DNA of 37,773 bases, from assembly GCA_021202925.1 (NCBI GenBank), contig JAJQCD010000011.1, positions 1-37,773 of the forward strand, in the 5' to 3' direction. The notes beneath the pieces were generated by a model that made no database searches, was not told the origin of the DNA, and saw nothing but the letters and a program-made list of their open reading frames with translations. Shown here piece after piece: positions 1 through 37,773 of the stretch. The translations under genes and the position numbers were made by a program. The stretch comes from Clostridiales bacterium (GTDB lineage Bacteria > Bacillota > Clostridia > Lachnospirales > Lachnospiraceae). How positions within the stretch are numbered: the first letter of the stretch is position 1; every line of letters begins with the position of its first letter.

Positions 1-161
1 TCGTAAATCGAACAGTCGATCAGCGTTGGATCGACCTCCTGCTCAAAGTGGTTTTCAGCCGATTCCATGATGCGTCTGATGCGATCAATTTCCAACCGCA
101 GAGAGCGCTTCTCCAAAGAATCGTCCGGCTGACAGCTGCTGAAAAAGAATCCCTTGTTCAT
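1..161 (-). CDS. DUF2508 (YaaL-like) small protein, 3' end outside window
   Basis: The first 53 residues of a small, charged, helical protein are visible; the rest lies beyond the left edge. A segment with the pattern FEQEVDPTLIDCSIY near the edge matches the conserved part of the DUF2508/YaaL family, in which an acidic DP.LID..IYE signature precedes a helical C-terminus. The family has about 75-90 residues and no established biochemical role; in many Firmicutes it sits beside recR. The ATG at 159-161 is preceded by a good AAAGGAG site (about 172-178). It lies 57 nt downstream of the ArsR gene on the same strand and could be co-transcribed with it. The family call rests on recall of the motif and should be confirmed by a profile search. 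Confidence 0.62.
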   Translation of the reverse strand, partial: MNKGFFFSSCQPDDSLEKRSLRLEIDRIRRIMESAENHFEQEVDPTLIDCSIY

Positions 162-218
162 GTGTGATTTCTCCTTTTTCGTCAAGTATCTGCCGGAAAT
201 GGAGAAATCATACATTTG

Positions 219-551
219 TTACGTCTTTTCAAAGGTATTCTCAACAAGTGTGCCAAGTTCCATCAGCTGACGGTTGGTTTCGAGCAGAGTGAGCCGATAG
301 AAATTGGATGTGCCGGACTGTCTGACCGCTACGAGTCCGGAATCTTTCAGGATCTTCAGGTGGTGAGAGATAGCCGGACGGGAAAGGCTGGTCTGGCTTG
401 TGATTTCATTGACGTTGAGTCCGTCTGGTCTTCCGTCCAGATAGGCGCTGGTCAGGACTTCGATGATGCGGAGCCGGACTTCATCACCGAGAGCGATGAA
501 CAAGGGCATGCAGTGATGAAACTGGGCTTCGAGCTCTTTGACCTTTGCCAT
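219..551 (-). CDS. ArsR-family winged-helix transcriptional repressor
   Basis: A 110-residue protein of typical ArsR/SmtB length. The core is a winged helix: the LGDEVRLRIIEVL helix, then the recognition region SRPAISHHLKILKDSGLV at about residues 58-75, then a wing (VRQSGTSNFYRL). These are hallmark ArsR features. The classic metal-sensing cysteine pair of the ArsR helix is absent (one Cys, near residue 14), so this may be a non-metal member that responds to another signal. The ATG follows an AGGAGG site with 6-nt spacing. It has its own strong promoter (589-617) and diverges from the pilus operon, so it is a candidate regulator of that operon. That link rests on position only. Confidence 0.88.
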   Translation of the reverse strand: MAKVKELEAQFHHCMPLFIALGDEVRLRIIEVLTSAYLDGRPDGLNVNEITSQTSLSRPAISHHLKILKDSGLVAVRQSGTSNFYRLTLLETNRQLMELGTLVENTFEKT

Positions 552-588
552 AGGCTTCCTCCTTGGTTGAAAAAAATAAACTGATGTT

Positions 589-617
589 ATTTTACCACCG
601 TTCTTTGTTCACGTCAA
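589..617 (-). promoter_or_regulatory. Promoter of the ArsR gene
   Basis: On the minus strand a TTGACG -35 box (612-617) is separated by exactly 17 nt from a TAAAAT -10 box (589-594). The -10 is preceded by TGG, giving an extended TGnTAAAAT element. It lies about 40 nt upstream of the ArsR start codon. Confidence 0.72.
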
Positions 618-630
618 CTGAAAATCAATG

Positions 631-657
631 AGATTTGCTGAAATTTCCGGCAAATCT
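631..657. repeat. 8-bp inverted repeat upstream of ArsR promoter
   Basis: AGATTTGC (631-638) and GCAAATCT (650-657) form a perfect inverted repeat with an 11-nt centre. It lies between the ArsR promoter and the pilus promoter. ArsR proteins bind dyad operators as dimers, so this may be an operator, but binding is not demonstrable from sequence. Confidence 0.4.
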
Positions 658-711
658 GACAATTGTTTGAACGGACAGGTACCTGCATCGACAAATTTTA
701 AAAAAAGGGGC

Positions 712-740
712 TTGACAAATTGGGTATGAATGTGCATAAT
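712..740 (+). promoter_or_regulatory. Promoter of the Tad/Flp pilus operon
   Basis: A perfect TTGACA -35 (712-717), a 17-nt spacer and a CATAAT -10 (735-740) form a near-consensus vegetative promoter. It points into the pilus operon. About 150 nt of leader would lie before the first gene. Confidence 0.75.
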
Positions 741-892
741 GAAAAGCACATTCGACGCCCGGTCATGGGCAGTCCGATTTCATTTCTGAATCTTCGGGAT
801 GCATCAGCCATCCTCAGAGGATTCCTGTCAGGGGCCTGATGGACTGATTCACAGTACATGGGTTTCACGCCGGATTCGGCAGATATTTCTAC
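741..892 (+). promoter_or_regulatory. Structured 5' leader of the pilus operon
   Basis: About 150 nt of transcribed leader without a convincing gene. It can fold: CATCAG (802-807) pairs with CTGATG (836-841), enclosing a smaller ATCC/GGAT hairpin (810-822). I found neither the GEMM-I nor the GEMM-II c-di-GMP riboswitch core, and no T-tract that would mark an attenuator. Its function is unknown. Confidence 0.35.
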
Positions 893-1474
893 GTGCGTTT
901 ATTATTTGTAATGATGAACAGGATGACCTTTTGTTTTGTATGCATGTTTGCAGGAAGGGAGGGACGTATTTCGGAAGAAGCAGGTTTGGATATTCTGCTG
1001 TGCCTGTTTCTGATCCGGGCGGGATGGACTGACCTTAGAAGCGGGAAGGTTTATAACCGGTGGCTGATTCTTGGGACGGCTGTGGGAATCTGGCTTCGGG
1101 GTTGCAGTTTTTTTCCACCGGCGGCGGCAGCACTGGTGATCGCGTATGTACTGTATTTTTTTCGGCTTCTGGGAGCGGGAGACGGCAAGCTCGTCGCGGT
1201 AATGATGGGATGGCTGGGAGTCTGGGAAGGGCTGTATGCGATTTTTGCAGGTCTGATGGTTGCTGTGCTGTGGTCCCTTTGCCGGATTCGGGAGAGGGGA
1301 TGGATTGGCGTTCGGTTGAGGAGACTGTATCTGTATATGGTTCGCATGCTGTATACAGGACAGGCAGAGCAGTATGACGGTCTTTGGGAAGGAGAACGGG
1401 ATGGACGGATCCCTTTGGCGGCGTGTCTTGCTGTTGGGACTGTGATTGACCGGATTCTGAGATACTTTGTCTGA
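893..1474 (+). CDS. A24-family prepilin peptidase (TadV/CpaA-like), first copy
   Basis: A polytopic membrane aspartyl protease expected to cut the leader from Flp-type prepilins. Both catalytic aspartates of the family are visible: one in WTDLRSGK at about residue 47, the other in the GAGDGK motif at about residue 97. Hydrophobic segments flank them, as in CpaA/TadV proteins. The start is uncertain. No clear ribosome-binding site precedes the first ATG; in-frame ATGs also occur at 911, 914, 923 and 944, and an AGGGAGG stretch at 954-960 has only an ATT codon at normal spacing. It is the first gene of the pilus operon. A charged C-terminal tail of about 70 residues makes it slightly longer than minimal TadV proteins. 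Confidence 0.82.
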   Translation: MRLLFVMMNRMTFCFVCMFAGREGRISEEAGLDILLCLFLIRAGWTDLRSGKVYNRWLILGTAVGIWLRGCSFFPPAAAALVIAYVLYFFRLLGAGDGKLVAVMMGWLGVWEGLYAIFAGLMVAVLWSLCRIRERGWIGVRLRRLYLYMVRMLYTGQAEQYDGLWEGERDGRIPLAACLAVGTVIDRILRYFV

Positions 1475-1512
1475 TTTCAGGAGCAGGTTCGGTTTTGAGG
1501 AGGTGGAATTGT

Positions 1513-2517
1513 ATGAGACGGGTTATGGCGGTTTTTGATGTAGACCCATTCTATGCGGACAAGTTTGCGGAATTTGTAAACCAGAAGGAGACCGTTCCGT
1601 TTACAGCGGTCCCGTTTACCAGTCTGGAGCGGCTGAAAGAGTTTGCGAATGAGGAACCGGTGGAGCTTCTGCTGGCAGGCGATGAAGTGGAGGCGGCGGC
1701 GTTACAGGAAGTGAAGGCGGAACAGATTGTGCGCTTGTCTGAGACAAAGGGGGAGCAGGCAGAGATACCGACCGTGTATAAATATCAGGCGTCTGACGGC
1801 GTCCTCAGAGAAGTGATGGCGTGCTATCAGGTTCGGGAGACAGCAGAGCCGTTGACCCTGATTGGAGCGAGGAGCCGGATTGTCGGCGTATATTCTCCGG
1901 TCGGCAGGTGTGGCAAGACCGGTTTTGCTGTTACGCTCGGCCAGGTCCTGGCGCGCGACAGCCGGGTACTGTACCTGAACCTGGAGGAGTTTTCAGGATT
2001 TGGCAGGCTGCTGGGCAGTGAGTATGAGGGGAATTTTTCTGATCTGATTTATTATTACAGACAGGGTGAGTACGGAAGGATGCGGCTTGGGAGTCTGGTG
2101 TACAGCCTGGGAGGGCTGGATTATGTGCCGCCGGTGTCCTTTGCTGAGGATCTGGCAGTGATGGATGGAGTGGAGACCGCAGAACTGATTGATCGAATGG
2201 CAAGAGAGAACGGGTATGATGTGGTGATCCTGGATCCGGGGCATTTTCTTCGGAATGTGGAAGCGATTCTGGCTCTGTGCGATGTGATCTATTCACCAGT
2301 TAAGGAGGATGTGGTTTCGGAGGCAAAGATGGAGGAGTGGCGGCATTATCTGGAGGTATCCGGGCGGATGAAACTGTGGGAGAAGGTGCAGATCATGAAA
2401 TTGCCAAGGCAGATGGTGCCGGATTCCAGGAGGGACTATTTTGAGCAGCTTCTCTGGGGTGATATGGGGGATTTTGTGCGGGAACTGACGGGAAGAAGCG
2501 GAAGGAGTGCCCGATGA
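1513..2517 (+). CDS. tadZ: TadZ/CpaE-like pilus-localisation ATPase
   Basis: A 334-residue protein with the two-part TadZ/CpaE architecture. An N-terminal receiver-like domain (MAVFDVDPFYADKFAEF onward, about residues 1-105) is followed by a MinD/ParA-type ATPase domain. The P-loop is the deviant SPVGRCGKT at about residues 128-136. A region with VVILDPG later in the domain corresponds to the Walker B area. TadZ proteins place the Tad machine at a particular cell site. The ATG at 1513 was chosen because AGGAGG lies 9 nt upstream; an upstream TTG at 1495 overlaps that site. The stop codon overlaps the next start (ATGA), so translation is probably coupled to tadA. Confidence 0.8.
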   Translation: MRRVMAVFDVDPFYADKFAEFVNQKETVPFTAVPFTSLERLKEFANEEPVELLLAGDEVEAAALQEVKAEQIVRLSETKGEQAEIPTVYKYQASDGVLREVMACYQVRETAEPLTLIGARSRIVGVYSPVGRCGKTGFAVTLGQVLARDSRVLYLNLEEFSGFGRLLGSEYEGNFSDLIYYYRQGEYGRMRLGSLVYSLGGLDYVPPVSFAEDLAVMDGVETAELIDRMARENGYDVVILDPGHFLRNVEAILALCDVIYSPVKEDVVSEAKMEEWRHYLEVSGRMKLWEKVQIMKLPRQMVPDSRRDYFEQLLWGDMGDFVRELTGRSGRSAR

Positions 2518-3770
2518 ATCAGGATACGAAGGATGCGTTGAGTCGGCTGAAGATGCAGATTCGTGATGAAATTCAGAACCATCTGAGTGCGGAGGAAGAA
2601 CTGACCGGGTGCATTGACGCGGCGATTGCGGGAGAAGCGGGCCAGAGATATCTGCCTCTGTCCGAACGGCTGGAACTGAGGAAGCGTCTGTATGATGCAT
2701 TTCAGCGGCTGGATATTTTGCAGGAATTGATTGACGATCCGGAAGTGACGGAGATCATGGTAAATGGACCGGAACGGATTTTCATTGAGAAAGGCGGTCG
2801 TCTGATGAGGTGGAACCATCGATTTGACAGTCAGGAGCAGTTGGAGGATATGATTCAGCAGATTGTAAGCCGGATCAACCGGACGGTTAATGTGTCCAGT
2901 CCGATTGCGGACGCCAGGCTCATGGATGGTTCGCGGGTTCATGTCGTTCTGCCGCCGGCCGCGCTCGACGGACCGGTTCTTACGATCCGGAAGTTCCCGG
3001 AGCCGATCACGGCGGAGAAGCTGATCGCGCTTGGTTCGTTGAGTGTGGAAGCGGCAGAGTTTCTGGAACGGCTGGTCCGATCCGGATATAACATATTTAT
3101 CAGTGGAGGCACCGGTTCGGGGAAGACAACATTTCTGAATGCCATGTCCGGGTTTATTCCGGAGACGGAACGGGTGATCACGATTGAGGATTCGGCAGAA
3201 CTGCAGATTCGACATGTGCCGAATCTGGTGCGTCTGGAGACGAGAGGAGCCAATGCCGAGGGAGAGGGGGAGATTGGGATCAGCGATTTGATCCGCGCAT
3301 CTCTGCGGATGCGCCCGGATCGGATCATTGTCGGGGAAGTGCGTGGAAAGGAGTGTCTGGATATGTTGCAGGCGCTGAATACCGGACATGCCGGCAGCCT
3401 GTCGACGGGGCACGGGAACAGTCCGAAGGACATGCTTACACGCCTTGAGACGATGACGCTGATGGGAGCGGAGATCCCGCTTGCCGCAGTGCGTAGCCAG
3501 ATTGCTTCTGCGCTTGATATCATGGTGCATCTGGGGAGAATGCGGGATAAGAGCAGGCGCGTATTGGAGATCGTGGAAGTGGGAGGATATGTGGATGGCG
3601 AGATTCGTCTGAATCCGCTGTATCGATTTGTGGAGGAGGAGCCGGAGACAGATGCCTGGGAAGGAAAGGAAAGAGGAAAAATCCGGGAAGGGAAGGTGTG
3701 CGGCAGTCTCGTCCGTGTGGGAGAGCTTGCCGCGGTGGAGAAACTCCGAACCGCAGGTTATCTGGTATGA
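2514..3770 (+). CDS. tadA: TadA/CpaF secretion ATPase
   Basis: The cytoplasmic hexameric ATPase that powers Flp pilus assembly. The 418-residue sequence carries the family set in order: an N-terminal domain with the IMVNGPERIFIEKGG region (about 81-95), Walker A GGTGSGKTT (198-206), the acidic box ITIEDSAELQ, Walker B RIIVGEVRGKE (270-280) and the His box GHAGSLSTGHGNS (291-303). All key residues look intact. The C-terminus ends in a family-like KLRTAG segment, so the gene is full length even though the next reading frame begins well inside it. It is flanked by the TadZ-like and TadB genes, the usual order. Confidence 0.95.
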   Translation: MNQDTKDALSRLKMQIRDEIQNHLSAEEELTGCIDAAIAGEAGQRYLPLSERLELRKRLYDAFQRLDILQELIDDPEVTEIMVNGPERIFIEKGGRLMRWNHRFDSQEQLEDMIQQIVSRINRTVNVSSPIADARLMDGSRVHVVLPPAALDGPVLTIRKFPEPITAEKLIALGSLSVEAAEFLERLVRSGYNIFISGGTGSGKTTFLNAMSGFIPETERVITIEDSAELQIRHVPNLVRLETRGANAEGEGEIGISDLIRASLRMRPDRIIVGEVRGKECLDMLQALNTGHAGSLSTGHGNSPKDMLTRLETMTLMGAEIPLAAVRSQIASALDIMVHLGRMRDKSRRVLEIVEVGGYVDGEIRLNPLYRFVEEEPETDAWEGKERGKIREGKVCGSLVRVGELAAVEKLRTAGYLV

Positions 3771-4497
3771 CCGGTATCGGCTGACCATACCGGAACTGCT
3801 GTTGGGACTGGGGAAAGGTGTTGCTGTATGTGCATTGCTTTCCTTTGCCTTTTACCGAAGCATGAGGGTGTTTCTGATGATGCTTCCGTTGATCATTCTG
3901 ACGCCGTTCTATGAGAGCCGTCGGCTGCGGGATGAGAGGAGAAGACAGTTGTCGGAGCAGTTTAAGGAGAGCATGGTTGTTCTGGCGTCTTCGTTAAGCG
4001 CAGGATATTCTGTTGAAAATGCGCTTGCCGTCAGTGGACGGGAGCTGGGGATGATGTATGGAGAGGAGGGAATGATTACGAAGGAATTTGCCTCCATGGT
4101 ACAGCAGATTCGTGTGAACCGTCCGGCAGAACAGGTGCTGGAGGATTTCGCTCTTCGGAGCGGGCTGGACGATGTCCGGAATTTTGCAGAGGTATTTGCG
4201 GTAGCCAAGCGAAATGGAGGAGACCTGAGCGCGATTATGCGGCATACGGCGGAGGTGATTCGGGATAAGATGCAGGTGAAGGAAGAGATCCGTGCGATGA
4301 CGGCTTCCAGGAAGTTTGAACAGAAGATCATGAACGGGATTCCGTTTCTGCTGGTATTTTATATGGAAGGTTCGTCGCCGGGTTTTTTTGATCAGATGTA
4401 TGGAACAAGCCTGGGGCGGATCGTTATGACCGGGTGTCTGGCAGCTTATCTGATATCGTTTGTGATGGCAAAGAAAATTCTGGATATTGAGGTGTAG
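3652..4497 (+). CDS. tadB: TadB-like inner-membrane platform protein (T2SSF domain)
   Basis: A membrane platform subunit of the Tad pilus, about 281 residues. The charged N-terminus is followed by two hydrophobic segments (LLLGLGKGVAVCALLSFAF and a following VFLMMLPLIIL). Next comes a cytoplasmic T2SSF domain (SEQFKESMVVLASSLSAGYSVENA through the AKRNGGDLSAIMRHTAEVI region) and a C-terminal pair of helices. The chosen ATG has AGGAGG 12 nt upstream, which makes the gene overlap tadA by 119 nt. That is long for an operon, so the true start could be a later GTG (3715) or TTG. The alternative TTG at 3628 is less likely. The gene ends 2 nt before the next ATG. Confidence 0.87.
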   Translation: MPGKERKEEKSGKGRCAAVSSVWESLPRWRNSEPQVIWYDRYRLTIPELLLGLGKGVAVCALLSFAFYRSMRVFLMMLPLIILTPFYESRRLRDERRRQLSEQFKESMVVLASSLSAGYSVENALAVSGRELGMMYGEEGMITKEFASMVQQIRVNRPAEQVLEDFALRSGLDDVRNFAEVFAVAKRNGGDLSAIMRHTAEVIRDKMQVKEEIRAMTASRKFEQKIMNGIPFLLVFYMEGSSPGFFDQMYGTSLGRIVMTGCLAAYLISFVMAKKILDIEV

Positions 4498-4499
4498 CG

Positions 4500-5732
4500 A
4501 TGGATGGAGGGAGAAGAAACTGGAGACGGCTGGTGGCGCCATTCGTCTGTCTGGCGGGAAGCATGGCGTTATATCTGGCAATCCAGACAATAGGGGCCAG
4601 GGACAGTCCGGTGGCTGCGGAAGGGAAGATTGCCCGTTCCGGTTACGGTGGAAAAGCGCAGGAGTATGAACTTTGCGTGAGTGGGCTGGAAAAGGATGCG
4701 GAGACGATCACAGTAGAGGTCAGTCCGATGGCGTACAGCGAAGAAGAGGCGGAAGCAATATTCTATGAGATCATGGATCAGATGGAGGAGACCATCCGGG
4801 GTGAGAATCCGTCCCTGATGGAGGTGACAGAAGATCTGAATCTGCCGTCCTTGTGGAAGGAGACCGGTGTGCGCATTCGCTGGAATTCTTCAAAACCGGT
4901 TTATCTGGATTCCTCCGGGCATGTGGCAGCGGATCTGCAGGAGGAAGAAACTCTGGTATTGCAGGCGCGTCTCTCAACAGGAGAGTTTCAGGCGGATTTT
5001 GAGATACCGGTTCGCCTGATCCCACGCCAGCTTTCTGAGAGGGAGGCGCGTCTGCGGGGGCTTACGGGAGCGGTTGCCGAGGCAGATCAGAAAGGTGTCG
5101 GAGATTCCTATCTGCAGCTTCCTGATGAATATGACGGACGAACGCTGTCCTGGAGTGAACCAGCCGATTCGTCGAATATTCTGATCCTGCTTCTTGGCGT
5201 GATCGCCGCGATTCTTCTGTTTGCGAGAGACGGAGCGGAGGAGAGAAAGAAGGCCAGGGCGAGGGAAGAGGAGCTGCTGTTGGATTATTCGGACCTGGTA
5301 TCGAAACTGATGATTCTGATTGGCGCGGGGATGACGGTGCGTAACGCATGGGAGAGGATGGTGAATGACTATGAAGCCGGATGCCGGGAAGGGAGGATGA
5401 AAAAGCGGGCGGCATATGATGAATTGCAGGGAGCCTGGCTGCAGCTGGCGGGCGGCATCCCGGAGGGGACAGCGATTCGCGAATTCGGTCATCGATGTGG
5501 GCTGCAGCCATACCGCAAATTGTGCACTCTTCTGGAACAGAATCGAAAAACCGGGACGAAAAATCTTCGGACAATTCTGGAACAGGAGGCAGAGGATGCG
5601 TTTGAAATGCGTAAGAATCTGGCAAGAAGCCGGGGAGAGGAGGCCGGGACCAGGCTGCTTGGTCCGTTGTTTCTGATGCTGGGGATCGTGATGGTGATGA
5701 TCATGGTTCCCGCAATGCTGGCGATGGGATAA
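4500..5732 (+). CDS. tadC: TadC-like platform protein with large extracytoplasmic insert
   Basis: The last 150 residues are TadC-like: a helix at about 225-242, a T2SSF domain (DYSDLVSKLMILIGAGMTVRNAWERM through KTGTKNLRTILEQEA) and a C-terminal helix at 388-408. In front of this sits an unusual N-terminus: a signal-anchor helix (about 11-31) and about 190 residues predicted to lie outside the membrane. Two stretches there, LNLPSLWKETGVRIRWNSS (113-131) and LQLPDEYDGRTLSWSE (205-220), share an L.LP...G..(I/L).W pattern like bacterial atypical Ig-like domains. Ordinary TadC lacks this domain. The gene follows tadB with a 2-nt gap and ends just before the pilin. The Ig-like assignment is tentative. 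Confidence 0.82.
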   Translation: MDGGRRNWRRLVAPFVCLAGSMALYLAIQTIGARDSPVAAEGKIARSGYGGKAQEYELCVSGLEKDAETITVEVSPMAYSEEEAEAIFYEIMDQMEETIRGENPSLMEVTEDLNLPSLWKETGVRIRWNSSKPVYLDSSGHVAADLQEEETLVLQARLSTGEFQADFEIPVRLIPRQLSEREARLRGLTGAVAEADQKGVGDSYLQLPDEYDGRTLSWSEPADSSNILILLLGVIAAILLFARDGAEERKKARAREEELLLDYSDLVSKLMILIGAGMTVRNAWERMVNDYEAGCREGRMKKRAAYDELQGAWLQLAGGIPEGTAIREFGHRCGLQPYRKLCTLLEQNRKTGTKNLRTILEQEAEDAFEMRKNLARSRGEEAGTRLLGPLFLMLGIVMVMIMVPAMLAMG

Positions 5733-5768
5733 TGAGAATGAGACAGGTTTGAAGAAAGGAGATTTTGT

Positions 5769-5942
5769 ATGTGGAAGAGTCTGAATGATTTCTGGATGGA
5801 GGAAGACGGCGTGGGTGTCATCGAGATGGTATTGATTCTGGTCGTCCTGATTGGGCTGGTCATTATCTTCAAGAGTCAGCTGACGACACTTTTGGGCAAT
5901 ATTTTTGATCAGATCACCAGCCAGTCTGAGGAAGTGTACTGA
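5769..5942 (+). CDS. Flp-type (type IVb) major pilin precursor, 57 residues
   Basis: A very small gene easily missed by length cutoffs. It starts at an ATG preceded by AAAGGAG. The protein has a short polar leader ending in EEDG, then VGVIEMVLILVVLIGLVIIF. Cleavage after Gly14 would put Glu19 at position +5 of the mature pilin, as required by type IV prepilin peptidases, and would give a mature subunit of about 43 residues. Length and composition match Flp1-like pilins of Gram-positive Tad systems. It lies between the TadC-like and DUF5702 genes and ends 1 nt before the next ATG. It is the likely filament subunit and substrate of one or both prepilin peptidases of the operon. Confidence 0.86.
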   Translation: MWKSLNDFWMEEDGVGVIEMVLILVVLIGLVIIFKSQLTTLLGNIFDQITSQSEEVY

Positions 5943-5943
5943 T

Positions 5944-7938
5944 ATGTGCCGGAGCGGGAGATGCACCGCCGGGCAGGTTACCATATTTGTCAGTCTGGTG
6001 ATGATGAGCGTCTTCTCGTTCTTCTGTGTATTGCTGGAATCCGCGCGGACCGCAGGAGCCAGGTGGTATCTGCAGATGGCTGCGTCGTCTGCGATGGATT
6101 CCGTATTCAGCCAGTATCACAGACCGCTATGGGATGATTACCGGGTGCTGTTCGCGGAATATGAGACAGAGAGTGAAATGGCAGCGGATTTCCTGGGATA
6201 TCTGGAAGAATATACACAGGTAGAGAACTGGTATCCCATGGAGATCGCTGAGGTGGAGACGGATGAGATGATCCGGGCGACAGATGGAGACGGATTGTAC
6301 CTGGAAAAGGAAATCCTGGATTATATGGCGTATGGGATCTGGAATCTGGATTTTGATGCGGACACGGTGGAGAGTCTGTGGGACAGCGGCACGGAGGCGG
6401 TATCGGTAACAGAGGTAGCGACTCTGTATCGGGGACATTCGAAGGAGATCCTGGAACTGGAGGAGGCTCTGGAGGCGATCAGTGAGAGCCTTTCCCGGCA
6501 AAAGGAATACCAGGCGAGCGGACTGTCCGAATTATCATCCTATGACTGTGATGGATTTATCCGGGTGGCGAACCGGCTGATCAATGAACTGGAGCGGATC
6601 CCCGGTCTGGTGGAGGCCTACCAGGAAAAGGCGGATGTGCTGGCGGCTGGGCTGCAAGAAAGTCGGGAAAAGGCGGACGAAGAGCGAATGAATTGCAGCG
6701 CGGGTGTGGACAGCCTTCTGGAAGAAGAAATGGAAGAATACGAGTCATATGTCGACGTGGATGGGGAACGAAGACAGGAAATCGAGGCATTGACGGATCA
6801 GTCACGGGAACAAATCCAACTGGTACAGGAGGTAATTGAGGAAGCAAGGGATGCCCAGAGAGAGGTGGATGAGTATGAAGAGGATGATGAGGACGACGAC
6901 GGACCGGATCTGGCTGCAATCTGGCGTCCGGTGCGCAGACATTTCAGTACACTGAGCATCCATGAACTTTCCTTTGTGCACGGAGTGGCGGATAAAGAGA
7001 AGGAAGGCTGGCTGAATCAGATTTCTTCCATGTATGAGTCAGGGCTTTTGTCGCTGGTGATGCCAGATGGCGCAGAAGTGTCCGGACGGAATGTGGATTG
7101 TTTGCAAGCGCCGAGTGCTACGTGGACAGATGCCGGAAATCGTTCGGTTGGTTTTACGGATCGATTGCTGATTGATGAGTATGGAGGAAGATTCTTCCGG
7201 AATTTTCGTGACACGGTGGAGTCCGACGGCGGGAGAAACGGAGAGACGGGGGACAGAGCCGTTGCGGAAGAAGGTGCGTCGGATACGGTTCTGGCTTATG
7301 AAGTGGAGTATCTGATAAACGGTGAGGACACGGATCAGGAAAACCTGGCGAATACGGTGAGTCGTTTGCTGGCCATGCGGGAGGGGTTGAATCTGATTCA
7401 TATTCTGTCCAGCCCGGAGAAACGGGCACAGGCGCGCTCCCTTGCTATGACAATTACGGGGCTTGCGAGTGTGACACCGCTTCTTCTGGTGACAACATTT
7501 TTTGTAATGTCGGTATGGGCTCTGGCGGAATCTCTCGCAGACATCAAAGGGCTGCTTGCCGGAAACAGGGTTCCACTGCTGAAAACGGACAGCGACTGGT
7601 ATCTGGGGACAGAGGAGCTTCTTATGGTCGGGAAGGAGAGAGCCGTTCCGGAAGGCGGTGGAGAGACTGGATTTTCTTATCTTTCCTGGCTGAAAATCCT
7701 TTTGTTTATGGATGACACGGTACAGCAGGAATATCGGATGATGGATCTGATGCAGATGAATATGCGCTTGTTGCAGGATGGATTTCGAATGAGATATGGG
7801 GTATGCCGTGCCAGTGTCAGCGCTGAGATCAATGCAAAACATGTATTCTTTTCACTTGGATTTGTCAATCGGGCGCTTGGAGGCGGAGGGTATATTTATC
7901 CGATGCGGATTCAGGCAGAGAGAAGTTATTCACAGTAA
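5944..7938 (+). CDS. DUF5702 / TadG-like pilus-associated membrane protein
   Basis: A 664-residue protein starting one base after the pilin stop. The N-terminus has a single hydrophobic helix in the context GQVTIFVSLVMMSVF followed by LLESARTAGARW, a pattern typical of TadG/DUF5702 proteins of Clostridia. The middle (about 175-320) is strongly acidic and helical and likely forms a coiled coil, ending in a run of Glu/Asp. A second hydrophobic segment lies near residues 500-525. The C-terminal region ends in SYSQ. Most of the protein is probably extracytoplasmic and may form a pilus-associated or anchoring component, but no enzymatic motif is visible. An upstream in-frame ATG at 5905 lies inside the pilin gene and was rejected. 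Confidence 0.8.
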   Translation: MCRSGRCTAGQVTIFVSLVMMSVFSFFCVLLESARTAGARWYLQMAASSAMDSVFSQYHRPLWDDYRVLFAEYETESEMAADFLGYLEEYTQVENWYPMEIAEVETDEMIRATDGDGLYLEKEILDYMAYGIWNLDFDADTVESLWDSGTEAVSVTEVATLYRGHSKEILELEEALEAISESLSRQKEYQASGLSELSSYDCDGFIRVANRLINELERIPGLVEAYQEKADVLAAGLQESREKADEERMNCSAGVDSLLEEEMEEYESYVDVDGERRQEIEALTDQSREQIQLVQEVIEEARDAQREVDEYEEDDEDDDGPDLAAIWRPVRRHFSTLSIHELSFVHGVADKEKEGWLNQISSMYESGLLSLVMPDGAEVSGRNVDCLQAPSATWTDAGNRSVGFTDRLLIDEYGGRFFRNFRDTVESDGGRNGETGDRAVAEEGASDTVLAYEVEYLINGEDTDQENLANTVSRLLAMREGLNLIHILSSPEKRAQARSLAMTITGLASVTPLLLVTTFFVMSVWALAESLADIKGLLAGNRVPLLKTDSDWYLGTEELLMVGKERAVPEGGGETGFSYLSWLKILLFMDDTVQQEYRMMDLMQMNMRLLQDGFRMRYGVCRASVSAEINAKHVFFSLGFVNRALGGGGYIYPMRIQAERSYSQ

Positions 7939-7946
7939 ATCGACAT

Positions 7947-7964
7947 GCGTCGCTGATGCGACGC
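7947..7964 (+). other. GC-rich intercistronic hairpin
   Basis: GCGTCGC and GCGACGC form a perfect 7-bp stem with a TGAT loop in the 55-nt spacer between the DUF5702 and TadE-like genes. No T-tract follows, so it is not a classic terminator. It may be an mRNA processing or stabilising element that sets relative expression of the two halves of the operon. Confidence 0.5.
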
Positions 7965-7994
7965 TCCACCACGCAGGAAAGGAGGTAGACAGGA

Positions 7995-8981
7995 ATGCCT
8001 TTTTGTATGACGGATACGAACGCGAATTCGGTGCTTCAAAAAAAGAAACCTCTCCAGGGCTATATCCACTCGCTGTATCGGAATGGCAGTCTGCGTGACA
8101 GAAACAGACTGTGGAAATTTTTCAGGAAAAATGTATGGGAAAGCCGTTATGACAGGAAGGCATTCCTGTCTGCCTCCGGGAGTATGACGCTGGAGACTGC
8201 GCTGGTGCTGTCGCTGTTTGTGTTTGCTTCCGTGATTCTGATGCTTCCTATGAAGATTATGACGACGGAACGCCGGATGCAGGCGGGGCTGGAGACGGTT
8301 GGAGAGGATTTGAGCCGATATGCCTATATTCTGGAAGCATTGGAGGACGGAGACGAGGCATCGGTTCAGGGAGCGGATGAGGAAGAACGAAGCCTGGGAG
8401 AACTCCTGGGTACCGGGGCGGCCCTGGTATATATACGCGAAAAGGTGCTGGAACATGTGGATACCAGTCAGGTTTCGTCGGTCAGTGTACTGGATTCCGA
8501 ATTTCTGGAAGAGGATGGGATGATTCGTCTGATTGTCCGTTACCAGATTGATTTTCCGTTTCCGGTGTTGGGGGCAGGATCTCTTTCCAGGACGATTCAG
8601 TGTAGCCGGAGAGCCTGGATTGGAAAAGAAGGGCTGGCAGGAAGCGGTGAGGGGGAGAATGAAGAAGAGGATCCAATTGTTTATGTCGGGAAGAACAGTA
8701 CCAGGTATCATCTGAGCCGGAGCTGTCATTATCTTTCGAACAGTCTGACAGCGGTTTTGCTGGAGGCAGTGGATGAGATGCGGAATACGGGCGGTGGAAG
8801 ATATCGCCCCTGTGCAATCTGCGGCGCGGCAGCGGATGCAGGCAGCACGGTTTATATTATGCCAAGTGGTTCCAGTTATCACAGCACTGCGGCTTGTACG
8901 GCGATCGTTGCGTATGTGAGAGCTGTGCGTTTGTCGGAGGTATCGTATCTGGGTGCGTGTTCTTATTGTGGGAGGGAATGA
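7995..8981 (+). CDS. TadE-like minor pilin with two C-terminal zinc-hairpin-like repeats
   Basis: A 328-residue protein. After a basic cytoplasmic leader of 62 residues comes a prepilin-type segment: cleavage after Gly62 leaves SMTLETALVL with Glu at +5, then a hydrophobic helix to about residue 87. This marks a TadE-like pseudopilin. The unusual part is the C-terminus. Two repeats contain YH.(4)C followed by a C..CG pair: His239/Cys244/Cys273/Cys276 and His296/Cys301/Cys322/Cys325. The pattern recalls Ada-type zinc hairpins, which also occur in some secreted nucleases. The start has AAAGGAGG about 10 nt upstream, and the stop overlaps the next start. Zinc binding is inferred only from the ligand pattern. 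Confidence 0.78.
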   Translation: MPFCMTDTNANSVLQKKKPLQGYIHSLYRNGSLRDRNRLWKFFRKNVWESRYDRKAFLSASGSMTLETALVLSLFVFASVILMLPMKIMTTERRMQAGLETVGEDLSRYAYILEALEDGDEASVQGADEEERSLGELLGTGAALVYIREKVLEHVDTSQVSSVSVLDSEFLEEDGMIRLIVRYQIDFPFPVLGAGSLSRTIQCSRRAWIGKEGLAGSGEGENEEEDPIVYVGKNSTRYHLSRSCHYLSNSLTAVLLEAVDEMRNTGGGRYRPCAICGAAADAGSTVYIMPSGSSYHSTAACTAIVAYVRAVRLSEVSYLGACSYCGRE

Positions 8982-9448
8982 TGTGGAACGGCGTGTTTGT
9001 TTGCTTTCTGCTTATGGCAGCCTGGCAGGATCTGCTGAGGAAGCGTGTGGATATCCGGTTGTATCAGGGCTTTGCATGCCTGGCGGTATTTCTTGCAGTT
9101 CTGCGTTGGGTAACTCTCGGAGAATCTTATGACTTAGTGGGGCATATGGTCGCCATGTCTCCTGGATTCGGACTTTTGGGGCTGGGGTTTCTTTGCAAAG
9201 GCGGGATTGGAGCCGGAGACGGATATTTTTTCCTGGTTAGCGGTATGATGCTGGGGATTCGGGAGAATCTGATGGTTCTTTGTGTGGGAACGTTTCTTTG
9301 TGGATTCTTTTGCATGGGATATATGGCGTGGATTCGTCTGAAAACGGGAGAAAATGCCGGGAAGCGAACCGTTCCGTTTCTGCCGTTTGCGGTGATTCCG
9401 GGATTGTGGCTGGCGGCGGAATCTTTCGTCTGCAAATTGGTGGTTTGA
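8981..9448 (+). CDS. A24-family prepilin peptidase, second copy
   Basis: A 155-residue polytopic membrane protein. Catalytic aspartates appear in AAWQDLLRKRVD (Asp17) and in GIGAGDGYFF (Asp80), the two A24 motifs. Several hydrophobic helices and a compact size match minimal TadV/CpaA-type peptidases. The ATG at 8981 was chosen because GGAGGG lies 4-5 nt upstream; an adjacent ATG at 8978 is equally in frame. The start overlaps the TadE-like stop codon. It shares little obvious sequence with the first peptidase beyond the catalytic motifs. Having two in one operon suggests each processes a different subset of the three prepilin-like proteins, which is inference. Confidence 0.83.
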   Translation: MWNGVFVCFLLMAAWQDLLRKRVDIRLYQGFACLAVFLAVLRWVTLGESYDLVGHMVAMSPGFGLLGLGFLCKGGIGAGDGYFFLVSGMMLGIRENLMVLCVGTFLCGFFCMGYMAWIRLKTGENAGKRTVPFLPFAVIPGLWLAAESFVCKLVV

Positions 9449-9462
9449 CAGGAGGGATTGGT

Positions 9463-9768
9463 GTGGAGAAAAGAATGCAGAAGGAGGTTCGTGCTTCTTA
9501 TACCGTAGAGGCGGCCGGTGTGATGGCGGCAGTATTGTTTACCATTCTGTTTCTGATGAACCGGGCATTGAGTTTCCGCGCGGAGACAGTCGGGTATTTT
9601 GGCGTTCATGAGACGGTTGAGAGGGATCGGCACCTGATTGAGAATATGGAGGAAGGGGAGATTAGCCGACAGGATTCCGGGAGTGGCTGGAGTATGGAAA
9701 TTACAACATCGGTTTTCCGACCGGAACATTCTTTGCGGCTTTGGAGTCTGGCGGAGGATATGGAATGA
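9463..9768 (+). CDS. Short TadE-like pseudopilin
   Basis: A 101-residue protein starting at GTG, with AGGAGG about 7 nt upstream; an ATG at 9475 is the alternative. The N-terminus has a basic leader (KRMQKEVRA) followed by SYTVEAAGVMAAVLFTILF. Cleavage after Ala11 would put Glu16 at +5, the prepilin hallmark. The rest is a short polar domain ending in SLAEDME. It probably forms a minor pilin or assembly-priming subunit of the Tad pilus. It lies 14 nt after the second prepilin peptidase and overlaps the next gene by ATGA. Confidence 0.75.
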   Translation: MEKRMQKEVRASYTVEAAGVMAAVLFTILFLMNRALSFRAETVGYFGVHETVERDRHLIENMEEGEISRQDSGSGWSMEITTSVFRPEHSLRLWSLAEDME

Positions 9769-11081
9769 GGATTAGTTATCGGAGAGAGATGAGACACAAT
9801 TATCTGATCCTGGATCCGGAAGATCTGTCATGGAAAAATTATGAATGCAGGATGATGGCGAATAACCGGATCGAGGGTGTGCTGCGTTTTCAACTGAGAC
9901 AGATGGATCATGAGGTGCGATTTTATTATGAGATTACGTCGCGTCAGCCGCTTACCCGGATGCTTGAAGGGAGAGATGCCGGAGTCAACGAAATTCGCAG
10001 TCTGGTTCTTGGGATTGCGGGGATTCTGGAAAAGATGGATCAGTATCTGCTGCGAGAGGGCATTGTGATGCTGGATCCGGAATATATCTACGTGGAACCG
10101 GATACGTTTCGGATCTGGTTGTGTCTGGTGCCCGGCCTGGAGCGAAAGTTTCCGAAGGATTTTGGGAAACTGCTGGAGTATTTGCTGGGGAAAGTGAATC
10201 ATGAGGACAAGGAAAGTGTAATACTTGCTTACGGGTTGTATCAGGAGACCCGGAAGGAAAATTACGGAATGGAGGATATTCTGTGTTTCCTGCAAAAGGA
10301 AGGCACAGAAGTGCAGAAGCAGCGGATGCCGAATAAAGAGGAAGAGGAACCGGTCCGGGAACCGGTTGCGTGGACGTTCCCGGATGAAGGGAAAAACGGG
10401 CAAAGTGAACAGAGAGGTTCGGAAGTAAGCATGAGGAAGGAAAAGCCGGTTCCCCGATCGGCAAAGCGGGGGCTTTCGGTGAGCTGGTCCGGCTTTTGTG
10501 CAACCGTGCGGAAACTCTTTTTCAGGGGTGCGAAGGAACGGGTAACGAGTGAGGAAACCGCGGTTGAGAGGGAGATCCGACAGGAGGCGGTCGATGCCCG
10601 GGGGAATTTGCTGTGCCGTGGGATATCGCAGGATCTGTCGGTGGCTGCTCCTGCAGCTCCATGGGAAAGCATGTTTGCTTCAGAAGGTGAGGAGACGGGG
10701 AAAACGATACAGGAGAGTTTGCCAGCATCGGATGTCGGTATGGAATGTAATACGATATTGCTTGCAGATGCGGATAAGAGCCGCAAGGATGGCGTTCGAC
10801 GGCTGCAGGCTTTGTCGGGGGAAAATCCGGATATTATTCTTTCTTATTATCCGTTTATAATTGGAAAACAGGAAAACCTGTCGGATTTTGTTTTAAATTA
10901 CAGTACGGTAAGTCGACTGCATGTCCGGATTGACAGACAGGGCAATGATTACCTGATTCAGGATTTGAATTCAACAAACGGAACGGTTGTTTCGGGGCAG
11001 CTGCTGGAAAACAATGAAACCGTGAGGCTGAATCCGGGTGATGAAGTATGGATTGCGGATCAGCACTATCGCTTCCAATAA
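9765..11081 (+). CDS. DUF6382 + FHA-domain protein closing the pilus operon
   Basis: A 438-residue protein. The N-terminal about 175 residues match the DUF6382 type seen beside Tad systems of Clostridia (FQLRQMDHEVRFYYEITSRQPL, then MLDPEYIYVEPDTF). A polar linker rich in charged residues follows. The last about 85 residues are an FHA domain with SRLHVRID and LNSTNGTVVSGQ, containing the Ser-Arg-x-His and Asn-Gly residues used to bind phosphothreonine. It may couple pilus function to Ser/Thr kinase signalling. The start ATG overlaps the previous stop and has GGAGGA 5 nt upstream; upstream in-frame codons lie inside the previous gene. No transmembrane helix is evident. Confidence 0.83.
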   Translation: MRISYRREMRHNYLILDPEDLSWKNYECRMMANNRIEGVLRFQLRQMDHEVRFYYEITSRQPLTRMLEGRDAGVNEIRSLVLGIAGILEKMDQYLLREGIVMLDPEYIYVEPDTFRIWLCLVPGLERKFPKDFGKLLEYLLGKVNHEDKESVILAYGLYQETRKENYGMEDILCFLQKEGTEVQKQRMPNKEEEEPVREPVAWTFPDEGKNGQSEQRGSEVSMRKEKPVPRSAKRGLSVSWSGFCATVRKLFFRGAKERVTSEETAVEREIRQEAVDARGNLLCRGISQDLSVAAPAAPWESMFASEGEETGKTIQESLPASDVGMECNTILLADADKSRKDGVRRLQALSGENPDIILSYYPFIIGKQENLSDFVLNYSTVSRLHVRIDRQGNDYLIQDLNSTNGTVVSGQLLENNETVRLNPGDEVWIADQHYRFQ

Positions 11082-11128
11082 AAATAAAAAGCGATTCAGG
11101 ACAGGCACAGAAAGCTATCCTGAATCGC
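11080..11128 (-). terminator. Rho-independent terminator of the PBP operon
   Basis: An 11-bp perfect stem, GCGATTCAGGA (11091-11101) and TCCTGAATCGC (11118-11128), has a 16-nt loop. Read on the minus strand it is followed by a T-rich run (11080-11090). It directly abuts the stop codon of the plus-strand FHA gene. On the plus strand no T-run follows, so termination there is less certain. Confidence 0.82.
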
Positions 11129-11172
11129 AGGGATTCCAATCGTGCAGGAAAAATCAATGGATCGGAATGGCT

Positions 11173-11757
11173 CTACAACATTTCCATGTAAGCGAGAAGC
11201 TGATCAAGCAGATCCAGGCCGATCCAGACCAGGATGCCAATCAGGAGGACGGCGATCCCGAGAAAGATCAACTTATAGAAGAGATACGCGCGGGCGAAAT
11301 TCCTGCGACGCGTAACCTTTTTGTTGAAAGCCAGCCAGATCAGATAGATCCACCCGATTATCGGGATGTTCATACACATGAGGGTGAAGAACCAGGAACT
11401 GACCGGATCATCCGGGAGATTGCCGGTTGATGCAAATGTTGACTGACCGGATGTTGTTTCCGGATCCGAATCGTTGGTTGCGGTTGTCTGCCTGAGGTCC
11501 GGATGATCCGGAACGCGTTGAAGAATGGGAGTGTAGGTCCCGGTATCCGAACCAATTGTCGGATTGTGACCGGCATCTGTGTCGGGATCGGATGGGATGG
11601 AGGGCAGCGGGGGGATTCCCGAGGTGGCCTCGTCGGCAGCTTTTTCAAAAGCTTTTTGCAGCTGGCTGGTATCGTTCAGCAATTCCTTGCTGATTCTTTC
11701 GTACGAGGTATCCGGTGGTGTATCCGGAGTGACCATCTGCTTTTGGGGATCTGACAT
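11173..11757 (-). CDS. Small two-helix membrane protein of unknown function
   Basis: A 194-residue protein without a family I can name. The first about 115 residues are polar and rich in Pro, Thr, Ser and Asp, probably disordered. Two hydrophobic segments follow: FTLMCMNIPIIGWIYLIWLAF, then, after a basic stretch (NKKVTRRRNFARAY), LIFLGIAVLLIGILVWIGLDLL. The basic loop between the helices suggests it faces the cytoplasm. The ATG is preceded by AAGGAGAG with 9-nt spacing. The gene starts 6 nt after the PBP stop codon, so the two are co-transcribed, and a role in wall assembly is possible by context only. Confidence 0.7.
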   Translation of the reverse strand: MSDPQKQMVTPDTPPDTSYERISKELLNDTSQLQKAFEKAADEATSGIPPLPSIPSDPDTDAGHNPTIGSDTGTYTPILQRVPDHPDLRQTTATNDSDPETTSGQSTFASTGNLPDDPVSSWFFTLMCMNIPIIGWIYLIWLAFNKKVTRRRNFARAYLFYKLIFLGIAVLLIGILVWIGLDLLDQLLAYMEML

Positions 11758-11763
11758 GTTGCA

Positions 11764-14598
11764 TCACTCTCCTTCCCAGGTAATCACCGGGCTGCTTCCT
11801 GTTTCATCGGGAGAGGAAACAGAGACGCCGGTGTGCCATTTTTTTGATTCCTGAAGGAGGGTGGCGCGCAGGTTTTCCTGTGCCAGGCCGATTTGCTGGG
11901 CCTCCGATTCCTTCTGTGCAGCTTCTTCTTCCGCTTTTGCGGCTTCCATCATTTCCCATTCTTCCGCGGTTGGGAGTGAAGCGATCCGCTCAATCGCTTC
12001 GTTTAGCCTGGTGATGTAGGATTGTGCTTCTTCGTACTCTTCTACCAGGGACAGTTTACTGATGGCATCGTCGATCAGGTTTTGCGCATCGGGGGACTGG
12101 TATTCGAGTGCCTCGACATCCTGAAGCGCAGAGAGAAAGGTGTTTTTGCGTGTCTGCACTTCCAGATTTTCGCGCTGTCTGACGGCATCCTCCTCCGCCT
12201 TTTTCTGAGCGGCAGCCTGTTCTTTCGCTTTTTGTGCTTCGTAGAGAGCAATGGTATCCTGCATTCCGGCAATGATATCAGAGAACTCTTCATATTTTGT
12301 GACGGTTCGCTCGAGCAGCTCGCCGCGTAGCGCACCTTCATCCATTTGATTTAACCCGGAGATGATATCCGTATACTGTTCTTTTACCCAGTAAGTATCT
12401 TCTACGGTTTCGATGGTTTTGTTCTCGAACTCATGGACGGAGTTGACGAGTCTGGTTTCCAGACGCTGCTGTTCTTTGTCGTGCAGGCTTTGCGTGGCAC
12501 GAAGTTCAGCCGTGACGCTGACGAGATCCGTTATACCGGTGGATTCATCCGTCTTTTCCACGACGGTCTCCGGCTGCTCCCAGTCCCAGGCTTCTTTATC
12601 TGTGTGAAGCTGTTCCATAACATTTTTCCAGATTTTGCCTGCGTATGTACTGCCATAGACGCCGGGCATTGCTCTGGGCGTATCATATCCGACCCACACC
12701 GCTGTTGTGTAATAGCGGGTGTAGCCGCAGAACCAGGTATCCTTGCTGCTGTTGGTGGTGCCGGTTTTGCCGGCGGCAGGCATGCCGTTTGAGAGCGCGA
12801 GACCGTAACCAGTGCCATGGCTTTCGGTCAGTGTTCCTTTGAGAATATCCGTCAGCATGTAGGCGGAATCCTCCTGATAGACCTGCCTGGCGTAAGCGGT
12901 GCGATTCTTTGTCAGGTCGCCATTCTGCTCATGTATGATTTGACGGATACAGGTCCGGTCGTTATAGACACCATAGTTAGCCAGTGCACTGTAGCCTTTT
13001 GCCATATCAACGACACGGACGCCGTTTGTAAAGCCGCCAATGCTTAAGGAGGGAACGTCGTTGTCGATGTAGGTGAGTTTCTGGAACTGCATTTGTCCCA
13101 GATAGTCCAGGCCGAAATTTACACCGATATCTTCCAGAATCTGCCAGGCGACCGTGTTCAGGCTTCGGTTCAGCGCTTCACGCACGGTGACGTTGCCGTA
13201 ATAAGCGCCGCCGCTGTTGGAGGGACCGTCTTCCCATTTGTGATCGTCGACGATGCGTGCCGGATAGTATTCGCCAGTATCAAAAGCAGGACCGTAGTCG
13301 AGGAGCGGTTTGATGGTACTGCCGGGCTGTCTGGCGCTTAGATAGGCGCGGTTGTACACATCGTCCGCGCCCCGGCCGCCGACAATCGCGACAACATAGT
13401 TACTCTGATTGTCCACAATGACGGCTGCGCCCTGCAAGGCATATTTGCCGTTTTCCTGCAGTTCCGTGTAGGAAGCAAGACCAGCGTCGAGTTGATCCTG
13501 CAGCATTTGCTGCATGTCCTGATTCAGCGATGTGTAGATACGATAGCCGCCTGCGCGGATATCGTCGCTCTTTTCATTGTAAAGGAGCTGATAATCCTCT
13601 GTATAGGAGTCATAGTCTTCTTTGTCCGGGAACGTATACCGGAATTCAAAGCCGTCCAGATCCATCAGCATCAGTGCGGCACAGTGGATGGCATAGCTGA
13701 CCTGATAATTTTCGTCCGTACCCTCTCCTTCTTCCTGAACAATGCTCAGAGGCTGGGAAATGGAGGAATCATATTCCTCCTGCGTCAGATAGCCGACTTC
13801 CAGCATGCTGTGGAGAACTTCGTTTCGCTTCTCCAGTGACGCATCCGGATGCTTGACCGGATCATAAGCAGACGGACTGTTGCTCAGACCGACAAGAACC
13901 GCGGCTTCATGTGAGAGAAGTTCGTCGGCATCCTTTCCGAAGTAGTAGCGGCTGGCAGCCTGGACGCCATAGCAGTGGTTCCCGTAAAAGTTTGTATTGC
14001 AATAGAACTCCATAATATCGGCTTTGGAGTAACTTTTTTCGATCTCAGGCGCAAGAAGAATCTCGACGATCTTTCTGGTAAAACTCTGTTCCTGCGTGAG
14101 ATACGTATTTTTGATGACCTGTTGGGTGATGGTACTGCCGCCCTGAGTGATTTCGCCGCGATTTTTTATCAGGGCCAGACCGGCACGAAACGTAGCAATC
14201 CAGTCAACGCCTGTATGGCTTTTGAACCGGCGATCCTCCTGGGCGATGTAGGCGTTTTGAATGTTCATGCTGATTTTGCTGATCGGGACATATTCGTAGT
14301 GTCCGGCGTTGATCAGACCGATCAGTGTGTCGCTGTCATCGTAGATCTCCGTGTCAGAGAGCATGCTGAAATCGGAACGCTGCATCTGGGCCAGTTTGTC
14401 GTAAGCGACGGACCGGCAGTAGTCCAGATCCGGCCGGACCTTTGCGTAGATCAGGAGCGCGGACAGGGCACTGACAATCAGGATGCAGACCAGCAGCTGC
14501 AGGATGCAGGAAAGAAGCCAGCCAAGAATACCGAAAACACTCACAAAAAAACCGGCGACTCCCTTGCACAGGGTGGAAATAAAATTTCGCTTTTTCAT
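11764..14598 (-). CDS. Class A penicillin-binding protein (PBP1A-type)
   Basis: A bifunctional peptidoglycan synthase of 944 residues. A basic N-terminus and a long hydrophobic region (about 15-51) anchor it. The GT51 glycosyltransferase domain shows EDRRFKSHTG (121-130, catalytic Glu121) and GGSTITQQ (153-160). The transpeptidase domain shows SxxK as PGSTIKP (Ser427, Lys430), SLN (479-481) and KTGTT (611-615). All catalytic motifs are intact. After about residue 670 comes an extension of roughly 270 residues rich in Ala, Glu, Gln and Lys that looks like an extracytoplasmic coiled coil, longer than in common PBP1A proteins. GGAGG precedes the ATG. Its promoter diverges from that of murC, another wall gene. 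Confidence 0.95.
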   Translation of the reverse strand: MKKRNFISTLCKGVAGFFVSVFGILGWLLSCILQLLVCILIVSALSALLIYAKVRPDLDYCRSVAYDKLAQMQRSDFSMLSDTEIYDDSDTLIGLINAGHYEYVPISKISMNIQNAYIAQEDRRFKSHTGVDWIATFRAGLALIKNRGEITQGGSTITQQVIKNTYLTQEQSFTRKIVEILLAPEIEKSYSKADIMEFYCNTNFYGNHCYGVQAASRYYFGKDADELLSHEAAVLVGLSNSPSAYDPVKHPDASLEKRNEVLHSMLEVGYLTQEEYDSSISQPLSIVQEEGEGTDENYQVSYAIHCAALMLMDLDGFEFRYTFPDKEDYDSYTEDYQLLYNEKSDDIRAGGYRIYTSLNQDMQQMLQDQLDAGLASYTELQENGKYALQGAAVIVDNQSNYVVAIVGGRGADDVYNRAYLSARQPGSTIKPLLDYGPAFDTGEYYPARIVDDHKWEDGPSNSGGAYYGNVTVREALNRSLNTVAWQILEDIGVNFGLDYLGQMQFQKLTYIDNDVPSLSIGGFTNGVRVVDMAKGYSALANYGVYNDRTCIRQIIHEQNGDLTKNRTAYARQVYQEDSAYMLTDILKGTLTESHGTGYGLALSNGMPAAGKTGTTNSSKDTWFCGYTRYYTTAVWVGYDTPRAMPGVYGSTYAGKIWKNVMEQLHTDKEAWDWEQPETVVEKTDESTGITDLVSVTAELRATQSLHDKEQQRLETRLVNSVHEFENKTIETVEDTYWVKEQYTDIISGLNQMDEGALRGELLERTVTKYEEFSDIIAGMQDTIALYEAQKAKEQAAAQKKAEEDAVRQRENLEVQTRKNTFLSALQDVEALEYQSPDAQNLIDDAISKLSLVEEYEEAQSYITRLNEAIERIASLPTAEEWEMMEAAKAEEEAAQKESEAQQIGLAQENLRATLLQESKKWHTGVSVSSPDETGSSPVITWEGE

Positions 14599-14619
14599 GA
14601 TGGTTGTCCTCCAGGGGGT

Positions 14620-14628
14620 ATTATAACA
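14620..14628 (-). promoter_or_regulatory. Extended -10 promoter of the PBP gene
   Basis: On the minus strand the sequence TGTTATAAT gives a perfect TATAAT with a TG one base upstream (extended -10). No good -35 box is seen at 16-18 nt, consistent with an extended -10 promoter. It lies about 20 nt upstream of the start codon, so the leader is very short. Confidence 0.6.
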
Positions 14629-14684
14629 TAAAAAAATTCAAAAGTAACCCTTGAGAACACTTTCGCACAAAACCCGGAAAGATA

Positions 14685-14713
14685 TTGACTTTCTTTTCAA
14701 AAAGAAGTAAAAA
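14685..14713 (+). promoter_or_regulatory. Probable promoter of murC
   Basis: TTGACT (14685-14690), a 17-nt spacer and TAAAAA (14708-14713) form a moderate vegetative promoter upstream of murC. It is divergent from the PBP promoter in a 165-nt intergenic region. Confidence 0.5.
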
Positions 14714-14763
14714 GGTAGAGAAAAGGAATATGGATTATTTATATGAAAAGGAAAGGGACTGGT

Positions 14764-16143
14764 ATGTTTCAGATCGATTTTGAAAAACCGATGTTCGTTC
14801 ATTTTATCGGGATCGGCGGAATCAGTATGAGTGGGCTGGCGGAGATCCTAATGAAGGAGGGATTTTCAATCAGCGGTTCGGATACACAGAGGTCGGAACT
14901 GACAAGGCGTCTGGAAGAAAACGGTGCAAAAGTTGCTTATGGTCAGCGCGCAGAGAATATTATGAAGGAAATCGACGTGGTTGTGTATACAGCCGCGGTC
15001 CATCCCGATAATCCGGAATATGCGGAATGTGTGCGAAGGGGGATTCCGATGCTGAGCCGGGCGGAGCTTCTGGGACAGCTGATGCGTAATTACCGGTGTT
15101 CGATCGCGATTGCGGGGACACACGGAAAGACGACGACGACTTCCATGGTTTCGGAGATTCTGCTGGCGGCAAATGCGGATCCGACAATTACGGTAGGAGG
15201 GATGCTGCATTCGATAGGTGGAAATATCCGGGTCGGCGGGTCAGACGTATTTGTTGCGGAAGCCTGCGAATATACGAACAGCTTTCTCTCGTTTTATCCA
15301 AATGTGGAGGTGATTCTGAATATAGAAGCAGACCATCTGGACTTTTTTAAGGATATTGAGGATATCCGGCATTCGTTCCGCCTGTTTGCCGGGAGACTGA
15401 ACGCGGACGGAGTTCTGGTGATCAACAGCGACATTCGGGATTATAAGGAAATCACCGCTGGCCTTGACTGCCGGGTTATTACGGTGGGAAATGCACCGGA
15501 GAGCGATTATCGTGTGGATGAGATTGCATTTGATGCATATGCACGGCCATCCTTTACCGTATTGGAGCAGGAAAATGTGCTGGGCAGAATGACGCTTTGT
15601 GTTCCGGGGCGGCATAATGTATATAACGCTCTGGCGGCGATTGCGGTGGCAAGGGAACTGGGAATATCCGGAGAGGAGATTTCCCGTGGACTCACCGCTT
15701 TTACGGGAACGGACCGGCGGTTTGAGAAGAAGGGCGAGATCGGAGGTGTGACCGTCATTGACGATTATGCCCATCATCCACAGGAAATTGCCGCGACGCT
15801 GGCCACGGCGAAGCATGTCCCGCACAGGAAACTGTGGTGTGTCTTTCAGCCTCATACCTATACCAGAACGAAGGCTTTCCTGGATGAGTTTGCCGAGGCT
15901 CTGTCTGCGGCGGATGAGGTGATTCTGGCCAGAATTTATCCTGCAAGGGAGACGGACAACCTTGGAATCAGTTCGTTTGATATCGCCGACCGGATTGACA
16001 GACTGGGAACTCCGGTGCACTGCTTTGAGACCTTTGATGAGATTGAAACATTTATTTTAGAAAATTGTTCCACCGGTGATTTGTTGATAACTATGGGCGC
16101 CGGAGACATTGTAAAAGTTGGGGAAAGGCTGCTTGGCCAGTAG
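14764..16143 (+). CDS. murC: UDP-N-acetylmuramate--L-alanine ligase
   Basis: The first Mur ligase of peptidoglycan precursor synthesis, adding L-Ala to UDP-MurNAc with ATP in the cytoplasm. The start at MFQIDFEKPMFVHFIGIGGISMSG was chosen because this is where MurC homologues begin, with an AGGAAAGGG stretch upstream. An in-frame ATG at 14743 would add only seven non-conserved residues and has no good ribosome-binding site. Seen motifs: the GIGGISMSG Rossmann loop (15-24), the ATP loop GTHGKTTTT (118-126), the EADHLDFF region, DDYAHHP and FQPHTYTRT. At 459 residues it is normal length. It is followed by a terminator that overlaps DnaA boxes. Confidence 0.96.
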   Translation: MFQIDFEKPMFVHFIGIGGISMSGLAEILMKEGFSISGSDTQRSELTRRLEENGAKVAYGQRAENIMKEIDVVVYTAAVHPDNPEYAECVRRGIPMLSRAELLGQLMRNYRCSIAIAGTHGKTTTTSMVSEILLAANADPTITVGGMLHSIGGNIRVGGSDVFVAEACEYTNSFLSFYPNVEVILNIEADHLDFFKDIEDIRHSFRLFAGRLNADGVLVINSDIRDYKEITAGLDCRVITVGNAPESDYRVDEIAFDAYARPSFTVLEQENVLGRMTLCVPGRHNVYNALAAIAVARELGISGEEISRGLTAFTGTDRRFEKKGEIGGVTVIDDYAHHPQEIAATLATAKHVPHRKLWCVFQPHTYTRTKAFLDEFAEALSAADEVILARIYPARETDNLGISSFDIADRIDRLGTPVHCFETFDEIETFILENCSTGDLLITMGAGDIVKVGERLLGQ

Positions 16144-16345
16144 TTATCCACGTTATCCACATAGTTTTCCACTATTTATGTTAAGAAGACTATGTGGATT
16201 TTTTAGTTGATAGAAAAAGACGTCACACAATTCGACAAACCTTGTAGAAATAAGGCGTTTTGGCTGTTTTTCGCATCCGAACCGGCGTTTTAGGAGAACA
16301 GGTATCCACGTTATCCACATAATCCACATGCAAACCTGTGGATAA
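16144..16345. promoter_or_regulatory. DnaA-box cluster upstream of the dnaD/dnaC-type genes
   Basis: Three perfect TTATCCACA boxes occur: 16153-16161 and 16311-16319 on plus, 16337-16345 on minus. Near-matches adjoin them: TTATCCACG (16144-16152), GTATCCACG (16302-16310), TAATCCACA (16320-16328) and TTTTCCACT (16165-16173). A 19-bp perfect direct repeat, TATCCACGTTATCCACATA, is present at 16145-16163 and 16303-16321. Such density is expected at origins or DnaA-titration or regulatory sites. The next two genes encode replication-initiation proteins, which supports a DnaA-related role. The rest of the intergenic space up to 16462 shows T-rich runs but no convincing promoter. Confidence 0.85.
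16155..16204 (+). terminator. murC terminator built from DnaA-box sequence
   Basis: ATCCACATAGT (16155-16165) pairs perfectly with ACTATGTGGAT (16189-16199), and four more inner pairs including one G-U extend the stem to about 15 bp with a 15-nt loop. A run of six T follows (16199-16204). The left arm shares bases with the DnaA box at 16153-16161, so DnaA binding and termination use the same DNA. Confidence 0.72.
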
Positions 16346-16462
16346 CTCCGCCTATTCCTTTTTTTTGAAAGATGTGGTAAGCTAAGAAACAGAGAAAAAG
16401 GTGGATTCGGTGCCCGCAGGAAGCGGGACGGTCACTTTCAGAAGACAGGGGAAGGTCGATGC

Positions 16463-17473
16463 ATGGAACTGACTAGTACATTTGAACTGAATGCAACACT
16501 GGTTGCAAATGATTTTATTGATCGCTATATGGTGGAGGCGAATGGCGAGTATATCAAGGTTTATCTTTATATTTTACGTCATCAGTCGGAAACCCTGACG
16601 ACTCGTCTGATTGCGGATGCACTGAACAATACGGAGACGGATGTAAAGCGGGCGGTGCTTTACTGGCAGAAGCTTGGTGCTTTGAAGAAAGGGACGGCAA
16701 AGACGGTGGAACCGCAGATGGCGGATGAGGAGGCGTCTGCAAAACGGCAGACAAAAGCGCCTGTATATCCGGAGGCGTCCGGAGCCGGAGAGGGGTCGAG
16801 GCCATCGGGCGGACGCGTGAGCCGGAAAAAACTGCAGGAGGATGATGATTTTTCCCAGCTTTTGTATATTGCGCAGCATTACCTGAACAAGATATTTACT
16901 CAGCGGGATATGGAAGTGTTTGAAAACCTGTATGGCGGACTGGGAATGTCAGCGGAACTCCTGGAGTATCTGGTTGAATACTGCGTACAGAATGGTCATA
17001 CGAGTATCCGCTACATAGAGACGGTCGGTATGAGCTGGCATAAGAGAGGCCTGCGGACGGTAGAGGAGGCGAAGAGCTGCATGGCCGGATTTACCAGGCA
17101 CTCGTTCGCCGTGATGCGTGCATTTGGCCTGACCGATCGCAAGCCGGGAGATGTGGAGATCGATATGATCCGCAAGTGGTTTGATGAATGGGGGTTTACA
17201 CAGGAACTGGTGGTGGAAGCCTGTAACCGCACGATGGAAGCGATCCATACTCCGAGCTTTTCTTATGCGGATAAAATCCTCGAGGGCTGGAAGAAAGCGG
17301 GAGTGAAGGATTTACGGGACATATCTGCGCTGGATGAGAAACATCGGGTTCGGGAGCGGAAGAATCCGAAGGTGGTGAAACCGAAAGCAAACCAGTTCCA
17401 TAACTTTGAGCAGAGGGATACCGATTATGATTCTCTGGTGATGGAACAGGTGAGAGACTGGATTGGCCAGTAG
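16463..17473 (+). CDS. DnaD-domain replication initiation protein
   Basis: A 336-residue protein of the DnaD/DnaB-like group of Gram-positive primosome proteins. Residues about 15-80 look like a winged-helix domain (IADALNNTETDVKRAVLYWQKLG). A charged linker follows, then two DnaD C-terminal-type (DnaB_2) domains at about 130-205 and 215-290. Each ends in the characteristic Y...(I/V)...W motif: YIETVGMSW in the first, YADKILEGW in the second. Proteins of this group remodel origin DNA and help recruit the helicase loader. The next gene is that loader. The ATG has a GGGGAAGG site about 7 nt upstream. It lies downstream of a DnaA-box cluster, so its expression may be tied to initiation. Confidence 0.88.
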   Translation: MELTSTFELNATLVANDFIDRYMVEANGEYIKVYLYILRHQSETLTTRLIADALNNTETDVKRAVLYWQKLGALKKGTAKTVEPQMADEEASAKRQTKAPVYPEASGAGEGSRPSGGRVSRKKLQEDDDFSQLLYIAQHYLNKIFTQRDMEVFENLYGGLGMSAELLEYLVEYCVQNGHTSIRYIETVGMSWHKRGLRTVEEAKSCMAGFTRHSFAVMRAFGLTDRKPGDVEIDMIRKWFDEWGFTQELVVEACNRTMEAIHTPSFSYADKILEGWKKAGVKDLRDISALDEKHRVRERKNPKVVKPKANQFHNFEQRDTDYDSLVMEQVRDWIGQ

Positions 17474-17549
17474 GAGAGCGGCGGAATGTGCGAATCGGGC
17501 GCAGTGTGTGGCGGTGACCGGTGAAATGAGACAGGGAGGAGGAGATGCA

Positions 17550-18539
17550 ATGGCTTTGACGAACGCTCAGTACGGGGCGGTCATGCGAAAATACGAACAG
17601 CAGCAGCTGAAGAACCTGCACGAGAGAGATAAGCGGCAACAGGAGGTGTATGCCTGTATCCCCCGGGTGGAGGAACTGGATCGGAAGATCGGCACGTTGG
17701 CGGCTACCTGTGCCAGACGTTTGCTGGATGGCGATGTCGATGCGAGGCGACAGCTGCGGGATGAGATGGCGGACAACCGCCGGGAGAAGGCATCCCTGAT
17801 GCAGGCGGCCGGGTTTCCTGCGGATTATATGGAATTACACTATCAATGTCCGGATTGCAGGGACACCGGATACGCGGACGGAAAGCGGTGCCATTGTTTT
17901 GAACAGGAGCGGATTCGCATTCTGTATGCGCAGTCCAATATTCAGGAGATTCTCAGACGGGAGAACTTTGACACGCTTTCTTTTGCATATTATGATGACC
18001 GGGATGAGCTTCCCGGCCTGGGAATGACGGAACTGGCGTATATGAAACGGGTTGTCAGCCGTCTGCGTGCGTTTGCCGGTGGGTTTCCGGACAGTGGACG
18101 CAATATCCTGTTTACGGGAAGCACGGGAGTGGGAAAGTCGTTTCTGACCAACTGTATCGCGAAGGCGTTGATGGACCGGTATGTGTCCGTGATTTATCTG
18201 CCGTCCGATGAACTATTCGGACTGCTTTCCCGCAGCAGGTTCGGGCGGGATGGACAGGACGAGGCAGAGGAAACCGGGACGGATATTCTGGACTGTGATA
18301 TGTTGATCATCGATGATCTGGGGACGGAGATGAATAATACGTTTGTTTCCTCTCAGCTCTTCTGTGTGATTAATGAGCGCATCAACCGCGGCAAAGGGAC
18401 GATCATTTCCACGAACCTTTCTGTGGATCTTCTCCGGGACGCATACTCCGACCGTGTGACTTCGCGTCTGATGAGCAATTACATGATGATTCCGCTTTAT
18501 GGCGCGGATAAGAGGCTGCGAAGGAGATGGACCGGGTGA
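17550..18539 (+). CDS. DnaC/DnaI-like AAA+ helicase loader
   Basis: A 329-residue ATPase expected to load the replicative helicase at origins or forks. The N-terminal half is helical and ends in a zinc-binding pattern, CPDC then CHC (Cys100, 103, 114, 116), as in DnaI-type loaders. The AAA+ domain has Walker A GSTGVGKS (190-197), Walker B LIIDDLG (252-258), a sensor region IISTNLS and an arginine-rich DRVTSRL stretch. The ATG at 17550 was preferred because GGAGGAGGAG lies 5 nt upstream; earlier in-frame ATGs lack this. It follows the DnaD-domain gene after 76 nt, the usual partner arrangement in Clostridia. Confidence 0.9.
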   Translation: MALTNAQYGAVMRKYEQQQLKNLHERDKRQQEVYACIPRVEELDRKIGTLAATCARRLLDGDVDARRQLRDEMADNRREKASLMQAAGFPADYMELHYQCPDCRDTGYADGKRCHCFEQERIRILYAQSNIQEILRRENFDTLSFAYYDDRDELPGLGMTELAYMKRVVSRLRAFAGGFPDSGRNILFTGSTGVGKSFLTNCIAKALMDRYVSVIYLPSDELFGLLSRSRFGRDGQDEAEETGTDILDCDMLIIDDLGTEMNNTFVSSQLFCVINERINRGKGTIISTNLSVDLLRDAYSDRVTSRLMSNYMMIPLYGADKRLRRRWTG

Positions 18540-18620
18540 AGGCAGCCTTCGGAAGAATCTTTTTCTTCGGAATGAACGCAGGCCGTGAAGGCACATCGGT
18601 GAAAAGTTTCCGTGATTAGC

Positions 18621-18649
18621 TTGACTTAACCGGACTGTGATGATATAAA
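18621..18649 (+). promoter_or_regulatory. Promoter of the PRPP synthetase gene
   Basis: TTGACT (18621-18626), a 17-nt spacer and TATAAA (18644-18649) with TGA directly before the -10 form a strong extended promoter, 45 nt upstream of the start codon. No clear terminator is seen between the helicase-loader gene and this promoter. Confidence 0.75.
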
Positions 18650-18693
18650 AGAAACGAAACAGATACGAATATCTGATACACGTGGAGGATGAA

Positions 18694-19872
18694 ATGATTT
18701 ACGAAGAGAAAACCATTGAGAGCATTCCGGTAGGGCCGCTGGGGCTCATTCCACTTAAGAGCTGCGCCGATCTCGGAGCGAAGGTCGATGCGTATCTGGT
18801 CGAATGGAGGCGGGAACGCGAGAGCGACCACAAATCCACGATCGCTTTTGCAGGATATCAAAGAGATTCCTATATTATTGAGGCCAAAACGCCACGGTTT
18901 GGCACAGGCGAGGCGAAGGGCAATATTGGAACCTCCGTTCGTGGAGACGACCTTTATCTGATGGTGGATGTGTGCAATTACAGCCTGACCTATTCTCTGT
19001 GCGGCATGACCAATCATATGTCGCCGGACGATCATTTTCAGGATCTGAAGCGTGTCATCGCTGCGGCTGCGGGCAAGGCGCGCCGGATCAATGTCATCAT
19101 GCCGTTTCTCTATGAGAGCCGTCAGCATAAACGTGCAACCAGAGAGTCTCTTGACTGCGCACTGGCGCTTCAGGAGCTGACCCGGATGGGCGTGGAGAAT
19201 ATCATCACCTTTGACGCGCATGATCCACGTGTGCAGAACGCGATTCCATTGAAGGGATTTGAGACGGTTCAGCCAATTTACCAGTTCATCAAGTACCTTC
19301 TGAAAGAGGAAACGGAACTGAAGATTGACAGTGATCACATGATGGTCATCAGTCCGGATGAAGGCGGAATGAACCGGGCGGTTTATTTTGCCAACGTGCT
19401 GGGGCTGGATATGGGAATGTTCTACAAACGGCGGGATTATACCCGTATTGTGAATGGACGCAATCCAATTGTGGCGCATGAGTTCCTGGGCAGTTCCGTG
19501 GAAGGCAAGGATGTACTGATTATTGATGATATGATTTCATCCGGTGAAAGTATGCAGGATGTGGCAAAGGAACTGAAACGCAGAAAGGCAAGAAAGGTTT
19601 TTGTCTGCGCGACGTTCGGGCTGTTTACCAATGGGCTGAGCCGTTTTGACGAGTACTATGAGAACGGGTACATTGACCGGATTCTCACGACAAACCTGGT
19701 GTACCAGACGCCGGAACTTCTGTCCCGGCCGTATTATATCAATGTAGATATGAGCAAATATATTGCGTTGATTATTGACAACCTGAATCATGATGATTCC
19801 CTGAGCGAGCTGCTGAATCCGACGAAGCGGATCAACAAACTGCTTACGCGGTATCGCAGCGGACAGAAATAG
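18694..19872 (+). CDS. prs: Ribose-phosphate pyrophosphokinase (long form)
   Basis: Makes PRPP from ribose 5-phosphate and ATP for nucleotide, His and Trp synthesis. The PRPP-binding loop DVLIIDDMISSGES is at about 273-286, and the catalytic-flap-like region PFLYESRQHKR is at about 136-147. The fold is recognisable, but the 392 residues exceed the usual 310-330, with an extended N-terminus and insertions. This long, divergent class is familiar from Clostridia. The ATG has GGAGG 6 nt upstream; a GTG at 18682 overlaps that site and was rejected. The gene for signal peptidase follows after 19 nt and may be co-transcribed. Confidence 0.88.
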   Translation: MIYEEKTIESIPVGPLGLIPLKSCADLGAKVDAYLVEWRRERESDHKSTIAFAGYQRDSYIIEAKTPRFGTGEAKGNIGTSVRGDDLYLMVDVCNYSLTYSLCGMTNHMSPDDHFQDLKRVIAAAAGKARRINVIMPFLYESRQHKRATRESLDCALALQELTRMGVENIITFDAHDPRVQNAIPLKGFETVQPIYQFIKYLLKEETELKIDSDHMMVISPDEGGMNRAVYFANVLGLDMGMFYKRRDYTRIVNGRNPIVAHEFLGSSVEGKDVLIIDDMISSGESMQDVAKELKRRKARKVFVCATFGLFTNGLSRFDEYYENGYIDRILTTNLVYQTPELLSRPYYINVDMSKYIALIIDNLNHDDSLSELLNPTKRINKLLTRYRSGQK

Positions 19873-19891
19873 AGATCGAGGTAGTTTTTTG

Positions 19892-20644
19892 ATGAGTGAG
19901 GAAAGAGATCGAAAGACTCTGCCGGAGACGGAAGACGTCCCGTGGGAACGGGAATCAGAATCGGAGACGGAATGCCGGAAGCCGGAAGGCTGGAAAGGAA
20001 GTTCTCTTGAGCTGGATGGAGAGGCGCCGGAGCCGCCGGTCGACGAAGATGGGACTGCGGACAGGAAGCCAAAGGTCAGTCGACGGCCAAAGGTCAGCCG
20101 ACGGCGTGTTCCGAAGGAAGAGCAGCCGACGACCTGGCAGAGAGAACTCTGGGAGTGGATCAAGATTATTGTGGCAGCGGCAGCGATTGCGCTGTTTTTG
20201 AACAGCTGTATCATTGCCAACAGCGAGGTACCGAGCGGTTCCATGGAGAACACGATCATGACAGGCGACCGGGTGATTGGTTCGCGCCTGAGTTATCTTT
20301 TCTCGGAGCCGGAGCGGGGCGATATTGTGATTTTTCATTTTCCGGACAATGAGGCGATCTATTATGTGAAGCGCGTGATCGGGTTGCCGGGTGAGACGGT
20401 GGATATTGTGAATGGAACCGTCTATGTGAATGGAGAGGAACTGGAAGAGAGCTATATTCGTGAGCCGATGATTCCGGACGAACCGATGCATTTTGAGGTT
20501 CCGGAGGGGTGCTATTTCATGCTGGGTGACAACCGCAATTATTCGGCGGACGCCAGAGTGTGGGAGAATACCTACGTGAAGAAAGAGAAGATCATCGCCA
20601 AAGTTCTGTTCCGTTACTGGCCCAATCCGGGTCTGATTAATTAA
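19892..20644 (+). CDS. lepB: Signal peptidase I with long cytoplasmic extension
   Basis: Type I signal peptidase, a membrane serine protease that removes signal peptides. A single helix (about 91-109) is followed by the catalytic Ser in SEVPSGSMEN (Ser117), the general-base Lys in YYVKRVIGLPGE (Lys160) and box E as GDNRNYSADAR (212-222), where the more common second Ser is Ala. The first about 85 residues are a highly charged, probably disordered cytoplasmic tail containing a tandem duplication (PKVSRR twice). Total length is 250 residues. GAGGTAG precedes the ATG. It follows prs closely and is closed by a terminator. Confidence 0.93.
   Translation: MSEERDRKTLPETEDVPWERESESETECRKPEGWKGSSLELDGEAPEPPVDEDGTADRKPKVSRRPKVSRRRVPKEEQPTTWQRELWEWIKIIVAAAAIALFLNSCIIANSEVPSGSMENTIMTGDRVIGSRLSYLFSEPERGDIVIFHFPDNEAIYYVKRVIGLPGETVDIVNGTVYVNGEELEESYIREPMIPDEPMHFEVPEGCYFMLGDNRNYSADARVWENTYVKKEKIIAKVLFRYWPNPGLIN
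20069..20104 (+). repeat. 18-bp tandem duplication inside lepB
   Basis: Two adjacent 18-nt units, 20069-20086 and 20087-20104, differ at one base (CAGTCG versus CAGCCG). They encode PKVSRR twice in the cytoplasmic tail. This looks like a recent in-frame tandem duplication. Confidence 0.85.
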
Positions 20645-20719
20645 AGTAAAGAAGGTTGAACTGGTTTGCCATGGCATGCGAAAAGAGCGGTCAATAGCAG
20701 AACCTGTAGTTTTTGAAAT

Positions 20720-20776
20720 AAGAGAGGCATACGCCGGGAAGAGAAATCAAACCGGGAATGCCTCTCTTTGTTGTTC
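20720..20776 (+). terminator. Terminator after lepB
   Basis: AAGAGAGGCAT (20720-20730) and ATGCCTCTCTT (20758-20768) form an 11-bp stem with a 27-nt loop. TGTTGTTCT follows. The T-run is interrupted, but the position 75 nt after the lepB stop fits a rho-independent terminator. It separates the housekeeping genes from the sugar locus. Confidence 0.7.
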
Positions 20777-20840
20777 TGACAAACGGAAAAAGCGTTGCTT
20801 GCAGGTTCTGTGTCTTGCCGACAGTCTTTTACAGTCACGC

Positions 20841-20930
20841 GAAAAACCAAACAAAAATGTCTGAACCAATAAAATGGTTAAGAAAATAATGTTAAAAACA
20901 AAGAATTTAATATTGAAACCAATAAAAAAG
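20841..20930 (+). promoter_or_regulatory. Operator-like repeats upstream of the first catabolic unit
   Basis: Related A-rich repeats: AAAAACCAAACAAAAATG (from 20842), GAACCAATAAAATGG (20863-20877), a weaker AAAAACAAAGAAT (around 20894) and GAAACCAATAAAAAAG (20915-20930). The last overlaps the -35 and spacer. Some copies are 19-20 nt apart, about two helical turns. They probably bind one or both DeoR repressors encoded in the locus, which is inference. Confidence 0.6.
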
Positions 20931-20941
20931 TGTGGTAATAT
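20913..20941 (+). promoter_or_regulatory. Promoter of the first catabolic unit
   Basis: TTGAAA (20913-20918), a 17-nt spacer and TAATAT (20936-20941) preceded by TGG (extended -10). It lies 36 nt upstream of the first dehydrogenase gene, and its spacer carries an operator-like repeat. Confidence 0.72.
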
Positions 20942-20977
20942 AAAAACAGAAAAGACAGAATTGGAGGTAGGAGAATC

Positions 20978-22054
20978 ATGAAAGCATTGGCAAGATACGG
21001 AAAAGCATTTGGCGGTTATCGTATGATCGATGTGCCGAGACCGATATGCGGGCCGGATGATGTGGTGATCCGCATCCGGGCGGCTGCGATCTGTGGCGCC
21101 GATATGAAGCATTATCAGGTTGAAAACGGTTCGGATGAGTTTAATTCCATCCGTGGTCACGAATTTGCGGGAGACATTGTGGAAGTCGGAGAGAATGTGG
21201 TGGACTGGAAGGTCGGCCAGCGAGTCGTCTCTGACAATACCGCACATGTATGTGGCGTGTGCCCGGCCTGTGAACGGGGAGATTTCCTCTGCTGCGAACA
21301 GAAGATCAACCTCGGTCTGGATAACAATACCTGGGGCGGCGGTTTCTCGAAATACTGCCTGGTGCCGGGTGAGATCCTGAAGATTCACAAGCATGCGCTC
21401 TGGGAGATTCCGGAGAATGTGAAATATGAGGAGGCGGCAGTCCTCGACCCGATCTGCAACGCCTATAAGGCAGTGGCACAGCAGTCTTCGTTGATGCCGG
21501 GGCAGGATGTGGTTGTGTTCGGAACCGGTCCGCTGGGACTGTTTTCTGTTCAGATTGCACGGATTATGGGCGCGGTCAATATCGTTATGGTTGGACTGCA
21601 GGAGGATACGAAGGTTCGCTTTGACGTGGCGAAGGAGCTGGGTGCGACACACTGCGTGAACGGTTCGACCGAGGACGTCGTGGCGAGATGCCAGGAGATC
21701 TGCGGCAAGGATAATCTGGGACTGGTGGTGGAATGTTCCGGAGCGAACATTGCACTGAAGCAGGCCATCGAGATGCTTCGTCTGAACGGGGAGGTTGTCC
21801 GGGTCGGCATGGGCTTTAAACCTCTTGATTTCTCGATCAATGATATCACATCCTGGAACAAGAGCATCATCGGGCATATGGCTTACGATTCCACATCCTG
21901 GAGAAACGCAATCCGCCTGCTTCAGAGCGGCGCGATCCGCGTTCAGCCGATGATTACTCATCGAATGGGACTGTCACACTGGCAGGAAGGCTTCCAGGCA
22001 ATGGCGGACAAGGAAGCGATCAAGGTGATTTTTACATATGATTATGACGACTGA
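20978..22054 (+). CDS. Zinc-dependent alcohol/polyol dehydrogenase (MDR family), copy 1
   Basis: A 358-residue medium-chain dehydrogenase that probably oxidises a sugar alcohol or related hydroxyl group with NAD(P). Catalytic zinc ligands are visible as Cys39 (ICGAD) and His61-Glu62 (GHEF). The structural zinc site is C92..C95..C98 and C106. The Rossmann loop GTGPLGLF lies near residue 188. Length and motifs match sorbitol/threonine-dehydrogenase relatives. GGAGGTAGGAG precedes the ATG. It opens a unit with a second dehydrogenase, an aldolase, a reductase and a kinase. The exact substrate cannot be assigned. Confidence 0.88.
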   Translation: MKALARYGKAFGGYRMIDVPRPICGPDDVVIRIRAAAICGADMKHYQVENGSDEFNSIRGHEFAGDIVEVGENVVDWKVGQRVVSDNTAHVCGVCPACERGDFLCCEQKINLGLDNNTWGGGFSKYCLVPGEILKIHKHALWEIPENVKYEEAAVLDPICNAYKAVAQQSSLMPGQDVVVFGTGPLGLFSVQIARIMGAVNIVMVGLQEDTKVRFDVAKELGATHCVNGSTEDVVARCQEICGKDNLGLVVECSGANIALKQAIEMLRLNGEVVRVGMGFKPLDFSINDITSWNKSIIGHMAYDSTSWRNAIRLLQSGAIRVQPMITHRMGLSHWQEGFQAMADKEAIKVIFTYDYDD

Positions 22055-22074
22055 CGAAGAGAGGACAGAATGAC

Positions 22075-23121
22075 ATGAAGAATACCGAAGCGATTCTGGT
22101 GACACCGGGGAAGATGGAGATTCAGGATGCACCCATGCCGGAGCCGAAGGACGATGAGGTTTTGCTGAAGGTGGAATATGTAGGAATGTGTGGATCGGAC
22201 ATTCACGGTTTTGAGTTCGGTCCCTTTATCCCGCCTAAGGATCCGAACCAGAAGATTGGTCTGGGACATGAATGCGGCGGTACCGTGGTGGGTGTAGGCT
22301 CCAAGGTGAAAAAGATCAAAGTGGGAGACCGGGTAAATATTGAACCGGGCGTGTCATGCGGGAAGTGCCGGTATTGCCTGTCCGGCCATTACAATATCTG
22401 TCCGGATGTGGATTTCCTGGCAACACAGCCAAACTACAGGGGCGCGTTGACGAATTACATCACGCATCCGGAGTCGATGACTTATAAGCTGCCGGATAAC
22501 ATGGATACGATGGAGGGTGCTCTGGTGGAGCCGGCCGCAGTAGGCATGCATGCGGCGATGGAAGCGGACGCGAAGCCGGGCAAGAAGATTGTGATTCTCG
22601 GCGCGGGCTGCATTGGCCTGATGACGCTGCAGGCCTGCCGGGTGATGGGCGCTTCTGAGATCGTGGTGGTAGACATGATTGATAAACGGCTGGATATGGC
22701 GAAGAAGCTTGGCGCGATGGAGACCGTCAACGGCGGCCGCGAGGATACGGTTGCGCGTGTAAAGGAGATCCTGGGAGACTGGGGTGCAGACATTGTTTTC
22801 GAAACGGCAGGAGCGAAGGCGACGGCCGCACAGACGACAAAGCTGGTCATGCGCGGCGGAAAAATCATGATTGTCGGCACCGTTTCCGGGGACACGCCGA
22901 TCAATTTCCTGAGCATCAACCGGGAAGTGACGATTCAGACGGTATTCCGCTACGCGAACAATTATCCGATGACCATTGATGCGATCTCGTCCGGCCGTTT
23001 TGATGTGAAATCCATGGTAACGGATGTTTACGATTATCATGAGGTACAGCGGGCGTTTGAGGAGTCGCTGAGCCGTAAGTCGGAGATTATCAAAGGCGTG
23101 ATCAAAATGGAGGATCTGTAA
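22075..23121 (+). CDS. Sorbitol/xylitol-dehydrogenase-like MDR enzyme, copy 2
   Basis: A 348-residue zinc dehydrogenase closer to the polyol (sorbitol/xylitol/iditol) dehydrogenase group. Catalytic zinc ligands: Cys39 in GMCGSDIHGFE and His65-Glu66 in GLGHECGG. Structural zinc: C95, C98, C101, C109. FLATQPNYRGALTNY and EPAAVGMHA are typical of sorbitol dehydrogenases, and GAGCIG is the nucleotide loop. It is clearly not a duplicate of the upstream dehydrogenase; the two share the fold but little sequence. The pair could oxidise at one position and reduce at another, converting one sugar into another through a keto intermediate. This is inference from gene pairing. Confidence 0.9.
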   Translation: MKNTEAILVTPGKMEIQDAPMPEPKDDEVLLKVEYVGMCGSDIHGFEFGPFIPPKDPNQKIGLGHECGGTVVGVGSKVKKIKVGDRVNIEPGVSCGKCRYCLSGHYNICPDVDFLATQPNYRGALTNYITHPESMTYKLPDNMDTMEGALVEPAAVGMHAAMEADAKPGKKIVILGAGCIGLMTLQACRVMGASEIVVVDMIDKRLDMAKKLGAMETVNGGREDTVARVKEILGDWGADIVFETAGAKATAAQTTKLVMRGGKIMIVGTVSGDTPINFLSINREVTIQTVFRYANNYPMTIDAISSGRFDVKSMVTDVYDYHEVQRAFEESLSRKSEIIKGVIKMEDL

Positions 23122-23158
23122 GCAGATACCGAACACATAAACAAAAAAGGAGATCAAT

Positions 23159-23995
23159 ATGTTAGCCAATATCAGATACTGGGAAGAAAAAGCAAAGGCA
23201 GGGCATTATGCGATTCCACATTTTAATGTATGGAATGCGGAGATGCTGATGGGCGTCATGGACGCGGCGGAAGAGCTGCGGGCGCCGGTGATCATTTCAT
23301 TTGGAACCGGATTCGTGGGGAATACCTCATTTGAGGATTTCTGCTGGATGATGGTATCCATGGCAAAGAAGGCAACGGTGCCGACGATCACGCACTGGGA
23401 TCACGGTCGCAGCATGGAGATTGTGCAGAATGCGTACAAGCACGGAATGAACTCGGTGATGAGAGACGCGTCCGCGCTCCCGTTTGAAGAAAATATCCGT
23501 CTTACAAAGGAAGTCGTCGATTATTTCCATCCGCTTGGCGTGCCGGTGGAGGCGGAGCTTGGCCATGTCGGAAACGAGACGATCTACGAGGAAGCGCTGG
23601 CGAATTATCAGTATACGGATCCGAGCCAGGCGGCGGAGTATGTCGAGAGAACCGGGTGCGATTCCCTGGCGGTAGCGATCGGCAACCAGCATGGCGTATA
23701 TACTTCGGAGCCGAAGCTGAACTTTGAAGTGGTGGAAAAGGTGAGAGACGCGGTCAGCGTTCCGCTGGTTCTTCACGGTGCTTCCGGTATTGGCGATGAA
23801 GATATCCGCACGGCAATCAGCCTGGGCATTACGAAGATCAATATCCACACCGAACTGTGTCAGGCGGCGATGGATGCGGTTCGCGCCCATGCGGACGAGC
23901 CGTTCCTGGCGCTGGAGCGTGAGGTGCGCGCGGCGGTGAAGAAGAGGGCGGCCGAGAAGATCATCCTTTTCGGAACAGACGGCAAGGCAGACTGA
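23159..23995 (+). CDS. Class II fructose/tagatose-bisphosphate-type aldolase, copy 1
   Basis: A 278-residue zinc aldolase of the FBA/GatY/KbaY family, which cleaves a ketose (bis)phosphate to DHAP and an aldehyde. Catalytic Asp81 and zinc His82 are in THWDHGRS, further zinc ligands are His178 (GNQHGVY) and His206 (LHGASG), and the phosphate-binding KINI.TE segment follows. All metal ligands are kept. Local deviations, such as MRDASALPFEEN where MIDGS is usual and GNQHG where GT.HG is common, suggest a non-standard substrate. AAAGGAG precedes the ATG. The PfkB kinase two genes downstream could supply its phosphorylated substrate. Confidence 0.9.
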   Translation: MLANIRYWEEKAKAGHYAIPHFNVWNAEMLMGVMDAAEELRAPVIISFGTGFVGNTSFEDFCWMMVSMAKKATVPTITHWDHGRSMEIVQNAYKHGMNSVMRDASALPFEENIRLTKEVVDYFHPLGVPVEAELGHVGNETIYEEALANYQYTDPSQAAEYVERTGCDSLAVAIGNQHGVYTSEPKLNFEVVEKVRDAVSVPLVLHGASGIGDEDIRTAISLGITKINIHTELCQAAMDAVRAHADEPFLALEREVRAAVKKRAAEKIILFGTDGKAD

Positions 23996-24066
23996 TGGTA
24001 GGCAGGGATGTATGGAAAGGCATTGCAGCAACCATTTGATTAATGATGTGAATAAGGAGGTCAGTC

Positions 24067-25047
24067 ATGAAAACAATCAAGATCGGTACACTGGATAAGC
24101 CGGTTTCGAGGATGGGGCTCGGAACCTGGGCGATCGGCGGCGGCTCTGCCTGGGGCGGAGACAAGGACAAGGCGGACAGCATCGCGGCGATTCAGGCGGC
24201 GCCGAAGCTGGGCGTCAATATGATCGACACGGCGCCGGGGTATAACTTCGGAAACAGCGAGCGGATTCTCGGTGAGGCACTGAAAGGCATGAAGCGGGAA
24301 GAAGTGGCAATCGTTACGAAATTCGGTGTAGTCTGGGACAGAGAAGGCTCCCTGTTTAACAAGGTGAACGGCAGACAGCTTTACTGGAACCTCTCCAGAG
24401 AGTCGATTCTGGAAGAAATCGACAAGTCTCTGGAACGTCTGGATGTGGATTACATCGATGTCTATATGTCCCACTGGCAGTCGGTGGAACCATATTACAC
24501 CCCAATCAGCGAGACCATGGATGTGCTGAATGAACTGAAGGCGCGGGGGAAGATCCGCGCGATTGGTGCGGCGAACGTGAGTCCGGCACAGGTGGAGGAA
24601 TATCTGAAGTGGGGCAGCCTGGATATTGTTCAGGCCAAATATTCCGTGCTTGACCGTGGCGTGGAGGCAGAGCTGCTTCCGATCTGTAAGGAACACGGTG
24701 TGGCGTTGCAGGCCTATTCACCGCTTGAAATGGGGCTTCTGACCGGAGCACTGCCGAGAGATTATCAGCCGGTGGGCGCGCAGATTCCGAAGAAGTGGTT
24801 CCAGCCGGAGAACATGCAGCGGGTATTTGATTACCTGGATGAACTGAAGCCATTGACTGAGAAGTACCAGTGTTCGATCGCAGACATCAATATGGCCTGG
24901 ATTCTGGCTCAGGATGAGAAGGTTGTGCTGCTGAGCGGCGCGATCAACGCAGAACAGATCAGCCAGAACGTGCGCGCGACGGAGATTGAACTGAGCGCGG
25001 AAGACGTGGCGATGATCCGCGACATGGCGGAAGCACTGGATCGATAA
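24067..25047 (+). CDS. Aldo/keto reductase
   Basis: A 326-residue NAD(P)H-dependent AKR barrel. The catalytic tetrad is in place: Asp54 (IDTAPGY), Tyr59 (GYNFG), Lys85 (TKFG) and His136 (MSHWQS). The C-terminal loop containing the LLSGAIN segment corresponds to the cofactor-binding region, with GA where many members have GA or GT. AKRs in such loci reduce aldehydes from aldolase cleavage or act on the sugar itself. AAGGAGG precedes the ATG. The spacer of 71 nt from the aldolase gene holds no other signal that I can see. Confidence 0.9.
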   Translation: MKTIKIGTLDKPVSRMGLGTWAIGGGSAWGGDKDKADSIAAIQAAPKLGVNMIDTAPGYNFGNSERILGEALKGMKREEVAIVTKFGVVWDREGSLFNKVNGRQLYWNLSRESILEEIDKSLERLDVDYIDVYMSHWQSVEPYYTPISETMDVLNELKARGKIRAIGAANVSPAQVEEYLKWGSLDIVQAKYSVLDRGVEAELLPICKEHGVALQAYSPLEMGLLTGALPRDYQPVGAQIPKKWFQPENMQRVFDYLDELKPLTEKYQCSIADINMAWILAQDEKVVLLSGAINAEQISQNVRATEIELSAEDVAMIRDMAEALDR

Positions 25048-25068
25048 TCGCAGGCAGGGAGAGAAACG

Positions 25069-26034
25069 ATGGGTAAAATTGACAGTTGTGATGTGGTGCT
25101 GGTTGGTGCGGCTCACATGGATCTCCAGGTTCGTCCGGTTGGGAAGGGGCTGTTGGACACGGCCTCCTATCCGGCGGAGGAAATGGTATGGTCAGTGGGA
25201 GGAGACGCCCTCAACGAGGCGACGATCATCAGCCGCCTGGGTCATCGGGTGAGACTTGTGAGCTGTATCGGCGACGATATGATCGGCGGCATGATCGTGG
25301 ATCATTGTAATCGCAATGGAATCGATACGACTTATCTGAAACGGGACAAAAATAAGGTAACCGGTATCAACATTGGACTGATTTGCGAAGACGGAGAACG
25401 CACCTTTATCAACAACCGGAGCGGCAGTATCTGGACCTTCAATCCGAACGATGTGGATTTAAATGTGGTAACCGAAGCAAAAATTCTGTGTTTCGCAAGT
25501 ATTTTCAACAATCCGCTGCTGGATGGGAAATTTATGCTGCGTTTGTTTCAACACGCAAAACAGCAGGGGATGACGATCTGTGCGGATATTGTCGGTGCGA
25601 AGCGGAGCGAGACGCTGGATGATATCAAGGAATCCCTTCCATATATCGACTATTTCTTCCCGAATTATGAGGAAGCGTGTAGGCTGACCGGCCTTACAAA
25701 CATCTATGAGATTGCGGATCGGCTGATTGGTCTGGGAGTCGGGCATCTGCTCTTAAAGATTGGCAAAAAAGGCTGTCTGGTGAAGACGAAGGATCGTTGC
25801 TTTATCGTTCCGGGGTATCCGGCGTCGAACTGTGTGGATACGACGGGAGCTGGTGACAACTTCGCCTCCGGGTTTATCTGCGGACTCCTGGAAAGGAAGG
25901 ACTTAAGGTACTGCGCGGAGCTTGCCAACTGCACGGCATCGATCGCCGTGGAGACGGTTGGCGCCACCGAAGGTGTGAAAAACCGGGAACAGGTTGAGGA
26001 ACGTTACCAAAAATATGTTGCATTTGTAAAATGA
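25069..26034 (+). CDS. PfkB-family carbohydrate kinase
   Basis: A 321-residue ribokinase-fold kinase. N-terminal GGDALNEA (44-51) binds the sugar, and the C-terminal signature DTTGAGDNFASGF (257-269) contains the anion hole and catalytic base Asp263. The family phosphorylates ketoses, ribose, nucleosides and similar compounds. With the class II aldolase in the same unit, a ketose-1-phosphate or ketose-6-phosphate kinase role resembling tagatose-type pathways is plausible. It is tightly spaced between the AKR and DeoR genes. Confidence 0.92.
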   Translation: MGKIDSCDVVLVGAAHMDLQVRPVGKGLLDTASYPAEEMVWSVGGDALNEATIISRLGHRVRLVSCIGDDMIGGMIVDHCNRNGIDTTYLKRDKNKVTGINIGLICEDGERTFINNRSGSIWTFNPNDVDLNVVTEAKILCFASIFNNPLLDGKFMLRLFQHAKQQGMTICADIVGAKRSETLDDIKESLPYIDYFFPNYEEACRLTGLTNIYEIADRLIGLGVGHLLLKIGKKGCLVKTKDRCFIVPGYPASNCVDTTGAGDNFASGFICGLLERKDLRYCAELANCTASIAVETVGATEGVKNREQVEERYQKYVAFVK

Positions 26035-26055
26035 CAACAGGACAGGGAGTGCCAT

Positions 26056-26820
26056 ATGGCTCAAAAGGAACGCTTGGAACAGATTCGTGAGATGATACAT
26101 ATCGACAGAAGGGTTACTGTGTCAGACCTGAGTGAAAAGCTTGGTGTTACTCCGGAGACGATTCGCAGGGATTTAAAAATACTGGAACAGGAAAAGCTTC
26201 TTACCAGGAGACATGGCGGAGCCGAACTTGTACATCTGAATTCCCTGGAGCAGGTGAATTATCTTAAACGTGAGCAGACACACGTCGCAGAAAAACATAC
26301 GATCGGGTTGCTTGCGGCAGAACTGATCCCAAAGAATTCGTGCATTGGTTGCGATGCCAGTTCCACATCACAGGAGCTTTTGGAGGTGTTGCGGGATCGG
26401 GAAGATCTTCTGATTGTAACAAATTCGGTTAAGGCAATTTTTGAGATGGAGCGGTCAAAATTCAGGCTGTTGTTAACCGGAGGTTATATAAACAGACAGT
26501 CTTATTCATTGCAGGGCGGAGCGGCCAGACATCTGTTGCGGGAATATCATCTGGAAATTGTTTTTATGAGCTGCAAAGGCCTCTCTCTTGACGGTGGAAT
26601 TTTTGATTCTCATGATTTTGAGATTGAGATGAAGCAAGCCATGCTGGAGCAGGGGAGCAGGGTAGTTTTGCTGGCGGATCATTCAAAATTTGACTGTGTT
26701 GGTTTTTCCAGACTTGCAAATATCAGCCAGATTGACGCAGTTGTCACGGATAAATGTCCGTCGGACGAATGGATGAAGATGCTGAAGGATTGCGGTACGG
26801 CTGTGTATTATCCGCAATGA
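26056..26820 (+). CDS. DeoR-family transcriptional repressor, copy 1
   Basis: A 254-residue sugar-responsive repressor. The N-terminal winged helix is diagnostic: VTVSDLSEKLGVTPETIRRDL then LLTRRHGGA. The C-terminal DeoR sensor domain shows GCDASSTSQELL, TGGYINRQSYSLQG and LLADHSKFD, regions that bind phosphorylated sugar effectors in this family. It is the last gene of the first catabolic unit and a close relative of the DeoR gene at the end of the locus; both begin MAQKERL. It likely represses through the AACCAAnAAAA-type repeats upstream of both units. Confidence 0.94.
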   Translation: MAQKERLEQIREMIHIDRRVTVSDLSEKLGVTPETIRRDLKILEQEKLLTRRHGGAELVHLNSLEQVNYLKREQTHVAEKHTIGLLAAELIPKNSCIGCDASSTSQELLEVLRDREDLLIVTNSVKAIFEMERSKFRLLLTGGYINRQSYSLQGGAARHLLREYHLEIVFMSCKGLSLDGGIFDSHDFEIEMKQAMLEQGSRVVLLADHSKFDCVGFSRLANISQIDAVVTDKCPSDEWMKMLKDCGTAVYYPQ

Positions 26821-26849
26821 AAATCAAACAGGAGAACGGATCAGAGAAT

Positions 26850-26890
26850 GAAGGGCCATTCTGCGGAGAGCGGTATGGCTCTTTGTGTTG
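26850..26890 (+). terminator. Probable terminator after the first DeoR gene
   Basis: A 10-bp stem (26850-26859 with 26875-26884, including G-U pairs) encloses a second 4-bp stem (CTGC/GCGG) with a GGAGA loop. The following CTTTGTGTTG is only weakly T-rich. It sits 30 nt after the stop codon and separates the two catabolic units. Confidence 0.5.
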
Positions 26891-26961
26891 GAAAAGGAAA
26901 GGGCGGGGCAGGGAGGCCTTTGTAATATTTGAAAGTGCAAATGTCAAAATAGCATATTTTT

Positions 26962-27021
26962 GAAACAAACAACTTAATTTTGGAAAACAAACAAATAATT
27001 TTTTAAAACCAACAAAAAAGC
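26962..27021 (+). promoter_or_regulatory. Operator-like direct repeats upstream of the transporter unit
   Basis: Three related repeats: GAAACAAACAACTT (26962-26975), GGAAAACAAACAAATAATT (26982-27000) and AAAACCAACAAAAAAGC (27005-27021). Their key C positions are 22 and 21 nt apart, on one face of the helix. The last is nearly identical to the repeat overlapping the promoter of the first unit and touches this -35 box. They are likely DeoR-type operators. Confidence 0.62.
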
Positions 27022-27050
27022 TTGATTCTTCGGCTAAAATATGATAAGAT
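27022..27050 (+). promoter_or_regulatory. Promoter of the transporter/kinase unit
   Basis: TTGATT (27022-27027), a 17-nt spacer and TAAGAT (27045-27050) preceded by TGA (extended -10). The start codon of the first permease gene is 49 nt downstream. Confidence 0.72.
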
Positions 27051-27099
27051 TTATATAAATAAAAACGGAAACAAAAATCAAAAAGGAGGAAATCTGCTA

Positions 27100-27960
27100 A
27101 TGAGTATTTTTCTGCAGGCAGTGTACGAGGGAATCATTAACGGATCCGCGTTGGCACTGGTAGCAATGGGTATCGCATTGGTATGGGGCGTTATGGGTAT
27201 CCTGAGTTTTTCTCAGGGTGAATTTCTGATGGTTGCCATGTTCGCCGCTTTTTATCTGAACGTGTATCTGGGGCTCGACCCGATTGCGGCGTTACCGTTC
27301 TGTATGGCGATCATGTTCTGTATTGGTTATGTGATCTATAAGCTGATCATTGCGAGGGCTTTGAAGGGACCGATTCTTGGACAGAGACTGATCACCTTTG
27401 CGTTGAGCATGGTGCTGGTCAATATGGCGCTTCTGTTTTTTGGGGGAGAGTTCCGGATTGTGCAGGATGTTGCGATCCAGGGAAGTATTGATCTGGGCAT
27501 GATCATTGTGGCGAAGAATAAGCTGGTGCCGTTTGTGATTTCCATGTGTGTGGCAGCGTTTATGTTCTGGTTCCTGAACAAGACAAGAGCGGGGAAGGCA
27601 ATCCGCGCAACCTCCATGAACAAGACGGCGGCTGGCCTGGTAGGAATCGATTCGGAAAAAGCATACGCGATGGCCTTTGGCCTTTCGGCGGCGATAGCGG
27701 GAGCGGCCGGATGCGCACTTACTTACTATTATTACATCTATCCCAGTGTGGGCAGTAATTTCCAGCTTTTTGGATTTATTGCGGTCGTTATGGGGGGCTT
27801 CGGCAGCATTCCCGGCGCGTTGCTGGGTGGCCTGATCATGGGACTGGCGGATTCTCTGACAGGCGTATATTTCAGCCCGTCGTTCAAGTATGTTGGAATC
27901 TGCGTTGCGTTTCTGCTGATCGTGCAGTTTAAGCCGAAAGGACTGTTTGGAGGGAAGTAA
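27100..27960 (+). CDS. HAAT-type ABC transporter permease (LivH-like)
   Basis: A 286-residue polytopic membrane protein of the branched-chain amino acid (HAAT) permease class. Family signatures include NGSALALVAMGIALVWGVMG at the N-terminus, the SFSQGEF segment, GKAIRATSMNKTAAGLVGID and a C-terminal GGFGSIPGALLGG stretch. The ATG at 27100 has AAAGGAGG 12 nt upstream; longer in-frame readings enter the promoter. The usual substrates are hydrophobic amino acids, urea, amides or aromatic acids, so its presence in a sugar-catabolic unit is unexpected. It is followed after 1 nt by the second permease gene. Confidence 0.93.
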   Translation: MSIFLQAVYEGIINGSALALVAMGIALVWGVMGILSFSQGEFLMVAMFAAFYLNVYLGLDPIAALPFCMAIMFCIGYVIYKLIIARALKGPILGQRLITFALSMVLVNMALLFFGGEFRIVQDVAIQGSIDLGMIIVAKNKLVPFVISMCVAAFMFWFLNKTRAGKAIRATSMNKTAAGLVGIDSEKAYAMAFGLSAAIAGAAGCALTYYYYIYPSVGSNFQLFGFIAVVMGGFGSIPGALLGGLIMGLADSLTGVYFSPSFKYVGICVAFLLIVQFKPKGLFGGK

Positions 27961-27961
27961 G

Positions 27962-28954
27962 ATGAAAAAAACGATTGCTGATAATAAAAAATGGTTACTG
28001 GGATTTTTCATCTGCCTGATTGTGGCGATCATTTTTCCACAGGTGGTGAGAATCCAGTTTGTCTGGAATCTGCTCTCTCTGATTATGGTCTGGGCTGTCG
28101 TAGGCATGGGCTGGAATGTCATTGGCGGTTACTGTGGCCAGGTTTCCAATGGGCACAGTCTGTTCTATGGAATCGGTGCCTATACGGTTGCGGTTACCTG
28201 CAAATACTGGCAGATTTCTCCGTGGATTTCCATCTGGATCGGAGCGTTGATTTCCGCATGTCTCGCGTTTGTCATGGGTAAACCGCTTCTGAGACTAAAA
28301 GGACATGTGTTCGCGATCTCTACCATGGCACTTGCGGAGTGCGGCCGTATCATCTTCATTAACTGGGCATGGATTGGCGGCGCGACGGGCATCTACATCT
28401 TTACAAAGGGTGTGAATGAATGGGCGTATATGCAGTTTAAGAATCCGCTGAACTATTATTATGTATTCCTGATTTTTGTGGTAGCGATCCTTCTCATCAT
28501 TAAGGCGCTGGACAAATCAAAGTTTTTTTATTACCTGCGAACCATCAAGGGGAATGAAATGGCGGCGGAGAGCGTCGGAATCGATGTGGCAAAATATAAG
28601 ATTCGTGCTTATATGATGAGCGCAGCGATTGTGAGTATCGGCGGTAGCCTGTATGCGCAGTTCCTGCTTTACATCGACCCGTCTACACTGATGACCCTGA
28701 ATATCTCCATGATGATCGTTTTGACTGCGGTTATGGGCGGCGTGGGAACCGTGGAAGGACCTATTTTGGGTGCGATCGTGCTGACGACGATTTCTGAATA
28801 TTCACGAGTGTATCTGGGACAGTATGGCGGGCTGGATCTGATTCTTTACGGCGCACTGGTCATCCTGATTGTGTTGTTTATCCCGGGCGGTATTCTTTCC
28901 ATCTTCAGCAAGTGGTTTGAGAAGCGTAAGGAAGTTGCAAAGAGTAAAGGTTGA
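27962..28954 (+). CDS. HAAT-type ABC transporter permease (LivM-like)
   Basis: The second permease of the transporter, 330 residues with about 8-10 hydrophobic segments. LivM-type features include GQVSNGHSLFYGIGAYTVAV and the EAA-like stretch RTIKGNEMAAESVGIDVAKYKI, where the ATPases dock. GGAGG lies within the end of the preceding gene, so translation is probably coupled. A C-terminal cytoplasmic Lys-rich tail ends the protein. Confidence 0.93.
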   Translation: MKKTIADNKKWLLGFFICLIVAIIFPQVVRIQFVWNLLSLIMVWAVVGMGWNVIGGYCGQVSNGHSLFYGIGAYTVAVTCKYWQISPWISIWIGALISACLAFVMGKPLLRLKGHVFAISTMALAECGRIIFINWAWIGGATGIYIFTKGVNEWAYMQFKNPLNYYYVFLIFVVAILLIIKALDKSKFFYYLRTIKGNEMAAESVGIDVAKYKIRAYMMSAAIVSIGGSLYAQFLLYIDPSTLMTLNISMMIVLTAVMGGVGTVEGPILGAIVLTTISEYSRVYLGQYGGLDLILYGALVILIVLFIPGGILSIFSKWFEKRKEVAKSKG

Positions 28955-28971
28955 GCGATAGGAGGCTGATT

Positions 28972-29706
28972 ATGGGCAAGATTTTGGAAGTAAAGAATGC
29001 TACAAAACGATTTGGCGGCCTGGTTGCCAACGAGAATGTAACTTTTGATGTAGAAGAAGGGGAGATTGTTGGTGTTGTGGGTCCGAACGGAGCTGGCAAG
29101 ACGACGCTGTTCAATTCGATCAGTGGTGCGCATCCGTTGACAGAAGGTAATATTATATTTGACGGAAAAGATATTACGACAATGAAGCCGCATGATATTT
29201 GCAAACTGGGGATTGGGAGAACATTTCAGATCCCTCAGTCACTGGTAGAATTAAAGGTCTTCGAAAACGTGCTGATCGGAGCCCTGTGCCAGAGAAATAA
29301 CATGGAAGAGGCACTGGAGCATGTAGATAAGATTCTGGAACTGTGTGGGATTGCAGATATGAAGAATGAACTGGCCGGAAAGCTGAATGTCCCTCAGAAA
29401 AAGCGTCTGGAGATTGCAAGAGCGATGGCGACGGATCCAAAGCTTCTGCTCCTGGATGAAACGATGGCAGGTCTGAATGCGACGGAGAGAAGAGAGTCCG
29501 TAGAACTGATCCGGAAGATCAATGCGACCGGGGTGTCGATTCTGACAATCGAGCACAACATGGATGTGGTTATGAATGTCTCCCGCCGGGTGGTGGTTCT
29601 GGTATCCGGTAAGCTTCTGACGATCGGTACGCCGGATGAGGTTACCTCCAATCCGGAAGTGATCAGCGCATATCTGGGAGGAGGGGCGAAAGAAGATGGC
29701 AAATAG
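28972..29706 (+). CDS. HAAT-type ABC transporter ATPase (LivG-like)
   Basis: A 244-residue ATPase subunit. Walker A is GPNGAGKT (37-44), the Q-loop region TFQIPQ is near 84-89, and Walker B is LLLLDETMAGL with the switch His in TIEHNMD. The signature motif before RLEIARA reads NVPQKK instead of canonical SGGQ-type, a deviation also found among some LivG homologues. The ATG at 28972 has AGGAGG 7 nt upstream. The stop overlaps the start of the partner ATPase. Confidence 0.93.
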   Translation: MGKILEVKNATKRFGGLVANENVTFDVEEGEIVGVVGPNGAGKTTLFNSISGAHPLTEGNIIFDGKDITTMKPHDICKLGIGRTFQIPQSLVELKVFENVLIGALCQRNNMEEALEHVDKILELCGIADMKNELAGKLNVPQKKRLEIARAMATDPKLLLLDETMAGLNATERRESVELIRKINATGVSILTIEHNMDVVMNVSRRVVVLVSGKLLTIGTPDEVTSNPEVISAYLGGGAKEDGK

Positions 29707-30421
29707 AAAAGACAAAATTCTGGAAGTATCTGATCTGGAGGCAGGGTACAATGGAATGCGTGTGTTGCACGGGATCCATTTTGATGTAAGGGAAGGTGAG
29801 ATCCTGGCTATCCTCGGTTCCAATGGCGTGGGGAAATCTACCATCCTGCGGGCTATTACCGGTGTGATTAAACCGATGAAGGGAAAGGTAGTCTATAAGG
29901 GCGAGGATATTACGGGGTTGCCGTCTCATAAGCTGGTAGCGAAGGGGATTTCGATGGTTCCGGAGGGACGTATGCTTTTTTCCGGAATGACGGTGGAAGA
30001 CAATCTTCTGATGGGCGCTTATCTGGAAAAGGATAAGGCGAAAATTCAGGAACAGTTGGAAAAGGTGTATGAACTGTTTCCGCGAGTAGAAGAGAGAAAG
30101 CGACAGATCGCGGGTACTCTGTCTGGCGGCGAACAGCAGATGGTTGCGATCGCGAGAGGACTGATGTCAGCCCCTAAGGTGTTGATTCTTGATGAACCGT
30201 CGCTGGGTCTGATGCCGAAACTGGTTCAGGAGATTTTCGCGTTTGTTAAGATGATTGCTGAGTCGGGAATTACGATCATCATTGTTGAGCAGAACGCGAA
30301 TGATACCCTGAAAATGTGTGATTATGCCTTTGTGGTTCAGAATGGAGAGGTAGTCATCGAAGGAAAAGGAGAGGAGCTTCTGAGCAATGAGGATGTTCAG
30401 AAGGCATACCTTGGAGGCTGA
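29696..30421 (+). CDS. HAAT-type ABC transporter ATPase (LivF-like)
   Basis: The 241-residue partner ATPase. Walker A GSNGVGKST (41-49), canonical signature LSGGEQQ, Walker B VLILDEPSLGL and the switch-His region IVEQNAN, where the usual His is Gln as is normal in LivF. It overlaps the upstream ATPase gene by 11 nt and is followed after 3 nt by the FGGY kinase gene, tying transport and catabolism to one transcript. Confidence 0.94.
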   Translation: MANRKDKILEVSDLEAGYNGMRVLHGIHFDVREGEILAILGSNGVGKSTILRAITGVIKPMKGKVVYKGEDITGLPSHKLVAKGISMVPEGRMLFSGMTVEDNLLMGAYLEKDKAKIQEQLEKVYELFPRVEERKRQIAGTLSGGEQQMVAIARGLMSAPKVLILDEPSLGLMPKLVQEIFAFVKMIAESGITIIIVEQNANDTLKMCDYAFVVQNGEVVIEGKGEELLSNEDVQKAYLGG

Positions 30422-30424
30422 TGT

Positions 30425-31909
30425 ATGAAGGATCCGGTTTATGTGGCTGTGGACATTGGTGCTACGGGAATCAAACTTGCGGCGGCTGCATGGAAGGACG
30501 AAAAGCTGGAAGTAAAGGATATTTATGCAGTGAAAAATGCCCCGCTTGTGGAAGCGGGTGGAGAGTATGCGGACATTGCTTATATGCTACGGGTAATCCG
30601 GGAAGGACTGGAGCGTTTTTCGGAAAAGTATTCCTGTGTTTCTGTTGGAATTGATACCTACGGGAATGGTTATGGAATGTTGGATCAAAATGGAAAACTG
30701 GTCATGAATCCTCATTATTACCGGGACAGAAGGATTGACGGTATTATGGACCGGGTGCATGAGCATTTCACTGATTGGGAGTTATATGAGCGGATGGGAA
30801 ACATCCCAATTAAGACACGTGGGCTGTTTCATCTGTATCAGGATGTCCTGGAAGACTCGGAAAATATCCGTCGAGGATCGGATTTCCTTCCACTTCCTAA
30901 TTTGCTGGAATATTTCATGACCGGTGAGAGGGGAGCGGAACGAACAATTGCCTCGGTGCTTTATCTGCTCGACAAGGATGGGGAAAACTGGAACTACGAG
31001 GTGCTGAGACGGTTGGGGATTCCGACAAATGTATTTGCGTCTCTGTTGGAGCCGGGGGTGAAAAAGGGAACGATTCAGGAAAGCTTCTCACAAAATCATG
31101 AGGTTCAGGGTGTGCCGGTCATCACAGTGGCGGGGCATGATACCGAGTCGGCACTTCTGGCAGTGCCAGGACTGAATGAGTCCAAAGCCTTTGTCAGTAT
31201 GGGGACTTCTTTTATATTCGGAGCGAGGGTAAATGAGCCGGTGGTGAATGAGGCAAGTTTTTGTTATGGTTTTAAAAACATGAGGGGAGCTTTCGGAAGC
31301 TATTCTCTTTGCAAGGATGTTCCGGGATTCTGGATTCTGGAACGATGCATGGAAGCATGGCGTGCAGAGATCCCGGATCTGGATTATGACATGGTATGTC
31401 AGGCCGTGAGTGAGGCTGGAGAGAATCGTACGTTTCTCAATATCAGTGATGATCGGTTCCGGGTATCGGAATCCAATATTCTGACTGCAATTGAGAACTA
31501 TTGTATTGATACCGGGCAGGAGCCTGTGAGGGAATGGAAGGCAGTAGCCAGATGCCTGTTTGAGAGTTATGCACTGTATATCCGGTATAATCTGGAATTG
31601 CTTGGCAGTCTGACCGGGAAACGCTATGAGAGTCTGGAGGCTCTGAACGGAGGCGTCCGTAATACAACGCTTCTCCAGATGCTTGCGGATGCAACAGGGA
31701 TTCCGGTCACGGCTCAGAGTGACTGGGCGTCGGCGTGTGGGAATCTGCTGATGCAGTTGTATGCCACGGAAGTCTTCGCGTCACGGGAAGATCTGGATCG
31801 GGCGGCAGAACATTCCTGTCGGCCGGTGATCTACAGGAGCAGACCGTCTTCCTTCTGGGAAGAACGTTTGCAATATATGAAACAACGACAATTATTTGAA
31901 GGAGAATGA
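30425..31909 (+). CDS. FGGY-family carbohydrate kinase (rhamnulokinase-like)
   Basis: A 494-residue sugar kinase. The N-terminal phosphate loop is AVDIGATGIK (8-17). GIDTYGNGYGMLDQNGKL, AGHDTESALLAVPG and GGVRNTTLLQMLADATGIPV recall the rhamnulokinase branch, where DTWG.D, GHDTASAV and GG..N..LLQ occur. The changed DTYGN box suggests a different sugar. The Shine-Dalgarno GGAGG lies in the end of the ATPase gene. Together with the following class II aldolase and isomerase it forms an isomerase-kinase-aldolase set of the rhamnose/fucose type. Confidence 0.9.
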   Translation: MKDPVYVAVDIGATGIKLAAAAWKDEKLEVKDIYAVKNAPLVEAGGEYADIAYMLRVIREGLERFSEKYSCVSVGIDTYGNGYGMLDQNGKLVMNPHYYRDRRIDGIMDRVHEHFTDWELYERMGNIPIKTRGLFHLYQDVLEDSENIRRGSDFLPLPNLLEYFMTGERGAERTIASVLYLLDKDGENWNYEVLRRLGIPTNVFASLLEPGVKKGTIQESFSQNHEVQGVPVITVAGHDTESALLAVPGLNESKAFVSMGTSFIFGARVNEPVVNEASFCYGFKNMRGAFGSYSLCKDVPGFWILERCMEAWRAEIPDLDYDMVCQAVSEAGENRTFLNISDDRFRVSESNILTAIENYCIDTGQEPVREWKAVARCLFESYALYIRYNLELLGSLTGKRYESLEALNGGVRNTTLLQMLADATGIPVTAQSDWASACGNLLMQLYATEVFASREDLDRAAEHSCRPVIYRSRPSSFWEERLQYMKQRQLFEGE

Positions 31910-31912
31910 AAC

Positions 31913-32578
31913 ATGGACAGCAGAATTAATACAGCAGTGATGGACGAGATTATGCGGGTCGGTTCAGAAATGCAGGATCAGGAACTGGTAAATACATTTG
32001 AGGGAAATCTTTCAATTAAGGAAGGCGACCTGATGTATATTACGCCAAGCCGGACCAGCAAAAAGGCGTTGACCTACGACAACATTTGTGTATTTGATTT
32101 GTCAACGTTTGATTTCTCAAAACCGGTGAAGGATCAGAAAATCTGGGGTAGCGGAAAGCCTTCTTCCGAGACGCTGATGCATGCGGGGGCGTATACGGTA
32201 AAGGAGGGCGTGAATGCTTGTATTCACTGCCATGCACCGATTCTGACCAGTTATGCAGTGGCGAATAAAAGTATTGATGTAAAATGTCATCCGGAATTAT
32301 TGTTCCACTATCACGATATCCCGTGTGTCCCTTATGGAATGCCCGGATCGACGGAAATTATTGAAAAGGCAAGACCGTACCTGCTCAACCGGAACCTGGT
32401 TCTGATGGCGAATCACGGTGTGCTGAGTATCGCGTCGAATCTGGCACTGGCCTGTCAGAGAATTGTGTCGGCAGAAAAGCTTGGGAAAGAGCTGATCCTG
32501 GCGAATCTGCTTGGCGGCCCGGTCGATATTCCGCCGACAGAGGTGATCCGTCTGATGGAGAGACCGCTGGATCTGTGA
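31913..32578 (+). CDS. Class II aldolase (fuculose/rhamnulose-1-phosphate type)
   Basis: A 221-residue member of the aldolase II/adducin family, which includes L-fuculose-1-P aldolase, rhamnulose-1-P aldolase and ribulose-5-P 4-epimerase. Family elements are visible: EGNLS (30-34), TPS (44-46), the catalytic acid in PSSETLMH (Glu86) and zinc ligands His105 and His107 (CIHCHAP) and His168 (ANHGV). With the preceding FGGY kinase it would cleave a ketose-1-phosphate to DHAP and an aldehyde. Aldolase rather than epimerase activity is inferred from context. It starts 3 nt after the kinase stop. Confidence 0.9.
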   Translation: MDSRINTAVMDEIMRVGSEMQDQELVNTFEGNLSIKEGDLMYITPSRTSKKALTYDNICVFDLSTFDFSKPVKDQKIWGSGKPSSETLMHAGAYTVKEGVNACIHCHAPILTSYAVANKSIDVKCHPELLFHYHDIPCVPYGMPGSTEIIEKARPYLLNRNLVLMANHGVLSIASNLALACQRIVSAEKLGKELILANLLGGPVDIPPTEVIRLMERPLDL

Positions 32579-32592
32579 TAAAGGGAGAGGCT

Positions 32593-33462
32593 ATGTACAA
32601 AAATCTGAACCCGAGAACCATGGGGATGACAGCGTATTCATTTGAGGAAGTGCTTGGTGCGGCTTACCGTAATGGGTTCGAAGGTATTGAGGTTCCGGCA
32701 CATGCGTTTGGCAGCGTGGAAAACGCCAGAGAGCAGGGAAGAAAACTTGCGGATATGGGCATGAGATGGGGGCTTATGATGGCACCTTGCGACATGTTCA
32801 AGGTGAGTGATGAGGAGTTCTCGGCTGCGATCGAACAGTGGGCACGATGGCTGGAGCGGGCGCGTGCGGCGGGGTGCGATAAGGCATATAACCATCTTTG
32901 GCCAGGGAGCGACAATCGGGATTACGCGGAAAATTTTGACTGGTATCATGAGCGCCTGAAGAAAATCTGGCACATTATGAAAGAAAATGGTTTTCAGTAT
33001 GGCCTGGAATATCAGGGGCTTCCGACGATCAATCATGAATTTCGATTTCCGTTTCTCTGCAATCTGGCCGGTGCCATGGCGCTGGCGGATAGTGTGGATC
33101 ACCAGATTGGTTTTGTCTTTGACTGTATTCACTGGCATACGTCAGGAGGGGGAAACAACGATTTGTATCTGGCTTTGAATAACATTGACCGGATTGTTAA
33201 TCTTCATCTGGATGATGTATATACAGGAGAATCGAAGTCTGATTTTATTTTCCGTGAGAGAGCCATGCCGAATGAGAGCGGTGTGATTGATTCAACTGCA
33301 ATTGTCAGGGCTTTTCACAGGAAGGGATATGACGGACCGGTCATTGTTGAGCCAATGTCGCCGACGACAGACCGATATGCGCGTATGGATCTGGATGCGG
33401 CAGCAAAGGAAGCATCGCTTTGCCTGGACACTATATTCAGAGAGGCAGGCGTCTTCATATAA
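32593..33462 (+). CDS. Sugar phosphate isomerase/epimerase-like TIM barrel
   Basis: A 289-residue protein of the xylose-isomerase-like TIM-barrel (AP-endonuclease 2) superfamily. Likely metal ligands occur at the expected strand ends: Glu in GLEYQG, Asp/His in FVFDCIHWH, His/Asp in LHLDD and Glu in VEPMS. Relatives interconvert ketoses, aldoses, hydroxypyruvate or tartronate semialdehyde. The ATG at 32593 is preceded by AGGGAGAGG; a GTG at 32575 lies in the end of the previous gene. Position next to the kinase and aldolase points to isomerisation of the imported sugar or its product. Confidence 0.87.
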   Translation: MYKNLNPRTMGMTAYSFEEVLGAAYRNGFEGIEVPAHAFGSVENAREQGRKLADMGMRWGLMMAPCDMFKVSDEEFSAAIEQWARWLERARAAGCDKAYNHLWPGSDNRDYAENFDWYHERLKKIWHIMKENGFQYGLEYQGLPTINHEFRFPFLCNLAGAMALADSVDHQIGFVFDCIHWHTSGGGNNDLYLALNNIDRIVNLHLDDVYTGESKSDFIFRERAMPNESGVIDSTAIVRAFHRKGYDGPVIVEPMSPTTDRYARMDLDAAAKEASLCLDTIFREAGVFI

Positions 33463-33528
33463 TTTACAATCATGGTTCTGTCGGTTTGTCTCGACGACCA
33501 TGAAGAACACCTGAAGGAGGAAAAATGT

Positions 33529-34899
33529 ATGCAGAAAAAAGTATTGGCAGTGGCTCTTGCAACGACGATGGGAATGAGCCTGGCAGCGTGTGGCGGTAGC
33601 AGCAGTAGCAGTGGATCCGCGAGCACAACGGCGGCAGCGGCCGCAGCATCGGAGACGACTGCCGGAGAAAGTGCGGCTGAAGCTTCAGAGGCAACAGAAG
33701 ACGCAAACGTAGAAACCATTAAGATTGGTTTCCTGACTCCAATGTCCGGTTCAAATGCGACCTATGGTCTGCAGGTCAAGGCAGCCGGTGAGATGATTCG
33801 TGACGTAATCAATGAGGCCCATCCGGAACTGGCCTGCGCACTGGCTGAGGCGGCAGGGCTTCCGAATCTGAACGGAGCGAAGATCGAGCTGGTATTTGCG
33901 GATTCCAAGCAGGATCCAACGACAGCGGCATCTGAGGTAAAGCGTCTGATCACGGAGGAAAACGTGGTTCTGATGACTGGCCAGTATACGAGTGCGGTGA
34001 CCAAGGCTGTGGCCGTTGTGACGGAGACATACGGCATTCCGCTTCTGACCGCAGGTTCCTCCCCGTCTCTGACCGATCCGGATACCGGTCTTGAGTGGTA
34101 TTTCCGTTATTGTCCGAATGATGATTATTTCATAGAGGATGCATTCAAATATCTGGACTATCTGAACGAGTCGCAGGGAGCGGATATCAAGACGGTCGCG
34201 TTGGTGTCGGAAGACACGGAATTTGGTGCCAATATCCGAATCAGTGAACAGACTCTGGCGGAGCAGTATGGTTATGAAGTGGTTGAGGATATTTCTTATT
34301 CTTCTTCCGCGACAAACGTATCTTCTGAGGTGCTGAGAATCAAGACGGCAGATCCGGATGCGATCTTTATGGCTTCCTATTCATCCGACGCGATTCTGTA
34401 TATGAAGACATTTAAGGAGCAGAATTATCTGCCGAAGCTGATTCTGGGTCAGCGTGGCGGTTTTGTCCAGACAGATTTCCTGGATACGATGGGCAAGGAT
34501 ATCGAGTACATCTGCACGACTGCAGGTTGGTCCGCAGATATCGATACGGATGCAAGCAAGCAGCTGGTTGAACTGTACGAGCAGTACACACCTGATGGAA
34601 CTGTTTTGAGCGAGGGTTGTGTAAAGGATATGTCAAATCTTCTGATTGGTGCGATTGCAATCAACCAGGCCGGCTCCACCGAGCCAGAAGCAATTCGTGA
34701 AGCACTTCGGAACCTGGATGTCGATACCTCGATTCTGCCAATTCCGTGGACCGGGATTACAATGAACGAATATGGCCAGAACACTTCCGGTAACTCCTTC
34801 ATTGTGCAGAGAATCGATGGTGAGTATAGAACGGTTTATCCGACAAACGCGGCTGCAATTGAGACGACGGTTCCGATGCCGGGATGGGATGAGAGATAA
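33529..34899 (+). CDS. HAAT-type substrate-binding lipoprotein (LivJ-like)
   Basis: The extracellular receptor of the ABC transporter, 456 residues. A signal peptide ends in the lipobox SLAAC with Cys21 as the lipidated residue. A Ser/Ala/Thr/Glu-rich linker (about 24-62) leads to a Peripla_BP_6-type domain starting KIGFLTPMSG, with FADSKQDPTTAASEVKRLI and VVLMTGQYTSAVTKAVA in family positions. GAAGGAGG lies 8 nt before the chosen ATG; an out-of-frame ATG is at 33525. It lies four genes after the ATPases rather than beside the permeases. Its ligand would define the substrate of the whole locus. Confidence 0.92.
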   Translation: MQKKVLAVALATTMGMSLAACGGSSSSSGSASTTAAAAAASETTAGESAAEASEATEDANVETIKIGFLTPMSGSNATYGLQVKAAGEMIRDVINEAHPELACALAEAAGLPNLNGAKIELVFADSKQDPTTAASEVKRLITEENVVLMTGQYTSAVTKAVAVVTETYGIPLLTAGSSPSLTDPDTGLEWYFRYCPNDDYFIEDAFKYLDYLNESQGADIKTVALVSEDTEFGANIRISEQTLAEQYGYEVVEDISYSSSATNVSSEVLRIKTADPDAIFMASYSSDAILYMKTFKEQNYLPKLILGQRGGFVQTDFLDTMGKDIEYICTTAGWSADIDTDASKQLVELYEQYTPDGTVLSEGCVKDMSNLLIGAIAINQAGSTEPEAIREALRNLDVDTSILPIPWTGITMNEYGQNTSGNSFIVQRIDGEYRTVYPTNAAAIETTVPMPGWDER

Positions 34900-34929
34900 T
34901 TATACATACAGGAAAAGAGGACCAACAAC

Positions 34930-35757
34930 ATGTTAGTGACACTTGATGAGTTATTGCCGGAATATCTGAACAAAGATGCGGCTGTCGGGGCTTTTAATCT
35001 GGCGGTATTTCCGGATATTCCGACGCTGATTTCGGCGGCAGAAGAGATGAATGCACCGATTATTCTTCAGGCCAGCCCTTCTGTCTCCGAGTTTATCGGA
35101 TACGATTATTGGGGGATGATGGCCCGCGAAATGGCGAAAAGGGCTTCTGTTCCGGTTGTCATGCATCTGGATCATGCGAGCAATGTGGAAGCGATCTGGA
35201 AAGCCCTGGATGCCGGTTATTCATCCGTTATGTTTGACGGATCCCAGCTTCCTTTTGACGAGAACGTGAGAATTACCAGAGAAGTGGTGGAGCGGGCAAA
35301 GAAATATGGTGTGTCTGTTGAGGCGGAGATTGGATCGGTTGCTTACCTGGGTAAGGACACACACAAGGATCAGCTCTCTGATCCGAAGGAAGCCGCAGAT
35401 TTTGCGGAGGCTTCCGGCTGTGGTTGTCTGGCTGTTTCGGTGGGCACAACTCATATGATGCGGACACAGACGGCAAATATCCATTTTGATTTGCTGGAAG
35501 AGATTCAGAATGCAGTTAAGATACCGCTGGTGATTCACGGCTCCACGGGACTTCCGGATGATCAGCTTGTAAAAATGAGACACTACCATGTATGTAAAGT
35601 AAACATCGGAACGGCTTTGCGAGTTGCTTTTGATAAAGGACTTCGGGCGGAACTGGCGGAAAGACCAAACGATTACATCTATAAGGATCTCTTGCAGAGA
35701 CCGTTGGAGGATGAAAAGCAGGTCGTGAAACACAAGATGGAGCAGTTGGGATTCTGA
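34930..35757 (+). CDS. Class II fructose/tagatose-bisphosphate-type aldolase, copy 2
   Basis: A second 275-residue zinc aldolase of the FBA/GatY family, distinct from the first copy. Asp81/His82 (HLDHAS), the MFDGSQLPFDENV phosphate region, EAEIGS, His175 (GTTHMM) and His203 (IHGSTG) provide the catalytic base and zinc sites, with VNIGTALR at the phosphate end. The canonical residues are closer to known aldolases than those of copy 1. It follows the receptor gene by 30 nt. It makes a third aldolase in the locus, and its substrate could be the product of the FGGY or PfkB kinase. Confidence 0.9.
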   Translation: MLVTLDELLPEYLNKDAAVGAFNLAVFPDIPTLISAAEEMNAPIILQASPSVSEFIGYDYWGMMAREMAKRASVPVVMHLDHASNVEAIWKALDAGYSSVMFDGSQLPFDENVRITREVVERAKKYGVSVEAEIGSVAYLGKDTHKDQLSDPKEAADFAEASGCGCLAVSVGTTHMMRTQTANIHFDLLEEIQNAVKIPLVIHGSTGLPDDQLVKMRHYHVCKVNIGTALRVAFDKGLRAELAERPNDYIYKDLLQRPLEDEKQVVKHKMEQLGF

Positions 35758-35758
35758 T

Positions 35759-36694
35759 ATGGAATATTTTTCAATTATTGTTCCTAAACTGGCAAACCTT
35801 CTGCTTTTGCTACTGACCGGTGTGATTGCCTTTCGGGTAAAGGCAATCACACCGGATAGTCTGAAGGTGCTGTCGGGTCTTCTGATGAAGATTATTCTTC
35901 CGGTTTTATCGTTCAATCTGTTGTTGGAACAGAGAGTAACGCTTTTTGATCTGGTTTCGTTAAAAACAATGGTTTTGGGTCAGCTTGCCATCTATCCGTT
36001 GGCAATATTGGCCGGATTTTTGACGGTTCGCCTGATGAAAATGGAGTATCCACAGAAGAATGTCCATCTGGGATGTACAGTTTGCGGCAATTATGCATAT
36101 GTCGTATTGCCGTTGCTGTATTCCCTGTATCAGGGAACGCGTGCGACAATTTATATTCCGTTGGGATGTTCCCTGGAGGCTTTGGCTATCTGGACGGTCG
36201 GACTTGCTCTTTATACGCAAGGGCAGGGGCGAAATGGGCTGGCAGGGTTGAAGAACATGTTGAATCCGACAACCTTTGCTGTATTATTAGGTTTCTTGGT
36301 TAACACGATTCGCCTTCCAATTCCTCAGCTTGTGGCGGATACCATTGATCAGATCGGATCTGTCAGCACTCCGCTTGGCATGATCTATCTTGGCGCGAGC
36401 CTTTGTATTATGGAGTGGCGGAATGTGAGCAACCTGGAGCATGCTCTGGCGTATGTGGCCGCAAAGATGTTTCTTGTGCCGCTTCTGGTTTATGTGATAG
36501 TTAGTCATTTTCTTCCGGAAACGGAGAGCATTGTGCTGATGTTGACGGCGGCGTCTCCCTCCGCAACAATTGCGGTTATGATATCGAGAGAGTTTGGACT
36601 GGATGCGGATTATGCGGGAGAGATTGTTTCAATATCTACAATTTCCTGTGTGGTGACAATTCCTTTATTATTCTTATGCGTTGGTTTCTTGTAA
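35759..36694 (+). CDS. AEC-family (auxin efflux carrier) membrane transporter
   Basis: A 311-residue protein with about ten hydrophobic helices, matching AEC permeases. An N-terminal helix is followed by SLKVLSGLLMKIILPVLSFNLL; the centre has GNYAYVVLPLLYSLYQG, and the C-terminal half has ASPSATIAVMISREFGLD. Bacterial AEC members move malate, malonate or other carboxylates, so it may export an acid or take one up. The start lies 1 nt after the aldolase stop with only a weak Shine-Dalgarno, suggesting translational coupling. A perfect long palindrome lies within codons 20-33. Confidence 0.88.
   Translation: MEYFSIIVPKLANLLLLLLTGVIAFRVKAITPDSLKVLSGLLMKIILPVLSFNLLLEQRVTLFDLVSLKTMVLGQLAIYPLAILAGFLTVRLMKMEYPQKNVHLGCTVCGNYAYVVLPLLYSLYQGTRATIYIPLGCSLEALAIWTVGLALYTQGQGRNGLAGLKNMLNPTTFAVLLGFLVNTIRLPIPQLVADTIDQIGSVSTPLGMIYLGASLCIMEWRNVSNLEHALAYVAAKMFLVPLLVYVIVSHFLPETESIVLMLTAASPSATIAVMISREFGLDADYAGEIVSISTISCVVTIPLLFLCVGFL
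35817..35855 (+). repeat. Perfect 17-bp inverted repeat inside the AEC gene
   Basis: CCGGTGTGATTGCCTTT (35817-35833) and AAAGGCAATCACACCGG (35839-35855) are exact reverse complements around a CGGGT loop. In mRNA this would be a very stable hairpin about 58 nt after the start codon. No T-tract follows. The encoded protein remains normal for the family. Confidence 0.95.
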
Positions 36695-36727
36695 TATAAT
36701 TTTTGAATTAGATATTTTTTCTCGTGT

Positions 36728-36769
36728 TTCAAATAAAAAGCAAAAAAATAATTGCAGGAACCAAAATGG
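36728..36769 (+). promoter_or_regulatory. Operator-like repeats at the second DeoR promoter
   Basis: TTTCAAATAAAAAGC (from 36728), GCAAAAAAATAATT (around 36740) and GAACCAAAATGG (36758-36769) resemble the repeats at the other two promoters. The last lies within the promoter spacer, which would allow autorepression. The match is weaker than at the other sites. Confidence 0.42.
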
Positions 36770-36780
36770 AACGTTATAAT
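36752..36780 (+). promoter_or_regulatory. Promoter of the second DeoR gene
   Basis: A perfect TATAAT -10 (36775-36780) lies 17 nt after a weak TTGCAG -35 (36752-36757). The repressor gene thus has its own promoter in the 155-nt gap after the AEC gene. The A/T-rich bases before it (36695-36750) show no GC-rich terminator. Confidence 0.65.
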
Positions 36781-36849
36781 AAATTCTGTGGCATGTTTTG
36801 TGGTTAAAATATAGATGTAATGAATGGCAGGTACATGGAGGAGACAGAT

Positions 36850-37620
36850 ATGGCACAAAAGGAGCGGCTAGATTTGATTCGTCAGGCAGTGCAGAGGGAC
36901 AGAAAGGTCAGTGTTTCAGAACTGAGTAAAATACACGCAGTTACAGAAGAAACAATCCGGAGAGATCTGGAGAAGTTAGAGAAGGAAGGATTGGTTAATC
37001 GGACTTACGGAGGTGCTGTACTGAACATAGAGACGATATCGGAACATATTCATTATGTGCGGCGACGCGAGATTAACAAAGACGCAAAAAACAGGATTGC
37101 ACAGCTGACATTGCCGGAGATTTCAGCGAATGCAGTAATTGGCGCAGACGCCAGTTCGACAGTGATGCAGGCTGTTTCCTGCCTGAAGGAGCGGTCGGAT
37201 GTCTCGATTCTGACGAATTCTGTGCAGATTGTCAGAGATTTGGATCAGTCATCGATCAATATTATTTCAACTGGTGGAGCGGTCAACAGGAATACCTGTT
37301 CCATGCAGGGAAGCATTGTAAGAAAAGTGTTAAGTGAATATTATGTGGATATTGTACTGATTAGCTGTACGGCACTGGAATTAGATGGCGGTGTATTTGA
37401 CGCGAATGAGGAAGAAGCTGAGTTAAAGAAGGTTTTGATCGAACGTGGCAGGAAAATCATTTTGTTGGTGGATCATACAAAATTCAATAAGGTAGCATTT
37501 GTTAAGCTATTGGATTTTTCCCAGTTGGACATGATTATAACTGATCAGGAGCCTTCCGAAGAATGGAAGGAAAAATTTCGCCAGATCAATGTTGAACTCC
37601 GCTATCCGGCGGAGAATTAG
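36850..37620 (+). CDS. DeoR-family transcriptional repressor, copy 2
   Basis: A 256-residue repressor paralogous to the one ending the first unit; both start MAQKERL and align along their full length. The winged helix is VSVSELSKIHAVTEETIRRDLEKLEKEGL, in which the T.ETIRRDL recognition core is kept. The sensor domain shows GADASSTVMQAV, STGGAVNRNTCSMQG and LLVDHTKFN. The ATG at 36850 has GGAGGAG 6 nt upstream; an in-frame ATG at 36820 is less supported. It probably answers to a phosphorylated intermediate of the pathway and may share operators with its paralogue. Confidence 0.93.
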   Translation: MAQKERLDLIRQAVQRDRKVSVSELSKIHAVTEETIRRDLEKLEKEGLVNRTYGGAVLNIETISEHIHYVRRREINKDAKNRIAQLTLPEISANAVIGADASSTVMQAVSCLKERSDVSILTNSVQIVRDLDQSSINIISTGGAVNRNTCSMQGSIVRKVLSEYYVDIVLISCTALELDGGVFDANEEEAELKKVLIERGRKIILLVDHTKFNKVAFVKLLDFSQLDMIITDQEPSEEWKEKFRQINVELRYPAEN

Positions 37621-37682
37621 GTTAATTGTTAATGAAATCCTACGTAAAAAATTATTCCGGTTTATCCGGGTGGAGAAAGACA

Positions 37683-37711
37683 GAATCCTGCATTGCGGGA
37701 TTCTTATTTTT
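37683..37711 (+). terminator. Terminator after the second DeoR gene
   Basis: GAATCCTGC and GCGGGATTC form a 9-bp stem (one G-U pair) around an ATT loop, followed by TTATTTTT. This is a textbook rho-independent terminator 60 nt after the stop codon and closes the locus. The remaining 62 nt to the window edge show only a weak imperfect hairpin. Confidence 0.88.
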
Positions 37712-37773
37712 GATTTAATGTAACTATTCAGTACCCTTCTGTTTCACACGGTTTTTGTGAAAAACAGAGAAAT

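Follow-up and report, generated by a model that had tools for sequence, protein, structure and literature searches.

The 37,773-base contig analysed here, which comes from a gut-type bacterium and is referred to in full as the window, carries the ydj gene cluster known from E. coli and, next to it, a unit containing an amino-acid-type (HAAT) importer and a second kinase-aldolase module. We consider it probable that both units form one catabolic system, in which the HAAT branch would supply the ydj pathway by importing a carboxylated compound that resembles a sugar. This reading draws on gene content, orthology, recurrent linkage in relatives, a receptor clade and residue changes within that clade. 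The ydj cluster itself is known; what is new is the presence of HAAT permeases of the window's subfamily in ydj loci and the receptor clade with its QRGGF motif. All genes named in the first-pass annotation are present, on one strand and closely packed, and our view of the locus ends at position 37773. The features are:

20844..20925, + strand, operator-like repeats RAAMCMAAYAA (consensus matches) at 20844 and 20915, upstream of ydjL
20978..22054, + strand, YdjL ortholog, Zn-dependent dehydrogenase (85% identity to E. coli YdjL; Pfam)
22075..23121, + strand, YdjJ ortholog, Zn-dependent dehydrogenase (75% to YdjJ)
23159..23995, + strand, YdjI ortholog, FBA-type class II DHAP aldolase (82% to YdjI)
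24067..25047, + strand, YdjG ortholog, aldo-keto reductase (AKR; 59% to YdjG; above the NCBIfam equivalog cut-off of NF049922)
25069..26034, + strand, YdjH ortholog, PfkB sugar kinase (52% to YdjH)
26056..26820, + strand, YdjF-like DeoR regulator 1 (42% to YdjF)
26962..27015, + strand, three operator-like repeats, spaced 21-22 bases, upstream of the HAAT operon
27100..27960, + strand, HAAT permease 1, LivH type (PF02653; 31% to LivH); the reading frame opens at 27022, the probable start is the ATG at 27100
27947..28954, + strand, HAAT permease 2, LivM type (PF02653; 27% to LivM)
28951..29706, + strand, HAAT ATPase 1, LivG type
29696..30421, + strand, HAAT ATPase 2, LivF type
30425..31909, + strand, FGGY kinase, rhamnulokinase/fuculokinase side of the family
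31913..32578, + strand, class II (FucA-type, aldolase II) aldolase, catalytic Glu and three Zn His conserved
32575..33462, + strand, TIM-barrel sugar isomerase/epimerase-like protein (PF01261, AP_endonuc_2)
33472..34899, + strand, HAAT receptor (Peripla_BP_6) with lipoprotein-like signal, QRGGF at the LivJ Glu226 column
34930..35757, + strand, second class II aldolase of FBA type (identity 33% to YdjI and 35% to the FBA-type aldolase at 23159..23995)
35759..36694, + strand, AEC-family permease (Mem_trans)
36820..37620, + strand, YdjF-like DeoR regulator 2 (47% to YdjF)

The first-pass annotation had not recognised this gene combination as a described pathway, which has to be revised for the left unit. 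Its six proteins (20978-26820) align over nearly their full length with E. coli YdjL, YdjJ, YdjI, YdjH, YdjG and YdjF at 42-85% identity and, judged by these alignments, the unit is the ydj cluster. The gap between ydjL and ydjJ is 20 bases, and searches of the window with the YdjK-like MFS, the epimerase and the SDF protein of the relative L082 (E<=1e-3) gave no match. A match to a characterised cluster, which the annotation had named as evidence against its reading, was found for the left half; the right-unit proteins stay below every NCBIfam equivalog cut-off. In this right unit two BPD_transp_2 permeases, two ATPases and a Peripla_BP_6 receptor are all present. In the alignment of the FucA-type aldolase Glu73, which we take to be catalytic, and His92, His94 and His155, presumably the Zn ligands, are conserved together with Tyr113; Thr26, Gly44 and Tyr209 are not. 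The protein previously called a TIM-barrel isomerase does match the Pfam TIM-barrel model AP_endonuc_2 above cut-off and no NCBIfam model above cut-off; its activity could be that of an isomerase or of an epimerase.

The E. coli ydj kinase and aldolase reportedly act on long carboxylated sugars, according to work from 2019. In passages citing this work and in RefSeq names, YdjH is an octuluronate kinase and YdjI an octuluronate-1-phosphate aldolase, and PMC9602453 states that the physiological substrate of the pathway is not known. The E. coli enzymes are studied orphans, with eight-carbon sugar acids that lack a known natural source as substrates.

The FGGY kinase was first used to look for relatives of the right unit. 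Among 145 relatives (E<=1e-40), and likewise among 397 family and 391 class genomes (E<=1e-78), the matches listed reached at most 33% identity, self excepted, and a scan of genome contigs with the kinase found no relative. The survey was therefore run through YdjI, and the best 80 of 106 confirmed YdjI loci were kept. All five ydj enzymes are found at 40% identity or more in 70 of these 80 loci; the ten that lack at least one of them at this level, several on short contigs, were retained in all counts. HAAT permeases of the window's subfamily occur in 11 of the 80 loci (LivH 57-88% identical), where transporter labels reflect identity cut-offs of our choosing and the content of the retrieved stretch only. 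These loci occupy four places of the ydj tree, corresponding to four changes (YdjI+L+J tree, 81 rows). The HAAT importer within a sugar-catabolic locus, pointed out in the first-pass annotation, is hence more than a chance arrangement. The FGGY kinase and aldolase II are not constant companions of the HAAT-ydj pairing: these two were not seen in eight of the 11 HAAT-linked loci nor in the genome G372, and we therefore regard this module as optional. The complete set of HAAT importer, FGGY kinase, aldolase II, TIM barrel, receptor and second FBA-type aldolase is found in the window and in three of the 80 loci (L091, L092 and L115). The FGGY kinases of these sister loci are 47-64% identical to that of the window, compared to no more than 34% for the remaining matches listed.

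The gene order in relatives interleaves the two units. In one genome (L115/L186) ydjL-ydjJ-ydjI and a DeoR gene are followed by HAAT, FGGY kinase, aldolase II, TIM barrel, receptor and second FBA-type aldolase and then by ydjH, ydjG and another DeoR gene, so that the HAAT module has ydj genes on either flank, and in L144 the HAAT genes sit between ydjH and ydjG. A YdjK-type MFS was not found in nine of the 11 HAAT-linked loci. In L116 and in L118 (the cultured Lachnotalea glycerini) the HAAT genes adjoin a kept YdjK-type MFS, and the HAAT importer is therefore not always a replacement. As a control, LivH or LivM matches were found in none of 12 neighbourhoods (5-20 kb) of FGGY homologs. Among plasmids the matches listed did not exceed 34% identity for the FGGY kinase and 39% for the receptor and included one weak match to the TIM barrel, and a search of E. 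coli genomes with positions 30425-34400 gave no match. The recurrence of the pairing in related bacteria suggests that the HAAT branch feeds the ydj pathway.

Most ydj-linked receptors were collected via ydj loci, and only the receptor searches of the family and class genome samples are free of this bias. In the family sample two of 299 genomes gave a receptor at E<=1e-50, the window's own and G372, and both are ydj-linked. In the class sample (E<=1e-45) ten of 291 genomes were positive, the window's own and nine others, and the latter receptors have no ydj genes in their stretch and lie outside the ydj-linked clade. In one of these nine loci (L065) the HAAT operon adjoins genes for MtnA-like, amidohydrolase, phosphorylase and aldolase proteins, reminiscent of 5'-deoxynucleoside salvage. 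This candidate was dropped because only L065 had the set and these receptors are outside the ydj-linked clade.

The 16 ydj-linked receptors form a single clade (support 98/96), and all 16 carry QRGGF at the column of LivJ Glu226, which we take to be the ammonium ligand of the alpha-amino-acid pocket. LivJ and LivK, like two further receptors from the window's genome, have an acidic residue at this column (E or D). The acid is also missing in 11 nearer stand-alone relatives (YCGGF and similar) and in the distant receptor L063 (GTF), indicating from the alignment that its loss is not confined to the ydj-linked clade and that only the Gln-Arg pair is clade-specific. The ydj-linked receptors keep Ser/Thr at LivJ positions 79 and 102, where a docking study places polar contacts of Ser79 and Thr102; Tyr202 is also kept and Tyr150 is replaced by Phe. 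The closest solved chain is 8wch, titled "Probable Leu/Ile/Val-binding protein", for which a literature search found no paper.

Operator-like repeats precede both operons, and the one at 20915 overlaps a promoter-like site (20913-20941). They give some footing to the earlier description of the units as co-regulated, and joint control is what they would suggest. Since the motif was first spotted by eye, its shuffle count is biased. It is not present before ydjL in L091, L092 and L115 nor before LivH in L115, and an EM motif search returned a poly-A smear only. A terminator-like hairpin follows the second DeoR gene (37682-37704), although such sites are no commoner than in shuffled sequence.

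In the system we favour, the receptor, with Ser/Thr at the carboxylate positions of LivJ and no acid at the ammonium position, would take in a compound that is carboxylated and resembles a polyol or ketose. Its breakdown by the ydj enzymes would proceed as in E. coli: YdjL and YdjJ (and YdjG) may position the carbonyl, YdjH phosphorylate the ketose end and YdjI cleave the phosphorylated ketose to DHAP and a carboxylated aldehyde. The TIM-barrel isomerase/epimerase, the FGGY kinase and the FucA-type and second FBA-type aldolases could process either the fragment left over or a substrate variant of different stereochemistry or chain length, again with DHAP as product, and the two YdjF-like regulators might read the similar repeats upstream of both operons. 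The earlier proposal of a carboxylated sugar-like or conjugated substrate that ends in DHAP is favoured by the ydj identity, the recurrence in 11 of the 80 loci and the receptor residues. If this is true, a sugar-acid branch joins a transporter family filed under amino-acid uptake, and the label "branched-chain amino acid binding" is wrong for such receptors.

A sharper form of this reading, tentative at best, is that the substrate is an Amadori- or opine-type compound in which a sugar or polyol is joined to 5-oxoproline or to glutamine/glutamate. The conjugate would enter through HAAT or other importers, its sugar chain would be degraded by the ydj enzymes and glutamate would be recovered by 5-oxoprolinase (PxpABC). 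At least one of PxpA, PxpB and PxpC is encoded in the retrieved flanks of 11 of the 80 loci, and pxpB begins 16 bases past ydjH in L163. The pxp-bearing genomes have just one to three pxpB matches apiece. The pxp genes occur in 11 of the 17 loci that show no YdjK/YdjE-type MFS, compared to none of the 63 with one (raw Fisher p about 1e-9, relatedness ignored). A relatedness-aware test is, however, not significant, with pxp tracking MFS absence in about 2.3 of 5 independent pairs and never the opposite, and some MFS-less labels stem from contig ends (L150 starts inside the ydjJ flank, L110 stops after ydjG). A glutamate dehydrogenase gene is present in L110, a 2-hydroxyacid dehydrogenase gene lies beside pxp in L092 and L100, and receptors of Azospirillum and Agrobacterium, which branch next to the ydj-linked clade with weak support (77/57), adjoin 5-oxoprolinase-type genes. 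Against this, HAAT genes are found in only five of the 11 pxp loci, the pxp set is incomplete in L110 (PxpA only), L111 (part of PxpB only) and L095 (B and C only), and no enzyme splitting sugar from amino acid was identified. Moreover, PxpABC is common, with two copies in the window's genome, and the window has no pxp match, both pxpB copies being on other contigs. It would be more speculative still to propose that the HAAT clade has abandoned amino acids to become a dedicated ydj importer of a carboxylated sugar conjugate, for example pyroglutamate bearing a hexitol or ketosyl group (Amadori- or opine-like); in that case the orphan E. coli ydj enzymes would make up the sugar-chain half of a pathway for conjugates of sugars and amino acids, and the second kinase-aldolase module an added branch. 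That part of the ydj clusters from gut and rumen come with an amino-acid-type importer, and that some adjoin 5-oxoprolinase genes, narrows the range of candidate substrates to carboxylated sugars, possibly linked to pyroglutamate.

HAAT systems usually carry amino acids, amides or urea, and the cargo of this importer might likewise be a common amino acid or carboxylate, the importer only travelling with the ydj genes in a shared island. The kept Tyr202, which favours such a cargo, and the receptor relatives of 33-40% identity that stand away from ydj genes in other Clostridia fit this view; we nevertheless think it unlikely in light of the four changes on the ydj tree, the HAAT genes within the ydj gene order (L144, L115) and the single receptor clade with QRGGF in place of the acid. 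Least probable of all is that the right unit is a self-standing pathway for a 6-deoxysugar like L-fucose or L-rhamnose, with no relation to ydj. The FGGY kinase is indeed closest to RhaB and the fuculose kinase 4c23, and the aldolase to FucA-type chains. However, the kinase falls short of the equivalog cut-offs for rhamnulokinase (268 bits, 528 required) and fuculokinase (71, 471 required), none of the 17 window proteins matches E. coli RhaA or FucI (E<=1e-5), and HAAT and ydj genes occur together without FGGY kinase and aldolase II, as described above.

Among the papers listed by literature searches none was seen to describe HAAT, ydj and a second kinase-aldolase module in combination, and the window resembles several known systems in part. 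It shares with E. coli K-12 ydjEFGHIJKL the clustered orthologs of YdjL, YdjJ, YdjI, YdjG, YdjH and YdjF; it differs in having no detectable YdjK-like MFS and in adding the HAAT importer, the FGGY kinase, the FucA-type aldolase, the TIM barrel, the second FBA-type aldolase, the AEC permease and the second DeoR regulator. The L-fucose and L-rhamnose pathways (FucK-FucA, RhaB-RhaD; 4c23 for the fuculose kinase, 4c24/4c25 for the aldolase) likewise pair an FGGY kinase with a class II aldolase, whereas the window proteins are only about 30% identical and come with another isomerase type and a HAAT importer. Genes for 5-oxoprolinase adjoin other ydj loci, and also HAAT relatives in two Alphaproteobacteria, a likeness to 5-oxoproline utilisation (PxpABC with PxpT or TRAP receptors); the window is without a pxp gene. 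Finally, the window has the two permeases, two ATPases and Peripla_BP_6 receptor of HAAT importers such as LivJKHMGF and Urt, but its receptor gene lies downstream, amid catabolic genes, its receptor has QRGGF at the Glu226 column and the importer is linked to sugar-acid enzymes.

The window is one entire contig (G000:C8, 37,773 bases), and 17 of its genes lie on a single strand between positions 20978 and 37620. The gene families that the first-pass annotation had named for this region were borne out when these 17 genes were assigned to families. On its sequence, the left unit is identified as a ydj cluster: its proteins match E. coli K-12 YdjL at 85%, YdjJ at 75%, YdjI at 82%, YdjG at 59%, YdjH at 52% and YdjF at 42%, and its AKR exceeds the NCBIfam equivalog cut-off for YdjG. 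RefSeq names YdjH an L-glycero-L-galacto-octuluronate kinase and YdjI an octuluronate-1-phosphate aldolase. The window also holds Tad/type II-like secretion genes (893-8981; prepilin peptidase, T2SSE ATPase, T2SSF and DUF5702), followed by a DUF6382-FHA protein (9741-11081).

The right unit comprises LivH-, LivM-, LivG- and LivF-type genes of an amino-acid-type (HAAT) ABC transporter, an FGGY kinase, a FucA-type aldolase, a TIM barrel, a receptor, a second FBA-type aldolase (FBA2), an AEC permease and a DeoR regulator. None of these proteins scored over the cut-off of an equivalog model. The FGGY kinase is 30% identical to RhaB and retains its GHDT stretch. The FucA-type aldolase shows 28% identity in the E. 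coli comparison, and in the alignment it retains FucA Glu73 and the three Zn-binding histidines. The DeoR regulator matches YdjF at 47%, above the 42% of its left-unit counterpart.

A YdjI alignment was scanned over GTDB species genomes, and the window proteins were mapped onto the best 80 of the 106 confirmed ydj loci to label their transporters. HAAT permeases of the same subfamily were found in 11 of these 80 loci (LivH 57-88% identity). The full module of the window recurs in three loci from other genomes, L091 (Blautia sp. SUG67), L092 and L115 (both Lachnospiraceae), whereas eight have the HAAT genes without the FGGY kinase and FucA-type aldolase (L116, Herbinix; L118, Lachnotalea glycerini; L144, L145, L146, L149, L151 and L163). 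Thus, the FGGY/FucA-type/TIM/FBA2 set, complete in four loci including the window, is an optional extension of the ydj route. The AEC permease is present in the window, L091/L184 and L092/L185 and absent from L115/L186. Extended by L186, L115 is a single merged ydj-HAAT cluster, in the order ydjL, ydjJ, ydjI, DeoR, LivHMGF, FGGY kinase, FucA-type aldolase, TIM barrel, receptor, FBA2, ydjH, ydjG, DeoR. In L144 the HAAT operon sits between ydjH and ydjG.

A YdjK-type MFS pump is retained in two of the 11 HAAT-linked loci (L116 and L118) and in none of the other nine. The remaining 69 loci are labeled YdjK-type MFS plus SDF (30), YdjK- plus YdjE-type MFS (21), YdjK-type MFS alone (9), YdjE-type MFS (1), SDF alone (3), CUT1 (2), SDF plus CUT1 (1) or none seen (2); some labels are incomplete because contigs end inside the cluster (e.g., L150). 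CUT1-like sugar ABC importers adjoin some ydj clusters (L100:4171-7787, L103 and L104), so that the same enzyme set is found with transporters of at least four classes (MFS, SDF, CUT1-like and HAAT). On a quick YdjI+YdjL+YdjJ tree (81 rows) the HAAT label requires four changes.

The converse test used the receptor as the query, independent of the ydj entry point. At E ≤ 1e-50, two of 299 sampled family genomes contain it: the window's own and G372 (66%), where the arrangement is ydj, HAAT, TIM barrel, receptor, FBA2, with YdjI at 61%. At E ≤ 1e-45, the 291 sampled class genomes gave the window's own and nine others (33-40% identity). Each of the nine adjoins LivH, LivM and LivG (LivF is cut off in one), none has ydj genes beside it in the fetched stretches, and all are placed outside the ydj-linked receptors. 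The latter, 16 in number, form one clade (support 98/96; the 32-row tree has six flagged long outer branches). As a control, LivH/LivM matches were found in none of 12 loci around FGGY homologs. Elsewhere, at L065:15943-19765, the genes that come after a HAAT operon (MtnA-like, amidohydrolase, nucleoside phosphorylase and class II aldolase) are reminiscent of 5'-deoxynucleoside salvage.

The column of LivJ Glu226, an ammonium ligand, reads EGV in LivJ and LivK, while two further receptors encoded by the window's genome have DGM and DTW there. In all 16 ydj-linked receptors it is replaced by QRGGF with an invariant Arg. The acid is also absent from 11 nearer stand-alone relatives (YCGGF, DAGF, AAGF) and from one distant receptor, L063 (GTF), and its loss is therefore no clean signature of the ydj-linked receptors, to which only the Gln-Arg is peculiar. 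LivJ Tyr202 is retained and Tyr150 is changed to Phe. In the alignment, position 79 is Ser in 16 of 16 and position 102 is Ser or Thr; an isoleucine docking study gives both LivJ positions as polar contacts (PMC6983066). At most, these residues suggest a ligand with a carboxylate and without an alpha-amine. Among solved structures, PDB chain 8wch_A is the nearest to the receptor (E 3e-75); it is named only 'Probable Leu/Ile/Val-binding protein'. A second, divergent HAAT receptor gene, also with QRGGF, adjoins the HAAT-ydj cluster on the opposite strand in four loci (L146:479-1810, L149:563-1912, L151:554-1960 and L163:1420-2799).

At least one of PxpB, PxpC and PxpA, encoded by 5-oxoprolinase (pxp) genes, was found in the flanks of 11 of the best 80 of 106 ydj loci.

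Pxp genes beside ydj loci.
L092:3650-7329, pxp genes with a D-2-hydroxyacid dehydrogenase gene
L095:19302-20831, PxpB and PxpC
L100:2-2318, pxp genes with a D-2-hydroxyacid dehydrogenase gene
L103:2-3130, pxp genes
L104:17192-19646, pxp genes
L110:1-798, PxpA only, glutamate dehydrogenase gene nearby
L111:1-618, only a piece of PxpB
L146:16121-18728, pxp genes
L149, pxp genes
L151, pxp genes
L163:12962-15572, pxp genes

In L163, pxpB starts 16 bases past ydjH, and a YdjF-like regulator follows the pxp set. Pxp genes occur in 11 of 17 ydj loci without a visible YdjK/YdjE-type MFS pump versus 0 of 63 with one (Fisher p ~1e-9, kinship ignored); once kinship is taken into account, the association is not significant (of five independent pairs, about 2.3 for and 0 against). 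One to three pxpB matches were found in 16 of 17 genomes searched. No pxp genes were found in the window, and its genome has two pxpB copies, both on other contigs. The receptors branching next to the ydj-linked clade (weak support, 77/57) are from Azospirillum and Agrobacterium plasmids and lie beside 5-oxoprolinase-type genes. Their HAAT operons (L089:8836-18941 and L090:580-11605) adjoin a putative hydro-lyase gene as well, and may possibly encode 5-oxoproline importers. The 5-oxoproline importers already known are PxpT and TRAP receptors, with HAAT not among them in the passages considered (PMC13274462).

The two operons of the window are likely to be co-regulated. RAAMCMAAYAA occurs five times in the window, always within the two promoter regions. 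Shuffles predict 0.31 occurrences, a comparison that is biased because the motif was chosen by eye. RAAACMMASAA, derived by eye mainly from promoters of relatives, occurs six times, four of them in these regions (0.40 expected). One repeat overlaps a promoter-like site upstream of ydjL. A shorter form of RAAMCMAAYAA is found upstream of LivH in L091 and L092, and is absent before LivH in L115 and before ydjL in L091, L092 and L115.

In the most likely route, the HAAT transporter first takes up a carboxylated polyol or ketose. Judging from E. coli data and our own reasoning, YdjL, YdjJ and YdjG would then place the carbonyl, YdjH would phosphorylate, and cleavage by YdjI would yield DHAP and a carboxylated aldehyde. 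A carboxylated product may be moved by the AEC permease. Among the matches listed from open-licence PubMed Central papers, there is no report that connects the ydj genes with HAAT or 5-oxoprolinase. What is new is an importer class unreported for ydj among the matches listed, together with the added kinase-aldolase branch, while the orphan ydj pathway itself was already known.
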